A stretch of 64,000 nt of DNA from assembly GCF_024137865.1 (NCBI RefSeq), contig NZ_CP099960.1:2170001-2234000 (forward strand), given 5' to 3'. Made by a program: the position numbers and the translations under genes. The notes beneath the pieces were generated by a model. That model saw only the letters and a list, made by a program, of their open reading frames with translations. It did not search any database and was not told the DNA's origin. This stretch comes from Moraxella sp. FZFQ2102. GTDB lineage: Bacteria; Pseudomonadota; Gammaproteobacteria; Pseudomonadales; Moraxellaceae. Shown one piece after another: positions 1 to 64,000 of the stretch. Every line of letters starts with the position of its first letter. The first letter of the stretch is position 1.

Positions 1-318
1 AAGACATTAATGCCTATTATTGCCAGTAAAATCAAACCTGATAGCGTGGTTTATACAGATAGCTATTGAAGTTATAATGCTTTAGATGTGAGTGATTTTA
101 AACACTTTAGAATTAATCATTCCAAAGAATTTGCAAACAATCATAATCATATTAACGGCATTGAAAACTTTTGGTCGCAATCCAAACGCATTCTAAGAAA
201 ATATAACGGTATTGACAAAAAGCATTTTCATTTATTTATCAAAGAATGCGAGTTTAGATTTAACTATGGCACACCATCCAATCAATTAAGATTGTTAAGA
301 AAATGGTGTGGGGTTTAG
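1..318 (+). pseudogene. IS1595-family transposase, 3' part with nonsense codon
   Basis: This is the C-terminal half of the same transposase that is intact at 51151-51804 (minus). The reading frame runs from the window edge but meets TGA at 67-69, where the intact copy has CGA (Arg in the run DSYRSYNA), so the catalytic domain is cut. After the stop, the frame continues unchanged to the usual end LLRKWCGV. The element's terminal inverted repeat, ending in tagtacagcccc, follows up to about 339. The 5' part lies outside the window. One base change inactivates an otherwise well preserved copy, so the loss looks recent. Confidence 0.85.
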
Positions 319-344
319 GGATTTATCTAGTACAGCCCCTTAAA

Positions 345-1247
345 TTAAGTGGTTTGATCAAGGACTAAGCGCCTGTATTTTACAGGACTTAGTCCTTTTA
401 GTTTACTCTTTATTCTATCATGATTGTAGTAATGGATGTACTCATCAATCGCTTGTTTAAGCTCATCAATGGAGGTAAATCTTCTTTGATGTTTGTCATG
501 AAAGAAGATTTCTTCTTTTAATGTGCCAAAGAAGCTTTCTATCACCGCATTATCCAAGCAATTACCCTTTCTTGACATACTTTGAATGATGTTGTTGTCT
601 TTTAAGGTTTGTTGATAATTTTGCATTTGGTAGTGCCAGCCTTGATCTGAATGCAGAATCAATTGTGGTTTGCTGCTATCGTTGCCAGCATTATCATCTG
701 CTTGCAGTCGCTTTAGTGCCTGATCAAGCATCTTGGCAACCAAGCCATAATTTGGGCTACTGTGCATCTGATAGCTAACAATTTCTCCATTAAACAAATC
801 CATGATGGGAGACAAGTAAAGCTTTTTGACATTACCTTGTTTATCCAACACTTTAAACTCAGTGACATCAGTCGCCCATTTTTGGTTGGGTCGATCTGCT
901 TTAAAATCACGCTTGAGTACATTATCAGCGATTTTACCCACCTTACCCTGATAAGCACTAAATCTGCGTTTAGAGCGAATCCGTGCTTTCAGTCCCATTT
1001 GGCTCATCAGTCGCCACACTTTTTTATGATTGATGACAAAGCCTAACTGTTTTAAGGCAAGGGTGATTCTGCGATACCCATACCTGCCTTGATGGGTGTG
1101 ATATATCTTTTTGATTGCATCTTTGATGTCTTGATGTTTATCCTTTTGCTTGAATTGCTTTAAGTGATAATAAAAGGTTGCTTTGGCAACACCAAGATAA
1201 GTCAGTAATTGTTTTAATGGATAAATCTGCCTTAGCTCGTCAATCAC
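345..1247 (-). CDS. IS3-family transposase OrfB (IS150 group)
   Basis: This 300-aa DDE transposase has an N-terminal HTH_21-like region (YGYRRITLAL near residue 56) and an rve integrase core. The core includes WATDVTEF, LHSDQGWHYQ and the conserved tail NCLDNAVIESFFGTLKEE, which holds the catalytic Glu. It overlaps the end of orfA by 4 nt. A -1 shift at the A AAA AAG heptamer near 1304-1310 would also join OrfA in frame to this protein (reading on into VIDELRQIYP), as is known for IS150. It appears intact. Confidence 0.9.
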   Translation of the reverse strand: MIDELRQIYPLKQLLTYLGVAKATFYYHLKQFKQKDKHQDIKDAIKKIYHTHQGRYGYRRITLALKQLGFVINHKKVWRLMSQMGLKARIRSKRRFSAYQGKVGKIADNVLKRDFKADRPNQKWATDVTEFKVLDKQGNVKKLYLSPIMDLFNGEIVSYQMHSSPNYGLVAKMLDQALKRLQADDNAGNDSSKPQLILHSDQGWHYQMQNYQQTLKDNNIIQSMSRKGNCLDNAVIESFFGTLKEEIFFHDKHQRRFTSIDELKQAIDEYIHYYNHDRIKSKLKGLSPVKYRRLVLDQTT

Positions 1248-1768
1248 TGTGATTTTATTGATGATGATTTGCTTTTTCTTTGCTGACGCTCCAAGGCTTC
1301 TAACTTTTTTAAGATGTCATTCTCCATGCGTAAGTACTGCAGTTCAGCAATCAATTCAGCATGGGTTTTTTGCTCATCAGGTTTGGATGTTTGCTTTGCT
1401 TTGTTGGTTTTAGGCACAGATTTTCTACCTTTGGGTTTGGGAGTCAGTCCCATGATACCATGATTTTGATAGGCTTTTAACCATTGAAACAGCACACTTG
1501 GGTTGCTGATATTTAATTCAATCGCCAAAGTGCGTATGGATTTACCAGCAAGTAGTTGTAATACTGCAGTGTGTTTGAATTCTGGTGAATAACTAGCTTT
1601 GCTCTTTCTGATACGAATACCATCAATACCATGAGTTTGATAGAGTCTCACCCAGTTTTGGACAATAGAGCGTTTAATACCAAAAGAGTTGGCTGTGTTG
1701 TGGTAACTATGTCCTGTTAAATAATGATCAATGACTTCAAGTTTAAAGTCAATTGTGTATTTGGTCAT
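1244..1768 (-). CDS. IS3-family transposase OrfA (helix-turn-helix)
   Basis: This 174-aa protein has two HTH_29/HTH_28-type repeats (residues about 5-50 and 60-110, the second including GKSIRTLAIELNIS). A C-terminal leucine-zipper-like segment follows, ELQYLRMENDILKKLEALER. The codons for DILKK contain the slippery heptamer A AAA AAG, from which a -1 shift yields an OrfAB fusion. OrfA of this group binds the element ends. The gene is intact and is read first, upstream of orfB. Confidence 0.88.
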   Translation of the reverse strand: MTKYTIDFKLEVIDHYLTGHSYHNTANSFGIKRSIVQNWVRLYQTHGIDGIRIRKSKASYSPEFKHTAVLQLLAGKSIRTLAIELNISNPSVLFQWLKAYQNHGIMGLTPKPKGRKSVPKTNKAKQTSKPDEQKTHAELIAELQYLRMENDILKKLEALERQQRKSKSSSIKSQ

Positions 1769-1845
1769 AAAAACACCCCAAAGGTTGTCTAACTTTTGGG
1801 GTGCGGTTCATCAAGAGTACATTTTTTATATTTCAGTGTAAATAA

Positions 1846-4800
1846 TTACGCTGATGCCATCAAGCTTGCGTTACCACCTGCAGCAGTGGTGTTGTAGCTT
1901 TGGCTGACTTCGTGGTACAGACGGGTGAAGTCCAGACCGTTGGTCGCATCGATCACGCGGCGAATCGCACCGTCCAAGCCTGCTAGGCGCACTTGCTCGT
2001 CGCATGGCATGGCTGATAGGGCGATGATGATGTCGTTGTTGTCAGCGGCTGGTTGCTCGACGACTTCTAGTACACCTTGTAGTTCGCTTGCATAATCCGC
2101 CAAAGCGTGTGCAGGGCAAACTTGCGCGCGTGTACCATTGGCAGCAAGCTGTGCTAAGGCTGCGATGCTTTGTGCTTTATCACCGCCGTAGATGGCGACT
2201 GATTTTGGTGCGTGCCATGATAGGGTGTTGGCTTCACCGGTTGGGCCCGCTAGGGTGCTGACACCGTGATTAAGCGAAGTTGCACGCGCGCTTTTGACGG
2301 TAGCATCAAAGGCGGCTTGCTCATCGCTGTTTAGACCAAGCTTGGCAGCAACTGTTGATACTTTGGCTAGAGCGGCTTCGTTAATCTCTGCAGCTTTATC
2401 CAGTGCTGGCGTATTCCAAGTACTAAGCTTGCTTAGGCGCTGTAGATAGAATGGACCACCAGCTTTCGGGCCTGTACCACTCATCGCATGGCCACCGAAT
2501 GGTTGTACACCAACGACTGCGCCGACGATGTTGCGGTTGATATACACATTACCTGCTTCGATACGGCTTGCGATATGCTCGATGGTACTGTCGATGCGGC
2601 TGTGGATACCGTGAGTCAGCGCAAAGCCTTTTTTGTTGATATTATCAATCAAATCATCCAGTTCATGCGCTGCAAAGCGAACCACATGAAGCACAGGGCC
2701 GAAGACTTCTTTTTTCAGCTGTGATAGGTCTTTTAGCTCAAACATAATCGGCGCAACAAAAGTTGAGCTTGGTGCATCAGACTTGATTGCCACTTCGTGA
2801 TATGGCGCGATTTGTTTTAGGTTGTTGATGTGGTTAAGCAAGTTTTCTTGTGCTTCAGCATCAATCACAGGGCCGACATCGGTCGCCAGTGCTGCAGGAT
2901 TATTCACCACCAACTCATCCATCGCACCTTTGATCATCTCAACCATGTGATCGGCGATGTCTTCTTGGACACATAGGATGCGCAGGGCTGAGCAGCGCTG
3001 ACCTGCTGAGTCGAATGCTGATGCCAAGACATCCAGGCACACTTGCTCAGGCAGTGCGGTGCTATCGACGATCATCGCGTTCATGCCGCCAGTTTCAGCG
3101 ATCAAGACAGGATTGTCAGAGCGCGCAGCCAATAGCTTATTGATATGCTTAGCGACATCGGTTGAACCTGTGAAAATCACGCCGTCAATACGCTCATCTG
3201 AAGTCAATGCCGCGCCGACATCACCTGCACCCAGTACCAGTTGTAGAGCGTTGGCAGGTATGCCCGCTTCATGCAACCATGAGACGGCTAGGTGAGCGAT
3301 TAGGCTGGTTTGTTCAGCTGGCTTAGCTACGACGGTATTACCAGCGGCTAGGGCAGAGACCACTTCACCGACGAAGATTGCCAATGGGAAGTTCCATGGG
3401 CTGATCGCCACGACTGTACCCACAGGGCTGTTTAGGTTCAAGCGTTCGGTTTCGTCGGCATAATAACGGCAAAAATCCACCGCTTCACGCACTTCAGCAA
3501 TTGAGTTTAGTAGTGTCTTACCTGCTTCGCGTACCGCAACCATCATCAGTAGCGCCATGCGAGTTGGCTCTTCCATCAAATCAGCAAAGCGGCGCAAGAT
3601 GGCAGCGCGCTCAGCAGGGCTAACTGCTTGCCAAGTGCTTTGGGCGTCGATGGCAGCAGTGATGACATTTGGCACACTGGCAGCGTCGATGAACGAGACT
3701 TGACCGACGATGTCGCGATGATCGGCAGGGTTTTGTACCGCGTGGGCAGCTTGGCTTGTGATACTGACTGTGGTCAATGATGCGGCATTGAACTCAATCT
3801 GTGCAGCAGCTTGCATATTGGTCTGTAGCTGAGCCAGTACATGCTCATTTGATAGATCCAGACCGTTTGAGTTGTCGCGCTCACCAAGGATACGGCGCGG
3901 TGCTGGGGTCAGTGGGTTTGGCGTGATACCAGTTACGCTAACCACATCAATCGGTGATTCGATCAGTTCATCGATGCTGACATCTTCATCGACGATGCGA
4001 TTGACAAATGATGAGTTCGCGCCATTTTCAAGTAGGCGGCGTACCAAGTAGGCAAGCAGTGTCTTGTGCGTGCCGACTGGTGCATAGATACGCACGCGAC
4101 GACCCAAGTTCTTCTCGCCAACCACTTGGTCATACAGTGTCTCACCCATGCCATGCAAGCACTGGAATTCAAATTCTTTATCCTTGCCCATCTCATAGAT
4201 GGTGGCTAGGCTTTGGGCGTTGTGTGTCGCGAATTGCGGGAAGATCGCATCTTGTGCTGCCAATAGCTTCTTGGCGCAAGCAAGATATGACACATCGGTG
4301 TGTACTTTGCGCGTATAAACTGGATAGCCATCCATGCCATCGACTTGCGCCCATTTGATTTCGCTGTCCCAATATGCACCTTTTACTAGGCGAATCATTA
4401 GGCGTTGGTTGTTGCGACGAGCCAAATCGATTAGAAAATCAATGACATACGGGCAGCGTTTTTGGTAGGCTTGTACAACAAAGCCGATACCATTAAAGCC
4501 TGCCAAATCAGGATCAGAAACCAATTGTTCCATCAAATCAAGTGATAGCTCCAGACGGTTGGCTTCTTCGGCGTCGATGTTCAGACCGATGTTATACTCT
4601 TTAGCCAGCATATATAGTGCTTTTAGGCGTGGTAATAGCTCAGTCATCACGCGCCCATGCTGCGCGCGGAAATAGCGTGGGTGGATGGCTGATAGCTTGA
4701 CTGAAATACCATTGCCATCATATACGCCGCGACCTGCTGCATCTTTACCGATGGCGTGAATGGCGGTGACATAGTCTTGGTAGTAGCGATCGGCATCTTC

Positions 4801-5433
4801 TTGGGTCATTGCCGCTTCGCCCAGCATATCAAAGCTGAAACGATAGCCCAATTTCTCGCGCTCTTTACCATTAGCAAGTGCTTCGGTGATGGTCTGACCT
4901 GTGACAAATTGCTTGCCAAGGATTTTCATCGCATGATTCACGCCTGCGCGGATGAACGGCGCACCGCCTTTTTGTAGGACGCGCGTCAAGGCAGAACCTA
5001 GACCACCCTCATTGGTAGGCTGTGTCAATTTGCCAGTCAATACCAGGCCCCAAGCCGCCGCATTAACGAACATCGATGGGCTATTGCCCACATGGCCCTT
5101 CCAGTCGCCATCAGCAAGTTTGTCTTGGATTAAGCGGTCGCGTGTCGCAGTATCTGGAATGCGCAGTAGCGACTCAGCAAGACACATCAATGCCACGCCT
5201 TCTTCGCTTGATAGCGAAAACTCTTGCATCAAGGCATCGACACCCGATGATTTGCTGCGATCGGCACGCACTTGGGTAATTAGGCGGCGCGCAAGAGTGT
5301 TGATGTCTTGTTTTTGCGCATCATCAAACTGCAATGTAGCAAGCAGATTACTGACCGCAGTCACTTCATCCAAGCGATAAGCAGAAGTGATGGCGTCGCG
5401 GAGGGGACTTTGGGGTTGGGTGAATTGAAACAT
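1846..5433 (-). CDS. putA: Bifunctional proline dehydrogenase / L-glutamate-gamma-semialdehyde dehydrogenase
   Basis: PutA oxidises proline to P5C with FAD, then glutamate semialdehyde to glutamate with NAD+, at the inner membrane face. The 1195-aa protein starts directly with the alpha-helical arm and lacks the ribbon-helix-helix DNA-binding domain of E. coli PutA, so it should not be an autorepressor. The PRODH barrel spans about 180-490. The ALDH domain starts near 560 and shows SPWNFPLAIF at about 674, ETGGMN (Glu near 778) and AGQRCSAL (Cys near 813). The C-terminal region ends with GGNASLMASA, a tail typical of PutA proteins that carry an extra ALDH-like C-terminal domain. It is monocistronic between an IS and ldt. 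Confidence 0.96.
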   Translation of the reverse strand: MFQFTQPQSPLRDAITSAYRLDEVTAVSNLLATLQFDDAQKQDINTLARRLITQVRADRSKSSGVDALMQEFSLSSEEGVALMCLAESLLRIPDTATRDRLIQDKLADGDWKGHVGNSPSMFVNAAAWGLVLTGKLTQPTNEGGLGSALTRVLQKGGAPFIRAGVNHAMKILGKQFVTGQTITEALANGKEREKLGYRFSFDMLGEAAMTQEDADRYYQDYVTAIHAIGKDAAGRGVYDGNGISVKLSAIHPRYFRAQHGRVMTELLPRLKALYMLAKEYNIGLNIDAEEANRLELSLDLMEQLVSDPDLAGFNGIGFVVQAYQKRCPYVIDFLIDLARRNNQRLMIRLVKGAYWDSEIKWAQVDGMDGYPVYTRKVHTDVSYLACAKKLLAAQDAIFPQFATHNAQSLATIYEMGKDKEFEFQCLHGMGETLYDQVVGEKNLGRRVRIYAPVGTHKTLLAYLVRRLLENGANSSFVNRIVDEDVSIDELIESPIDVVSVTGITPNPLTPAPRRILGERDNSNGLDLSNEHVLAQLQTNMQAAAQIEFNAASLTTVSITSQAAHAVQNPADHRDIVGQVSFIDAASVPNVITAAIDAQSTWQAVSPAERAAILRRFADLMEEPTRMALLMMVAVREAGKTLLNSIAEVREAVDFCRYYADETERLNLNSPVGTVVAISPWNFPLAIFVGEVVSALAAGNTVVAKPAEQTSLIAHLAVSWLHEAGIPANALQLVLGAGDVGAALTSDERIDGVIFTGSTDVAKHINKLLAARSDNPVLIAETGGMNAMIVDSTALPEQVCLDVLASAFDSAGQRCSALRILCVQEDIADHMVEMIKGAMDELVVNNPAALATDVGPVIDAEAQENLLNHINNLKQIAPYHEVAIKSDAPSSTFVAPIMFELKDLSQLKKEVFGPVLHVVRFAAHELDDLIDNINKKGFALTHGIHSRIDSTIEHIASRIEAGNVYINRNIVGAVVGVQPFGGHAMSGTGPKAGGPFYLQRLSKLSTWNTPALDKAAEINEAALAKVSTVAAKLGLNSDEQAAFDATVKSARATSLNHGVSTLAGPTGEANTLSWHAPKSVAIYGGDKAQSIAALAQLAANGTRAQVCPAHALADYASELQGVLEVVEQPAADNNDIIIALSAMPCDEQVRLAGLDGAIRRVIDATNGLDFTRLYHEVSQSYNTTAAGGNASLMASA

Positions 5434-5623
5434 GATTCATCCTTCATAAAAAAGTACAGCAAGGCAATAAAATTGCAACCAAAATAAAACAATTTATTAT
5501 AACATTGAAAACAATATTAATCTATGAAAATCCGTTAAGTAAAAGCGATGACAAATAACCATCACCGTGATTGCTTGGCTAGTCCGTTCAGCTCATACAC
5601 AAGGCAAATTTATAAAACAGCAC

Positions 5624-5653
5624 AAAAAAGCCCATTCATAATGAACGGGCTTT
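5624..5653 (-). terminator. Rho-independent terminator of the L,D-transpeptidase gene
   Basis: A hairpin with arms aaagcccgttc / gaatgggcttt (one G-T pair) is followed on the minus strand by six T residues. It lies 19 bp downstream of the stop codon at 5672. Confidence 0.8.
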
Positions 5654-5671
5654 GGGCTTGGGATTGGTCAA

Positions 5672-6727
5672 TCAGCGGATTTCGACTTCTGCGCCTTGGC
5701 TGATCAATGGATACAGCTCCATCACATCCCAGTTGGTCAAGCGGATACAGCCGACGGTTGATAGGCGTGTGACCACTTCAGGAATGGCTGAGCCGTGAAT
5801 GCCGCAGCTTGTCTTGTCCAGACCCATCCATGCCACACCGACAGGACTGTTCGGACCTGCTGGTAGCACATAGGTTTTGGTGACGCCTTTTTCGTCTTTG
5901 ACGGTAGCTTTATAAGTTGGCATTTCTACTTTTGTGCCAAGCTTGAATTTGCCGGTCGGTGCTGCTGTTTGGCTGTTACCGACGACGGTCGGATAAGTGG
6001 CGACAAGCTTATTATCGCTATAAGCGAACAAGGTGTTTTCAGCCTTATCAGCGACCACGCGCGTCACTTTGGTGTTCAGTGGCTTGCCAGTATTGATCAC
6101 TGTGATGGTCTCGCCTGCCACGAACTTTTTGTTTGGATTGATTTTTTTGATATAAGCAACATCCATGTGGAATCGCTCGCCTAGCATCTCGATGATGTTT
6201 TCATAATACAAGCCCTTCAGCTTGGCGCGTGATGCTGCATCTTCAGGCAGCTGCTTGGCATATGGGCCTGCGACATCGTCATCGGTCAGCGTGTAGGACA
6301 CAAGCACAGGTTGATCTTTTGGCGCGCCTGCGATCAGCGCATCCCAAGTCGCTTGGTTCATTTTGCCAGTGACTTCCAAGCCTTTGATTTTTTGAAAATT
6401 GATCAGTGCTTTTTTGCTGTTATTACCCCAACCGCCATCGATCGCGCCAGGTGATGCGTGATTCCAGTCAAGCAATGCTTGCATTTTTACCGTCATCGCG
6501 GTATTGACATTCATGTTCGGCGACCACACCGCTTCATTGACCTGCTGTGCATAGTCGGTCAATTCCAGTGCCGAGACACGCTTACCGTCTTTGGTGATGG
6601 CATTGCTGGTGCTTGTGGTTGGCAGAATCACTTCGCCGCCGATGATGTCGCCATCAAGGCTTGCGTGCGCGCTACCAAAAGCAAGTGCGCCAGTCAGTGC
6701 CAGCGCTAAAGGTTTGATCATTTTCAT
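5672..6727 (-). CDS. L,D-transpeptidase with peptidoglycan-binding domain
   Basis: This 351-aa exported enzyme cross-links peptidoglycan or attaches proteins to it. It begins with a signal peptide (hydrophobic core about 5-20, cut after SAHA). A PG_binding_1 domain follows at about 60-115 (IDGGWGNNSKKALINFQ), then a LysM-like segment near 170-210 (YIKKINPN...GETITVINT). The YkuD catalytic domain lies at about 215-350, with HGSAIPE and STVGCIRLTN. The catalytic Cys is in VGC, where many relatives have HGC. It has the ErfK/YbiS/YnhG architecture. The gene is followed by its own terminator. Confidence 0.92.
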   Translation of the reverse strand: MKMIKPLALALTGALAFGSAHASLDGDIIGGEVILPTTSTSNAITKDGKRVSALELTDYAQQVNEAVWSPNMNVNTAMTVKMQALLDWNHASPGAIDGGWGNNSKKALINFQKIKGLEVTGKMNQATWDALIAGAPKDQPVLVSYTLTDDDVAGPYAKQLPEDAASRAKLKGLYYENIIEMLGERFHMDVAYIKKINPNKKFVAGETITVINTGKPLNTKVTRVVADKAENTLFAYSDNKLVATYPTVVGNSQTAAPTGKFKLGTKVEMPTYKATVKDEKGVTKTYVLPAGPNSPVGVAWMGLDKTSCGIHGSAIPEVVTRLSTVGCIRLTNWDVMELYPLISQGAEVEIR

Positions 6728-6749
6728 ACTTACATCTCAAAAAGTACAC

Positions 6750-7442
6750 TTATTTTATCAATTCAATGGTGCCATTGGCATTATAAGTCAAGGTGGTATT
6801 GCCTGCTTCGAAGTTTTGCGCTTCGACACCATCGCTTAAAGTTTTCATGCTTGACATCGCCATTATAGGGCGCGGATAGTAGCTGTTACTGCCGCCCAGA
6901 TTGACATTGACGATCTTATAATCGCTTGCGCCAAAGGCATGGCTGATGGTCTTGGCTTCATCGCTAAAACGCTGAATCGCTTCTAGCTGTAGGCGTTTTT
7001 CTTCACTGTCACGCAGCTTTTGTGACACGCCGAAGCTTAGGTTATCCATCACCATCGTTTCTTGTAGATCGGCAATCAGCTGACTGGCTTTCTCAAAATT
7101 TTGGCTCTTAAGATCCAATGTCACCGAGCCCGTAAAACCGATCAGCTTATTTTTATTATCATAACGCGGATAAGTATTTTGGCGACCTGTCGTTACGGTC
7201 ACTTCAGGATAGCGTTTGGCGATTTGTAAGGCGGCATTGACACTGCGGTTGAGTTCATTGGCGATGTCGCGCGCGGCAGATGCTTGTGCGGTTTTGGTCA
7301 GGCTTGCACGAATCTCATCGTTCGTGATCTCGCTTTTGACTTCACTATTGAAGCTTACGCGGTTGTATTCTTCGGCGATCGCAGCCGTGCTTGCTAATAA
7401 TGATACACCCATCAATAAACTTTTGGTTAAGTTTTTCATCAT
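6750..7442 (-). CDS. SIMPL (DUF541) domain periplasmic protein
   Basis: This 230-aa protein has a signal peptide ending near STAAIAEE and a SIMPL domain (about 30-225). Recognisable segments are ASAARDIANELNRSV, GFTGSVTLDLKSQNF and the closing PRPIMAMSSMK. The family occurs in bacterial outer membranes and periplasm, and the molecular role of most members is not settled. It is 22 bp upstream of the L,D-transpeptidase gene on the same strand, so the two could be cotranscribed, which would fit an envelope role. Either of two adjacent ATG codons could be the start. Confidence 0.85.
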   Translation of the reverse strand: MMKNLTKSLLMGVSLLASTAAIAEEYNRVSFNSEVKSEITNDEIRASLTKTAQASAARDIANELNRSVNAALQIAKRYPEVTVTTGRQNTYPRYDNKNKLIGFTGSVTLDLKSQNFEKASQLIADLQETMVMDNLSFGVSQKLRDSEEKRLQLEAIQRFSDEAKTISHAFGASDYKIVNVNLGGSNSYYPRPIMAMSSMKTLSDGVEAQNFEAGNTTLTYNANGTIELIK

Positions 7443-7572
7443 AGCGCTCCTTTTGTTTGTGTGAATGATAATGGCATTATAAAGCCAAATCGCTTAGCCT
7501 TTGTAACAGAATATGTCAAAAACTGTATATTTATCGTAGAAACGCGTAAATCAGCTTGTATTAAAGTTGTAA

Positions 7573-7610
7573 AAGGTGATTTTAGGATTTATTATCTTAA
7601 AAATCACCTT
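7573..7610 (-). terminator. Probable terminator downstream of argF
   Basis: The arms aaggtgatttta / taaaaatcacctt form a stem around a loop of roughly 12 nt, with a short T run on the minus strand. It sits between the argF stop (7639) and the start of the SIMPL gene. Confidence 0.6.
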
Positions 7611-7638
7611 AAATCAATCTGATAAAATAAACAGTCGC

Positions 7639-8559
7639 TCAGTCAAGCTTGATTTTATCTTTTAATAAAAATTCCATTAAGGCTTTTTGGGCGTGTAGGC
7701 GGTTCTCAGCTTCATCCCACACTACAGAGCGCGGATCGTTTAATAGATCAAAGCTAATCTCTTCGCCACGATGTGCAGGCAAGCAGTGCATAAATAGCAC
7801 ATCAGGGTCGGCTTTGTCGAGCATCGCAGGGCTGACTTGATACGGGGCGAAACGGCGTGCACGAGTCATCTGCTCAGATTCTTGACCCATACTTGCCCAG
7901 ACATCGGTAGCAATCAGATGTGCACCTTTGGCGGCTTCTTGGGGGTCTTCGACATAGGTGACGCAGTGGCTGTATTCTTCAATCAGCTCAGGATTTGGTT
8001 CAAAGCCATAAGGCGCAGTCACTCGCAGCTGAAAGCCAAACTGATGCGCCGCTAGGATATAAGATGCGCACATATTATTGCCATCACCGACCCAAGTCAC
8101 AGTCTTGCCTTTGATACTGCCACGATGCTCATGAAAGGTCTGCATATCCGCCAGTAGCTGACATGGGTGAAAATCATCGGTCAAAGCATTAATCACCGGC
8201 ACCGATGAATGCTGACAAAACAGCTCAAGCTTGGCGTGCTCAAAGGTGCGAATCATGATGATATCGACCATGCTTGAGATAACCTTTGCAGAGTCTTCGA
8301 TCGGCTCGCCGCGACCCAGCTGGGTATCTTTTGGCGATAAGAAAATCGCATGGCCGCCAAATTGACCCATGCCTGCTTCGAACGAAATGCGTGTACGCGT
8401 CGATGATTTTTCAAAAATCATGCCCAAAGTGCGACCGACAAAAGGGCGATAAATCTCGCCACGATGCTGCATTTGGCGCAGTTCACTGGCTCTTTGGATG
8501 ATGGCTCCTAATTCAGCAGGGCTAAGATCCAACAGGTTTCGAAAATGGCGTACGCTCAT
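7639..8559 (-). CDS. argF: Ornithine carbamoyltransferase
   Basis: This cytosolic enzyme of arginine synthesis makes citrulline from ornithine and carbamoyl phosphate. The 306 aa match the family length. Diagnostic motifs are the carbamoyl-phosphate loop SSTRTR (residues 52-57), [12 protein letters not shown] (about 130), the ornithine loop DVWASMGQ (about 217) and [11 protein letters not shown] (about 260). The SMG motif marks an OTCase rather than an aspartate carbamoyltransferase. It is monocistronic and has its own hairpin terminator downstream. It is the anabolic type by isolation from arc genes, which is inference. Confidence 0.96.
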
Positions 8560-8730
8560 GAGAACAAATTCCGTGAGTGATCAATAAATGGGGAAAAAGA
8601 TTAAGTATAGCACCCACACAAGCGATTGACTAGTGCTTTTGGCAATTTTACCAAAAGTTCGTGATGATGCAGGGTTTGGTGGTCAAATCGCTGGTATGGA
8701 CTGCAGACACAGATAAATTGATTTGTTGAA

Positions 8731-9846
8731 TCATTTATTGGTAAGCTGTCTGTTTGGGCGTGTGGTCAAGCGGCACATCAGCTCATAGCCGATGGTATTG
8801 GCACACATTGCCACTTCATCGATGTGCGGCGCATCGCCCCACAAGATCACATCATCACCAATGGCAACATCCACGCCATCGACATCGATCATCAGCATAT
8901 CCATCGCCACGCGTCCGATGATGGCGCAAGTGGTTGTCCCTGATTGGCTGATGATACTTACCTTTGCGCCATCAACCACGCGCGGATAGCCATCACCATA
9001 GCCGATACTGACGATGGCAATCTTGTGCGCATCTGTCGCTGACCATAAGGCAGCATAGCCGACCGAATCGCCTGCATTGAGCGTGTGAATCGCCATGATC
9101 TTGGCAGATAAAGTCATCGCAGGCAATAGCCCCAAATCAGCTGCACTACAGTGAGCGACAGGCTTCGCGCCATATAGGGCAATGCCTGCGCGCACCCAGT
9201 TATGATGTACTTGTGGGAAATTGAAAATCCCTGCTGAGTTGCACAGTGAGCCTTGAGCACTGCTTTGTAGTTGTAAGATGGCTTGCAAGGCATGGTTAAA
9301 TCGTTCGATCTGCACAGCGTTGAGCGGATGTTCTTTTTCGTCTGAGCAAGCAAAATGCGATGTCAAAATGATCTGATAACCTGCGTCAATGAGCAGTTTG
9401 GCTTTATCAATGATCTCATCAGCGCCAAAGCCGATACGGTTCATGCCGGTGTTGTATTTTAGCCAAATGGTGCGACAAAAGCTGTCATCACTTGGCTTAT
9501 GCTCAAGTGCCCAATGTAGCTGCTCATCATGATGAATTACGCAGCCGAAGTCATGCGCGATGGCATCCAACCACTCATCGCGACTAAATACCCCTTCGAT
9601 CAGCACCACAGGACGCACAGTATCAACGGCGCGCAAGGCATCTTCGACTGCTAGGGCTTCACTCATGCACGCCACCCCAAAGCCATCAGCGGCAATGAGT
9701 GCAGGTACAGTCTTATCAACCCCATGCCCATAGGCATCAGCCTTGACCATGGCAAGCACTTTGGTATCAGGCTGTAGCTGAGATTTGATTACTTGTAAAT
9801 TGTGCGCCAACGCGGCAGCATCGATGGTAACAGTAGCAGTACGCAT
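8731..9846 (-). CDS. alr: Alanine racemase
   Basis: This 371-aa PLP enzyme interconverts L- and D-alanine for peptidoglycan. The PLP lysine is K35 in AMVKADAYGHG at the start of the TIM barrel. The C-terminal beta domain carries the second catalytic region, GDSVGYAALW (Tyr near 265), followed by SIGYGDGYPR and GRVAMDMLMIDV. It lies downstream of dnaB on the same strand (gap 124 bp), an arrangement common in gammaproteobacteria. It could equally be named dadX, but there is no dadA next to it. Confidence 0.95.
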   Translation of the reverse strand: MRTATVTIDAAALAHNLQVIKSQLQPDTKVLAMVKADAYGHGVDKTVPALIAADGFGVACMSEALAVEDALRAVDTVRPVVLIEGVFSRDEWLDAIAHDFGCVIHHDEQLHWALEHKPSDDSFCRTIWLKYNTGMNRIGFGADEIIDKAKLLIDAGYQIILTSHFACSDEKEHPLNAVQIERFNHALQAILQLQSSAQGSLCNSAGIFNFPQVHHNWVRAGIALYGAKPVAHCSAADLGLLPAMTLSAKIMAIHTLNAGDSVGYAALWSATDAHKIAIVSIGYGDGYPRVVDGAKVSIISQSGTTTCAIIGRVAMDMLMIDVDGVDVAIGDDVILWGDAPHIDEVAMCANTIGYELMCRLTTRPNRQLTNK

Positions 9847-9970
9847 AAAAAAATCACAAATAGTTTAAAAAATTTGATAAATATCGTATCTTGTTTTAAC
9901 CAGTAAAATAAGATAAATTTAAAATTATTTTATATAAATAATCATGAAAATACTGAAAAAAGCACAAAAA

Positions 9971-11371
9971 TCAGCCGTCATCTTCTTCTAAATAGGCAAA
10001 TTCTTCATCGTTGAGTAGATTCTCAAAGCGCGCATATTCACCCAAGAATCGCAGCGGTACAGTACCACGCTCACCGCTACGGTTCTTGCCGATAATCAGC
10101 TCGGCTTGGTTTTGGATTTCGGGTTTGTCTTGATGGTAGTACCAGTGGCGATAGACGAATAAGATCAAATCCGCGTCCTGCTCGATCTGCCCAGATTCAC
10201 GCAGATCCGACATCATCGGACGCTTGTTCGGGCGCGATTCTAGGCTGCGGTTGAGCTGAGATAGGGCGATGACAGGGCAGTTAAGTTCACGCGCCAGTGC
10301 TTTTAGGCTTCGTGAGATTTCACCGATTTCATTGACGCGACTGTCCATACCATGTACGCGCATCAGCTGTAGATAGTCGATGACGACAAGCCCCAATCCA
10401 TCTGGATGGTTCTTTGCAAGGCGGCGGCAGGTGGCGCGCACTTCACTGGGGGTGAGCTCTGAACGCGAGTCGATATATAGATGCTTATCCTGTAGCCATG
10501 CAGTCGCGCTCATAAACATCGCCCATTCAGACTCTTCCATATCGGCTGCCATCAGCTTGGCTTGGTGAATGCGTCCCCATGCTGAGATCATACGCATGGC
10601 GATCGATTCGGCAGGCATTTCCATCGAGAATACCACGGCGGCTTTGTTGGCGTTCAGCGCAGCTTGTGCAAAATTCAGCGCAAGTGCCGTCTTGCCCATC
10701 GCAGGGCGCGCCGCTAGGATGATTAAGTTACCCGCCTGAAACCCCAAGGTTTTGTTATTTAATTCTTCAAAACCTGTATCAATCCCCACCAGACCCCCAT
10801 CACGCAGGCGAATTTCGCTCAACAGATTGCTGACATTGGTCAAGACATCATCGATGCGCTGCGGACCTTCTTTATTTGTACCTTTGGCAAAATTCTCACC
10901 GATGCGAAAAATATCCGCTTCGATGGTGTCCAAAATCTCTGTCACCGTTTGTTTTTTTGGGTGATAAGCCAGATTTAGCATGGTATTTGCCGATTTGATC
11001 AGCTGACGATATACCGCCAGATCGCGCACTTTTTCGGCATAATTGACCAAGTTAAAAAAGCTGACAGGGCTTTGGTTGATCTGCAATAGATACTCTTCAC
11101 CGCCGACAGCTGATAGCTGATCGACGCGCGACAGATAATCATGCACCATCAAGCTGTCATAAGGTTCATTGATACGCGCCAAATGACTGATGGCATCGAA
11201 GATTTTCTTGTGGCGTTCACCATAAAAATCATCAGCGCTGATGATGGTATCAATGCTGTCAAAAGACTCGCTCATACCCATCAGCGACGCAAGTAGGCTG
11301 CGTTCCATCTCAATGTTATGTGGTGGCTGTAGGGTCAATAAACTGTCGGTTCGGGTGCTGGTATCGGTCAT
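9971..11371 (-). CDS. dnaB: Replicative DNA helicase DnaB
   Basis: This 466-aa hexameric helicase unwinds DNA at the replication fork and loads primase. The N-terminal collar domain spans about 15-115 (PPHNIEMERSLLASLM). The RecA-like motor starts near 185, with Walker A ARPAMGKTALAL at about 222, Walker B LVVIDYLQLM, and the DRESGQIEQDAD-type motif (here DLRESGQIEQDAD). No intein is present. It is divergent from pdxA, with a 123-bp region that must hold both promoters. Confidence 0.97.
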   Translation of the reverse strand: MTDTSTRTDSLLTLQPPHNIEMERSLLASLMGMSESFDSIDTIISADDFYGERHKKIFDAISHLARINEPYDSLMVHDYLSRVDQLSAVGGEEYLLQINQSPVSFFNLVNYAEKVRDLAVYRQLIKSANTMLNLAYHPKKQTVTEILDTIEADIFRIGENFAKGTNKEGPQRIDDVLTNVSNLLSEIRLRDGGLVGIDTGFEELNNKTLGFQAGNLIILAARPAMGKTALALNFAQAALNANKAAVVFSMEMPAESIAMRMISAWGRIHQAKLMAADMEESEWAMFMSATAWLQDKHLYIDSRSELTPSEVRATCRRLAKNHPDGLGLVVIDYLQLMRVHGMDSRVNEIGEISRSLKALARELNCPVIALSQLNRSLESRPNKRPMMSDLRESGQIEQDADLILFVYRHWYYHQDKPEIQNQAELIIGKNRSGERGTVPLRFLGEYARFENLLNDEEFAYLEEDDG

Positions 11372-11494
11372 GGGTATTGGTGGCGATGGGTCAAAAAAGC
11401 TGCTAAAATACGGTGAAATTCAAACACAAATTGTAGCACAAAATCGCACAAAAAGCGAAAAATCCCCACCATCTTCCCGTAAGGAAATGTATCC

Positions 11495-12580
11495 ATGTTG
11501 CACGCAGATTCACGCCTTTTATCACACACCCGCCCGTTACTCATCACCACAGGCGAGCCTGCAGGCATCGGTATGGATATTGTCATCGATGTCTTGTGTC
11601 ATCATGCAGATGCGCTTTATGGTAAAACTATTATTTGTGCTGATGCTACTGCTTTTGCTGAGCGTATCAAGGCATTGCAAGCACAAGGTACAATCACGAC
11701 TACACCTGACTATGCAGTGATCGATGTGCCAGATGATTTTGCGCAGCTGCCTGATAATTTTATCCAAGATAATGTAGATAATCTTAATCATAATGTTGTG
11801 ATAATGCACATACCTTGCGCTGATAAAGTAATGGCAGGGCAATTATCAGTAAACAATGCCCATATGGTCGAGCGTCAGCTGCATCTAGCGCATTTGCTTG
11901 CTATCCGGCGTCAAATCCGCGCCATCGTTACCGCACCGATTCAAAAATCTGTCATGGTTGATGCCAATATCACACTGGATAATGGCAAGATGTTCAGTGG
12001 ACATACTGAGTATTTCATGCACAAGGCAGGCTGCGATAAGGTGGTGATGATGCTTGCCAATCGCGTGATGAAAGTGGCGCTGGTGACGACGCATCTGCCA
12101 CTGCGCGCCGTGCCTGATGCCATTACTCGCGATGAAGTGGCAAATACCGTGCGTATCACCCATGATGCACTGACTGCACAATTTGGACTCAAGCAGCCTA
12201 AAATCCTAGTCTGCGGGCTCAATCCGCACGCAGGCGAGAGCGGACATTTGGGATCAGAAGAGATGGAAATTATTAATCCTGTCTTACAAGGTTTTATCAA
12301 TAACGGCATGAATATTAGCCTAGCCATGCCTGCCGATACGCTATTTACCCGCCACCATCTGGATGGCTGTGATGCGGTGATCGCCATGTATCATGATCAG
12401 GGTCTGGCACCGCTGAAATCCCATGGCTTTGGCGATACGGTGAACATCACACTTGGTCTGCCGTATGTACGCACATCGGTGGATCATGGCACGGCACTGG
12501 ATTTAGCAGGGACGGGCAAAGCAAGCAGCTCGAGCTTATTACAGGCTATCAGTTATGCTGATCGGATGAGCGGGGTGTAA
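11495..12580 (+). CDS. pdxA: 4-hydroxythreonine-4-phosphate dehydrogenase
   Basis: PdxA carries out an NAD-dependent step of vitamin B6 synthesis. The 361-aa protein shows LLITTGEPAGIGMDI near the N terminus, the metal-binding FSGHTEYFMHKAG and the C-terminal MYHDQGLAPLKSHGF followed by TSVDHGTALDLAG. It is some 30 residues longer than E. coli PdxA, from an N-terminal lead and a loop near 70-100. The start is supported by a taaggaaa ribosome-binding site. It is followed by rsmA and apaH, as in the E. coli surA-pdxA-rsmA-apaG-apaH cluster, but apaG is missing here. Confidence 0.95.
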   Translation: MLHADSRLLSHTRPLLITTGEPAGIGMDIVIDVLCHHADALYGKTIICADATAFAERIKALQAQGTITTTPDYAVIDVPDDFAQLPDNFIQDNVDNLNHNVVIMHIPCADKVMAGQLSVNNAHMVERQLHLAHLLAIRRQIRAIVTAPIQKSVMVDANITLDNGKMFSGHTEYFMHKAGCDKVVMMLANRVMKVALVTTHLPLRAVPDAITRDEVANTVRITHDALTAQFGLKQPKILVCGLNPHAGESGHLGSEEMEIINPVLQGFINNGMNISLAMPADTLFTRHHLDGCDAVIAMYHDQGLAPLKSHGFGDTVNITLGLPYVRTSVDHGTALDLAGTGKASSSSLLQAISYADRMSGV

Positions 12581-12710
12581 ATACACCTTATGCCTTTGGG
12601 TCTTTAAAACCCAGCAACCACAAACCGCCACCCATCCCAAAAATTTCACCAAAATTCATCATTTCATGGTATGATAAAGGGTTAATTATACAAATTTATA
12701 AGTTACTCCT

Positions 12711-13556
12711 ATGCATATCATTCCTAAGACTCCACGAGAAGCCAAACACGCCCCACGCAAGCGCTTTGGGCAAAATTTCTTACACGACACAAGCGTCATC
12801 GGGCAGATCGTTACTTCCATCCGTTTGGACCGTGCAGATAATTTGCTTGAGATTGGGCCAGGGCTTGGGGCTTTGACTGAGCCTTTGCTTGCTGAAGTCG
12901 ATGGCATGACGGTGATTGAGCTGGATCGTGATCTTGCCGCACAGCTTAAGATTAATATCGGTGCTAATAGTCATCCTGATTTTACAATTATTAATCAAAA
13001 CGCGATGGAAGTCGATTATCGTGCCTTAGCTGAGCAGGTCGGCAAAGGGGCGTTTCGCGTGGTGGGTAATCTGCCGTACAATATCTCAACGCCGATTTTG
13101 TTCCGCTTGCTTGAGTTTAGTGATGTCATCCGTGATATGCATTTTATGCTCCAAAAAGAAGTGGTTGATCGTATCACCGCCGAGCCAAGCAGCAAAGAAT
13201 ATGGCAGATTGTCAGTGATTATGCAATATCATTGCGCGTCTGAATATCTACTGACCGTGCCAAAAGGCGCGTTCAACCCGCCGCCGAAAGTCACCAGTGC
13301 GGTATTTCGCCTGACGCCATATGCTACTAAGCCCATCGTTGCTAAAGATGAGAAGGTTTTTGCCTTAGTGGTGCGTGAAGTATTCAATCATCGCCGTAAG
13401 ACTTTGCGCGCGATCTTTAAGGCGAATGCGCTGCTGCCGAATCTTGATGAAGTTGCCTTTGACTCTGTTGGCATCAATCCGCAGGCGCGACCTGAGACTT
13501 TAAGCGTTGAGCAGTTTGTACGCTTAGCGGATTTGGTGGTGGATCATCACGCTTAA
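12711..13556 (+). CDS. rsmA: 16S rRNA (adenine1518/1519-N6)-dimethyltransferase
   Basis: RsmA (KsgA) dimethylates two adjacent adenosines in helix 45 of 16S rRNA late in 30S assembly. The 281-aa protein has the typical entry [11 protein letters not shown], the SAM-binding [15 protein letters not shown], and the catalytic motif [12 protein letters not shown]. The C-terminal helical domain includes [12 protein letters not shown]. It is on the same strand as pdxA (gap 130 bp), with an AT-rich gap that may hold its own promoter. Confidence 0.97.
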
Positions 13557-13649
13557 ATTTGCTTGTGATGATTATGCTTATTGATGAAGATTTAATTAAT
13601 AATGACCTATAAGTAATTTGTTGTACAGTTGCTGTTATTGTTTAGATTT

Positions 13650-14501
13650 ATGAAATTTCAAAAAACCAAAAAATACCGTCATCAGTATGTCATCGGCGAC
13701 TTGCAAGGTTGTTTTTCGGCGTTCAATCGCTTGCTTGAAGCGTTAGAATTTGACGAAACCCAAGACAAAATCTGGCTTGCTGGCGACATCGTGGCACGCG
13801 GTGAAGATTCTTTGGCGACACTGCGAGAAGTCAAGCGACTGTCCGACATTGGCGCGCTGACCACTGTACTTGGTAATCATGACATCACCTTGATCGCCAC
13901 TTGGCGTGGGATTTTACCGCCGAAGCCTAAGGATAAAACTGCTGCGATTTTTGCTGCGCCCGATTGTGATGAGCTATTAAACTGGCTGCGCAAACAGCCT
14001 TTATTGGTATTTCCAAGTGATCGCACGGTCTTGACGCATGCAGGCATTCCGCCGAATTGGACGATCAAGCAAGCACATGGCTATGCCCAAGAACTTGAAA
14101 AGCAATTAAGCGGCAGCCTAAAGCAGCTTGATCGCTTATTGCCAAATCTGTATAGCAAAAAATCTGAAGAATGGTCAGAGAAATTAAACGGCTATAAGCG
14201 AATGCGCGCCATCGCCAACTACTTGACGCGGATGCGCTTGTGTACACAGTCAGGCTTGTTGGAATTTTCGTTCAAAGAAACGCTGAGCGATGTCATGCCG
14301 AGTGATTTTCGTCCGTGGTTCGAGTGGTTCGTGGTGCGTGAGCGTCGCATTTTATTCGGGCATTGGGCGGCGCTGCGTGCTGAAGTTGAGACGCGCAATG
14401 TGCGTGCGCTTGATGGTGGCTGTGTGTGGGGCGGTACTTTGGTGGCGTATCGTCTGAGTGATGGCGCGGTGATCGAAGTGGGCGCAAAAGCCGATACTTA
14501 A
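13650..14501 (+). CDS. apaH: Bis(5'-nucleosyl)-tetraphosphatase (symmetrical)
   Basis: ApaH hydrolyses Ap4A to two ADP and also acts as an RNA decapping enzyme. The calcineurin-like metal motifs are present in order: YVIGDLQGCFSAF, LAGDIVARGEDS, TVLGNHDITLI and LTHAGIPPNW. I chose the ATG at 13650 (MKFQKTKKYRH, 283 aa); an in-frame TTG at 13629 would add seven hydrophobic residues and is less likely. It is the third gene of the pdxA-rsmA-apaH set and ends before a bidirectional terminator. Confidence 0.93.
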   Translation: MKFQKTKKYRHQYVIGDLQGCFSAFNRLLEALEFDETQDKIWLAGDIVARGEDSLATLREVKRLSDIGALTTVLGNHDITLIATWRGILPPKPKDKTAAIFAAPDCDELLNWLRKQPLLVFPSDRTVLTHAGIPPNWTIKQAHGYAQELEKQLSGSLKQLDRLLPNLYSKKSEEWSEKLNGYKRMRAIANYLTRMRLCTQSGLLEFSFKETLSDVMPSDFRPWFEWFVVRERRILFGHWAALRAEVETRNVRALDGGCVWGGTLVAYRLSDGAVIEVGAKADT

Positions 14502-14530
14502 GCCTTGTTTATAAGCATAAACTTGAACCA

Positions 14531-14588
14531 TAAAAAAGACCCAGACTTCATAAAAAAGACCCAAACTTCTTAGCTTGGGTCTTTTTAT
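14531..14588. terminator. Bidirectional terminator between apaH and rpsT, with a 20-bp tandem duplication
   Basis: The stem aaaaagacccaa / ttgggtcttttt (14554-14586) serves both convergent genes, with A and T runs on either side. The left arm plus flank is duplicated in tandem: 14531-14550 and 14551-14570 differ at only two of 20 positions, so there are two alternative left arms. Confidence 0.85.
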
Positions 14589-14600
14589 CACAAGATGCGA

Positions 14601-14867
14601 TTAGCCTTTTAGTGCTTTTACCGCAGCGTTTAGGCGGCTCTTATGACGAGCAGCTTTATTCTTGTGGATGATGCCTTTGTCAGCCATACGGTCGATTACT
14701 GGCACAGCTTTGTTATAAGCTTCAGTTGCTAGCTCGTATGATTTCGCTTCGATGGCAGCGTTTACGCGCTTGATGAAAGTGCGAACCATTGAACGCTGAG
14801 ATGCGTTGTGCTGACGACGCTTGGTGTTTTGACGAGCGCGTTTGCGAGCTTGTGCAGAGTTTGCCAT
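14601..14867 (-). CDS. rpsT: 30S ribosomal protein S20
   Basis: S20 binds 16S rRNA early in small-subunit assembly. The 88-aa protein has the canonical basic N terminus [18 protein letters not shown] and two long helices through [15 protein letters not shown]. The ATG at 14867 follows an aaggat ribosome-binding site. An upstream in-frame extension starting MHPLYSYF is not part of the family. It is monocistronic, as usual, and is convergent with apaH. Confidence 0.97.
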
Positions 14868-15233
14868 GTGTTTTATCCTTATAGATAAATAAAAAAGTTG
14901 AAAGTAAGAATAAAGTGGGTGCAATCAAAGGTGAGGTGCTTTGATAGCTTGGACAATATAAACGCCTATATTACCAAATTTCATGCCATCTCACAATAAT
15001 TAATTACAAAAAAGTTGCAAATCTCGGCTGAAAATCGCGATAAATGAGTCAAAATTTATATTTTGTAGCAATTTGCCTGTGTGCCTAATGGGGATATTTG
15101 GATGATTTTTTGACAAATTGTGCTAGAATATCGCGTTGCTGATTGTAATTTGGCCAAGATAGGGTAAAAAGTCAGCAAAGGGCGCATCAGGCGATGACTT
15201 GGTGATATCATGATCATAATGTAGGTTCAAGCG
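14868..15233. other. Divergent promoter region, rpsT / NAD(P)-binding gene
   Basis: This 366-bp AT-rich gap separates the divergent genes. An extended -10 box on the plus strand, tgctagaat at 15121-15129, is a candidate promoter for the gene at 15234. Apart from the rpsT ribosome-binding site I see no other recognisable element and no small ORF with family features. Confidence 0.35.
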
Positions 15234-15959
15234 ATGAAAACAAAAGCCATACTCATCGGGGGGTCAGGGCGTGTCGGTCAGGCATTGGCTCGTGAGCTTG
15301 CGACGATGTACGAGACGGTAATTTTGATCACGCGCACACAGCCTAAGGTGATGAGCGAAAATATGCTCGTGTATCATGTGCCTGATTTTCAGTCGCTATC
15401 GACGACTATCGAATCGATCTCTATCGGTGAAGATACCGATGCATTCAGCTGTCTTGGCATTGCTAAGGAACACACCGCCAGTCGTGATGAATTTTATCAA
15501 GTCAATGTGCTTTATAATATGGAGTTTGCGCGCGTGTGTCATGCCAAAGGCGTTGGGCGGTTCTTTTTCTTATCTATGACAGGTGCAGAAAAGCCACAGT
15601 TCAACGAAGAACTCATCGCCAAGGCGGATGTGGAATATTATCTTAAGACGCTGAATTTCCAAGAAGTACTGATTTTCCGATTAAGTAAATTAACCAGTGA
15701 AACGCCAAGCCTATCGGTCAAAGGCGCGCGCCAACTGCTCAAATCTGCCAAAAACGCCATCACCAGCGTCATCGGCATCAATCAAGTTGTACCATTGACG
15801 CCGCAGCGTGCCGCAGCAAGCATCGCTCTGGTGGCATATCGACTGCATACACGCCCAAGCCAAAAAGCCGCTCAGCGACTGCAAGTCATCACTCATGATC
15901 AAATGCGCCAATTGACCGAGCCTAAGCAGACCTTACGAAAATTTGCGATGGTGGATTAA
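15234..15959 (+). CDS. NAD(P)-binding Rossmann-fold protein, epimerase-like
   Basis: This 241-aa protein begins with a dinucleotide-binding motif, AILIGGSGRVGQALA (GGSGRVG), and has the layout of the atypical SDR / NmrA-HTATIP2 group. After the cofactor site come a short substrate-side segment FSCLGIAKEH and FFLSMTGAE. The usual YxxxK catalytic pair of classical SDRs is not evident, so the activity is unknown. It is transcribed alone and ends before a bidirectional terminator shared with rocD. Confidence 0.75.
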   Translation: MKTKAILIGGSGRVGQALARELATMYETVILITRTQPKVMSENMLVYHVPDFQSLSTTIESISIGEDTDAFSCLGIAKEHTASRDEFYQVNVLYNMEFARVCHAKGVGRFFFLSMTGAEKPQFNEELIAKADVEYYLKTLNFQEVLIFRLSKLTSETPSLSVKGARQLLKSAKNAITSVIGINQVVPLTPQRAAASIALVAYRLHTRPSQKAAQRLQVITHDQMRQLTEPKQTLRKFAMVD

Positions 15960-16020
15960 GTGCGCTGACAGTAGTGTGCTGACAGCCTAGATAAAAGCTT
16001 AGCTTTATAAATTCTTATCA

Positions 16021-16057
16021 CAAAAAACAGGTCGCCAATCAACGACCTGTTTTTTTG
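16021..16057. terminator. Bidirectional terminator, 15959(+) / rocD(-)
   Basis: A near-perfect hairpin, aaaaaacaggtcg / cgacctgttttttt, lies between convergent genes, with A and T tracts on both sides. Confidence 0.88.
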
Positions 16058-16087
16058 CTTGAATTTAGCTCAAATTAGCAGAATAAA

Positions 16088-17281
16088 TTAAGCAGACAGC
16101 ACTTCGCGGATTTTTACTAAGGCTTGATCCAGCTCATCTTTGGTGATGATCAGCGGTGGTGCAAAGCGGATCACAGTGTCATGTGTTTCTTTACACAGTA
16201 GCCCAAGCTCTTTGAGTACTTCACAGTATGGGCGTGCAGCTTCAGTTAGCTCAACTCCGATGAATAAGCCACGACCGCGCACTTCTTTGATTTTCGGGTT
16301 TTGGATTTTTTGTAGTTCAGCTAGGAAATACGCACCGAGTTCAGCTGAGTTTTCTGCCAATTTTTCGTCCACAAGTACATCGAGTGCAGCGATAGAGACT
16401 GCACACGCAAGTGGATTACCGCCAAAGGTCGAGCCGTGTGAGCCAGGGTTAAACACACCTAGAATGTTATCATCAGCGACCACGCATGAGATAGGGAATA
16501 CGCCACCGCCCAATGCCTTGCCTAGGATATACATATCAGGCGCAAAGCCTTCGTGCTCACAGGCGAACAACTTGCCCGTGCGTCCAAGACCTGCTTGGAT
16601 TTCATCAGCGATAAATAGCACATTATTGGCACGGCAGACATCATAGGCGGCTTTCATATAGCCTTGTGGTGGGATGTTGATGCCAGCTTCGCCTTGGATT
16701 GGCTCAATCAAAAATGCCACTGTGTTTGGTGTGATGGCAGCTTGTAGCGCATCCAAATCGCCATAAGGCACAAGCTTGATACCGCCAAGCATCGGGCCAA
16801 AGCCACGCTTGTAGTCATCATCGCTGGATAGTGATACGGCGCCCATCGTGCGACCATGGAAATTGCCAATACAGGCGATGATTTCGGCTTGATTGTCTGC
16901 TACGCCTTTGACATCATAGCCCCATCGCCTTGCAGTTTTGATGGCAGTTTCGACCGCTTCAGCACCAGTGTTCATTGGTAGCACACGAGATTTGCCAGTC
17001 AGTTTGCTGACTTTTTCGTACCATGGGCCAAGCTGGTCGTTATGAAACGCACGGCTGGTCAGCGTCGCACGGTCGGCTTGGTCTTTGAGTGCTTGGATGA
17101 TTTTTGGGTGACAGTGACCTTGGTTCACTGCTGAATAGGCACTGAGCATATCCATGTAGCGATTGCCTTCAGGATCTTCTACCCAGATGCCTTGGGCTTT
17201 TGAGATTACAATAGGTAGGGGTAGGTAGTTGTTCGCCCCGTAGGTTTCGGTTTGTTTGATTAGATCTTGTGAGATTGTCAT
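16088..17281 (-). CDS. rocD: Ornithine--oxo-acid aminotransferase
   Basis: This 397-aa class III PLP aminotransferase converts ornithine and 2-oxoglutarate to glutamate semialdehyde and glutamate, feeding into proline/P5C metabolism (compare putA). Motifs: [54 protein letters not shown] and the PLP lysine in [12 protein letters not shown] (about 251). The N-terminal [12 protein letters not shown] is typical of RocD rather than ArgD. It is monocistronic. Confidence 0.93.
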
Positions 17282-17510
17282 GATTGATAATCCTTATAAT
17301 TTCAGTACAACTTAATATGAAGCCAAGTGATACCTGGTTAATGTGCCAATAGTTGGCAAAATCCTTTTTGTTGGATGGTCAATCACACCGACGACCAAAA
17401 ATGACAACAAAAAACCATTTTATCACCTTGGCTGAACTTTGCAAGCCAAAATAACCAAAAAACCTTGTGAAATTTATGTGAATTTTTTAATCAAATCATC
17501 AGAAAATATA
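17282..17510. other. rocD upstream region
   Basis: This non-coding AT-rich stretch holds the rocD ribosome-binding site (aaggat near 17288-17294, complement) and presumably its promoter. I see no small gene. Confidence 0.4.
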
Positions 17511-17540
17511 AAAAAATCACGCCATGATGCATGGCGTGAT
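17511..17540 (-). terminator. Terminator of the Nramp-like gene
   Basis: A perfect stem atcacgccatg / catggcgtgat is followed by a T run on the minus strand. It lies 38 bp downstream of the stop codon at 17578. Confidence 0.88.
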
Positions 17541-17577
17541 CGGGTGGGTGGCTCTGTGATGGCTAAGACAGTCTTAA

Positions 17578-18849
17578 TTAGCCAATGATACCACCAAATT
17601 GCAACAAGAACAAAATGGTAAAGCCTGACAAGAACACGATACCTGCTAGAGCAAATAGTGTCATGCCAGTGCTGATGTTGCCTTCTTTTTTGATCAGCTT
17701 ATAGTTGAGATAGCCAAAAATTGGTGCGGTGACAAATGCAGTAATCATCGCAAACTTCAGCATCGCTGCCATCTGACCCATAAAAAATGCAATCAAGCCA
17801 TAGCCTGCAATGATGAAAAACGCGGTCCATTTGGCGACGAATTTTTCGGTTTCGTCAGTGGTTTCGGTTTTAATCAGCGATAGGCATTCAGCAGTCGTAC
17901 GACCATAGCCGTCAGCACAGGTAATCACCGTACCATACATACATAAGAATGCAATGAATGCAACCAGTAGGCGTGACCATTCGCCGATGGTTTCGGTGTA
18001 CATTTGGATAAGCTGACCAACATAAGCACCGCCTTGCATGGCGATCTCTTCGCCTGTACCGTATTGGACAAATACGCCCAATGCCAAGAAAAATAGTGCT
18101 AAAATCGCAGAGGTCAGATAACCGACATTAAAGTCAATCATGCCTTGGTAGCGGCTGGTGTGATCGGTACGAATTTTCTTAGCAGTCCATACAGAAGTAA
18201 TCGCCGAGAATTCAAGCGGGGCAGGCATCCAGCCCATCAAGGCGATGATAAAGCCAAGCGCTGCCAAGTTCCAAGGCGACGCAGGAATAAAATCAGGTGC
18301 CATAACAGCAGGCTTGCCCATCGCCACAAATACCGCTGCCACGGTCGCCACGGTCAACGCCACGATGATCCATTTGGTGACACCATCAAGTAGCTTGTAG
18401 TGACCAGCAAATAGCAATAGCCATGATGAGAACATGACGATGGCAGCCAAGGCTAAAGTGTTCAGCTCAAAGGGTAGCATATAGCCAAGAATGACCGACG
18501 CCAAAATCGCAACCGCACCTGTACTGATAATGCCCGAAAGGATGCACAAGATGAAAAACGCCCAAATATAAAAACGAGATAGCTTGGCATAGCCTGCCAC
18601 AAGACTCTCGCCCGTAGTATAAGCGTATTCGGTGCCAAAACGGTAAAATGGATATTTGAACAAGTTAGCAAGAATAATCATAATTGCCAATTGCCAACCA
18701 TATAGCGCACCTGCTTGGGTCGATGCCACCAGGTGCGAGCCACCGATGGCGGCTGATGCCATCAAAATTCCTGGACCAAAAGCTCTCCAGTTGAGCTTAT
18801 GGCTACTACCGATTTGTTCTGTATGCTGTGTCATAATATCAATTGCCAA
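17578..18849 (-). CDS. Nramp-like membrane transporter with altered metal-site motifs
   Basis: This 423-aa inner membrane protein has about 11 hydrophobic segments and Nramp (LeuT-fold) similarity: it starts with WRAFGPGILMASAAIGG and has an AGALYGW segment after TM1. Canonical Nramp proteins carry DPGN in TM1 and an MPH motif in TM6. By eye, the TM1 position reads GGSH and the TM6 position reads GWMPAPLEFS. The classic manganese/iron ligands therefore appear replaced, and the substrate may not be Mn2+. The first ATG is at 18849, but a start at MTQHTEQIGSS, five codons in, is also possible. It follows sdaA on the same strand with a 227-bp gap. Confidence 0.75.
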   Translation of the reverse strand: MAIDIMTQHTEQIGSSHKLNWRAFGPGILMASAAIGGSHLVASTQAGALYGWQLAIMIILANLFKYPFYRFGTEYAYTTGESLVAGYAKLSRFYIWAFFILCILSGIISTGAVAILASVILGYMLPFELNTLALAAIVMFSSWLLLFAGHYKLLDGVTKWIIVALTVATVAAVFVAMGKPAVMAPDFIPASPWNLAALGFIIALMGWMPAPLEFSAITSVWTAKKIRTDHTSRYQGMIDFNVGYLTSAILALFFLALGVFVQYGTGEEIAMQGGAYVGQLIQMYTETIGEWSRLLVAFIAFLCMYGTVITCADGYGRTTAECLSLIKTETTDETEKFVAKWTAFFIIAGYGLIAFFMGQMAAMLKFAMITAFVTAPIFGYLNYKLIKKEGNISTGMTLFALAGIVFLSGFTILFLLQFGGIIG

Positions 18850-19076
18850 TGGCGCTCCAAAAAATAACCGTTTAATACGGCAAAAAGATCATCTTATAAA
18901 AATTTGGTAAGTTACAATAACACAAAATGTACAAATGGCAAATTCAATTTCGGAATGTTGATTATAACTTGCTTCAAGCACTACGGCAAAAAAACGGTCA
19001 TGGAGCTGACCGCTTGATAAAAAGGGATTAACTGATCGGTGTATAAATAAAAAATTGGATGAACCATGGCTGATAT

Positions 19077-20489
19077 TTAGCACTGACTAAAGCCACTGCC
19101 AATATTTACCAAATCGATACGATTCATGGCATCGGTAGCATGGATAGCAAGTCCACCTTTAGCAGTTTCTTTGTATTTATCCATCATATCCATACCTGTT
19201 GCTTTCATGGTGGCGATGGCTTTGTCCAATGAGACATGATGACTGCCATCGCCACGCAGGGCAAGGCGGGCTGCATTGATGGCTTTGACCGATGCCATGG
19301 CGTTGCGTTCGATGCAAGGCACTTGCACGAGTCCTGCAATCGGGTCGCAGGTCAGTCCTAGGTTGTGCTCAAGACCAATTTCGGCGGCGTTTAGGCATTG
19401 AGCGACGCTACCACCTAGCACATGAGCAAGCCCTGCCGCTGCCATCGCACAGGCTGAGCCAACTTCACCTTGACAGCCAACTTCAGCACCTGAGATGGAT
19501 GCGTTTTGCTTGATCAAAGCACCCACCGCGCCTGCGACGAGCAAAAATTCACGCACACCATCGAAGCTGAATGACGGAATAAAGCCGCGATAATAATGTA
19601 GCACTGCAGGGATGATGCCTGCTGCGCCATTGGTCGGTGCGGTGACGACTTTACCGCCTGCGGCATTTTCTTCATTGACGGCAAGCGCATACAGATTCAC
19701 CCAGTCCATCGCCAGTAGTCCACCATTGCCAGAATAGCCATATTCTTTGGACAACTGCTCGTATAGGGCTTTGGCGCGGCGTTTGACATTCAAGCCACCC
19801 GGTAAGATGCCATCGACTTTACAGCCTTGGGTGACGCAAGCTTGCATCACCATCCAGATTTCATTGAGATATTCTTTGACTTCATCTTCTGTGTGTACGG
19901 CAGTTTCGTTCGTCATCATGATGTCGCTGATGCGCATATCGTGCTTGGCGCACAGCTTAGCAAGCATTTCAGCACTATTAAAATCATAAGGATAAGGCGA
20001 TACTGTAGTGTCATCATGCAGCTCATGAATCTCAAATTCATCCTTGATAAAGCCACCACCAATCGAATAATAAGTGCGTGCAAATGGCTTGGCATCCCCA
20101 AAATGTGCCACCAGTCTCATACCGTTGGGATGGGCAGATAGGGCGTTATCATCCCATAATAGATGCTTATGCACATCAAAACTGATCTCGTGTGTGCCGC
20201 CTAGGTTGAGTGTCTGTGATTCGAAAATTGGTGCGAGGTATTGATCTGTCTTGGTGGTATCGATGGTGCGTGGTTCATGGCCGAGCAGACCTAGCAAGAT
20301 GGCAGTATCAGTGGCATGGCCTTTACCTGTTGATGACAGCGAGCCATACAGCTCGATGTAGATTTCTTGGACGCTAGTGATTTTGTCGCCAAGTTCGCAA
20401 ATAAAGCGATTGGCAGCAACCATTGGACCGACCGTATGCGAGCTGGATGGACCGATACCGATTTTAAAGAGTTCAAAGACGCTGATCAT
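19077..20489 (-). CDS. sdaA: L-serine ammonia-lyase (iron-sulfur)
   Basis: This enzyme deaminates L-serine to pyruvate with a [4Fe-4S] cluster. The 470-aa single-chain form has the beta domain first ([13 protein letters not shown] at about 11-23), then the alpha domain with [18 protein letters not shown] and [16 protein letters not shown]. The cluster cysteines lie there and in [19 protein letters not shown]. It is upstream of the Nramp-like transporter gene on the same strand. Confidence 0.95.
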
Positions 20490-20545
20490 GATATTTCCTT
20501 AAAAATTCTTAAAACTAATTATCCTAAAAAGTAAAAAACTATACA

Positions 20546-21679
20546 TCACCCACAAGACACGCTTACACCTTGAGTGTTGATGCACATTTTTGTGCCATCG
20601 ACCAAATTGCCAATCCATGCTTTGCCTTGTTCGAACTTCAGCGGCGTCAATGGGCGGACTTTCGATGTGCTGTTTTTGACGATACCACTATCAGTAAAGC
20701 GAAAATCAATCACCAAATCACCTTTATTATCAATAAAGCCCCAGCGATCGCCGACACGCACCGCTGCCATATTTTCGCTGTAGTCTTTGACTTCATCGAA
20801 GGCGTATTGGATCATCGCCACGCCTTGATTATCGACAAAGCCCCATTTGCCACCGTTTTGTTGTGGGAAAAACTGCGGCGCATTATTTACAGTGCGTGTG
20901 GTCACAGTGCTTGGCGTTTGAGTGATCGGCGTGATGGTGGTACTGCTGACGAATGCAGGGCTGACAGTACTTTCGACAGGCACGGTGGTCGGTGTGCCAA
21001 GCAAATTGCTACTGGTTTGTGTGATGCTTACCGATGCAGGTGGCGAGATCGTACGCGTGTAGCTTGGCGGTTGGACGGGAGCTGGGTTTGCTGTCGCTGT
21101 AGTATTGGTGGCGACATTATTTGCTATATTTGGTGTATCAGGCAAGCGTTGTCCTGCGGTATCGATCTGATAGCGTTGATTGCCGCGCGTGACGGTTGCA
21201 ACGCCATTTTGAAAATCGGTGATATTGCTGATGGCTTTATCGAAATTCACCACAGTGCGCCCTTGGGTGGTGACGACACCAAACGCGCCATTTTTGCGCA
21301 CGACGATGCGTCCATCATGCACACCGCGCGCCCATGAGCCTGTCGGCATACGGTCGAAATTCGGCGTCAGTGCCACTTTGCCTGCGCGGTTGATGTAGCC
21401 GACTTTACCGTTTAATTGTACAGGCAATAGCCCATCGCCCATCACAGCACCAAGCACGGCTTGATAGCGAAACAGGTCGGCGGTTTTTTTGCCTTTATTA
21501 TCCAGCAATGCCACAGGTGAGCCATCGTCTTTACTTGCCAAAAAAACTCCTGCTTGTGCGGTGCAGCTGACATTTTTATAATCGCTTTTTGGCACTTGGC
21601 AAGCGTGTGCCGTCCCCATGCTGACAGCCGTCAAGCCAAGACCAAGACAAGTTAGAACAAAAGGGCGAATGTGGCTCAT
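20546..21679 (-). CDS. WG-repeat protein, exported
   Basis: This 377-aa protein starts with a signal peptide (MSHIRPFVLTCLGLGL to GTAHA) and contains several WG-type beta-repeats: LLDNKGKKTADLF, GKVGYINRAGKVALTPNF, NGAFGVVTTQGRTVVNF, GGKWGFVDNQGVAMIQYAF and GDRWGFIDNKGDLVIDF. A Thr/Pro/Val-rich linker (about 195-265) separates the N-terminal repeats from the last two. I start it at 21679, because the 14 upstream residues (MPIIHLTYFIDLNF) do not fit an export signal. The function is unknown; WG repeats mediate interactions. It ends with paired cysteines. Confidence 0.8.
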   Translation of the reverse strand: MSHIRPFVLTCLGLGLTAVSMGTAHACQVPKSDYKNVSCTAQAGVFLASKDDGSPVALLDNKGKKTADLFRYQAVLGAVMGDGLLPVQLNGKVGYINRAGKVALTPNFDRMPTGSWARGVHDGRIVVRKNGAFGVVTTQGRTVVNFDKAISNITDFQNGVATVTRGNQRYQIDTAGQRLPDTPNIANNVATNTTATANPAPVQPPSYTRTISPPASVSITQTSSNLLGTPTTVPVESTVSPAFVSSTTITPITQTPSTVTTRTVNNAPQFFPQQNGGKWGFVDNQGVAMIQYAFDEVKDYSENMAAVRVGDRWGFIDNKGDLVIDFRFTDSGIVKNSTSKVRPLTPLKFEQGKAWIGNLVDGTKMCINTQGVSVSCG

Positions 21680-22050
21680 GAAGTTTAAATCTATAAAATA
21701 TGTAAGGTGAATAATAGGCAAGCTTTATTAAGCCAAAAAACTTAGCAATATCAGTGATTATTGTAACGATAGCCAAGCCAAATGTATAGTGTAAAACTGT
21801 CAGCAAAGCAACAAAACAGCAGGATTTTCTGCTGATTTATCATAACTGATTAAAAGTCCATCTTTGATTGAAAATTTGTATCGCAATCTTTGAAATAATT
21901 GATAAAATCATTTGCAAATGGGAACAATTATTGTTATTATAAACCCATAAACAAGAATCACTCGCTTTTGAGAGCGAAACTTATTCAAGTCCTGTCATTT
22001 ATAATTGACACTTTTCATCAAGTGTAAACAACCAAAACTGGATAACCGCT
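21680..22050. promoter_or_regulatory. bfd upstream region with possible Fur site
   Basis: In this AT-rich gap, the palindrome aacaattattgtt at 21923-21935 lies about 115 bp before bfd. It is an A/T-rich dyad of the sort found in Fur boxes, but the match to consensus is weak. Iron control of bfd is expected from what is known in enteric bacteria. Confidence 0.3.
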
Positions 22051-22245
22051 ATGTATGTTTGTATTTGTCATGATGTCAAAGATACCCAAATCAAAACCGC
22101 ACTGGCCCAAGGCGTCAATGGCATGGAAGGGTTGCAAGATGCATTGTCAGTTGGTACTTGCTGTGGCTGCTGCGTGCCGATAGTGCAGGATTTGATCGAT
22201 GAGCATGAAGCCAATTTTATTGCCATTGATGTGATGGCAGGTTGA
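22051..22245 (+). CDS. bfd: Bacterioferritin-associated ferredoxin
   Basis: This 64-aa [2Fe-2S] protein delivers electrons to bacterioferritin so that stored iron can be released. The ligand pattern is visible: CIC near the start (residues 4 and 6), then TCCGCC near residues 38-43, in a BFD/Fer2_BFD fold. It is upstream of the two bacterioferritin genes, consistent with that partnership, but separated from them by a terminator and 427 bp, so it is a separate transcript. Confidence 0.93.
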   Translation: MYVCICHDVKDTQIKTALAQGVNGMEGLQDALSVGTCCGCCVPIVQDLIDEHEANFIAIDVMAG

Positions 22246-22310
22246 TGGATTTGGGCTAAAAATTATCAAATCTATAGCCAATTCCGTGCCAAATTAAACC
22301 TTAAAATATT

Positions 22311-22346
22311 ACCCGATTGTTACTGTCTTGTACGATCGGGTTTTGT
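22311..22346 (+). terminator. Terminator of bfd
   Basis: The stem acccgat..gta / tac.gatcgggt is followed by ttttgtttt. It is about 65 bp after the bfd stop. Confidence 0.75.
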
Positions 22347-22446
22347 TTTGAGTTGTATTACTACCGTGAATTTTATTAATCGATAATTATTTTCACTTTG
22401 ATAAAATTAAATGATAACCAGTTTCAATTTATTTTTATAGATTTTA

Positions 22447-22621
22447 TGATAATTATCAATGGCTTAAATAAATTAATCGGTGGCAAATCGGTAAAAAATG
22501 TACAAAATGCGTCCAATTAGCAATTGCAAGCTGTTATCAGAGTGTAAAGCGTTCGCAGTTCAGAAGTATTACAAACTGGCGGTGGATTTATTGTTTAATT
22601 GTGTTAGTATAATTATCATAC
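22447..22621 (+). promoter_or_regulatory. Two Fur-like dyads before the bacterioferritin genes
   Basis: The perfect 12-bp palindrome tgataattatca lies at 22447-22458, and a second related site, gtataattatcatac, at 22607-22621 is about 50 bp before the first bfr ATG. Both resemble halves of the Fur consensus GATAATGATAATC. Placement over a promoter is inferred. Confidence 0.4.
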
Positions 22622-22672
22622 AACTTTTTACAAACTTTTTGACAAAAATTTTCGATAAAGCGGGAGAATGTG

Positions 22673-23167
22673 ATGAAATCATCTCAAAAAGTCATTGATT
22701 ATCTGAACTTTTTATTGGGCGGTGAGCTTGGCGCTCGTGATCAGTATTTTATCCATTCACAGCTGTATGCTGAGTGGCATTTGGGCAAGCTGTACGACCG
22801 CATTCATCATGAGATGGAAGATGAGACCTTGCACGCGCAGCTATTGATTTCGCGTATTTTGATGCTGGGCGGTACGCCAAATATGCAAGTGAGCGCGATC
22901 AATATTGGCACCGATGTCCCAAGTATGCTAAAAAGCGATCTTGAGCTAGAATACAGCGTCCAAGAACATCTAAAAGAAGGCATTGCACTGTGTGAAGCGG
23001 AGCGCGACTATGTAACGCGTGATATGTTGGTGCGTCAGCTAGAAGATACCGAGCAAGATCATGCGCATTGGCTAGAGCAGCAGCTGCGTCTGATTGAGCT
23101 GATGGGACTTGAAAATTATCTACAAAGCATGGCAGGCGAAGCGGTACAGGCGACCGCTGCACACTGA
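22673..23167 (+). CDS. Bacterioferritin, ferroxidase-type subunit
   Basis: This 164-aa four-helix bundle protein stores iron in 24-mers. Aligned by eye to E. coli Bfr, the ferroxidase ligands are kept: Glu18 in GGELGARDQYF, Glu51 and His54 in EDETLHAQ, and Glu127/His130 in TEQDHAHW. The haem ligand Met52 is replaced by Thr. The start at 22673 has a gggag ribosome-binding site. It is followed after 18 bp by a second bfr, and the two should be cotranscribed and probably co-assemble. Confidence 0.9.
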   Translation: MKSSQKVIDYLNFLLGGELGARDQYFIHSQLYAEWHLGKLYDRIHHEMEDETLHAQLLISRILMLGGTPNMQVSAINIGTDVPSMLKSDLELEYSVQEHLKEGIALCEAERDYVTRDMLVRQLEDTEQDHAHWLEQQLRLIELMGLENYLQSMAGEAVQATAAH

Positions 23168-23185
23168 TCATCATAGGAGAGATGT

Positions 23186-23659
23186 ATGAAAGCAGATAAA
23201 AAAGTCATCCGCGCATTAAACTCAGCACTGGGTTTGTCATTGGTCGCCATCAATCAGTATTTTTTGCACGCGCGCATCGTGAAAAACTGGGGCATCGGCG
23301 AGCTGAACGAAGCGTTTTATAAGCAGTCAATCCAAGAGATGAAATGGGCAGATAAGCTGATTGAGCGTATCTTGTTGCTTGAAGGCCTGCCAAATTTACA
23401 AGAATATGGCAAGCTTTTGATCGGTGAAGATGTCGCCGAGATCATTGGCTGTGATTTAAAACTTGAAAAACGCAAGCATGATGCCTTGATCGAAGCAATC
23501 GTTATCTGCGAAGAGCATCGCGATTATGTGTCGCGCGCTTTGTTGGTTGAGCTTAAAGATGGCAACGAGGAGCATATCGATTGGCTAGATACCCAAAACG
23601 AGCTGATCGAAAGCATGGGTATCAAAAACTATATCCAGCTAAAAGCCAGTGAAGAATAA
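23186..23659 (+). CDS. Bacterioferritin, haem-binding subunit with degenerate ferroxidase site
   Basis: This 157-aa bacterioferritin is closer overall to E. coli Bfr ([15 protein letters not shown]). It keeps Met52 (QEMKWADK), the axial ligand for haem at the subunit interface. The Glu18 position is Ser ([12 protein letters not shown]), the His54 position is Trp, and the Glu127 position appears to be Asn (DGNEEHIDW). It is complementary to the preceding gene. Two-type bacterioferritins are known in Neisseria and Pseudomonas. It has a taggaga ribosome-binding site, and the operon ends at the terminator at 23679. Confidence 0.9.
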
Positions 23660-23678
23660 CCAGTGTATGCTAAATACA

Positions 23679-23709
23679 ATCCCCAAAGTGAAATTTGGGG
23701 ATTTTTTTG
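23679..23709 (+). terminator. Terminator of the bacterioferritin operon
   Basis: The stem aatccccaaa / tttggggatt is followed by a run of T. It starts about 20 bp after the bfr stop codon. Confidence 0.88.
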
Positions 23710-23996
23710 TATATAAAACTGGGGAAAATTTGTTATAATAGCATCGGCTAAGTGGCTGATTTACAAAGAAATAATATGTTATAAATTGACAATATTTCCA
23801 AAATAAATGTTTGTTATTTCGGTATTTATTTTTAAGAATAAACTTTTTCTGTCAATGCTTTTATAATAGCAAGGAAATTTTTTTGTTCACAGTTGTTTCT
23901 TGTGGATAAAACCATCAGTCACATCTGTCAAGTCAATGCAGATGTAATAACCGCTATGTTCGTTGTGGCATAGCTCAATCATGTAGGATAATTGTA
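23710..23996 (+). promoter_or_regulatory. aceE leader region
   Basis: This is 287 bp of AT-rich sequence. Candidate promoter elements are ttgaca near 23787 and a tataat box at about 23862-23867 (inside cttttataatagc), without an ideal partner for either. The ribosome-binding site of aceE is aggataattgta directly before its ATG. No ORF or known regulator site is evident. Confidence 0.4.
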
Positions 23997-26735
23997 ATGA
24001 GTTATTATAATGACACCGATCATGTCGAAACCCAAGAGTGGTTAGACGCATTCGAATCGGTCATCAAAAACGCCGACAAAGATCGCGCGCAGTTTCTACT
24101 AAAAGCCTTGTATAACATGGCAGTACAAGAAGGCTTGCCATTCAACCGCCTAGATACTGCTTATATCAACACCATTCCTGTAGAAGATGAGCCAACTTAC
24201 CCAGGCGATCTGCACATGGAGCGTAAGCTACGCGCTTTGATGCGTTATAATGCGTTGGCGATGGTTATGAAAGCCAACCTAAATAACGATGATTTGGGTG
24301 GTCACTTGGCGACTTTTGCGTCATCAGCGACTTTGTACGAGACTGGTTTTAACCACTTTTGGCGCGCCCCAAGCGAAAACCACGGCGGCGATATGATCTA
24401 TTATCAAGGTCATGGCGCACCAGGTATGTACGCGCGTTCATTCCTAGAAGGTCGCTTGACTGAAGAACAGCTTGTCAATTTCCGCCGTGAAGTCGATGGT
24501 AAAGGTCTATCAAGCTATCCGCACCCATATCTGATGCCTGATTATTGGCAATTCCCAACGGTATCAATGGGTCTTGGTCCTTTGATGTCGATTTATCAAG
24601 CGCGTAACCAAAAATACCTAACCAACCGCGGTCTGATCAAAGATGAAGATCGTAAAGTGTGGGCATTCCTAGGCGATGGTGAGACAGACGAGCCAGAAAG
24701 CTTGGGCGCGATCTCAATGGCAGGCCGCGAGAAGCTTGACAACCTAATCTGGGTGATCAACTGTAACCTACAGCGTCTAGACGGCCCAGTACGCGGTAAC
24801 GGTAAGATCATCCAAGAGCTTGAGTCGGTATTCCGCGGTGCAGGCTGGCGTGTGATTAAAGTCATTTGGGGCGATCATTGGGATCCACTACTTGCCAAAG
24901 ACAAATCAGGCGCGCTAAAACAGCGTATGGAAGAAGTGGTTGATGGTGAATATCAGCTATACACCGCGCGTGATGGTGCATTTGTCCGTAAAGAATTCTT
25001 TGGCAAATATCCAGAGCTAGAAGAGCTGGTCAAAGATCTATCAGACGAAGAAATCATGCAGTTAAACCGTGGCGGCCATGATCCGAAGAAAGTCTATGCT
25101 GCTTATGCTGAAGCAATGAAAACCAAAGGTCAGCCTACGGTTATCCTTGTCAAAACTGTTAAAGGCTATGGTCTATCAAGCCAAATCCAAGCGGTGAACA
25201 AAGCGCACCAATTGAAAAAACTGGATGAAAATGGTCTAAGATATTTCCGTGACCGTTTTGACTTGCCATTTACTGATGAGCAGCTAAAAGAATTGCCATT
25301 CTACCGCCCATCAGAAGATTCGGCAGAATACAAATACTTGATGGGTCGCCGTGAGTCATTGGGTGGTCACTTGCCATCACGCCGCAGTGGTCATATCCCA
25401 TTGCCAGTGCCTGAGCTGTCAATCTTTGATCAAGTGCTACAGGGCTCAAAAGGCAAAGAGCAATCAACCACGATGGTATTTGTCCGTCTATTGTCAGCAC
25501 TATTAAAAGACAAAGCACTGAACAAGCATGTCGTGCCAATCGTACCAGACGAAGCGCGTACTTTCGGTCTAGAAGGTATGTTCCGTCAGCTTGGCATCTA
25601 CTCATCAGTAGGTCAAAACTATATCGCTGAAGATGCTGAAGCTCTGATGGGTTATCGCGAAGCTAAAGACGGCCATATGCTAGAAGAAGGCATCAACGAA
25701 GCAGGCGCGATGAGTGCGTGGATTGCCTTGGCGACCAGCTACTCAGTGAATGCATTGCCAATGATCCCAATGTACATCTACTACTCAATGTTCGGTTTCC
25801 AACGCGTTGGTGACTTGGCATGGGCAGCAGGTGACTGCCAAGCACAAGGTTTCCTATTTGGCGCAACAGCAGGTCGCACCACGCTAAACGGTGAAGGTCT
25901 GCAGCACCAAGACGGCCACAGCCACATCCTATTTGGCACTGTGCCAAACTGTGTGACTTATGATCCATGCTATGGCTACGAGCTTGCGGTGATCATGCAT
26001 GACGGTCTGCGCCGTATGTATGGCGAAGGTGAGCGCGTGTACTACTACATCACCTTGATGAACGAAAACTACGAACACGCAGCGATGCCCGAAGGTGTTG
26101 AAGAAGGCATCAAGCGCGGTATGTATCTGCTTGAAGACAATGGCTCAACACAAGTACAGCTATTGGGTTCTGGCGTCATCCTACGCGAAGTCCAAAAAGC
26201 TGCTCGCATCCTAAAAGACGAATTTGGCATCACTGCCAATGTGTGGAGCGTCACAAGCTTTAATGAGCTGACTCGTGACGGTATGGCGTGCGATGATTAT
26301 AACCGCCTACACCCAACCGCAGAACAAAAAACCCCATGGGTTACTGAGCAGTTGGCACAGCATAAAGGTATCGTTGTCGCAGCAACTGACTATATGCGCA
26401 ACTACTCAGAGCAAATCCGTGGCTGGCTACCTGACAGCCGTCCATATGTGACACTGGGTACGGATGGCTTTGGCCGCTCTGACAGCCGTGCGAAACTTCG
26501 CAGCTTTTTCAATGTCAATGCTGAGCATATCGTCGTTGCGACCTTGAAGAAATTGGCAGATGAAGGCGAAATCGATGCGCGCTTGGTACAAGATGCGATC
26601 AACAGCTTCGACATCGATGCTGATCAAGCGCCTGCATGGCAGCCACAACCGCATTACGATCACTTCCCAGATGCTCCAGCACCGAAGATGACTCGTGAGC
26701 CAAACCCAGTGCCTGAACTGGTTGATGAACACTAA
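23997..26735 (+). CDS. aceE: Pyruvate dehydrogenase E1 component, homodimeric
   Basis: E1 decarboxylates pyruvate with thiamine diphosphate and acetylates the lipoyl domains of E2. The 912-aa protein is the alpha2-type long form found in gammaproteobacteria. Visible motifs are SENHGGDMIYYQGHGAPGMY (N-terminal catalytic region), the ThDP/Mg site FLGDGETDEPES through DNLIWVINCN, and GINEAGAMSAWIA in the pyrimidine-binding domain. The gene is followed after 26 bp by aceF and they form one operon. No lpd gene follows, so E3 must be encoded elsewhere. Confidence 0.97.
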   Translation: MSYYNDTDHVETQEWLDAFESVIKNADKDRAQFLLKALYNMAVQEGLPFNRLDTAYINTIPVEDEPTYPGDLHMERKLRALMRYNALAMVMKANLNNDDLGGHLATFASSATLYETGFNHFWRAPSENHGGDMIYYQGHGAPGMYARSFLEGRLTEEQLVNFRREVDGKGLSSYPHPYLMPDYWQFPTVSMGLGPLMSIYQARNQKYLTNRGLIKDEDRKVWAFLGDGETDEPESLGAISMAGREKLDNLIWVINCNLQRLDGPVRGNGKIIQELESVFRGAGWRVIKVIWGDHWDPLLAKDKSGALKQRMEEVVDGEYQLYTARDGAFVRKEFFGKYPELEELVKDLSDEEIMQLNRGGHDPKKVYAAYAEAMKTKGQPTVILVKTVKGYGLSSQIQAVNKAHQLKKLDENGLRYFRDRFDLPFTDEQLKELPFYRPSEDSAEYKYLMGRRESLGGHLPSRRSGHIPLPVPELSIFDQVLQGSKGKEQSTTMVFVRLLSALLKDKALNKHVVPIVPDEARTFGLEGMFRQLGIYSSVGQNYIAEDAEALMGYREAKDGHMLEEGINEAGAMSAWIALATSYSVNALPMIPMYIYYSMFGFQRVGDLAWAAGDCQAQGFLFGATAGRTTLNGEGLQHQDGHSHILFGTVPNCVTYDPCYGYELAVIMHDGLRRMYGEGERVYYYITLMNENYEHAAMPEGVEEGIKRGMYLLEDNGSTQVQLLGSGVILREVQKAARILKDEFGITANVWSVTSFNELTRDGMACDDYNRLHPTAEQKTPWVTEQLAQHKGIVVAATDYMRNYSEQIRGWLPDSRPYVTLGTDGFGRSDSRAKLRSFFNVNAEHIVVATLKKLADEGEIDARLVQDAINSFDIDADQAPAWQPQPHYDHFPDAPAPKMTREPNPVPELVDEH

Positions 26736-26761
26736 TTAACGCCCAAGTATAGGAGAATATG

Positions 26762-28735
26762 ATGGAAATCAAAGCCCCCGATTTGGGTGTAGAAAGTGCT
26801 GAAGTCGCTGAAATCATGGTAAAAGTCGGCGATGTCATCAGCGAAAATGACAACCTTGTTTTGGTTGAATCCGATAAAGCATCAGTTGAAGTACCTGCAC
26901 CCGTTGCAGGTACCATCACCGCTGTGCATGTCAATGTTGGCGACAGCATCAGCGAAGGCACGGTGCTATTTAGTGTGGAATCAGGCGCGGCAGCACCTGC
27001 ACCAGAAGCCACGCCAGCACCACAAGCTGCTGCTGAGCCTGCACCAGTTGCACAAGCTGCCCCAGTAGCGGCGTCAGCACCTGCTGCTGCAAGTAGCCAA
27101 ACGCACAATCTGCCTGATCTTGGCGTGGATAGTGCTGAAGTTGCAGACATCATGGTGAAAGTCGGTGATACCGTCACCAAAGATCAGCCATTGATCTTGG
27201 TAGAATCTGATAAGGCATCTGTAGAAGTGCCTGCGCCTGTTGATGGTGTCATCGAAGCCATTCTTGTTAAACAAGGTGATGCAGTCACCAACGGTCAAGC
27301 CTTTATTACCATTAAAGGCGTAGGCGCAGCTGCTCCTGCACAAGTAGCTGCTCAAGAAACTGCCGCACCTGCATCAGCACCTACAGCGCCAGCACCACAA
27401 GCCGCTGCCGCCCCTGCCGCCCCTGCTGGCAGCCAAACTCACAACTTACCTGATCTTGGTGTGGATAGTGCTGAAGTTGCTGATATTATGGTTGCTGTAG
27501 GCGATACTGTGACTAAGGATCAACCACTTATTTTGGTAGAATCTGATAAGGCATCTGTAGAAGTGCCTGCGCCTGTTGATGGTGTCATCGAAGCCATTCT
27601 TGTTAATCAAGGTGATGCGGTATCAAATGGTCAAGCCTTTATCACGATCAAAGGCGGTGCGTCTGCACCAGTCTCTGCACCAGCTGCTCAGACTGCATCT
27701 GCACCGACAGCACCACAGGCCGCTCCAGCAAAAGCAGAAGCACCAAAAGCTGCACCAGCTGCTGCAAGCACCAAGCTGCCTGAGGCTGTCGTGAACGAAA
27801 AAGCACGCAATGTCCATGCAGGCCCTGCGGTGCGTAAGCTTGCGCGTGAGATGGGTGTGGATATCAGCCTAGTGACAGGCACTGCTGCACATGGCCGTAT
27901 TCTAAAAGAAGACCTATTCGGCTTTGTTAAGAGTGTGATGAGTGGTGCGGTTAAGCCACAAGCTGCCCAAGCGGCTGCACCATCTGCAGATGTGCGTTCA
28001 GGCTTGCCAAACTTGCCTGATATGAGCAACAAAGAAATTTGGGGCGAGATTGAGAAAGTTGAGCTGACTCGACTACAAAAAGTCTCTATTCCACAGCTGA
28101 ATCTTAATACCTTGATTCCACAAGTCACTCAGTTTGACCTAGCGGACATCACTGAGACCGAAGCCATGCGTAATGAGCTAAAAGGTGAGTTCAAGGCTCA
28201 AGGCATCGGCTTGACCATTTTGGCATTCATCGTCAAGGCGGTGGCGTATGCATTGACTCAGCATCCGAAGTTCAACAGCCATGTTTCTGATGACAATACC
28301 AAGATGATCATCCGTAAATCGGTCAATATGGGTATTGCCGTTGCAACTGATGACGGCTTGATTGTTCCTGTCATTAAGGACGCTCAAGACAAGGGCATCA
28401 AGCAGCTTGCGATCGAAATCGGTCAGCTTGCCAAGAAAGCACGAGATAAGAAGCTTACTGCCAAAGAGCTACAAGGTGCAAGCTTCACCATCTCAAGTCA
28501 AGGCAATATGGGTGGTACTTACTTCACGCCGCTGGTCAATTTCCCACAAGTTGCAATTTTGGGCATCTCAGAATCTACCTTCCAGCCGCGTTGGAATGGC
28601 AAAGAGTTTGAGCCACGCTTGATGTTGCCGCTGTCACTGTCTTATGACCATCGCGCCATCAACGGTGCTGATGCTGCGGTATTCACTCGCTATATCGCTA
28701 AGCTATTGGCAGATCCACGCTTGATTTTGATGTAA
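26762..28735 (+). CDS. aceF: Dihydrolipoamide acetyltransferase (E2), three lipoyl domains
   Basis: E2 forms the core of pyruvate dehydrogenase and transfers acetyl groups to CoA. The order is three lipoyl domains at about 1-75, 118-192 and 230-304, each with the lipoylated lysine in [10 protein letters not shown]. They are joined by Ala/Pro linkers, followed by the E1/E3-binding domain ([15 protein letters not shown]) at about 350-390. The catalytic domain is at about 430-657, with its His-Asp motif in [13 protein letters not shown]. The second ATG (26762) is better spaced from the taggag ribosome-binding site than the first (26759). Confidence 0.96.
27197..27606 (+). repeat. Exact 74-bp direct repeat inside aceF
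   Basis: 27197-27270 and 27533-27606 are identical, 336 bp (112 codons) apart, within lipoyl domains two and three. Recombination between them would delete or add one complete domain plus linker in frame. The first lipoyl domain has diverged, so the second and third arose by a later duplication or are kept alike by gene conversion. Confidence 0.9.
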
Positions 28736-29063
28736 TCAAGTATTGGCGAAACAAAAAAAGGTGGCTTTATGCTGCCTTTTTTGCTATAAAATATTGGTAA
28801 AAAAGGGCGTCTGTTATAAGATTTGCCTTTATGCTTTATGCTAAAGCCTGCTACAATGACTAACATAATTAGCTGAGCCTAAAATCATTCGCGGGTGTAT
28901 GCAATAGACCTATAAAAATCTCGTTTAAAATCAAGCAATTATCAATATAATTGTGCGACTTTTTAAAGGTAATAATGGAAGATTTTGAAGCTGATTTGTC
29001 ATATAAGTATGATTTTGTTTGCCAGAAACTCACATTCTTTTAAAAGACCAATAAGGAAAAACC
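28736..29063. other. aceF-yghU intergenic region with terminator
   Basis: A hairpin at about 28756-28783 (aaaggtggc / gctgcctttt, with G-T pairs, then T6) probably ends the aceEF transcript. The remainder is AT-rich and presumably carries the yghU promoter. The yghU ribosome-binding site is taaggaaaa. I see no small gene. Confidence 0.6.
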
Positions 29064-29873
29064 ATGACAACTTACACACCACCAGTCATTTGGGATTATG
29101 AAAGCGTCAAAGCTAAAGCAGGGGGTAAATTTGGCGGGACAAACCGCCCAACTGCAGGAGCAACGCATGAGCAGACGCTGCCAATCGGTGATGCGCCGTA
29201 TCAGCTATACTCGCTAAACACACCCAATGGCATTAAGGTGAATATTTTATTAGAAGAATTAAAAAATTTTGGCAAAATCACAGGCTTTGATGCTTATAAA
29301 ATCAACATCATGTCAGGCGATCAATTTGGCTCAGACTTTGTCAAGATTAACCCAAATTCCAAAATTCCAGCACTACTTGATATGACAACCGCGCCACCGA
29401 CACCTGTGTTTGAAAGTGGGGCGATTTTGCTGTATTTGGCAGAAAAGCATCAAGCCTTTATACCAAGTGAACTGCGTGACAAGGCCAAGCTGTATTCATG
29501 GCTAATGTGGCAAATGGGCTCAGCACCATTTGTTGGTGGTGGTTTTGGACATTTTTATGCCTATGCACCATATCCGATGGAATATCCAATCGACCGTTAT
29601 GCGATGGAAACCAAGCGCCAATTAGATGTGCTAAATAAACACTTAGCGGATAGAGAATATATCATGGGCGATGAGTATAGTATTGCAGATATGGCGATTT
29701 ATCCTTGGTATGGCAGATTGTGCCTAGGCGAGCTGTATGTGGGCGAGCATTATGACGCGGCGAAATTCTTGGCGGTGCATGAATATACACACATCATCCG
29801 CTGGGCAAAGATGATGGCTACCAAGCCGACAGTGCAAGCTGCACAAACGCTTGAGCTGTTGCCAATTGCTTGA
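29064..29873 (+). CDS. yghU: Glutathione-dependent disulfide-bond oxidoreductase (YghU-like)
   Basis: This 269-aa glutathione transferase homologue of the Nu class reduces organic hydroperoxides and disulfides with bound glutathione. The N-terminal extension (about 1-45) is typical of YghU. The thioredoxin-like domain has LYSLNTPNGIKVNILLEEL and VFESGAILLYLAEKH, and the helical domain follows, with YSIADMAIYPW near 215. Asn takes the place of the usual Ser/Tyr catalytic residue, as in YghU relatives. The gene is transcribed alone. Confidence 0.88.
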   Translation: MTTYTPPVIWDYESVKAKAGGKFGGTNRPTAGATHEQTLPIGDAPYQLYSLNTPNGIKVNILLEELKNFGKITGFDAYKINIMSGDQFGSDFVKINPNSKIPALLDMTTAPPTPVFESGAILLYLAEKHQAFIPSELRDKAKLYSWLMWQMGSAPFVGGGFGHFYAYAPYPMEYPIDRYAMETKRQLDVLNKHLADREYIMGDEYSIADMAIYPWYGRLCLGELYVGEHYDAAKFLAVHEYTHIIRWAKMMATKPTVQAAQTLELLPIA

Positions 29874-29972
29874 CAATTTTTACCAGCTACTTAGAGTCCT
29901 GCAAACAAATGTCTTGGTGAGTGATAGGGCATTTAACAACTTGACAGCAGAGTGGTTGCAGTTTTTTGAGTA

Positions 29973-30010
29973 ATAAAAAGGGCGCTTATTATTATTCGCC
30001 CTTTTTATTT
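29973..30010. terminator. Bidirectional terminator, yghU(+) / MipA-like(-)
   Basis: The stem aaaaagggcg / cgcccttttta around a 12-nt loop lies between convergent genes, with A/T tracts on both flanks. Confidence 0.88.
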
Positions 30011-30028
30011 TTTACCAATATTAATTAA

Positions 30029-30802
30029 TTAAAAAGTGTAATTCACACCAACTCGAGTCTTTGAATCCACTGAGCCATCGGTCAATGGACTGTCTTTTTG
30101 AGTGGATGAGAGCCATTCAACACGCTGATTGCCAAAAACGCTAATGCGATCATTAATCTTATAGGTGGCGGTGGCAGCAACAAAAGGCATCACGCCTGAT
30201 TCAGCATCGTACCGATCGACACCAGTGCGGCCACTTTCATCAGCAGATACGCCAAAATAATATTGATTGTAGTCTTTGCTTTGCCAAACAGCACCAAACT
30301 CTGGATAAACGGTGAGTTTATCTTTGGTAAATTTTGATAAATGCGATAGGCTGACAGTTTGGCCATCGTGACGGCTTAGCACATCGGTGGTCGCTTTGAT
30401 TTTGAAACCGCCATAAGGCGTGATGTGCATATAGCTAGCATGAGCCAATACCGACCAGTCACGCTTATCCAAGTCTTTCATCGCAGCAACATTGGCATCT
30501 TTTGGATTAAATTCACGACCGTCATAACTTAGACCGATACGGACTTGATCATTTGAGTCTTTGTATGGATAAAAGCCGGCCTCAGCGCCTTCGATATATA
30601 GACGATTGTTGTCATACGAGCCGACTGGGAAAAAGCTGATGTTGTTGTCAGCTTGATAAGCGGTGGCGTTGTAGGTTGCACTGACGCCAAGTGTTAAGCG
30701 GGCGTCTTTATCGATGGGCAGCTGGCTGTCTGGGCTGACGCTTGCCAAAGGCAACAAGGCTAATGTCATGATAGATTTGAAATTTGCAGACTGTGGGCGC
30801 AT
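30029..30802 (-). CDS. MipA/OmpV-like outer membrane protein
   Basis: This 257-aa protein has an N-terminal signal (MRPQSANFKSIMTLALLPLASVS) and alternating beta-strand segments, and it ends in an aromatic residue (RVGVNYTF) as outer membrane barrels do. Strand and loop features such as SYDGREFNPKDA and FVAATATYKINDRISVFG fit the MipA/OmpV family (scaffolding of murein enzymes or porin-like roles). The start at 30802 is chosen because the 15 extra upstream residues are hydrophilic and would precede the signal. The family assignment is moderate. Confidence 0.7.
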   Translation of the reverse strand: MRPQSANFKSIMTLALLPLASVSPDSQLPIDKDARLTLGVSATYNATAYQADNNISFFPVGSYDNNRLYIEGAEAGFYPYKDSNDQVRIGLSYDGREFNPKDANVAAMKDLDKRDWSVLAHASYMHITPYGGFKIKATTDVLSRHDGQTVSLSHLSKFTKDKLTVYPEFGAVWQSKDYNQYYFGVSADESGRTGVDRYDAESGVMPFVAATATYKINDRISVFGNQRVEWLSSTQKDSPLTDGSVDSKTRVGVNYTF

Positions 30803-30847
30803 AAAAACTCCGCTGAATTTGTGTGTCTTTTGGTTATTATAAAACAA

Positions 30848-31235
30848 ATTTACTAACAGCGTACGATAATTTCATCATAAGCGGATGAATTTCACGATAA
30901 TTGTACAAAGTGCACAAAAAAATGATGAGTTGAAAATTGGCAACAGTGAATGGATGGTGATTGGATTAAGGTGTGGTTGTAGTGGTAAATGCGGCGGTAA
31001 GCTTGAGAAAATTTATGCCAAATTCGCTTAGGACTTTGCCCTGGTTCGATTGCTTATACTTCGCATAATGTATATTATGTTAAATGATATGAAGTTCTGA
31101 AGTATAAAGTATAACGGTGTTTTGTGTTTATGCTGTAAGTTATTGATATTGATAGATTTGTATTTTTATCAAGCTGACTTGATGATTTGTGCACCGCTTA
31201 CAAATCACAAGCCAGCCAAATGATGGATTTACAGA
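30848..31235. other. Intergenic region without recognisable features
   Basis: About 390 bp of AT-rich DNA between the MipA-like gene and the 3' end of the outer-membrane pseudogene. I see no ORF with family features and no clear hairpin. Confidence 0.4.
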
Positions 31236-32065
31236 TTAAAAAACATAAGCATAGAGCAGATTGGCTCGTACATTTTCCGCCGCGCCATTTTTGACAGACA
31301 GATCACGACCTAGCTGCAGTTGGAATTGATGATTATCAATCCACTTTGACGCTGTTAAGCGAATATTGGTGCTTTGCAGGCGATCGCCCTGTTTGTTGCC
31401 ATCGGCATCCTTGGTTTCGCCGCCCCACAGATGCCCAAAGACCTGTGCCCAGTGACAGCGTATCATCAATGTGATAGCGACCGATGAGCTGACTTTCAAA
31501 TGAGACATCTTTCTTAAAATCATGACTATCTTTGCCGTAGAAAATCACATCGCCTGTCACATCCATTGACCATTTTTTACCAAAATTTTTGACATAACCA
31601 GCTTGCACATCCAGGCTTAAGCGATCACTGCTCAGCTCGCAGCTGCCAGTTGGTAAGCTTAGCAGTCCTGTTAAGATCAATGCGTCATTATTCTCGTTCA
31701 GCTTACGCCGATATGTGGTTGTGACCGTCCAGTCTGCCACACCGCTGATATCAATGCCTGCTGCATCGTGCTTGCCTGTGGCTTTGACAAATGGCACAAA
31801 AGTATCCAGATCCAGTGTTGATCGCTCATTGATGCCAAATGTGTGAAAATAGCGCAGCACGGTCATCGATGTGTCAAGGCCAAATTGATCAGATGCTGTC
31901 TTGCCCTGCTCGCGCAAACGATCGGTCGTGGCAAATTGCTGATAAACCAGTAAGGCATTGGTACCTGCAGGTGTCAAATCATTATCACCCGGTGAGATTT
32001 CGATGGCGAGTGCTTGGGTGCTGATGGCAAGTCCGCCCAGTGCTGTAAAGATCCATTTTTTTCAT
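31236..32065 (-). pseudogene. Outer membrane beta-barrel protein (phenol-degradation MetA-type), two frameshifts
   Basis: Three reading-frame pieces join into one protein of about 275 aa: a signal peptide (MKKWIFTALGGLAISTQALA), a barrel body from DLTPAGTNALLVYQQF to DDTLSLGTGLWASVG, and a C terminus ending LLYAYVF. The first shift is at the A7 tract on the minus strand (32056-32062 on plus), where A6 would put the start in frame. The second is at GGGG (31423-31426), where GGG would. Both are +1 changes in homopolymers. The layout resembles Phenol_MetA_deg family proteins. It may be inactive, phase variable or misassembled. Confidence 0.75.
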
Positions 32066-32215
32066 TACGGTAACTCCTGTGCTGCCTATTGGATTGATAT
32101 GATGGTGGAATTATCATAAAGGCGTTTGCGGATTTTATCTTGCTTGGAAGTCCGCTAGAAATTGACTGGTGCTATTATGGTGATGAAATTTGGAGAAGCT
32201 GTTAGAAAGATGTAT

Positions 32216-32284
32216 AACAAAAAAGCCCAAATCATCTGACTTGGACTTTTTAAAATTTGGAGCGGGAAACCCCAACCTTGGCAA
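32216..32284 (-). repeat. Left attachment-site remnant: tRNA-Gly 3' end with 18-bp deletion, plus terminator
   Basis: 32241-32270 is identical to 63218-63247, covering the CCA end, the acceptor strand and flank of tRNA-Gly. The match then resumes with cccaaccttggcaa (32271-32284), the anticodon-stem region, after skipping the 18 bases of the T arm. Upstream, aacaaaaaagcccaaa at 32216-32231 also matches 63193-63208, so the tRNA terminator hairpin is duplicated too. This is the expected second att site of an element inserted into the tRNA 3' end. Confidence 0.8.
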
Positions 32285-32616
32285 TTAGGCGACTATTTTT
32301 CGACGAATAACCTTATTTAACCTTAAATAATCTCTTTATATATCAATATCTTATGACTATTATCAGTGTGGATGCTGATTGCACGCTTTGATGGCTTTTT
32401 ATTTTTTGGCACGAAAATCAGTAGGGTAAATTTACCCCACCATTTTTCGTATTTTATCATAATTTTGAATTTTTTGCTCTTGTGTTTGCTGATGAAAGTT
32501 GCAGGTATTGATGGATTTGAATTATTTTTAATTTTATATTTTCTATTTAATAATATTAAAGATTTTTTATTCAAATCTTATAATTTGTCAGTTGGGTTTG
32601 GGATTTAGTATGCCAA
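32285..32616. other. Very AT-rich island edge, no gene recognised
   Basis: This low-complexity A/T-rich sequence just inside the left att remnant contains only short ORFs of biased composition without family features. It may be the left arm of the integrated element. Confidence 0.4.
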
Positions 32617-32686
32617 TTTTGCGGTGATTGATGGTATTATTCACCGCATATTTTGCGGAGAATATGTGGTATAATTACCGCAGATG
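32617..32686 (+). promoter_or_regulatory. CCGCA palindromes upstream of the first fic gene
   Basis: Four half-sites occur in 70 bp: ttttgcggtga (32617), then the inverted pair attcaccgca / tgcggagaat (32639-32663, one mismatch), then aattaccgcag (32674). A tataat-like element, gtataatt (about 32669-32676), overlaps the array. The Fic protein encoded next carries a C-terminal winged-helix region that could bind here, which is inference. Confidence 0.45.
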
Positions 32687-32706
32687 AGGCGAAATTGAGA
32701 ATAGTG

Positions 32707-33834
32707 ATGGTTGATACGTTTATTCATGAGTATCCAAATTGGACAGATTGGCAGCTTGATGAGGTGCAGTTGCTTCCCCTTGTTGCTCGCATTCGTTTGC
32801 TTCAGGGGCGCTTGTTGGGGCAGATGAGCAGCCTTGGGTTTGATTTACCGCTTGAAGTTAGTCTTGAAGCTTTGACATTGGAGGTGATTAAGACATCGGA
32901 GATTGAGGGTGAATATCTTAACACTGAACAGGTACGCTCTTCGGTTGCTCGGCACTTGGGTATTGAAGCGCTGTATCAGCATCAGCTTGTTACGCCAAGC
33001 TATGAAGTGGAAGCGATTGTTGAAATGATGCTTAAGGCGACTTCAGGATTTGATTTGCCACTAACCCTGGATGAAGTCTGTCGTTGGCATCATGCACTAT
33101 TCCCACAAGGGCTAAGTGGTATGTATGACATTAATGTGGGCGCATTGCGAGATGATGCCAATGGCCCGATGCAGGTGGTCTCAGGTGCCTATGGCAAAGC
33201 CAAAGTACACTTTGAAGCACCAAAGGCTGATAGATTGCCCGATGAGCTTGAGCGATTTTTTCAGTGGTATAACAATAATGAAACGGGACTTGATTTGACA
33301 ATTAAGGCGGGGCTTGCACACCTGTGGTTTGTCACGCTACATCCATTTGATGATGGTAACGGTCGCCTAACTCGTGCACTCACTGAACGGATGCTCGCCA
33401 AAAGCGATGGCAGTCCGCAGCGATTTTATAGCATGTCCGCACAAATTCTTGCCAATCGTCGTGAGTATTATCACATACTTGAACAGACCCAAAGGGGCTT
33501 AGCGTCAGCCACCGAATGGCTAATTTGGTTTTTAACCAATCTAGAAGCAGCTTTGATACAAGCACTTGCTCAGTCACAAAAGGTTGTCGCTAAGTCACAG
33601 TTTTGGCATACATATCGCCACACATCACTCAATCCACGGCAGGTAGTGATGATCAATAAGCTTTGGGGTGATTTTTATGGCAAGCTTACCACCAAAAAAT
33701 GGGCGAGTATCACAAAAGTATCCACAGATACCGCTCTAAGAGATATTAATGATTTGGTTGAAAAAGAAATTTTGGTGAAGTCGCTGGCTTCTGGGCGCAG
33801 TCAAAGTTATGAGCTGAGTTGTCTTGTAGAGTAG
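32707..33834 (+). CDS. Fic family protein (AMPylase) with N-terminal inhibitory motif and C-terminal HTH
   Basis: Fic proteins usually transfer AMP to target proteins. The 375-aa protein carries the complete active loop HPFDDGNGRLTR (near residue 215) and an N-terminal inhibitory helix of the (S/T)xxxE(G/N) type, TSEIEGEYLN (about residue 66). It is thus a self-inhibited class II Fic. The C-terminal 80 residues look like a winged helix (KVSTDTALRDINDLVEKEI). ATG 32707 is preferred over an upstream in-frame codon at 32653, which would overlap the palindromic region. It is the first island gene on the left. Confidence 0.9.
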   Translation: MVDTFIHEYPNWTDWQLDEVQLLPLVARIRLLQGRLLGQMSSLGFDLPLEVSLEALTLEVIKTSEIEGEYLNTEQVRSSVARHLGIEALYQHQLVTPSYEVEAIVEMMLKATSGFDLPLTLDEVCRWHHALFPQGLSGMYDINVGALRDDANGPMQVVSGAYGKAKVHFEAPKADRLPDELERFFQWYNNNETGLDLTIKAGLAHLWFVTLHPFDDGNGRLTRALTERMLAKSDGSPQRFYSMSAQILANRREYYHILEQTQRGLASATEWLIWFLTNLEAALIQALAQSQKVVAKSQFWHTYRHTSLNPRQVVMINKLWGDFYGKLTTKKWASITKVSTDTALRDINDLVEKEILVKSLASGRSQSYELSCLVE

Positions 33835-33860
33835 CTACAAAAAAGTTATTCATGCATGAA

Positions 33861-33924
33861 TTTGATAAAATATTATCAAAAACCACCAAAAATCCCGTAA
33901 TTTTGATAAAATAATATCAAAATT
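33861..33924 (+). promoter_or_regulatory. Paired TTTGATA-N6-TATCAAA operators upstream of hipB
   Basis: Two palindromes lie 20-80 bp before the regulator: tttgata-aaatat-tatcaaa at 33861-33880, and one with perfect 10-bp arms, aattttgata / tatcaaaatt, at 33899-33924. Spacing and symmetry resemble HipB-type operators (TATCC-N8-GGATA in E. coli), so autoregulation by the encoded XRE protein is likely. Confidence 0.6.
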
Positions 33925-33943
33925 AAACCAAGTTGAGGTGGTT

Positions 33944-34222
33944 ATGCTTCATCTGTATGACGATATTGATGCACGCTTAGCTTTGGCGGCGTATCTAAAA
34001 CAAAAACGCAAAGATGCCAAGCTATCACGCCGAGCACTGGCTGAAAAATCCTTGATTCCTGAGCCAACCATTCGTCGGTTTGAGAATACAGGTCATATTT
34101 CTTTGAAGAACTTTTTGTTATTGTGGATGATTTTGGATGATATTGCTCGGTTTATGGAATTAACCAAACCTAAAGCAATCAAACCCAAAACCATCGCCGA
34201 GGTGCTTGCTTATGATCAGTAA
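33944..34222 (+). CDS. HipB-like XRE antitoxin/regulator, orphan
   Basis: This 92-aa protein has a helix-turn-helix at about 15-70 (KLSRRALAEKSLIPEPTIRRFE), as in HipB antitoxins. The ATG at 33944 has a gaggtgg ribosome-binding site; a GTG two codons earlier is less likely. The usual downstream kinase toxin HipA is missing: an ATG overlapping the stop by 11 nt (34212) starts a stub that soon runs into unrelated sequence. The regulator and its two palindromes remain. Confidence 0.75.
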   Translation: MLHLYDDIDARLALAAYLKQKRKDAKLSRRALAEKSLIPEPTIRRFENTGHISLKNFLLLWMILDDIARFMELTKPKAIKPKTIAEVLAYDQ

Positions 34223-34462
34223 CCATCAGCCGACTCGGTATTTGAGTGTTTTGTACTGGCATATACCATTTCAATCCATCAGTATCAGCTACTCACAAAT
34301 ACGCCAGCTGATCAAGTTTTGACCGCCAAACAAGTGTCTAATGAGCTTGGCATCTCAGACAGTGCTGCTCGCAAGTTACTCAATGAACTTGAGAGCATGG
34401 GATTGGCAACCACTGTGTGTAATTGTCGTGGTAAGAGGTATTTGTTGGCGAAGCTGGGGTGA
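34212..34462 (+). pseudogene. hipA 5' stub joined to a fic 3' fragment
   Basis: From 34212 the frame MISNHQPTRYLSVLYW resembles a HipA beginning, overlapping the hipB stop as in hipBA operons. It is lost after about 20 codons. From about 34275 to 34462 the sequence is a diverged copy of the 3' end of the fic gene at 37896-38870 (LTAKQVSNELGISDS.ARKLLNELE...YLL.K). This is a recombination junction between two toxin-type loci. No functional product is expected. Confidence 0.7.
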
Positions 34463-34466
34463 AAGC

Positions 34467-34641
34467 TTTTTTGCCGACTTTCGCAAAGGCAAATGCGGTC
34501 GTGGCACTGCTAGTAAATCAATGACATTGATATGAAACATCGACAAAGAATATGGGTTTAGATTTAACTATGGCGCATCATTTAATTAGTTTAAAGTATT
34601 GAGAAATGGTGTAAGATTTGGGATTTATTTAGTACAGCCCC
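34467..34641 (+). pseudogene. IS1595 transposase relic, heavily deleted
   Basis: 34467 onward reads SFFADFRKGKCGRGTASK, a decayed version of SYFGGIRKGKRGRGAAGK of the intact copy at 51151-51804. From about 34556 the C-terminal end (RFNYG) and the terminal repeat tagtacagcccc follow. The middle of the gene is gone. It lies directly next to the end of the OLD-family gene. Confidence 0.75.
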
Positions 34642-34658
34642 TCCTTTTTTATATCAAT

Positions 34659-35102
34659 TCAGAGATCTAAAGCTAAAATAAATAGCCCCTTCAAATCATT
34701 TAATCTATCTGCATCTATTTCGTTACTCTCTAGCTTCTTAAGTATCTCAAGCGGTTTTAAGTCAGCTCTTGATGGTAAATTTAATCCTAAATAGGGCTCG
34801 ATACATTGTGGTATGAAAACTGGCTCTGCAATTTTGCAATTACAATTATAGTTTTTAAGCATATCATTTATAGCCTGATGATGGTTTTTATTTAAATCAT
34901 CATCAATTATCAATCCATATGGGATGCCAAAAATATCAAGAAGAGTCATATAACGATGAAAATTAAATTTACCAATAACATCAACAACAGCTATACGATG
35001 TTTTGTAAATGTACGCCAATCATGGTTGTTGGCCAATAACCAATTAAATAACGCCTTTTCGGTCGGACCTTCTACCAATAATACTTTATCTGCAAAGAAC
35101 AT
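34659..35102 (-). CDS. OLD-family nuclease, C-terminal TOPRIM part (separate frame)
   Basis: The 147 aa (from the first ATG) hold the TOPRIM nuclease motifs of OLD proteins: LLVEGPTEKALFNWLL with the catalytic Glu, and the Asp-rich IDDDLNKNHH. In the same frame coding similarity continues upstream to about 35192 (KLLSNSDQDEE...RYQLWLDSERSS). It therefore completes the protein begun at 36403, and the two parts are one gene of about 580 codons in a -1 relation. It could be expressed only by frameshifting, or be broken. Confidence 0.8.
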   Translation of the reverse strand: MFFADKVLLVEGPTEKALFNWLLANNHDWRTFTKHRIAVVDVIGKFNFHRYMTLLDIFGIPYGLIIDDDLNKNHHQAINDMLKNYNCNCKIAEPVFIPQCIEPYLGLNLPSRADLKPLEILKKLESNEIDADRLNDLKGLFILALDL

Positions 35103-35185
35103 TGATGAGCGTTCTGAATCCAGCCAAAGTTGATAACGAAATTTTTCATTTTGAATTTCAACTTCTTCATCTTGATCTGAATTGC

Positions 35186-36403
35186 TTAACAGTTTTTTGC
35201 TTCTGCCTTATTTTGTTCTGGAACATTGGGATTAGCTACAAAATTTTGCAGGCAAGATTTAAAGTCTAAGCCACTCGAGAAGATATTATTTAATTCCTTC
35301 GATTTTATTTGCCCTAAAGATGTTAATCCATCTTTTTTGTGAACTCGTCCTATCTGGCACAAACTGTCTGTTGCTTTTCCAACAAAAATAGGTGAATGGC
35401 TAGTGATGATGACTTGTTGCTCGTTGCCCTCTCCTAATCTTCTCAAATGATATGCCATATTTTCTTGTTGTGTTGGGTGTAAAAATGCTTCAGGTTCTTC
35501 AAATAGTATTAATGTAAAATCAGGGTTAAAATCATTCTTCTCCTGAGCGGTGTTGTTTTCATTGGATATTTCAGGCACTAATTTAATTAATTCATATAAA
35601 AAAGAACGCTGGAATCCGTGCCCATATCTATCAAGAGATAAAGCATAATCACCTAACATAGAATCAACAAATGAATGTTTAATGAGATTTTTTGTAATAT
35701 CTTCTGGGGAGATAGCACCAATAGACATATCAAACTTAATCCCCCAACTTGAAATAGCACTATTAATAGGATTTGCTATTTGATCCAAAAAACCATTTTT
35801 ATTTTTAGCTTCATCATTAAACTCCTCAAATGAAGCTACTACTTTTTGGTAAGCATGACTATTAACCAAGGCTTTTTTTAACATCAAATTCAGCATATCT
35901 CTCAAAGGAGATGATCCAGATGTTTTCATTTGTTCACTAGCTGATATAAATGCAGGGATGTAAATAATTTGCCCCAATTTTGCAGAGCCGATATTTTTAG
36001 CTCCATAAAATAGTGATTCGTCAATTACACCATCAACAATCCCGTATATATTACTCTGTCTTGGCTTTACTTTCTCTTTAGAAATAAAATACTTACGAAC
36101 AGTTAAATGCTTTTCTCCAGTTCCTTTATATTTATCTGCTAATGCATTCCATTCCCCATCGGTCAATTCAAATGTTAGTTCAACCCAACTTTCTATTTCC
36201 ATTTCATTTTCTGATGTAACCTTCTGAAATCTTGGTTCATCATCTTTTGTCCACGGAATATTTTCATAAAAAGCTCGTAATGCAGCCATAATATTGCTTT
36301 TACCTGCATTATTTGCACCAACTAACATCGTATAGTTATGAACTTCTATTTCAACATCATGAATAGAACGGAAGTTTTTAATATGGATTTTTCGTAATTT
36401 CAT
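35186..36403 (-). CDS. OLD-family ATP-dependent endonuclease, ATPase part
   Basis: This 405-aa ABC/SMC-like ATPase has an N-terminal Walker A in MLVGANNAGKSNIMAALRAF (about 27-46), a coiled middle, and ILFEEPEAFLHPTQQ (Walker B) with the switch ITSHSPIFVGK near the end. OLD nucleases act in anti-phage defence or DNA processing. The frame ends at TGT TAA right after the heptamer A AAA AAC (35192-35198 on plus). A -1 shift there continues exactly into the TOPRIM domain. An aggagt ribosome-binding site precedes the start. No helicase partner (gajB type) is adjacent. Confidence 0.88.
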   Translation of the reverse strand: MKLRKIHIKNFRSIHDVEIEVHNYTMLVGANNAGKSNIMAALRAFYENIPWTKDDEPRFQKVTSENEMEIESWVELTFELTDGEWNALADKYKGTGEKHLTVRKYFISKEKVKPRQSNIYGIVDGVIDESLFYGAKNIGSAKLGQIIYIPAFISASEQMKTSGSSPLRDMLNLMLKKALVNSHAYQKVVASFEEFNDEAKNKNGFLDQIANPINSAISSWGIKFDMSIGAISPEDITKNLIKHSFVDSMLGDYALSLDRYGHGFQRSFLYELIKLVPEISNENNTAQEKNDFNPDFTLILFEEPEAFLHPTQQENMAYHLRRLGEGNEQQVIITSHSPIFVGKATDSLCQIGRVHKKDGLTSLGQIKSKELNNIFSSGLDFKSCLQNFVANPNVPEQNKAEAKNC

Positions 36404-36467
36404 AAAATTACTCCTAAAACATTATATATGCTTATTCTGTGCCACATCAGTAATGCATGGTTGGTCA

Positions 36468-37679
36468 TCATCCACCCAGAATCTCTCTCAAAAATACCCT
36501 CAAACTCAAACACTGTATCCCTTCAAAAGTATTGCCGTCAAATTCGTCCATTGTCACCACATATTTCGGGTAGTTGTCTTGGATTTTCAGCAGGTTGCCA
36601 AATTCTCGCTCAAGTGTTTTTTCTTCATTAATGGTCAGCGCCGCCTGCACATATATACGTTCACCATCCTTCTCTGCCACGAAGTCAATTTCTTGGCTAT
36701 TTAAACCGCCGATTTTGACATCATAACCTGCGATTTGAAGATGATTGAATATGCAGTTTTCAAGCAATTTGCCACGATCTTGTACCCGATAGCCAATCAG
36801 GGCGTTTCGCAAACCTAAATCTTCAAAATAGTATTTTTCGCCAATCTCAAAAATGCGTTTACCTTCAATATCATAGCGTGGTACTTTGTGAATTAAAAAG
36901 GCGTTGGCAAGATATTCCGCATAATTTTGTACCTGCATGCTTGATGTGGTAATTTTCTGCGATTTTAAAAAATCAGAGATTTTTTTAGCAGAAAACAAAT
37001 TGCCAATATTGCTTGCTAAAAATTGCGTAAGCTGCTCTAAAAATTGCACATTTCGCAATGAATAACGGTTCACAATATCCCGAATGGCAATGGTGGAATA
37101 AATATTTCGTAGATATTCAAACACGATGTTGTCTTGCAACGGCAAGTCTTTCAAATAAGGCAAACCGCCATATTTCAAAAACAGTGACATCGATTTATCG
37201 CTATCGTCCAGTTTCATAAATTCAAGAAATTCAAAATAGGACAGGGAGTGGACATTAATTTCAATCGCTCGCCCACTCAGGCTACCTGCAATATCCCGTG
37301 AAAGCAAATGAGCATTGCTACCCGTGCAATACAAATCCAATTCGTCATCTAATAAAAGCGAACGCAACGCTTGTTCAAAATCTGTAATTTCTTGAATTTC
37401 ATCGATAAAAATGTAATTTTTTTGACCGCTCTTTTTCTGCTCTTGCACAAAATCATTCAGGTGCTCTGCGGTTGTAATGTGACTAAATGCCAAGTCTTCT
37501 TTGTTGATATAAATAATGTGGGCATTTTCATCCACTGTTTGAATCTCTTGCATAATCTGAAACAGCAAATAGCTTTTGCCTACACGGCGTTGCCCAGTAA
37601 ACACTTTAATCAAACGTTTTCCGATAAACGGGCGTACCATTTCAAGGTATTTTTGGCGATAAACTAAATCTTTTTTCAC
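36468..37679 (-). CDS. AAA ATPase with DUF4143 domain
   Basis: The 403-aa protein has Walker A TGQRRVGKSYLLF at about 29-41, Walker B YIFIDEIQE at about 90, and a sensor region CTGSNAHLLS. A C-terminal DUF4143 nuclease-like domain follows (EIDFVAEKDGERIYVQAA near 325). This family of ATP-binding proteins is widespread and its function is poorly known. Translation probably starts at the GTG at 37679, preceded by taggat. It is divergent from the second fic gene, with a long inverted repeat between them. Confidence 0.88.
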   Translation of the reverse strand: MKKDLVYRQKYLEMVRPFIGKRLIKVFTGQRRVGKSYLLFQIMQEIQTVDENAHIIYINKEDLAFSHITTAEHLNDFVQEQKKSGQKNYIFIDEIQEITDFEQALRSLLLDDELDLYCTGSNAHLLSRDIAGSLSGRAIEINVHSLSYFEFLEFMKLDDSDKSMSLFLKYGGLPYLKDLPLQDNIVFEYLRNIYSTIAIRDIVNRYSLRNVQFLEQLTQFLASNIGNLFSAKKISDFLKSQKITTSSMQVQNYAEYLANAFLIHKVPRYDIEGKRIFEIGEKYYFEDLGLRNALIGYRVQDRGKLLENCIFNHLQIAGYDVKIGGLNSQEIDFVAEKDGERIYVQAALTINEEKTLEREFGNLLKIQDNYPKYVVTMDEFDGNTFEGIQCLSLRVFLREILGG

Positions 37680-37716
37680 GGTAAAATCCTAAAACTATAA
37701 TTGCTATTTTAGCTTA

Positions 37717-37758
37717 ATATAGAAAAAGTTTCAATTATACTTGAAACTTTTTCTATAT
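37717..37758. promoter_or_regulatory. Perfect 18-bp inverted repeat between DUF4143 ATPase and fic
   Basis: Arms atatagaaaaagtttcaa (37717-37734) and ttgaaactttttctatat (37741-37758) are exact complements around 6 nt. A third half-site, agtttcaagtata, follows at 37766-37778. It lies 38 bp upstream of the ATPase GTG, so it fits an operator better than a terminator. Confidence 0.6.
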
Positions 37759-37800
37759 ATACAAAAGTTTCAAGTATAAACTAATTACCATAAAGTCAAT

Positions 37801-37880
37801 TAGCGACAAACTGAGATAAAATACGATAATTTACGACAAATTACGATAAAATAAGGTAAAATACGATAAATTGCGACATT
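37801..37880 (+). repeat. Eight tandem 10-bp repeats directly upstream of fic
   Basis: Eight consecutive decamers follow the pattern NtacgataaA: tagcgacaaa, ctgagataaa, atacgataat, ttacgacaaa, ttacgataaa, ataaggtaaa, atacgataaa, ttgcgacatt. TACGATAA is exact at 37822, 37842 and 37862. The period equals about one helical turn. The array ends 15 bp before the fic ATG. Confidence 0.8.
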
Positions 37881-37895
37881 TTATGGAAAATAACG

Positions 37896-38870
37896 ATGAA
37901 ATTACCCAAGCCACCTACTTTATCAGAACTAGAAGCGGGGGATATTTCGTCTGTGCTTTTGGGGTATTTGGCAGAGCATCCACCGATAGATGCCAAGGGG
38001 CGTTATTTGTCATGGGAGCAGTTTTTCTATCGTCACCCAGCTGACAGCAAACGGCGCTGGCTTACCCAAAAACTCAACCGTCACGCCATCATGCAGTCGA
38101 TGCATATTGGTGGCTATCAATTCTCGTATTGCTTACCACAAAGCCTACAAGCCAAGCTATATCACATTGAGCATCACTATCAGCAATGGCAATGGCCTAT
38201 TGATACCGAAGAGCTGCTCTTTGAAGAGCCGATTACCAGTGCTCAGCTTGAAGGTGCATCTACCACACGCAAGGTTGCTAAAGAGCTACTCGGCAGTCGC
38301 CGTGCACCTATGAATAAAAGCGAGGTGATGATTGTCAATAATTATCACTTGATGCAAGCGGTGAAACAACAAATAAATCAACCGCTTGATATCACTATGA
38401 TTTTGCAATTGCACCGAATCGCTACAGAGGGTGCGATTGACAATGATGCGATTTCGGGTGAATTTCGCCAAGATGATGAGATTGTCATTGCTGATTATGA
38501 CGGGCAAATTGTTCACCAGCCTCCTACATGGCAGACGCTACCGACCTTGATGCAGGCGTATTGCGAATTTGCCAATGCAGATCATCAAGGGGATGGCTTT
38601 ATCCATCCGATTGTCAAAGCGATTATTCTGCAATCTATGCCAAAATCCGCACCTGCAAATCTAGCTGTTGATTATAGCAATCTTAGCATCCATCAGTATC
38701 AGCTACTCACAAATACGCCATCTAATCAGGTTTTGACCGCCAAACAAGTATCTAATGAGCTTGGCATCTCAGACAGTACCGCTCGTAAGCTACTCAATGA
38801 ACTTGAGAGCATGGGATTGGCAACCACTGTGCGTAATGGTCGTGGTAAGGGGTATTTGTTGGTGAAGTAG
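37896..38870 (+). CDS. Fic-like protein lacking the catalytic loop
   Basis: This 324-aa relative of Fic/DUF4172 proteins has an N-terminal DUF4172-like region, the inhibitory-type motif TSAQLEGAST (about residue 115), and the Fic helices through GFIHPIVKAIIL. At the point where HPFxxGNGRxxR should follow within about 20 residues, the frame goes straight to QSMPKSAPANLAVDYSN and then the C-terminal winged helix (KQVSNELGISDSTARKLLNE). The catalytic segment of perhaps 50 residues is missing in frame. The product should not AMPylate but could still bind DNA. Its 3' end is duplicated at 34275-34462. Confidence 0.82.
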   Translation: MKLPKPPTLSELEAGDISSVLLGYLAEHPPIDAKGRYLSWEQFFYRHPADSKRRWLTQKLNRHAIMQSMHIGGYQFSYCLPQSLQAKLYHIEHHYQQWQWPIDTEELLFEEPITSAQLEGASTTRKVAKELLGSRRAPMNKSEVMIVNNYHLMQAVKQQINQPLDITMILQLHRIATEGAIDNDAISGEFRQDDEIVIADYDGQIVHQPPTWQTLPTLMQAYCEFANADHQGDGFIHPIVKAIILQSMPKSAPANLAVDYSNLSIHQYQLLTNTPSNQVLTAKQVSNELGISDSTARKLLNELESMGLATTVRNGRGKGYLLVK

Positions 38871-39124
38871 GGCGAATGTTGCCTTTCAGTACTTTAATTA
38901 AAGGCATGTTTTGCATAGTTTGAGATTTTGGTGACCTAATTAATCTCTCTAGTTTTTTGGTTATATGCCAAATGTTAAGCCAATTTCATCATTTGTTTAT
39001 GGGTATAACCATAAAAAACTTCATTATTTTAATATTTTTATGGCTATGATAAAAACTGAGCTCACTGCTTTGATAACCACTTGGGATAATTTCATCCAGT
39101 TTAGTGTCGAGCAATGAAATCCTT
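38871..39124. other. Spacer with weak hairpin
   Basis: A hairpin at about 38880-38906 (tgccttt / aaaggca) may terminate fic transcription. Nothing else is recognised. Confidence 0.4.
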
Positions 39125-39646
39125 TTACCTTCCCACATCCTGCAAATACCCAAAACGATAAAACGGCTCATGGTAATCATGATACAGTTTTCTTAAATTT
39201 GCCGTATCTCGACAAAGCATAGCCGCGCGGATATTTGTTCGATAGACATCTAGGCAGGTGCGCAATGAGCCGATGAAGTCTTTGATTTCAGATGATTGGA
39301 GATGGAATGGTTGATATAAACACTCAATATTATCCAGTATTAACAAATATCGCTGATTGCCTGAGATAATTTGCTCAAATACAACTCTTAAAGAATAACA
39401 GCTATCTGCTTGATTAGGGCAAACAGCTGCAATCATATGCGACATAAAATGCTGATAGATGGATGCTTGCACATCAGTAAAGTCATAATATATCACATGA
39501 ATGTCAGCATCTTTAGCCAGTCTTTCAAAGACTTGTCTATATTCATCCAATCGATACAAATACGCATCATCACTGCTATAAAACACAGCAGTATCCAATA
39601 TCCCTTCACAAAAGGCATCAAAGATACGCGTTGGTAGATCTTTCAT
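39125..39646 (-). CDS. Hypothetical protein with Walker B-like segment
   Basis: This 173-aa protein is not recognised. The hydrophobic strand RYLLILDNIECLYQ resembles a Walker B strand, and VIYYDFTDVQASIYQHF is similar to the early part of STAND or AAA ATPases, but no Walker A is present. It may be a truncated member of an ATPase family. It lies upstream of nothing obvious and is on the same strand as the Phd-like and HigA genes. Confidence 0.5.
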   Translation of the reverse strand: MKDLPTRIFDAFCEGILDTAVFYSSDDAYLYRLDEYRQVFERLAKDADIHVIYYDFTDVQASIYQHFMSHMIAAVCPNQADSCYSLRVVFEQIISGNQRYLLILDNIECLYQPFHLQSSEIKDFIGSLRTCLDVYRTNIRAAMLCRDTANLRKLYHDYHEPFYRFGYLQDVGR

Positions 39647-39681
39647 GGGTTTTTTGGATTGTCATAAATTTGATGGCTATC

Positions 39682-39894
39682 TCAATTATCTAAAGATGCG
39701 TACGCTGTCATCTGAGTATAAATAAATTCAGGCACCATACAAAATTTAGGTTCTCCATCTTTTATGATAGCAATCACATCTTTTTCAACAACTTCCATCC
39801 AGTAATCGAAGTTCTCTTCTAATTCTGATATTTCGATGTAGTGTTTAGGTGCATAGTCTTGAAGTGTCAGCTTTTGGGTGCTTGCTTGTTCCAT
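39682..39894 (-). CDS. Small Phd/YefM-like antitoxin candidate
   Basis: This 70-aa protein with ISELEENFDYWMEVVEKDVIAIIKDGEPKF matches the general pattern of Phd/YefM antitoxin N-terminal domains (regulator binding followed by a strand ending in a G-x-P turn). No toxin gene follows directly; the next gene on the strand is the 173-aa unknown. It is 37 bp downstream of the HigA-like gene. Confidence 0.5.
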   Translation of the reverse strand: MEQASTQKLTLQDYAPKHYIEISELEENFDYWMEVVEKDVIAIIKDGEPKFCMVPEFIYTQMTAYASLDN

Positions 39895-39930
39895 ATGAGT
39901 TTCCTTTTTTATGCTGTGATGGTTCTAAGG

Positions 39931-40197
39931 TTATTTGAAATAGACTGTTTTGGTAAGTTGTTGCTCATAGGTATTTTGTAAGTCCAGCCAAAATCTAGAA
40001 CTATTGCCAAAATACTGTGCCAAACGCAAGGCAGTGTCTGCACTAATACCACACCGTCCACTGATAATATCATGAACATGATTAGGCGCAATGCCCAAAA
40101 ACTCAGCCAAAGTCGCTACTGACAACCCTAAAGGTTTTAAAAATTCTTCACGCAGTATCTCACCCACATGAATTGGTCTCATGCTGTTGTTGGACAT
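39931..40197 (-). CDS. higA: HigA-family antitoxin (VapI-like XRE), orphan
   Basis: This 88-aa protein opens with RPIHVGEILREEFLKPLGLS, the signature of HigA/VapI addiction-module antitoxins, and has an XRE helix-turn-helix (VATLAEFLGIAPNHVHDIISG). HigB toxin genes normally lie immediately upstream. Here only about 65 bp separate the start from an inserted IS3 element (from 40267), with no higB beyond it. The toxin has been lost. Confidence 0.82.
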   Translation of the reverse strand: MSNNSMRPIHVGEILREEFLKPLGLSVATLAEFLGIAPNHVHDIISGRCGISADTALRLAQYFGNSSRFWLDLQNTYEQQLTKTVYFK

Positions 40198-40266
40198 AAG
40201 GACTCCATGATGTTATCGCATAGGTAGCAATTAACAAGTATTTGCAGTCTAGGCAGTGATTGCCTA

Positions 40267-41492
40267 TGTAGTGGTCAACTAATTCAACAGTCCCTGATAA
40301 GTTGATTTTGCTGGAACTGGTGCCAGACCTTGATTGTATTGATGTGGACGAATGTGATTATAATACATCACATAGTCTTTGACATCATTCATTGCACTTT
40401 CAACATCACGATAACCGCCTTTTGGCATCCACTCATGTTTAAAACTACGAAACCATCGCTCCATTGGGGCATTATCCCAACAATTGCCTCGGCGACTCAT
40501 GCTTTGGACTAGCTTGTGTCTGTTTACACAAGCTGTAAACTTGTCACTGCCATAAATACTGCCTTGATCGGAGTGAAAGATCATGTTTGGTGTGTGTTTG
40601 ATGTTTAGCATGGCATGGTTTAATGCATCAATCACTAAATTTGCATCATGACGATTACCAAGCTTCCAGCCCACTACTTGACGATTGGATAAATTAATAA
40701 CCACTGCCAAATAATGCCACACGCCGTTAACCTTCAGATAGGTTGTATCACCACAAAGCACCGTTATATGAGGCTTAGGACTAAACTGTCGCTCCAGAAT
40801 ATTGTCAAATATTTGGCCATTGTCTTTGTCTTGATAACGCCATTTTTGCGGTTGTTTGCTAAATAAGCCTTGCTGCTTCATAAGCTTACGCACTAAATAC
40901 AAGCCAACTGTGATACCTTTTGCTTGCAATCGTGCTTTGATACTGCGTTTACCTGCTGAGCCTCTGCTTTCGTCAAAAATGGCTTTTATGTGAGTGGCGA
41001 TACCAACATGCTTAGCTGGTTTATTAGCCTGTCGTAACTGGGTATAGTAAGCACTTTCACTGACGCCAAATAACTTACATAAACGCTTGATGCCGTGCGA
41101 TTTTAATGTCTTAATTGCTTGGTATTTTTGCTCTCGAGAGATATTAAAATCGCTGTAGCCTTTTTTAGAATCAGCTTGTCCTCTTCTAGCACTCTGATTC
41201 TATCTTCTAGCTCACGAATACGTTGTTGATCAGGACTGATTGGTTTTGAGCCTGCAAGTACATAGCCTTGATGTTCTGCTTTGACTTGGCTTAACCAGCG
41301 TCTAAATGATGTTTCACCAACATCCAATTCCTGACAAGCCTGGGATATGCTGTAGCCTTTGTCTGTGACTAATTTTACTGCTTCTAATTTAAACTCTGCA
41401 CTAAAGCTTCGTCTTGGTCGTCTCATGGTTTATCCTCATTTTTATGATATTGTACCACTTATTGAGGACTGCGGGATTAGTGTACCACTACA
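40267..41492 (-). mobile_element. IS3-family element, copy 1 (1226 bp)
   Basis: The ends tgtagtggtcaactaattc and tgtagtggtacactaatcc (reverse of the right end) are imperfect inverted repeats. A 3-bp target duplication CTA flanks the element (40264-40266 and 41493-41495). It contains orfA and orfB and is the same as the copies at 43961 and 46993. It lies just upstream of higA. Confidence 0.93.
40279..41426 (-). CDS. IS3-family transposase OrfAB, copy 1 (programmed frameshift)
   Basis: OrfA (41103-41426, 107 aa) is a HTH_Tnp_1 protein with a leucine-zipper tail (RIRELEDRIRVLEEDKLILKK). OrfB is open from about 41160 to 40279 in the -1 frame and carries the DDE core: GDTTYLKV, HSDQGSIYGS and [15 protein letters not shown]. 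The A AAA AAG heptamer at 41160-41166 (complement), in codons for LKK, joins them. The fusion of roughly 380 aa is the active transposase in this family. The reading frame starting at MQAKGITVG is only the C-terminal 216 residues. Confidence 0.9.
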
Positions 41493-41689
41493 CTACCCTT
41501 TGGTGTATTTTACCATAAATAAAGGAGTTGTCCTGGATAATAACCAAAAATTCCATTTGGGTTAAAATAGCCAAATGGAAAAGATTGTTGCATATTCCAC
41601 CCTATTTAATCATCCAATAAAAACAACCTTTGATTGTCAAATGTAAAAGATTTTGCATTTATTGGGTATTGGCACACAATCCAATATTG

Positions 41690-41831
41690 GCAGTTTGCTG
41701 ATTGCTAGCCAGTATTCTGTTGCAGCTTAACATAGGTTATTTATTTCCTGAGATAACCATTGCTGATGCTATGCTTGATCGCACCATTCATCAAGCATGC
41801 TTGATTACATTAGCGGGCGAATCTATGTGAA
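41690..41831 (+). pseudogene. istB (IS21) relic
   Basis: The plus strand reads SLLIASQYSVAA, then after a stop and frame change PEITIADAMLDRTIHQAC and ITLAGESM. This is the C-terminal region of the IstB helper ATPase of IS21 elements (consensus PTIADAILDR and LxGESMR). Stops and frameshifts show long decay. Neither istA nor ends of the element were found. Confidence 0.65.
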
Positions 41832-42090
41832 AGGAATTAACACCATAATAATCATAGAGACTCAACCAAGATGGACAGGGTTCACTGAAATCACTAGTCA
41901 TTTTAAATCGGAATTGATGCCCATTTAGACTGGAATAGGTGGTCAGGAAGGTGTGGATTTTGCAAGCATGGCCGTCAAGCTGAAAGTGTGTTTCGATATG
42001 GGCTTGATAAACTCACTCGTTATCTCATTTCTGTTTTAAACCTAAAGAAATCATTAATATGGACTTCTTTAGGTGGTTTTTGTCATGTAC
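41832..42090. other. Unassigned spacer with hairpin
   Basis: Contains an inverted repeat around 42039-42077 (acctaaagaaatc / gacttctttaggt) that could terminate transcription on either strand. The rest shows no gene I recognise. Confidence 0.35.
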
Positions 42091-42480
42091 TTAGCGATTA
42101 GGTAACACTAATCGCCCTGTAAGCCAACTACTCATACCACCTATGACACCTAAAAAGCTAGCACTTAAAACAATCCAAGCTAAAACTTCCAAATCTAATA
42201 ATAACGTAGCCGTATCAATCAAATGTATTAAAATGACACCAACATAAAAACATAATGTACAAATCATTGATGATACGCACCCATGTTTAAATAACACAAC
42301 CCCTGCAACATCTGAATATTGCTTTTGTTTATTCAATTTGATTGCAACCAATACCGCTGGAATACAACCCAACGTACAGCCATACATCACCATACCAAGC
42401 ATAATGAGATGTAATTCATTCCATGCAATCGTATGATCACCCACCACAGTATTATAGAAAAGCCATGTGCATATCGTCAA
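42091..42480 (-). CDS. Small membrane protein, unknown
   Basis: This 129-aa protein has about four hydrophobic segments, including LIMLGMVMYGCTLGCIPAVLVAI, CTLCFYVGVILIHL and LAWIVLSASFLGVIGG. It is not recognised. The start is uncertain because the frame opens at a TTG. An ATG about 37 bp further upstream gives MTKWSLMKGR in a frame that would join at the T5 tract near 42478 if one T were removed, so a homopolymer frameshift is possible. Confidence 0.5.
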   Translation of the reverse strand: MTICTWLFYNTVVGDHTIAWNELHLIMLGMVMYGCTLGCIPAVLVAIKLNKQKQYSDVAGVVLFKHGCVSSMICTLCFYVGVILIHLIDTATLLLDLEVLAWIVLSASFLGVIGGMSSWLTGRLVLPNR

Positions 42481-42710
42481 AAATCCGCCCTTTCATCAAG
42501 CTCCACTTCGTCATATAGTAAATATTTTCGATTCGCTTGATGTTCAAATCTCCCATCTAAAGATTGTCAAACCGACGAATGATGGCGTTGCGATAATATC
42601 AAACAATAAAGCTAATTTGGCATCGTCAATATCAATCAAAGTAGCTGATAATTTTAGTTTATAGACGCTCAACTTGTCGCTATATTTTGTTGCCAGTCGA
42701 GCGTTACCAA

Positions 42711-43139
42711 TCATTTTTTTAAACAGTTTTTTATATCTTTCCCATAAAAAACTGTTTTGTTATTAATACAAAAATCAAATCCAGAAAATCCATGACCTCC
42801 AAGCTCATATTGATACAACATAAAATTGTAGATTTGCTTATTTTGGATTATGGAGGGATAATTTTCTATGGTAAGTTTTGAGACTTTTCTACCTAGGCTT
42901 TGCGAATAAACTATTTGGTTGTTATGGTTAATCTCAAGACCACTTGTATAACCCTCCTGAAGAGCAAAAATTAGATTATTTTGCTCAATGATGGCACTTT
43001 TTAATGTGCCATTTTTGACGAGATCTTTGTCTTTGGAGAGGATATGGTTCATCAAAAACATAAAGCCAATCGCTATTATGGAGCAAATTGCCATAAAAAT
43101 AGCCGCGATCTTTATTAATTTTTCTATCATTTTAATCAT
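42711..43139 (-). CDS. Small anchored protein, unknown
   Basis: This 142-aa protein has one N-terminal transmembrane helix (KIAAIFMAICSIIAIGFMFL) and a hydrophilic outside part with two cysteines near the C terminus (FDFCINNK, IKNCLKK). It is not recognised. Size, topology and company suggest a periplasmic immunity-type or accessory protein, which is only a guess. Confidence 0.55.
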   Translation of the reverse strand: MIKMIEKLIKIAAIFMAICSIIAIGFMFLMNHILSKDKDLVKNGTLKSAIIEQNNLIFALQEGYTSGLEINHNNQIVYSQSLGRKVSKLTIENYPSIIQNKQIYNFMLYQYELGGHGFSGFDFCINNKTVFYGKDIKNCLKK

Positions 43140-43275
43140 ACCAAATCTAAGAATTAATGGCTCTCTTAACTTTTTTCTTCATAAATCTGAATCACTGTAT
43201 CCAAATTTCTAGCCCTAACATTAGTTTCAAAGTTTGTATCTTTCATTAAGCTGGGATTCCATATATTTTATCCAC

Positions 43276-43732
43276 CTATTCCAACACTTCAATGGTATAT
43301 GTTTTTTCAAATTCTTTGCCAACAAACATACTGCCATAAGTACTCCCTGTTAATTTGATGGTAATTGGTTTTAGTTCAGACGGAGTGCCTGTAATAGTTA
43401 AGTTTGAGTAATCTGTTCTATAAACAGGTTTATTATATATGTCTTTGTAGCTTTCATACACTTTCGGCTCCACCATAATATCTTCATTTGAAACTTGTAT
43501 GTCAACCGTTTCCTCTATAATAGCGGCTTCTATCTCAATTTTCGCATAATAAGGTTGATTGAGATGTGCTTTGGGTAATTCTTGGGTTGCAAAATGTGGA
43601 CGATTAGCAAAATGTGATGAGATTTTAAACATAATAATTAAAAAAAACAATCAAAAATACTATGGTTGCCAAAAACCACAATGCCACTTTCTCCCATAAT
43701 GCCATATTTTGCCATAATGCTGTCTTTTTCAT
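43276..43732 (-). pseudogene. Anchored Ig-like small protein, copy 1, poly-T frameshift
   Basis: The body ELPKAHLNQPYYAKIEIE ... NLTITGTPSELKPITI ... EKTYTIEVLE belongs to a family with two further members here (45813, 46470). The real beginning is MKKTALWQNMALWEKVALW at 43732, but the frame is lost at T8 (A8 at 43640-43647 on plus). T7 would give one 150-aa protein with a membrane anchor. The L(T)ITGTPt pattern resembles putative Ig / cadherin-like (He_PIG) domains. It may be inactive or phase variable. Confidence 0.65.
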
Positions 43733-43960
43733 GTCACACCTTTTTTTACAATAAAAGCGGTTTTATGGTAGAGCATAAATTTATTAAGTGGCAAATTTGA
43801 CTGGATAGACCAATTGTCCTTTTCCAACCAACCCATTAATTCATGAGGAAATCCCGATATTTTAGCTATACCATTGGTTTTAAAATACCCAGTAGGATAT
43901 CTGGTTTTCTTAGATGGCTTAAGTTGTATTGATTTAATATTTGCTACACCATAATACCAC

Positions 43961-45186
43961 TGTAGTGGTCAACTAATTCAACAGTCCCTGATAAGTTGAT
44001 TTTGCTGGAACTGGTGCCAGACCTTGATTGTATTGATGTGGACGAATGTGATTATAATACATCACATAGTCTTTGACATCATTCATTGCACTTTCAACAT
44101 CACGATAACCGCCTTTTGGCATCCACTCATGTTTAAAACTACGAAACCATCGCTCCATTGGGGCATTATCCCAACAATTGCCTCGGCGACTCATGCTTTG
44201 GACTAGCTTGTGTCTGTTTACACAAGCTGTAAACTTGTCACTGCCATAAATACTGCCTTGATCGGAGTGAAAGATCATGTTTGGTGTGTGTTTGATGTTT
44301 AGCATGGCATGGTTTAATGCATCAATCACTAAATTTGCATCATGACGATTACCAAGCTTCCAGCCCACTACTTGACGATTGGATAAATTAATAACCACTG
44401 CCAAATAATGCCACACGCCGTTAACCTTCAGATAGGTTGTATCACCACAAAGCACCGTTATATGAGGCTTAGGACTAAACTGTCGCTCCAGAATATTGTC
44501 AAATATTTGGCCATTGTCTTTGTCTTGATAACGCCATTTTTGCGGTTGTTTGCTAAATAAGCCTTGCTGCTTCATAAGCTTACGCACTAAATACAAGCCA
44601 ACTGTGATACCTTTTGCTTGCAATCGTGCTTTGATACTGCGTTTACCTGCTGAGCCTCTGCTTTCGTCAAAAATGGCTTTTATGTGAGTGGCGATACCAA
44701 CATGCTTAGCTGGTTTATTAGCCTGTCGTAACTGGGTATAGTAAGCACTTTCACTGACGCCAAATAACTTACATAAACGCTTGATGCCGTGCGATTTTAA
44801 TGTCTTAATTGCTTGGTATTTTTGCTCTCGAGAGATATTAAAATCGCTGTAGCCTTTTTTAGAATCAGCTTGTCCTCTTCTAGCACTCTGATTCTATCTT
44901 CTAGCTCACGAATACGTTGTTGATCAGGACTGATTGGTTTTGAGCCTGCAAGTACATAGCCTTGATGTTCTGCTTTGACTTGGCTTAACCAGCGTCTAAA
45001 TGATGTTTCACCAACATCCAATTCCTGACAAGCCTGGGATATGCTGTAGCCTTTGTCTGTGACTAATTTTACTGCTTCTAATTTAAACTCTGCACTAAAG
45101 CTTCGTCTTGGTCGTCTCATGGTTTATCCTCATTTTTATGATATTGTACCACTTATTGAGGACTGCGGGATTAGTGTACCACTACA
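43961..45186 (-). mobile_element. IS3-family element, copy 2 (1226 bp)
   Basis: Same element as at 40267, with the same ends. It is flanked by the 3-bp duplication CAC (43958-43960 and 45187-45189). Confidence 0.93.
43973..45120 (-). CDS. IS3-family transposase OrfAB, copy 2
   Basis: OrfA (44797-45120) and the OrfB C-terminal 216 residues (43973-44623) are identical in protein sequence to copy 1, with the same A AAA AAG shift site. Apparently intact. Confidence 0.9.
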
Positions 45187-45339
45187 CACAGACTCCAAAC
45201 AAGACTTTTGTAGGTATTTTTATCCACCAATAGTAAAAAATAAAAAAATACAGCAGGACCACACAAAGAGGATAAGCCTTGGTCAGGAACTGTACCGGCA
45301 CATAGGGTGTTAATAGTCCTTGTTGCAACACTCTTTATG
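45187..45339. other. Gene fragment or spacer right of IS copy 2
   Basis: A short plus-strand frame reads DSKQDFCRYFYPP ... LGQELYRHIGC and stops at 45313. Its beginning would lie left of the IS. It may be the tail of a disrupted gene. I do not recognise it. Confidence 0.3.
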
Positions 45340-45765
45340 TTAAATTTTTGATTTATTAAAATACAGGAATGCCAAACTATTGATAATAAATAGTATCTGC
45401 AATATTACCCAAATAAGTAAATGATTATTATTGCAATAAATAATAGATGACCATATCATATTCCAAACAGTTGAGCTTTCTATAAATAAAAATATGAAAT
45501 ACTGACATATAAAATAAACAGAAAACAAAAAAGCATAGCCAATTTTATTTCTTACTAAGGACAAAAATAATGCAAAGAAAAAAGTAAATATCGCCAATAA
45601 TTTAAATGCGACACCATCATCACCCCCTGTGCCATTAATTTGATATAAATACATTATTGAATATTTATCATATCCAAAACAAATTTTATTGTATTCAATA
45701 AAAAGCAAGGGAAATACTGATAAAAACAAGCATAGCTTTGATGTTATCAAAAAAAGTTTTGGCAT
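45340..45765 (-). CDS. Four-helix membrane protein, unknown
   Basis: This 141-aa hydrophobic protein has about four transmembrane segments (for example LLAIFTFFFALFLSLV and LLIWVILQILFIINSLAFLY) and a loop with INGTGGDDG. It is not recognised. It lies directly downstream of the intact Ig-like gene (47 bp) on the same strand and could be in one transcript with it. Confidence 0.55.
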   Translation of the reverse strand: MPKLFLITSKLCLFLSVFPLLFIEYNKICFGYDKYSIMYLYQINGTGGDDGVAFKLLAIFTFFFALFLSLVRNKIGYAFLFSVYFICQYFIFLFIESSTVWNMIWSSIIYCNNNHLLIWVILQILFIINSLAFLYFNKSKI

Positions 45766-45812
45766 GAGAGTTTTTATTTATGGTTAATTAGGTGAATATT
45801 ATATTTTACCAC

Positions 45813-46232
45813 CTATTCCAACACTTCAATAGTATATGTTCTTTTAAATTCTTTGCCTGAAAACATTGCATCGTAAAATCTCCCCTGTACTTGAATGGTG
45901 ATGAGTTCTATCTTGGTAGGCGTACCTGCAATAGTTAAGTCCGAGTAATCTGTTCTATAAACAGGTTTATTATATATGTCTTTATTGGTTTCATATACTT
46001 TGGGCTTTACCATAATATCAGTGCTTGAAGAAAAAACTGTAGTATCTTCATCAGCAACTATGCCTTCTATCTGAATTTTTGCATGGTAAGGCTGATTGAG
46101 GCGTGCTTTGGGTAATTCTTGGGTGGTAAGCTCAGGTCTAGTTGAGGCATAATACAGTACAAGATAGCTCACTATAAATAAAACAAAAAGCCCAAACATA
46201 AAGCCCATGGACCACAGAAAAAATCGTTTCAT
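45813..46232 (-). CDS. Anchored Ig-like small protein, copy 2 (intact)
   Basis: This 139-aa protein has an N-terminal membrane helix (MGFMFGLFVLFIVSYLVLYY) followed by an extracytoplasmic domain of the same family as 43276 and 46470: ELPKARLNQPYHAKIQIEG, KPKVYETNKDIYNKPVY, LTIAGTPTKIELITI, KRTYTIEVLE. It has an aggagc ribosome-binding site. The function is unknown; the beta-rich domain with ITGTP-type turn suggests an Ig/cadherin-like fold. This is the only undamaged member of the family in the window. Confidence 0.65.
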   Translation of the reverse strand: MKRFFLWSMGFMFGLFVLFIVSYLVLYYASTRPELTTQELPKARLNQPYHAKIQIEGIVADEDTTVFSSSTDIMVKPKVYETNKDIYNKPVYRTDYSDLTIAGTPTKIELITIQVQGRFYDAMFSGKEFKRTYTIEVLE

Positions 46233-46469
46233 TGTTAAGCTCCTGCTTTTTTATTATGAGCATCTACCCAAACACATATATTTGGAAAATATGTTTGCGA
46301 AAGTTAGAAAAATTCACATTGGTTTTAATAGAGTGATTGTCTTTACCCTAACTAAAAATCTTCAAATAATATCAGTATGATAAATTTTTCTAGAAATACT
46401 AATAAATTGTCATCTATTAATTCTATGATACAATAATTTAAATTGAATTACATTAATTATTTGTCAATA

Positions 46470-46884
46470 TTAATTACACTGTTTGACATAAATTGTATAT
46501 GTTTTTTCATAACCATTACTCGGCTCAAAAAAATGAAAACATATGTTTATAGAAAGCAACATTAATCTTTACATCAATCGACTCTAAACTGGTAGGTGTA
46601 CCTGACACGGTAAGTTCATTGCCATCGTAATCGGGTACCAAAGCACCTGTAATATCCCTATACCCACTAAAATACATTCTTGAATTTACTTTGAAGTTCT
46701 CATCAGACACTTGACCGTATTTTGTCCAATCACTTGACACAACATCGCCACCACCAACCTTAATCTCTGCCTTATAGAATTGATTAAGGCAAGCATCAGG
46801 TAAGGCATCTGGATAAAAAGTCGCTTTGCTACAACTTGTTAATAACAATATTAAACCTGCTAGGAAAAATATTTTCTTATTCAT
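46470..46884 (-). pseudogene. Ig-like lipoprotein, copy 3, frameshifted at poly-T
   Basis: This starts as a lipoprotein (LILLLTSCSK lipobox) and continues with ALPDACLNQFYKAEIKVGG and LTVSGTPTSLESIDVKI. The frame stops early at MFSFF-TGA because of a T7 tract (A7 at 46527-46533 on plus). With T6 the protein would continue EPSNGYEKTYTIYVKQCN and end at 46470. The partial fourth copy at 46916-46992 has exactly T6 at this place, which supports the reading. Aggaat ribosome-binding site. Confidence 0.7.
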
Positions 46885-46915
46885 ATCTATTCCTAATTGA
46901 CAAAATATAGTAAAA

Positions 46916-46992
46916 CTAATTGCACTGTTTTACATTGATTACATATGTTTTCTTATAACCATCACTCGGCTCAAAAAATGAAAACATATGTT
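46916..46992 (-). pseudogene. Ig-like family copy 4, C-terminal remnant split by IS copy 3
   Basis: Minus-strand reading YDIYKHMFSFFEPSDGYKK then TYVINVKQCN matches the corrected end of copy 3. The first part of this stretch (YDIY) lies at 48219-48236, on the other side of IS copy 3, followed by an IS1595 relic that removed the rest. Only about 30 codons survive. Confidence 0.7.
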
Positions 46993-48218
46993 TGTAGTGG
47001 TCAACTAATTCAACAGTCCCTGATAAGTTGATTTTGCTGGAACTGGTGCCAGACCTTGATTGTATTGATGTGGACGAATGTGATTATAATACATCACATA
47101 GTCTTTGACATCATTCATTGCACTTTCAACATCACGATAACCGCCTTTTGGCATCCACTCATGTTTAAAACTACGAAACCATCGCTCCATTGGGGCATTA
47201 TCCCAACAATTGCCTCGGCGACTCATGCTTTGGACTAGCTTGTGTCTGTTTACACAAGCTGTAAACTTGTCACTGCCATAAATACTGCCTTGATCGGAGT
47301 GAAAGATCATGTTTGGTGTGTGTTTGATGTTTAGCATGGCATGGTTTAATGCATCAATCACTAAATTTGCATCATGACGATTACCAAGCTTCCAGCCCAC
47401 TACTTGACGATTGGATAAATTAATAACCACTGCCAAATAATGCCACACGCCGTTAACCTTCAGATAGGTTGTATCACCACAAAGCACCGTTATATGAGGC
47501 TTAGGACTAAACTGTCGCTCCAGAATATTGTCAAATATTTGGCCATTGTCTTTGTCTTGATAACGCCATTTTTGCGGTTGTTTGCTAAATAAGCCTTGCT
47601 GCTTCATAAGCTTACGCACTAAATACAAGCCAACTGTGATACCTTTTGCTTGCAATCGTGCTTTGATACTGCGTTTACCTGCTGAGCCTCTGCTTTCGTC
47701 AAAAATGGCTTTTATGTGAGTGGCGATACCAACATGCTTAGCTGGTTTATTAGCCTGTCGTAACTGGGTATAGTAAGCACTTTCACTGACGCCAAATAAC
47801 TTACATAAACGCTTGATGCCGTGCGATTTTAATGTCTTAATTGCTTGGTATTTTTGCTCTCGAGAGATATTAAAATCGCTGTAGCCTTTTTTAGAATCAG
47901 CTTGTCCTCTTCTAGCACTCTGATTCTATCTTCTAGCTCACGAATACGTTGTTGATCAGGACTGATTGGTTTTGAGCCTGCAAGTACATAGCCTTGATGT
48001 TCTGCTTTGACTTGGCTTAACCAGCGTCTAAATGATGTTTCACCAACATCCAATTCCTGACAAGCCTGGGATATGCTGTAGCCTTTGTCTGTGACTAATT
48101 TTACTGCTTCTAATTTAAACTCTGCACTAAAGCTTCGTCTTGGTCGTCTCATGGTTTATCCTCATTTTTATGATATTGTACCACTTATTGAGGACTGCGG
48201 GATTAGTGTACCACTACA
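46993..48218 (-). mobile_element. IS3-family element, copy 3 (1226 bp)
   Basis: Same element as at 40267 and 43961. It is flanked by the 3-bp duplication GTT (46990-46992 and 48219-48221) and interrupts the fourth Ig-like gene. Confidence 0.93.
47005..48152 (-). CDS. IS3-family transposase OrfAB, copy 3
   Basis: OrfA at 47829-48152 and OrfB C-terminal frame at 47005-47655 are identical in protein to the other two copies, with the same shift site. Apparently intact. Confidence 0.9.
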
Positions 48219-48235
48219 GTTTGTATATATCATAA

Positions 48236-48590
48236 GGGCTGTACTAGATAAACCCCCTAAACCCCACACCATTTTCTTAACAATCTTAATTGATTAGATG
48301 GTGTACCATAGTTAAAACGAAACTCACATTCTTTGATAAAAAGATGAAGGTGTTTCTTGTCAATGCCATTGTACTTTCTTAAAACACGCTTGGCTTTGTG
48401 AATGCCGCCAAAATAGCTTTCATCAAGTTCTATTTCGCCATCAAACAATTCTTCAGCCTTAAGTTAAGATTAAGATGGTATTCTATCACAAGTCTGATTT
48501 TATGATAGAATAAAGCTGCTGAATTTAGGTGTATTTGTAGCAAATCAGCTGCCGAATGAGCAGTAACTTCAAGTACAAAAAAATCCAAAT
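48236..48590 (-). pseudogene. IS1595 transposase relic with internal deletion
   Basis: The minus strand reads FDGEIELDESYFGGIHKAK joined directly to RVLRKYNGIDKKHLHLF and the normal end LLRKWCGV. About 75 codons of the catalytic core are missing. The terminal repeat gggctgtactagataaac is at about 48236. The 5' region up to about 48590 is diverged, with a frame break near 48460. Confidence 0.8.
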
Positions 48591-48661
48591 GAACCTTTGT
48601 TATTACCCAAAAACATCAAATGGATAGAATGTTTTGATATTATTAAATAGGAATTTCTTGA

Positions 48662-49153
48662 ATGAAAAATTTGTTAACTATTTTGATGGTATTGACTGCT
48701 CTTACTGCTTGTAAAAAAGGAGAACCTAATGATGGTGGAGTGTTGATTGCACTAAAAAACAATCAACCTTGCTTTTATTTGTATGACGAAAAAGATAATA
48801 ATCAAAAAGCAGACAATTATCATCTGCTTCTTGAGAATAGCGAACCGTCTGTAGATGATGAAAAAGAAGGGCAAAGAATCTCTTTTACTGGCGACCTACC
48901 CATGTTAAAAAGTCCTGAAAGCTGTTTTATGTTTTCAGACTTTAATTATAGACTAAATGATATTTATGTTGTATCTAGCAGTAAATACAGTGCTAGCTCT
49001 TACTTTTGCCTAGTAGAAAATAATGGCAAATTACAAATCAATCAAGCAGAGTATGTGCGTGATTCACAAGGTTGGAGTACACAAGTATGCAGTGATAAAG
49101 CATATAGCAACCATCGTGGCATTTGGTGGCGATTCAAGCGGAGGCTTTTTTGA
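48662..49153 (+). CDS. Small periplasmic lipoprotein, possibly immunity type
   Basis: This 163-aa protein has a lipoprotein signal (TILMVLTALTACKKG, lipid on the Cys). The mature part is beta-rich, with GGVLIALKNNQPCFYL, SCFMFSDF and SSYFCLVENNGKLQI. It resembles the small lipoproteins annotated as putative T6SS immunity proteins, but I cannot confirm this. The last dozen residues (NHRGIWWRFKRRLF) look out of frame, and the 3' end may be altered by recombination with the following fragment. Confidence 0.5.
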   Translation: MKNLLTILMVLTALTACKKGEPNDGGVLIALKNNQPCFYLYDEKDNNQKADNYHLLLENSEPSVDDEKEGQRISFTGDLPMLKSPESCFMFSDFNYRLNDIYVVSSSKYSASSYFCLVENNGKLQINQAEYVRDSQGWSTQVCSDKAYSNHRGIWWRFKRRLF

Positions 49154-49250
49154 TGTGCCTGGTTGGGTCGCATCTTGGAAGTTGTTATTGGTTATGGGTG
49201 CACCGGTACACCCTGATATATGGCAGTATATTATAGAGCCTGCTTATTGA
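49099..49250 (+). pseudogene. Tail fragment related to the 315-aa lipoprotein gene
   Basis: In another frame over the end of the previous gene, the sequence reads IATIVAFGGDSSGGFFDVPGW and ends PDIWQYIIEPAY. The last 12 residues are nearly the same as the end of the following protein (PDMWQYIIEPAY), and the DNA is nearly identical there. This is a leftover 3' end of a paralogue, fused by deletion. Confidence 0.55.
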
Positions 49251-49257
49251 TGAGAAT

Positions 49258-50205
49258 ATGATGATAAGATTATTATTTGCTTTGATGGTATTTATCATTG
49301 GCGTGATGGGCTTACAAGCTTGTCATGCTGATAGCCCGCCTAAGCCACTCCCTCAAGAAGTAACTCTACACTTTGGTCATCAAGGTGTGAAAGACAATCA
49401 TCGTTATTTGGGCTATAGTGAAACGGCAGGTTCTCTAAGCTTTGATAGATATCATTGGCAACCACCAAATTTAGGCATTGTCAAGCTTGAGCATTTTGGC
49501 AAGACAACAACAATTCCCCATGTTTTTTCCATCTTTGTTGCACGACATGGGGAGCGTACTGATGGTGTTGGTGGTATGGGTATACAAGCAGGACTTAGCC
49601 AAGCAGAATTTACTACTGCTGAACAAGCCTACCAAGACTATGTGGCTCTTATTACCGCCTTTAAACAGGCAGGATGGCAACAGTATTTTAGACCTTGGGA
49701 TGCTAGAATTGCCAAAGAGGATAATGTTAAAATCTTAACTTATGATAACCCTGATGATGTACCTGATGATAGGTATGTGTTTAATACAAGATTTTCATCG
49801 GATAGCTTAACCCCCTTAACCTTTGAGGAGTGGCAATATGTGATTGCCAAGCAAGAAAAAGATGGCTATGGTTTTGTATTCAACTTAAATCTTTATCTTC
49901 GTGATGTTACGGTTTGGATAAATATTCAAAAAACCGACACCAAACCCAACCCCATTCCCAATCAACCTGATTTGGAGCAGTATATGGTGGATTTTCATTT
50001 TAAGACTGCCAAATATGAGTTTTATAGAAACATTGTTGATGAAGAAACAGTCGAACAGCTAAGACAGGTGTATGAGGAATGGCGTAACTGGGGAATAGAA
50101 TCTCGCCAAGACGACGAAGCCAAAGCCAAAAACGCAGGCTTCTCCATCAACGAATCCTACCAAGACCCTGATATGTGGCAGTATATTATAGAGCCTGCTT
50201 ATTAG
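49258..50205 (+). CDS. Lipoprotein of unknown function
   Basis: This 315-aa protein has a lipobox (GVMGLQAC) and a long periplasmic part. Segments such as SIFVARHGERTDGVGGMGIQ, YVALITAFKQAGWQQYFRP, YVFNTRFSSDSLTPLTFEEW and FNLNLYLRDVTVWINIQ are not placed in a family I can name. It ends PDMWQYIIEPAY, shared with the fragment just upstream. It may be an immunity protein or accessory to a contact-dependent system, but there is no effector gene in the window to support that. Confidence 0.6.
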   Translation: MMIRLLFALMVFIIGVMGLQACHADSPPKPLPQEVTLHFGHQGVKDNHRYLGYSETAGSLSFDRYHWQPPNLGIVKLEHFGKTTTIPHVFSIFVARHGERTDGVGGMGIQAGLSQAEFTTAEQAYQDYVALITAFKQAGWQQYFRPWDARIAKEDNVKILTYDNPDDVPDDRYVFNTRFSSDSLTPLTFEEWQYVIAKQEKDGYGFVFNLNLYLRDVTVWINIQKTDTKPNPIPNQPDLEQYMVDFHFKTAKYEFYRNIVDEETVEQLRQVYEEWRNWGIESRQDDEAKAKNAGFSINESYQDPDMWQYIIEPAY

Positions 50206-50295
50206 CTTGAATATACAATCCAAGTGCAAAAAAATGATTGAAAACTCTTTAAATCTACTCTTTGCTAAGTGGGATGGCGGGTTGAGTTATGTATA

Positions 50296-50594
50296 TTACT
50301 CTTTGCGATCATTCTCTCCCCAGTATAAAGATTTGTACCATTCATTCGCTTCTTCTGGGGTGGCGATTTTAATATTTGGATCTTTAGTGCATTTCATGCC
50401 ATGCCGATGAAATAAAGCGGTTAAAGCATCAAAAGCCAACGATGTTTGTGCAAATTCATGATCATCTTGAGCATAAGCGAAGTATCAGACTCTTCATGGT
50501 TTTGTTCTGATATTGCAGTAGCTGGCTTAGCTTGAGTGCATGACATTAGCATGATGGTTGCCATGACTATGGTGAGATATTTAATCGGTTTCAT
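50296..50594 (-). pseudogene. Small lipoprotein gene with frameshift
   Basis: The minus strand starts MKPIKYLTIVMATIMLMSC (lipobox MLMSC) and reads to EESDT. Then the sense changes frame to YAQDDHEFAQTSLAFDALTA ... KIATPEEANEWYKSLYWG and stops at 50296. One base is missing near 50478-50485. Joined, this is a protein of about 99 aa. I do not recognise it. Confidence 0.6.
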
Positions 50595-50685
50595 GGATTG
50601 TCTTCTTATGTAGTGGTTGGTTAATAAGAAATACTACTATCTTTCTTAAAATTTCCGATTGTCATTCGGTTGATAGCCGCGCTGA

Positions 50686-51129
50686 TTATGTAATAGATAA
50701 TACCTCTACACCATCAACGCTACACTGAAGATTTTCTCTGTCTACATGATAAGCACCCTTTAACTCAAATAATCTTCCTTGATATTCCACATTGGCTACA
50801 ATAATACCCGATGTTAGCAACTCTTTTCTTGCTAATTTATCTTGATAAATTATTTCTAGTTTTGATAGAATTTGTGCCGACTTTTGCGGGTTGTCTACAA
50901 CAACATTGATTAGGGGTAGAATTTCTTGTCGTTCTTGGCTGGTAATTGTGTGATTAGACTTAATTAAGTCAAAATTATAGGCAATAAACTCCAATTTTGC
51001 ATCTATAATTCTAATAAATGAGTATCGACTAGCAAAACCTCCATTGTATCTATATGATAGTGATCCATAATTATCAGACTGATTAAGATCCTCAAGCTCC
51101 AACTCAAACAAGTGATAAATATTATTTTT
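50686..51129 (-). pseudogene. Hypothetical gene truncated by IS1595
   Basis: An open frame of about 147 codons runs from the IS1595 boundary (IYHLFELELEDLNQSDN) to the stop at 50686 (VDGVEVLSIT). The first possible start inside is a TTG at 51111, so the real 5' end was probably removed by the IS. The product is not recognised; it contains LLPLINVVVDNPQKSAQI-like helices and a C-terminal beta region. Confidence 0.5.
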
Positions 51130-51843
51130 GGGGCTGTACTAGATAAATCCCTAAACCCCACACCATTTTCTTAACAATCTTAATTGATTGGATGGTGTGC
51201 CATAGTTAAATCTAAACTCGCATTCTTTGATAAATAAATGAAAATGCTTTTTGTCAATACCGTTATATTTTCTTAGAATGCGTTTGGATTGCGACCAAAA
51301 GTTTTCAATGCCGTTAATATGATTATGATTGTTTGCAAATTCTTTGGAATGATTAATTCTAAAGTGTTTAAAATCACTCACATCTAAAGCATTATAACTT
51401 CGATAGCTATCTGTATAAACCACGCTATCAGGTTTGATTTTACTGGCAATAATAGGCATTAATGTCTTAGCTTTGGTATCTTTAACACAGGCAGTATAAA
51501 CCTTACCATTGCGTTTTAAAAGACCAAATACGGCAACTTTGCCAGCAGCACCCCGTCCACGCTTGCCTTTACGAATGCCACCGAAATAGCTTTCATCCAA
51601 TTCTACTTCACCGTCAAATAATTCACAAGCTTCAAGGTTTAAGCGATATTCAATCACCAAGCGAATTTTATGATAAAACAAAGCAGCTGAATTATGATGT
51701 ATCTCTAACAAATCAGCAGCTGATCTTGCGGTGACTTCAAGCACAAAAAATTCAAGCAGTTTAACTTGAACTTTTTTACTTAATTTACAACGGGTTATCT
51801 TCATAAAACTAGTATAGCATTGTTGCTAATCTAGTACAGCCCC
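51130..51843 (-). mobile_element. IS1595-family (IS1016-like) element, complete
   Basis: The 714-bp element has inverted ends ggggctgtactagataaa and ggggctgtactagattag, and one transposase gene. The usual 8-bp target duplication was not seen, so recombination may have changed one flank. It separates two truncated genes (50686-51129 and 51849-52261). Confidence 0.88.
51151..51804 (-). CDS. IS1595-family transposase
   Basis: The 217-aa ISXO2-like DDE transposase is short, as in the IS1016 group. Motifs: an N-terminal zinc-less HTH region, DGEVELDESYFGGIRKGKRG (first Asp), VYTDSYRSYNAL (second Asp), and NHINGIENFWSQSKR (Glu/Asn region). It appears intact and is the reference for the three relics in this window. 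Confidence 0.92.
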   Translation of the reverse strand: MKITRCKLSKKVQVKLLEFFVLEVTARSAADLLEIHHNSAALFYHKIRLVIEYRLNLEACELFDGEVELDESYFGGIRKGKRGRGAAGKVAVFGLLKRNGKVYTACVKDTKAKTLMPIIASKIKPDSVVYTDSYRSYNALDVSDFKHFRINHSKEFANNHNHINGIENFWSQSKRILRKYNGIDKKHFHLFIKECEFRFNYGTPSNQLRLLRKWCGV

Positions 51844-51848
51844 TAAGA

Positions 51849-52261
51849 TTTTATTACACGCTATCGTGTTTTCTACTTGGATTATCACTAGTTTTTATTG
51901 GGTTAGCGTACTTTATACTCGCTCTGTATATACCTTTATTTGGAGCTGGTGTTCTAAATCAATATCTAATTTTTTTGATTTTTATTATCTTGGATTTCTA
52001 TTAAATCTTATGGTTGTAGTTCCTATCGTTTATTTTTTATTAATGATTAACAAAAAATTAAAAGGAGTGCTACTAAAGAAATTTAAACTGATATTCTTTG
52101 TTTCTTTATTTTTTGTAATTTTATCTAATGGGGATTTTATTATTTTTGATGTTAAATTTTATCCATTTAATCCAAATATTAATAAGATGGTCTATTGTGA
52201 ATATTTTGCATTTTATTCTGATGATTATCTAAAATCAGGTGGCTGTATTGTACCTGATTGA
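51849..52261 (+). pseudogene. Membrane protein gene, 5' truncated and frameshifted
   Basis: From the IS boundary one frame reads FYYTLSCFLLGLSLVFIGLA then YFILALYIPLFGAGVLNQYL, typical of a transmembrane protein. Sense then passes to another frame near the T7 tract at about 51968-51975 and continues YYLGFLLNLMVVVPIVYFLL to GGCIVPD (stop at 52261). The 5' end was lost to the IS1595 insertion. Not recognised. Confidence 0.55.
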
Positions 52262-52265
52262 TATT

Positions 52266-53821
<1,556 letters not shown>

Positions 53822-53929
53822 ATCATCATCTTGAAAAAAGTTACCGATATGATACTGTAAAGTTTGATAAATAGCAATTTGAAATTGGTAACTCTTTTCA
53901 ATATGAACAAGTTAAGTGATATTGATAGC

Positions 53930-54580
53930 TTATCGCTTACGCACATCCTTAATCACATGCATCACTACACCAACAATAGCAAGTTCATCACCATCACTAA
54001 AGGTGTAATTGGGATAACGCTCATCACCACGACTGTTTTCAGAATGTAGTTCGACACATCCATCATCTAAGATATGCAATCGCTTGATGGTGTATTGAGA
54101 ACCTAAATCCGCCATGACAATATCTCGATGACTTGGGGTGATGGCACGATCAATAACCAATAAATCATCTTTATCAATCCCAGCATCCAGCATCGAATAA
54201 CCGCCACAGCGAGCAATGATGGTGGACGAAGGATTGCGTACCAAATACTCATTAAAATCGAGATAATCTTCGATATACCCTTCAGCAGGTGATGCAAAGC
54301 CTGCAGGGATTTTCTCTGTGGCAATTGGCAAAGATAACTTCGATGGATTAGGATGTACGACTAGTGCATCCAATGGGACAGACCCTGTAGTAAATACAAC
54401 ACCAAGCTTGCCTGCTTTATTCTTTTGGATTAAAGACTCCACCATCGGCAATAAGTTTCTGGGAATCTTCTTTGCCACAGGACTACCAAATGGCGATGGC
54501 TTACGCCCACTACCTGCACGGCGACCGCCATGAGTGGATTTGGGACGAGATTCGGGTTTGGTATCATTTGATTGGGTCAT
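53930..54580 (-). CDS. umuD: UmuD-like S24 peptidase with long basic N-terminal extension
   Basis: This 216-aa protein self-cleaves under RecA control. The cleavage site is probably PAGFASPAE (after AG), the catalytic Ser is in CGGYSMLDAG (about 129) and the Lys in QYTIKRLHI (about 164). E. coli UmuD has 139 aa. Here about 75 extra N-terminal residues include HGGRRAGSGRKPSPFGSP, a DNA-binding-like basic motif. Acinetobacter has comparable extended UmuD proteins that also act as SOS repressors. ATG 54580 is preferred to an upstream in-frame codon at 54661. Confidence 0.88.
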   Translation of the reverse strand: MTQSNDTKPESRPKSTHGGRRAGSGRKPSPFGSPVAKKIPRNLLPMVESLIQKNKAGKLGVVFTTGSVPLDALVVHPNPSKLSLPIATEKIPAGFASPAEGYIEDYLDFNEYLVRNPSSTIIARCGGYSMLDAGIDKDDLLVIDRAITPSHRDIVMADLGSQYTIKRLHILDDGCVELHSENSRGDERYPNYTFSDGDELAIVGVVMHVIKDVRKR

Positions 54581-54735
54581 GGTGGTATCTTGAAAAAGGT
54601 TTCGGTTATCATATATGAAAAGGTGGATGGGGTCAAGTTGTGACTTTGCAATTAATACCAAAACAAGATCTGATTATTTGATGACAATGATGTATCTGCA
54701 CGCAGACACATCATTGGCTATGCTTGGCTAACAAT

Positions 54736-57700
54736 CTAAACTGTGAAAGCATCAATCCCCACCACCAATAAAAAGCATACATGTTGCAATATGGCAACGC
54801 CATTATGCTTCTTGTTATCGATGGTATAGGTATTTGATATCAAAAATCCCGTATAAGAGCTATTTGCACGAGTTGATTTTTTGGCAATGATTGTGGTTTC
54901 TTGCTTTAATTGAACCAATTCTTGCTTTAGATTGATAGGCTTTTTAACATCAGACCTAGCAGCAACTTCTATCCGCCAATACTTTTTGTCGCGTAGCTTG
55001 ACAGCGATTTGTGCAAATCGATAAACTTGCGAGCGATTCTTAAAAGGCATTCGCATCTGACCGCTCACAAAGCTTGCACCGCGTAAAATCACCACAAAAT
55101 CATCAAATGCTTTGCGATCTGCCTGATATAAATCACCCAATTTTTTAAGTAAATTGTGTAGTAAAGTGATTTCCTGCTTGATTTTGGGCGTGATCGGTAG
55201 ATATTGATTTGGATTCTTTTTGCCTTTATCCCCAAAATAGGATGTTAATTGTTTACGATGCGTGTCAATATAACTCTTAATCTTCTCAGCCTTGATCGAA
55301 TCCAAGCCTTCGGGTTTGGCGTGCTCAAATGAGTAATTATCTTGCAGACTCTCCAAAAACTTCATCACAGCTGCATGTACATCAATCCTTAAAATATCAG
55401 GCATCTGATTTTTGCTTGGTGCTTTGTGTGACGTGATTTTGATGGCAGGTAGTGTAACACGAGCAGGTCTGCGATAACAATTGGCACCCAATTGCCTGAT
55501 TATCAATGTGCGAATATCATTTAGATTCACCATGCCGCTAACTTTATCATAGGCACGACGTCCATTGTCGCTAAAACTTTGGCGACGAAGTCCTGTCAAT
55601 GCCTCCACTAAAGGTGCAGGCATTTCTATTGTTGCATGAGCCATTTGACTATACGCAATCAAATCAGCCACATGAATGTAGCTAGAAAATGTCGTTTCGG
55701 GCGATGAATGGCCGGCAAATTCTGCCAAGACGCTCCATGCTGTTGTCGATATCTGATGACATTCACCCAAAAACTTGCGCTTAATCGCCAATATCTCATC
55801 GCTGCTATAATCACTAAAATATGGTAAGAGCGCATCCGCACCACCCAAAATCATCGCCATCACACTGATGGCATTATGGCGAAAGCCATGCGGGGTCACC
55901 TTATAAGGCAAAGTATCCAATATCACCGAGATTGGCTTTTGGATTTCATGATATTCAAGCGCACTCGATTTGTGCTCTAGCGTCAAAAAGTAAGTCTCAT
56001 TTCTTTGTTTGCGTAACAAATACCACTCATGCACCAATTGTAGTTCGGATGGCTTGAGCAATGCTTGCAGACAAAACCTGCGACGACCATCATCAGATTT
56101 AATACTACGATAACCATTGGGACGTACCAAAATATTTAGGATGACTGTTTGTTCTTGCTTGTAATCATACTCAAAATCCCTAAGTTTAAGTCCCAAGAGC
56201 TCATTGATCCGCATGCCTGTGCGATACAAAAGAATAAAGATGATGTCCAATATTTTTTGATTATGCTCACTGAGTGTCGATAAGTGTATCAGATTGCGGA
56301 TATGCTGATACATAATAGGTGCGACAAGGACGGGCTCAACCACCATGCCATCGCTTTTACTTGCAATTGCGACACCGGGAATGCTCACAAAATGCCTTTG
56401 CAAAGATTGATGTAAGGATCTGAGTACAGTTGCTGTGTAACCTATCTTCTTCTTATTGGAATGATAAATAATGTTTTCATACAAATTGATAAAATCATCG
56501 TCATTCCAAGTGGTTATGTCTTGATCTTGCACAACATGTAAAAACCAATCGCCAACCTCGCTTAAATAGCGTTTGGCACTTGTAGATTGATGACGTTTGA
56601 TACCTGCAGATTTTACGCCGTCAAGTAGATCGCTTATCCAGTAAATCAGACCCAACTGGGCACTTATTTGTGTCTGACTGGCAAGCACCTTAAGCGATTC
56701 GATGGCTGTGGCGTTAGTTTGATTTAGGGTATTTCTTATTTCACGCACTAGATCGGATTTATATACAGCTGGTTTATCGGTTGGCTCTGCCTTGCCTTTT
56801 TTGATGGTCATAGTGGTACTAAACAGCTCATCGGATAGTGTCACTGACAACAGTTTAAAGCTTGGTGAGTGATAGTTTTTCCAATGATCGCTACTGATGC
56901 TCGTGTGCTTTTGCTGATTGCCGACAATGGCAGACATTTGCATATCCAGCTGTGAATTATTAAAGGTTTGTCTGGCAAGATACAAACCCTTTTGTATTGC
57001 ATTAAAGTGATGGGGCTGTGGTTTCTTGACTTGCAGACAGGTCTGCATCAGTCGATCGAACGCCTGCTGGGTTTGCTCAAATGTCGGCATTTTGCTTTGT
57101 GGATGGCGATTGATATAAGCGATCCACAGCAAACTGACATCATCAATGATGATATGGTAAGTGACAAATAACAAAGCGTCGGCATTATCTGCCACATCGA
57201 TCAGCATAGACGAGCTGGACATGGAATGATATCCATAGCTTTTACTAGGGATGTCTACAGTCAGTATCAGTGCATTGCCCAGCCTAAGTAGCGGCTTTTT
57301 CTCAATGATATACTGATAGATTTGCTGCCTAATCCGCTCATCTTGTACACCAGTATAAATCCAAAGATTTGCATATAATGCAGCAAATACTTGTGCCAAA
57401 TTCATCTGACTCAAGCTCTCTTGACAAGTGGATAGCAGTTGAGCTATTACTTGGTAGGCCTCATTAAGCCATGTCATAGTGTCCTTTGATTCAATTGTAT
57501 TTTTGCCTCGCCCAATCCCAATTTGTGATTGCGTTATAGGTATGGGTGAGTTAGACGACTTTTTAAGGAGATTGAAATACTGAGCTATGTGCCGATCCAC
57601 CAAAATAGAGTCGCTATTTGGATGATGTGTTTTGATATTCTGCTGAATGAATTGATAGAGTGTGTTATACGCATCCTCAGTTGGGTGTCCGTCAGATTGG

Positions 57701-57780
57701 CTGATAAGCCGCTCATGATGAATCCTGCAAGCTTCATGCACAATTGATCGCAAATTTGTGATGCGAGTTTTAGTTGCCAT
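54736..57780 (-). CDS. Large tyrosine recombinase, third gene of a three-gene module
   Basis: This 1014-aa protein has a catalytic tyrosine recombinase domain in its middle (about 490-710): LLYRTGMRINELLGLKL (Arg I, about 521), a Lys-containing beta turn (YRSIKSDDGRRRF), PHGFRHNAISV (HxxR, about 632), and FAGHSSPETTFSSYIHV (His and nucleophile Tyr, about 690-703). An N-terminal region of about 480 residues and a C-terminal region of 300 residues are unassigned. It overlaps the preceding gene by 11 bp. It is followed by umuD after 155 bp. Confidence 0.85.
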   Translation of the reverse strand: MATKTRITNLRSIVHEACRIHHERLISQSDGHPTEDAYNTLYQFIQQNIKTHHPNSDSILVDRHIAQYFNLLKKSSNSPIPITQSQIGIGRGKNTIESKDTMTWLNEAYQVIAQLLSTCQESLSQMNLAQVFAALYANLWIYTGVQDERIRQQIYQYIIEKKPLLRLGNALILTVDIPSKSYGYHSMSSSSMLIDVADNADALLFVTYHIIIDDVSLLWIAYINRHPQSKMPTFEQTQQAFDRLMQTCLQVKKPQPHHFNAIQKGLYLARQTFNNSQLDMQMSAIVGNQQKHTSISSDHWKNYHSPSFKLLSVTLSDELFSTTMTIKKGKAEPTDKPAVYKSDLVREIRNTLNQTNATAIESLKVLASQTQISAQLGLIYWISDLLDGVKSAGIKRHQSTSAKRYLSEVGDWFLHVVQDQDITTWNDDDFINLYENIIYHSNKKKIGYTATVLRSLHQSLQRHFVSIPGVAIASKSDGMVVEPVLVAPIMYQHIRNLIHLSTLSEHNQKILDIIFILLYRTGMRINELLGLKLRDFEYDYKQEQTVILNILVRPNGYRSIKSDDGRRRFCLQALLKPSELQLVHEWYLLRKQRNETYFLTLEHKSSALEYHEIQKPISVILDTLPYKVTPHGFRHNAISVMAMILGGADALLPYFSDYSSDEILAIKRKFLGECHQISTTAWSVLAEFAGHSSPETTFSSYIHVADLIAYSQMAHATIEMPAPLVEALTGLRRQSFSDNGRRAYDKVSGMVNLNDIRTLIIRQLGANCYRRPARVTLPAIKITSHKAPSKNQMPDILRIDVHAAVMKFLESLQDNYSFEHAKPEGLDSIKAEKIKSYIDTHRKQLTSYFGDKGKKNPNQYLPITPKIKQEITLLHNLLKKLGDLYQADRKAFDDFVVILRGASFVSGQMRMPFKNRSQVYRFAQIAVKLRDKKYWRIEVAARSDVKKPINLKQELVQLKQETTIIAKKSTRANSSYTGFLISNTYTIDNKKHNGVAILQHVCFLLVVGIDAFTV

Positions 57781-60067
57781 ACGCCACCATCCCTTGTAGT
57801 TGAAGTTGTTTTGCCATTACCTCAAAAGCATCTGCGACACCTTTTATTGAACCCAGTCCCAGTGAGCTTGTCGTGCGTAACAATTCTTGTCCCGCCAGTT
57901 CATGACCATAGATCGCCAGTATGAGTGTTTCGGACACATCTAGCTTTTCGGCTAAATAACTTCGCACAAAATGCCTTGCCCAGTTATCTGGCATTGACCA
58001 ATCCTTGATGCCAATATTTTGCATGGCTGACGGTCTGATTTCACTTAGGTGCAAATGTTCATCGACAGTATTGAGTAATGCTCGATCACCCGACAAAATT
58101 TGATCAATGGCGGTAGCAAGCGTTGAAGAGCGAAACCCAATACTTTGTTTGACATGGCGTAAAAACGCGACATATTGCTTGATTTGCGTGATTAAAAATG
58201 GACACAATGGCACTATTCGGGCATTCCCATGGCTGCGCTGTTGTTTGTCACTGACGCGCAATAAGCCCAAATCAAGATCGTATTGAGATAAAGCGCCCGG
58301 TGAGCCAATCACAGGGCGCACACTGGTCAATAGCAAGGATAATTGCCACAGCCAAGCTGCATAGGCATTAAAATATGCAATAAAGCTATCATTACTATGA
58401 TCGTTGTCATAACGTTGTTTGAGCTGTATAGCGTTTTCGCGAAGTGCTTGCATGATCTTGCTTACAGCCTGTGGTGTGACTACATGATAACTGCCGATTG
58501 TTTGGCTTTGTTCATCTGCATCAAGCATATCTACGGATAGCAATTGATGCAATGCTGGTGAAATTTGTTTGATGGCACTTAGGTAGTTGTCTAATATCTT
58601 CTGTTTCGGCAGACTACAATAAAAAGAGCTTGCCATCTTTTTGTTATTACGTCCTGTGATGACAGATGCCAGCAGTATATCAGCAGTTTGAGAAATTAAA
58701 GTTTTGTAAAGCAGATTTTTTAGCCGATTTTCAGTTAATAAGGGTAAATTGCATTCGATTTTTAGCACACCAATCAATTCAATGATTTGTGCTTGCATTT
58801 CATTTTTATTGATGTGTTTGTATTGGCTGATGATATGCTGATGAATAGCATCTGGCAAGGGTAATGAGAGCGTATTGCTACCGTTTTGTAGCATGTCGAA
58901 TTTTTGAGTGAGTGCATTAGATGCTTGTGGACTGATTGTGACTATGACATCAAACCTTGGTGATTTGCGATCCATGAGTCTATGTGTTTTCTCGCAAGAG
59001 GTTAAATCTGCAATCAGTTCTTCAAATAATCGACCTGTACAAATGACAAGCAGTAGCCATGCAGCCGCGTCTTGATAACGCCCACCGGCATTAAAAAACC
59101 ATAGCAGCTGATTGCACACTTTATAAGCCAGCTCAATCGGCATAGTTCGCAAACTGGTATCGGACATAAACTCATTCAGATTGGCGTGATTATGGGCGGC
59201 TTGAGTGCGTTTGATCACCAACCGTATGTCATATTTTTCTGCACTACTAAGCTGTTTATTGTTAATGCCAATGACAGTGCGGGTTTGCCTTTCATCCAGT
59301 GGTATTTTCTCAAAGCTTTCTCGACTACTGTCACGCTGCCAGATTAACATCTCAGACAGCTCGATCGCATCAATATCAGCATCGTAGTCGTGGGGAATGA
59401 CTTCAAACTGGGCGGCTTTACGAGCGTTTTTATCTTTCCCGCGCTCTTTAGCACTCTTGCTGCGCCCTGAGGTAAGTTTTTGTTCGTAGCAAGACTGAAG
59501 AATGAGAAGCAAGTCATGGTACATCGCTTGCTCTGATGAGTCATAGCGGTGTGCTTCGTTTTGCTCAAAATCCTGCATACGATCCAGCATAAGCTTTAGC
59601 GAATCAGCTTTTAATAGATCAGTACTTGCCGTCCATACGCTATAATGATTTGACCTTGGATTGCTGCGAACCCGTAGAAACTGGCTGGTGCTTTTGATGC
59701 GGATGCGATCATTTTGAGCGATAAAATAACACAGACATTGGCACAGTTTGCCGATTAATTGCCACTGCCCATCAGGGTGATTGGCATCAAACTCACTATT
59801 GACATGGTATAAACTGGCTAAAGCAGACTGTAGCTCATGGTATTCATCCTGAGTCATTCTTCCTTTATATTTGCGAAATATCTGATGAAGTTTATCTTTA
59901 CTAACAATACATGGCTCATGTGTAGGGATGTGAATATGATCTGCGATGCGTGGTACACAAGATGCAAGAGTGCACAGACAATTTCTCAGGTATGTCAGAT
60001 CATCTTGAGTTGGTGAGCTTAAATCAGTATTTTTATCATTGAGTGTCAAGTAGCGATCAAAGCTCAT
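57770..60067 (-). CDS. Degenerate integrase-like protein, second gene of the module
   Basis: This 765-aa protein has a C-terminal part that looks like a tyrosine recombinase fold: LLLTSVRPVIGS (Arg region, about 580), RSHGNARIVPLCPF (strand), NWARHFVRSYLAEKL (HxxR, about 700) and IYGHELAGQELLRTTSSLG. No tyrosine stands where the nucleophile is expected. It probably works with the 1014-aa recombinase. ATG 60067 has an aagggggt ribosome-binding site. The gene overlaps both neighbours by 11 bp, suggesting translational coupling. Confidence 0.78.
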   Translation of the reverse strand: MSFDRYLTLNDKNTDLSSPTQDDLTYLRNCLCTLASCVPRIADHIHIPTHEPCIVSKDKLHQIFRKYKGRMTQDEYHELQSALASLYHVNSEFDANHPDGQWQLIGKLCQCLCYFIAQNDRIRIKSTSQFLRVRSNPRSNHYSVWTASTDLLKADSLKLMLDRMQDFEQNEAHRYDSSEQAMYHDLLLILQSCYEQKLTSGRSKSAKERGKDKNARKAAQFEVIPHDYDADIDAIELSEMLIWQRDSSRESFEKIPLDERQTRTVIGINNKQLSSAEKYDIRLVIKRTQAAHNHANLNEFMSDTSLRTMPIELAYKVCNQLLWFFNAGGRYQDAAAWLLLVICTGRLFEELIADLTSCEKTHRLMDRKSPRFDVIVTISPQASNALTQKFDMLQNGSNTLSLPLPDAIHQHIISQYKHINKNEMQAQIIELIGVLKIECNLPLLTENRLKNLLYKTLISQTADILLASVITGRNNKKMASSFYCSLPKQKILDNYLSAIKQISPALHQLLSVDMLDADEQSQTIGSYHVVTPQAVSKIMQALRENAIQLKQRYDNDHSNDSFIAYFNAYAAWLWQLSLLLTSVRPVIGSPGALSQYDLDLGLLRVSDKQQRSHGNARIVPLCPFLITQIKQYVAFLRHVKQSIGFRSSTLATAIDQILSGDRALLNTVDEHLHLSEIRPSAMQNIGIKDWSMPDNWARHFVRSYLAEKLDVSETLILAIYGHELAGQELLRTTSSLGLGSIKGVADAFEVMAKQLQLQGMVAYGN

Positions 60068-60611
60068 TGTAAACCCCCTTAGTAGGCAAGCCACTAGCGT
60101 ATAGATAATCAACCAAACTAAACGCTGGTAGATCGGTTTTTACTCGTTGCAGCCTTCGAGCATTCTTAAGGTCATCGTAGCTCCAACCACCTAAGGCGCA
60201 GATATATTGATGTGTTCTCTTTCCATCAAAAATTACTTCGCTTTGTTCAAAAAGCATTTGCTCAATATCAGGCTCTATTTTGCCCCGCCTAACAAACAAG
60301 TCGCATAATTCTAAACCTATGGTGCGCATTAGCATCTTATCCGATACAGCCTCGTTGGTTTTATCAATTTGAACCTTGATGCTTGGCTGATCTATTTGGC
60401 GGATAAAAGCCAGATAATTTTTAACCAATCGATATTCGGTAGCTGAAAGCTTGACAACAACAGGTGGGTGTTGGTCTGGGTCGATATCTAGCACAGGCAT
60501 AGGCATAGTCGCGCCGTACCTACCTATCAGTTCAGCCATAGGGATGCATTTGGGATGGATACGGATAAAATGTCTTTGTATTTGCACAGATTTTTTATTT
60601 TCAACTTTCAT
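60057..60611 (-). CDS. Small first gene of the recombinase module
   Basis: This 184-aa protein is not recognised. It is basic at the N terminus (KVENKKSVQIQRHFIRIHPK), helical in the middle and ends with SLVDYLYASGLPTKG. ATG 60611 follows an aaggaat ribosome-binding site. It starts the operon 60611-54736 and overlaps the next gene by 11 bp. Small partner proteins are found in other multi-gene recombinase modules, but homology is not shown. Confidence 0.7.
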   Translation of the reverse strand: MKVENKKSVQIQRHFIRIHPKCIPMAELIGRYGATMPMPVLDIDPDQHPPVVVKLSATEYRLVKNYLAFIRQIDQPSIKVQIDKTNEAVSDKMLMRTIGLELCDLFVRRGKIEPDIEQMLFEQSEVIFDGKRTHQYICALGGWSYDDLKNARRLQRVKTDLPAFSLVDYLYASGLPTKGVYNEL

Positions 60612-60835
60612 AGTGATTCCTTTATATTGTTGATTATTTTGATTTAACAAATAATTAAATCATCTTGATTGTACAATAAAATTTATAAAAATCTCAAAAT
60701 ATTTATTAGTTTAATTGCAAATATAGTTTGCTGAGCGTTACCTTAAATGACACAAAATAACAAAACCGCCTGAATATTTCCAGACGGTATGTAAATTTTC
60801 TAAAATATATATTAAATCTAACACATTTGTATCAC
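60612..60835. promoter_or_regulatory. Promoter region of the recombinase module
   Basis: AT-rich gap of about 220 bp. A weak hairpin (aaccgcctga ... ccagacggt at about 60763-60789) may end the leftward transcript of 60836. No clear promoter boxes. Confidence 0.35.
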
Positions 60836-61135
60836 TCATCCTGATGGGAACTGATGTACAAAGTAAGATTCTAGATCATAATACAGCTGATCAAAGGTGT
60901 AGTCATTAAGTGTTTGTGCACTTAATGCTTCTACTTGACCCATCACCCATCGCCAGATTGCCAAGTAGTTTTGATAGCATGGGCTGACACCAAGAAAATA
61001 ACACAGGCCATGCCCTTCTTGGATGTTGAGTGAGATAATCAGCTGCTTGGTCAGCTTACTGGTCAATTGCATGGCTGTCATTGAGTTAAGTGATTGATTG
61101 CTCTTTGGTTGAGTGCTTGCAAATAGATTGTTCAT
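60836..61135 (-). CDS. Hypothetical protein next to integrase
   Basis: This 99-aa protein is not recognised (AMQLTSKLTKQLIISLNIQE, GLCYFLGVSPCYQNYLAIW). It lies 29 bp downstream of the integrase gene on the same strand and is probably cotranscribed with it. Confidence 0.55.
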   Translation of the reverse strand: MNNLFASTQPKSNQSLNSMTAMQLTSKLTKQLIISLNIQEGHGLCYFLGVSPCYQNYLAIWRWVMGQVEALSAQTLNDYTFDQLYYDLESYFVHQFPSG

Positions 61136-61164
61136 AAATACATTCCTTAAAATCAGTCATTGAG

Positions 61165-62340
61165 TTAGCTGGCTTGTTCAAGTTGGCTGTTTAGTAGTAA
61201 TGCCTCAAAAGCACTGCCATCACGACGAGTGGCGTTTGGTACATAACGGCTATACACCTTAAATAGCATCATGGTATTGACATGACCCATTTGCCGTGCA
61301 ATCCATTCAGGTGCTTCTCCTGCTGATAGCCACAATGTCGCAGCTGTGTGTCTGGTCTGATAAGCACTTCTTGGCTTTAACCCAAGGTTTTTTAGGGTTG
61401 GATGCCAAATACGGCGATTGACATTGTGATAGTCAAGCGGCTCTCCAGTGTGCGAACAAAAGACAAATTTGGATTTACCATAGCTCACCTGATACTGTGC
61501 TTTGAGTGCTTCAAAAACAAATGGCGACATCATAATCTCACGATTGGATTCTACTGTTTTAGGCTCACCCATCACGCCATTGACCAATGCTTGTCTGATA
61601 CAGATTTCTTTTCTTTCAAAATCCACATGCTCCCATGTCAATCCATCAATTTCACTGGTGCGCATACCGGTAAAGAATCGCACGATATAGTAGTTTTTAT
61701 AATCAGCGCGCACACCGTGGATGAATCGCCACACTTCATCAATACTAAACGGCTCAATCTGTGATTTTGACGTCTTTAACTTCTTAATATCTTCACAAGG
61801 ATTGTTAAAGTTGTAGCGTTTTGACGCTTCTTTTAGTATCATAGCCAATGTGGTCATAATTGCATTGATTCTGGCTGCAGACAGGGTGTTCTTGGTATTA
61901 TTGTAGGTCACTTTGGCGAGGGAACTACGAAATGCCAAGACATCCGACTTTTCAATCATAAATAAAGCCCGATTTGCAAACTTAGGCAATAAATACTTGT
62001 TTAGAATAATCATAATTTTCTCCTGATAAGTTTTACGCCATTCAATCTGCTTTTCTTCAAACCACAGCTCTGCAAACTCTTTAAATAACGGCGTATCGCT
62101 TTGTAGGCTTAATCGTCGGTTATTGAGCTCATCAAAATAGGCAGCCTTATCACTCTTTGGGAAATACTGCTCATAACGAAAGCTACCCAATAAAATCTCC
62201 GCTTCCATCTTCTCAAGCACCTTAGCAAGCTTTTTACGATTTGCCGGTGTGTCAGTCAGATTGGTTGTTTCTCGGCAGCGTTTGCCTAGATATCGAAAAT
62301 CGACAATCAATTTGTTGTATCGCTTGGTAATTGTTGCCAT
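61165..62340 (-). CDS. int: Tyrosine site-specific integrase of the island
   Basis: This 391-aa phage-type integrase has an N-terminal arm-binding domain of DUF3596 type (about 1-80), a SAM-like core-binding domain (about 85-190), and the catalytic domain with FTGMRTSEIDGLTWEHVDF (Arg I, about 230), YQTRHTAATLWLSAG (HxxR-type, about 329) and MGHVNTMMLFKVYSRYVPN (His and Tyr, about 352-366). It lies 0.9 kb from the 3' end of the tRNA-Gly gene, which is the likely attB. Its own small partner (62355-62570) is directly upstream. Confidence 0.94.
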   Translation of the reverse strand: MATITKRYNKLIVDFRYLGKRCRETTNLTDTPANRKKLAKVLEKMEAEILLGSFRYEQYFPKSDKAAYFDELNNRRLSLQSDTPLFKEFAELWFEEKQIEWRKTYQEKIMIILNKYLLPKFANRALFMIEKSDVLAFRSSLAKVTYNNTKNTLSAARINAIMTTLAMILKEASKRYNFNNPCEDIKKLKTSKSQIEPFSIDEVWRFIHGVRADYKNYYIVRFFTGMRTSEIDGLTWEHVDFERKEICIRQALVNGVMGEPKTVESNREIMMSPFVFEALKAQYQVSYGKSKFVFCSHTGEPLDYHNVNRRIWHPTLKNLGLKPRSAYQTRHTAATLWLSAGEAPEWIARQMGHVNTMMLFKVYSRYVPNATRRDGSAFEALLLNSQLEQAS

Positions 62341-62354
62341 ATTACTTTACTCTC

Positions 62355-62570
62355 CTATTGTAGTGCCATACCATTAATACTACCCATAATGCCAGTACGC
62401 ATATCTTTTTCAATCTGCTCCCAGATATACAAGATCTTGCGACCACCAAATGGTCTAAAGTAATGAATGCCTTCAATCAATACAGAATCCTTTAGCTGAT
62501 TGCGAATGGTACGCTCATCATATTTAATCATCTGCGAAAGCTCTTGAGTGGTGAGGTAGGTTTGTGTCAT
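62355..62570 (-). CDS. Excisionase / AlpA-like DNA-binding protein
   Basis: This 71-aa protein has a winged-helix-like beginning, YLTTQELSQMIKYDERTIRNQ, and the strand GIHYFRPFGGRKILYIW, typical of excisionase-type directionality factors adjacent to integrases. ATG 62570 has a ggaga ribosome-binding site; the alternative at 62582 is less well placed. It ends 14 bp before the integrase start. Confidence 0.8.
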   Translation of the reverse strand: MTQTYLTTQELSQMIKYDERTIRNQLKDSVLIEGIHYFRPFGGRKILYIWEQIEKDMRTGIMGSINGMALQ

Positions 62571-62611
62571 AATATTCTCCATTTGAAGTCAAAAATATAA
62601 ATATCGAAATC

Positions 62612-62690
62612 TTAAAAACTTCTTTTGAAGTATTTTGTACTTCGATAGAAGTATATTAGCGTATTTTGTTATTCGATGCAAGTACTTTTT
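62612..62690. promoter_or_regulatory. GAAGTA palindromes between excisionase and XRE genes
   Basis: gaagta-ttttg-tacttc (62627-62643) is a perfect 6-bp dyad, overlapped by acttc-tttt-gaagt (62618-62631). Further half-sites follow: gatagaagtata (62644) and gatgcaagtac (62675). They cover the divergent promoter between 62570(-) and 62712(+), as in repressor-controlled integrative elements. Confidence 0.6.
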
Positions 62691-62711
62691 GCAAAAAAAT
62701 TGGAGTTTTTG

Positions 62712-62930
62712 ATGATTAAAAGCAATTTACCGGTATTATTGGCACAAAGACGATTGAAAGTTGCAGATCTGATTCGCATGACGGGGATTAGTAAATCCAC
62801 AGTACATAAGATTTACAATGACCAAACAACACGGATTGATTTTGAGACGATTGATAAAATTTGTGAGGCGTTAGATGTGCAAGTAGGGGATATTTTTGAG
62901 CATGTGCCAAATTCGGAGTTAACCAAATAG
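62712..62930 (+). CDS. XRE-family regulator of the island
   Basis: This 72-aa Cro/CI-like protein has a helix-turn-helix at about 12-60 (LKVADLIRMTGISKSTVHKIY) followed by TIDKICEALDVQVGDIFEHV, a pattern of the YozG/plasmid-type regulators. ATG 62712 follows ggag. It is divergent from the integrase operon and probably binds the GAAGTA palindromes. Confidence 0.85.
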   Translation: MIKSNLPVLLAQRRLKVADLIRMTGISKSTVHKIYNDQTTRIDFETIDKICEALDVQVGDIFEHVPNSELTK

Positions 62931-63076
62931 GATTGTGAGTGCCAACAAGAAATATTTTATGATTTACAAAATACTTCTTGTTGGCAAATTACTTATTTAT
63001 ACTTAAGATTGAAAAAGATGGCATAAAAACGAGTTGGGGTCAAATTGGCAATTTACACTGTGTGTCAAAAAACACC

Positions 63077-63148
63077 TTTGGTCACCAAAGTGGACACCTT
63101 TTGGTCACCATCAAAATCGGCAGTGACCAAGTAAAGAAAAGTGGTCAC
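63077..63148. repeat. GGTCACC repeats near the right attachment site
   Basis: Four related sites occur in 72 bp: tttggtcaccaaa (63077, odd palindrome), ttggtcacca (63101), agtgaccaag (63122, inverse) and gtggtcacac (63141), plus tggacacc at 63091. Regular short sites beside an att site resemble integrase arm-type sites. A short open frame over this area (62978-63184) has no family features. Confidence 0.4.
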
Positions 63149-63192
63149 ACAACAATACAAATAAACAACTACCCAAACCCTTGATTTTAAAC

Positions 63193-63247
63193 AACAAAAA
63201 AGCCCAAACCGTTCGATTTGGACTTTTTAAAATTTGGAGCGGGAAAC
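63193..63247. repeat. Right attachment site: tRNA-Gly 3' end and terminator
   Basis: 63218-63247 is an exact 30-bp copy of 32241-32270. It covers the tRNA CCA end, part of the acceptor arm and the adjacent terminator (aaaaaagcccaaa ... tttggacttttt). The tRNA remains whole on this side. Confidence 0.85.
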
Positions 63248-63310
63248 GAGATTCGAACTCGCGACCCCAACCTTGGCAAGGTTGTGCTCTACCAACTGAG
63301 CTATTCCCGC
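63235..63310 (-). tRNA. tRNA-Gly (anticodon GCC)
   Basis: The minus strand folds as a full 76-nt tRNA with encoded CCA. The acceptor is gcgggaa / ttcccgc with discriminator T, the D arm is agctcagttggtagagc, the anticodon stem-loop is caacc-ttGCCaa-ggttg, the variable loop gggtc, and the T arm gcgag-ttcgaat-ctcgt. Its 3' end serves as the island's insertion site. It is followed by a terminator hairpin. Confidence 0.96.
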
Positions 63311-63454
63311 ATGGTTCAGCGTTGTGCTTTATTGCTTAGCAGTCATCGCTGTATGGGTGCGTATTATACAGGATTAAATTTCTCCGTCAAGCACTTTTTT
63401 CAAAAAATTTGCGATTTTTGCGAAAATTTTTATCAATAAATACAAAGACTTTGC

Positions 63455-64000
63455 TTAATCCTTACCCAGCACATACGCTTCAACTTCTGCCAAGCGCTCA
63501 AGTGTGCCGACATCCACCCATTTGGCGGCAGTGATTTCACCAGTTACACGCCCATCTGCCATCGCTGCCTTTAGGCGTGGTGCAAGTGCGGCGATCTCGC
63601 CCTGCGCGACATTTGCGACGATCTTTGGTGACATCACGCTGATACCTGCAAAAGTCGTCTCAGCCGTGCTATTATCCGCCTTGCTACTAAGCTTGCCGTC
63701 ATGCAGCACAAAATCACCATTGGGATGATGCTCAGGATTGGGTACCATCACCAAATGCGCAAGGTTGTCCTGCAGCTCATGCGCCAAAAGCGCGCCAAAG
63801 TCAAACTCTGTCCACACATCGCCATTGACCAAGATAAATGGTGCATCGTGCAACAAGCCCTGATCCAGTGCGTATTTAATCCCCCCTGCTGTCTCAAGCG
63901 GCTCGCCTTCTTCGACAGAGATATTCAGTGTGATGCCAAGTTTATTCTCAAGATCCAGCGCATCTAGGCCTGCGATCAGCACATCAGACAGATAGCCTGC
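63455..64000 (-). CDS. murU: N-acetylmuramate alpha-1-phosphate uridylyltransferase-like (MurU), partial
   Basis: The last 181 codons of a nucleotidyltransferase that continues past the right edge. EGEPLETAGGIKYALDQGLL, FILVNGDVWTEFDF and KWVDVGTLERLAEVEAYV match MurU of the anhydro-MurNAc recycling pathway, a relative of mannose-1-phosphate guanylyltransferases. The frame is open to 64000 (AGYLSDVLIAG), so the start is outside. It is core genome flanking the island on the right. Confidence 0.85.
   Translation of the reverse strand, partial: AGYLSDVLIAGLDALDLENKLGITLNISVEEGEPLETAGGIKYALDQGLLHDAPFILVNGDVWTEFDFGALLAHELQDNLAHLVMVPNPEHHPNGDFVLHDGKLSSKADNSTAETTFAGISVMSPKIVANVAQGEIAALAPRLKAAMADGRVTGEITAAKWVDVGTLERLAEVEAYVLGKD

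Follow-up and report, generated by a model that had tools for sequence, protein, structure and literature searches.

The chromosome of Moraxella sp. FZFQ2102 carries an island of about 31 kb at a tRNA-Gly(GCC) gene, which raises the questions of exactly where the element begins and ends, which of its recombination genes placed it there, and what the genes between its ends say about its history. In the window analyzed here (the whole 64,000-nucleotide stretch of that chromosome), an initial annotation had already recognized an island, its tRNA-Gly target, and a tyrosine integrase of the matching type; these are right and consistent across the genus, and the 31-kb segment is very probably a site-specific integrative genomic island.

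Island ends and the recombination core

Counting one copy of the core, the island spans 32285..63279 (30,995 bp); the previously proposed extent (32241-63217; 30,977 bp) had to be corrected, given a crossover within the anticodon loop and damage to the left site. Its right end holds, as annotated, an intact tRNA-Gly(GCC) (63235..63310, minus strand), accompanied by a promoter-like site (TTGACG, 16 nt, TATAAT; 63363..63390, minus) and, 3' of the tRNA and within the repeat, a terminator-like hairpin (63197..63228, minus). The left attachment site (32216..32284, minus) comprises a displaced tRNA-Gly 3' half with its terminator and starts at the anticodon-loop 7-mer 32278-32284. This core, TTGGCAA (TTGCCAA on the tRNA strand), recurs within the intact gene at 63273-63279. 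The 30-bp direct repeat reported earlier does exist as exact copies (32241-32270 and 63218-63247), nested in a 55-bp repeat of 91% identity (32216-32270 and 63193-63247), but the true repeat is longer, namely the displaced tRNA half from the anticodon loop onward. The displaced half lacks 18 bp of the intact gene, amounting to most of the T-arm, and the segment 32270-32284 (ccccaaccttggcaa) is identical to 63265-63279, i.e., it lies offset 18 bp further in the intact tRNA gene. A 25-base piece of the repeat (32245-32269) occurs twice in the window with up to three mismatches and not once in 100 shuffles. At 38.1%, the GC content of the island is below that of the left flank (46.0%) and of 63311-74000 (43.3%).

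The breakpoint is the same throughout the genus: in all seven displaced tRNA 3' halves, which come from six genomes, this 7-mer marks the change from tRNA to island sequence (a table that leaves out the mutated copy of G009), and the base preceding it is A in each of the seven as against C in all 19 tabulated intact tRNA-Gly genes. Attachment-like junctions combining the distal end, tRNA 3' half, and integrase-side DNA are present in G020 and G010. We propose that a circular form would have, after the 7-bp core (TTGCCAA when read on the tRNA strand), a complete 3' half of tRNA-Gly, and that the island tyrosine integrase would recombine this core with its equivalent in the anticodon loop of the chromosomal tRNA-Gly(GCC). 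The incoming half would then restore the tRNA, with the native half displaced to the far end at 32216-32284, so that the 3' part of the intact gene 63235-63310 should be island-derived. We infer that the element is mobile; precise excision, however, would be expected to break this tRNA-Gly copy because the displaced half is without its T-arm, and the island is therefore probably partly locked in.

A tRNA-gene island has an intact tDNA at one end, a fragment displaced to the opposite end with its orientation kept, and an internal integrase gene next to an end; all three features are present here. Going by the portion of the Islander survey that describes such islands, the present one resembles them in its restored target, its 3' fragment displaced to the distal end, and a tyrosine integrase beside the tRNA, with no essential difference apart from the damage to the left fragment, and anticodon-centred sites account for 2083 of the 3919 islands in that survey (PMC4383910). 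A Pfam scan of 30 window ORFs revealed no relaxase or transfer genes, which would mark a mobilizable or conjugative element.

The integrase end and its distribution in the genus

Just inside the right end, where the initial annotation had placed them, lie a tyrosine integrase (61165..62340, minus; Pfam Arm-DNA-bind_2 and Phage_integrase) of the phage type (PHROGs phrog_1) and, divergent from the integrase operon, the gene read earlier as an XRE regulator, a Cro/C1-type regulator by Pfam (62676..62930, plus) that may act as a repressor. The excisionase-like gene claimed alongside them corresponds to a 75-aa ORF (62355..62582, minus) in the right place, but its sole Pfam match, an HTH, falls below the cut-off and its sole PHROGs match is weak; its putative role as an excisionase follows from place and size. 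Further inward, a 99-aa ORF (60836..61135, minus), also found in sister islands, separates the integrase from a module of three genes, A (60057..60650, minus; 197 aa), B (57770..60112, minus; 780 aa), and C (54736..57780, minus; 1014 aa). The integrase family has 13 clear places in 22 Moraxella genomes, nine of which adjoin an intact tRNA-Gly(GCC), three a partial or mutated copy, and one a contig end; the island integrase is the probable enzyme for the tRNA-Gly site.

The module is itself an unlikely candidate for having moved the island into tRNA-Gly, with the integrase as a later neighbor. Each of the seven genus places with a match to gene C falls within or close to an end of a tRNA-Gly island (in the case of G020, only when two contig ends are read as one), and the distances can be short: some 150 bp separate the start of gene A from the displaced half in G003:C4, and some 110 bp that of an unassigned ORF ahead of the broken module in G010. 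However, the integrase family also occurs where gene C has no match, both in whole genomes (G004, G009, G013, G019) and on individual contigs (G003:C16, G011:C1), and an intact tRNA-Gly adjoins the module-free integrase in G004, G019, G003:C16, and G011:C1; moreover, both large genes of the module occur on Acinetobacter plasmids as well. A degenerate prophage or phage satellite, to which the phage-type integrase and the divergent repressor-like gene might point, is very improbable, given that no structural phage gene was recovered in the subset of window ORFs scanned with Pfam, NCBIfam, and PHROGs, and that viral contigs, when scanned, yielded nothing for gene B and a single weak match each for the integrase (25%) and gene C (29%). 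The already disfavored notion that the repeat is the remnant of a tandem tRNA-Gly pair, the 31 kb being a lineage-specific insertion between the copies and not an integrase product, is scarcely credible despite the tandem pairs in G004, G006, G010, and G019, since each of the seven displaced copies is a 3' half whose cut falls at the same base, rather than a decayed whole gene, and the sequence upstream of the cut is an island end common to the window, G020, M. cuniculi, and G011.

Insertion by the integrase at tRNA-Gly remains the preferred reading, and it is supported by the displaced halves, a sister island in M. cuniculi (see below), and the twin ppx-tRNA-Gly site, which in three relatives (G021, G005, G012) contains no member of this integrase family, although other DNA may be inserted there. 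The uninterrupted junction of the OMP frame, tRNA-Gly, and murU predicted at the outset was found in no relative. The OMP frame (31336-31977), which adjoins the left end, is unmatched in all 21 of the other Moraxella genomes searched, so that the claim of core genes on both sides holds for the conserved genes further left but not for this frame. The murU side is rearranged with respect to relatives: within the short flanks examined, tRNA-Gly stands beside murU in none of the 18 other murU loci, and tRNA-Val(TAC) does so in 11 of them.

The three-gene module beside the integrase

The product of gene C is a tyrosine recombinase with R524, K561, H631, R634, H691, and Y701 in all ten aligned sequences. 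That of gene B matches no known family; it displays recombinase-like residues, with an Asn where the second His is expected, and in the window and the second island of this genome no Tyr occurs within 30 residues after H737. A general loss of the tyrosine in the gene B family was considered and rejected, as a Tyr is located nine residues after H737 in three of ten sequences and 19 after it in six. Comparison of B with C by hhalign was not significant (E 0.27), the sole match in a PDB profile search was XerC-like and likewise non-significant (E 0.15), and an AlphaFold model built from a two-sequence alignment (mean pLDDT 31.6) was useless for linking B to recombinases. Gene A also lacks a family match, and its alignment with small plasmid ORFs yields 13-24% identity and no invariant column. 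Relatives of genes B and C are found on 250-260 plasmids, nearly all from Acinetobacter; a scan of genome contigs recovered two relatives of gene C, both from Moraxella. The idea that UmuDC always accompanies the module was discarded, since UmuDC is present in one of nine annotated plasmid regions.

In gene number and catalytic content, on which alone the comparison turns, the part of the literature account dealing with these elements places several adjacent recombinase genes in strand-biased circularizing elements (SEs), GInts, RITs, and the Tn554 group, as in the module, and, in SEs and GInts, a protein whose catalytic set is incomplete; SEs, GInts, and Tn554 differ in having two products with the RHRY motif, whereas the module combines one (C) with the residue-depleted B and a small protein (PMC10214605). 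Among the literature matches listed, no title or abstract opening describes the island family or the module. Gamma-Mobile-Trio (GMT) islands likewise pair a three-gene recombinase module with defence cargo, but identity with GMT is ruled out by an NCBIfam scan and by the GmtY profile (NF040693), which matches neither island, has no match above cut-off in the genome, and gives four weak matches, all outside both islands. We raise as a tentative and rather doubtful possibility that A-B-C is an unnamed three-protein recombination system of Moraxella tRNA-Gly islands and Acinetobacter plasmids, mobilizing or rearranging cargo independently of the tRNA integrase, in which C supplies the full catalytic set and its partner B carries Asn or Asp where the second His would be and is Tyr-less in the family of the window.

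Shared ends, different cargo

The left backbone consists of a Fic protein with DUF4172 and Fic domains (32653..33834, plus; its counterparts in M. cuniculi and the G020 MAG are about 98% identical in aa sequence) and an HTH protein (33938..34222, plus) inside a blastn block (32219-34275) that is 94.5% identical to M. cuniculi; the right backbone includes a UmuC-like polymerase (52538..53821, minus) and a UmuD-like S24 peptidase (53930..54661, minus). The cargo between them comprises an OLD-like TOPRIM piece (Old/Gabija-like; 34659..35102, minus), in a reading frame separate from that of the next ORF, an AAA_15 ATPase piece (35186..36403, minus) with Old as its best PADLOC match, an AAA_14/DUF4143 protein (36468..37679, minus; PADLOC candidate PDC-S01), a second Fic-like protein (37896..38870, plus; just under the Pfam Fic cut-off, SoFic in PADLOC), and an HTH_3 protein (39931..40197, minus). 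It also contains an IS (40267..41492) with an rve-type transposase on the minus strand, two further copies of which (43961-45186 and 46993-48218) are identical to it over 1,226 bp, and an IS1595-family transposase (51151..51804, minus). DNA fragments related to the region of the latter are located at 34544-34641 and 48236-48463.

A contig of M. cuniculi bears a complete sister island, flanked by tRNA-Gly on one side and a displaced half on the other. The two islands have the left 2.1 kb (94.5% DNA identity) and the right 11.1 kb (89.5%) in common and differ in the interior, which in M. cuniculi holds an aromatic-catabolism cluster. As the same two ends thus enclose different genes, the island is a modular integrative element. 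At the protein level, the backbone is 78-100% identical between the two (nine proteins) and the neighboring core 60-95% (the six proteins with a match in the M. cuniculi stretches compared), as expected for transfer between species; the exceptions are a core protein (912 aa, 95%) that matches as closely as the backbone does and the backbone 780-aa protein (78%), which is no closer than some core proteins.

A second island of the family in the same genome, with restriction-modification and Zorya genes, is located at the sole other full-length match to the window tRNA, the tRNA-Gly(GCC) at 882,595-882,670; no recognizable distal site was found within 875,001-935,000 or in a search of the whole chromosome. 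The two islands share a 2.2-kb block, which includes the AAA_14/DUF4143 gene, at 99.7% identity, while their three longest other blocks are 93-94% identical, suggesting that resident islands in one genome may exchange cargo. We propose that the left Fic end and the right end with UmuDC, the module, and the integrase would stay fixed, with the cargo between them being replaced through homologous recombination between islands.

The window island belongs to a familiar class of mobile DNA, to which it adds some unusual extra recombination genes. In a single genus, the cargo of related islands may be phage-defence genes, an OLD-like gene and IS copies, or a catabolic cluster, and with exact ends now in hand for this Moraxella family, the turnover of its cargo can be tracked.

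Island ends and the attachment core

The sole tRNA found (ARAGORN; Rfam, scanned over 31000-64000) is the minus-strand tRNA-Gly(GCC) at 63235-63310, which is intact, and the initial annotation had correctly spotted an island at this gene. The 30-bp direct repeat reported there is exact and forms part of a 55-bp, 91% identical repeat that includes the terminator. Because the anticodon arm also matches past the end of this 55-bp repeat (63265-63279 with 32270-32284), and the left copy lacks 18 bp, namely most of the T-arm of the intact gene, in a gap between two matching parts, the left repeat is a damaged tRNA-Gly 3′ half rather than only the CCA end. The 7-mer TTGGCAA (TTGCCAA on the tRNA strand), present at both ends (32278-32284 and 63273-63279), is the core. 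With the core counted once, the island spans 32285-63279 (30,995 bp); the ends noted earlier, 32241-63217, are corrected accordingly. We trust this boundary because seven displaced tRNA 3′ halves from the window and its relatives (G020:C3, G003:C24, G003:C4, G011:C55, G021:C19, and G010) all begin exactly at the 7-mer; an A comes immediately before it in 7/7 of these, as against a C in all 19 tabulated intact tRNA-Gly copies (the table excludes the mutated copy in G009:C21 and intact copies in G008 and G017); and the island-side sequence preceding the core is common to the window, G020, Moraxella cuniculi, and G011. A displaced half in G020 (G020:C3 23861-24150, L064) is followed by ~210 bp more of integrase-side sequence, the kind of junction that an island in tandem, or one that had once been circular, should leave. 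Islander (PMC4383910) describes the same arrangement, with anticodon-centred sites in 2083 of 3919 islands, so this class of mechanism is ordinary.

The integrase family and its chromosomal setting

The integrase family occupies 13 clear places in 22 Moraxella genomes, own genome included (fragments of one gene merged; matches at 24-36% identity left out). An intact tRNA-Gly(GCC) adjoins nine of these and a partial or mutated copy three (G009, the second G010 site, and G011:C55), the last (G013) falling at a contig end; the tRNA-Gly site therefore belongs to the integrase family as a whole rather than to the window alone.

The empty junction predicted earlier, in which a relative would directly join the OMP side, tRNA-Gly, and murU, was not seen. 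The OMP has no match in any of the 21 other Moraxella genomes; its frame seems to be split into two overlapping frames (31236-31977) beside the left attachment site. tRNA-Val lies beside murU at 11/18 other murU loci and tRNA-Gly at none of the 18 within the short flanks examined, and in G020 murU lies past the far end of an island, not beside the tRNA. Rearrangement of the chromosome around these islands obscures the native neighbours of the window tRNA-Gly. The ~120 bp upstream of this gene (63311-63431, the promoter region) also stand before the genome's second tRNA-Gly, whereas other genomes have their own versions; either gene conversion or duplication would explain this. Separately, the upstream and downstream tRNA-Gly flanks are paired differently in G012 (G012:C1 526966 and 2344739) and G005 (G005:C4), as if swapped by recombination between tRNA-Gly copies.

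Exchangeable cargo between shared ends

A complete sister island is present in M. cuniculi (G003:C24 520-42624; L145, L146, L065, L066), bounded by a tRNA-Gly at 42,655 and a displaced half at 520. It has the same ends as the window island (left, window 32219-34275, 94.5%; right, 52311-63427, 89.5%) around an aromatic-catabolism cluster, the six cargo ORFs scanned including a catechol dioxygenase, ring-hydroxylating dioxygenase subunits, a muconate-lactonizing-type enzyme, and an MFS transporter. As the backbone is 78-100% identical (nine proteins) against 60-95% for the neighbouring core (six proteins), transfer between species is favoured, with two exceptions: at 95%, a 912-aa core protein matches as closely as the backbone does, and at 78% the 780-aa module protein is little closer than the core.

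In the own genome, a single contig of 2.336 Mb, the tRNA-Gly region has one further full-length match only (882,595-882,712). That site also holds an island of this family, in inverted orientation (G000:C1 882595 to ~922900; L019-L021), with a stretch 93.8% identical to window 54747-63431. Its cargo includes hsdR-, hsdM-, and hsdS-like genes (type I restriction-modification) and matches to ZorA, ZorB, ZorC, and ZorD. Searches of the own genome found no distal attachment site for it; its cargo-side end appears rearranged, since rho lies past the cargo, whereas in G003:C16 it is upstream of ppx. The two islands share a 2.2-kb block (36466-38640) at 99.7% identity, against 93-94% in the three longest other shared blocks (two shorter ones, 98.3% and 95.1%), which suggests recent exchange between them.

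The window cargo includes a pair of Fic-type proteins on the left side, HTH proteins, and, by profile match, an OLD-like ATPase and TOPRIM, each in its own frame, and a PDC-S01 candidate defence protein; its defence role is putative, by profile only. Also recognised were an IS1595 transposase and an IS present in three copies, which are identical over 1,226 bp. Among 10 further ORFs at 42-52.3 kb, nine have no Pfam match and one has a lipoprotein signal only. Paralogous small ORFs (43276-43650 and 45813-46232) and further repeats around a predicted lipoprotein (46466-46978) may form an immunity- or lipoprotein-like array.

A three-gene module beside the integrase

Three overlapping genes, A (197 aa), B (780 aa), and C (1014 aa), adjoin the integrase. 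The gene C product, a tyrosine recombinase, has its six catalytic residues complete in 10/10 aligned sequences, and gene C occurs at seven places in 5/22 Moraxella genomes. The gene B product keeps R599, K623, R713, and H737 in 10/10 aligned sequences, with Asn (9/10) or Asp (1/10) at the position of gene C's second His; family and profile searches gave no confirmation of a recombinase relation. The window and second-island copies have no Tyr within 30 residues past H737; a Tyr stands at +9 in three and at +19 in six of the 10 sequences, so its loss does not characterise the family. Relatives occur in 260 (gene C) and 252 (gene B) plasmid records, all below 60% identity and mostly from Acinetobacter (254/260 and 250/252). 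A small ORF precedes two large genes in all nine annotated plasmid regions opened; in the Dinoroseobacter region the middle gene was not among the matches of the gene B search, and comparison did not establish kinship of the plasmid small ORF to gene A. Identity with the Gamma-Mobile-Trio (GMT) was rejected by profile. Divergent three-gene modules also lie beside a displaced tRNA-Gly half (G003:C4 8558-20000, L144; L075 1-15200), near ORFs that, judged by motifs at their translation starts, may be Rhs/contact-dependent polymorphic toxin genes.

The island is real and of an ordinary kind, with its ends corrected and its family well supported. Only two of its features are surprising: fixed ends with exchangeable cargo between them, and a three-gene module that is uncharacterised.
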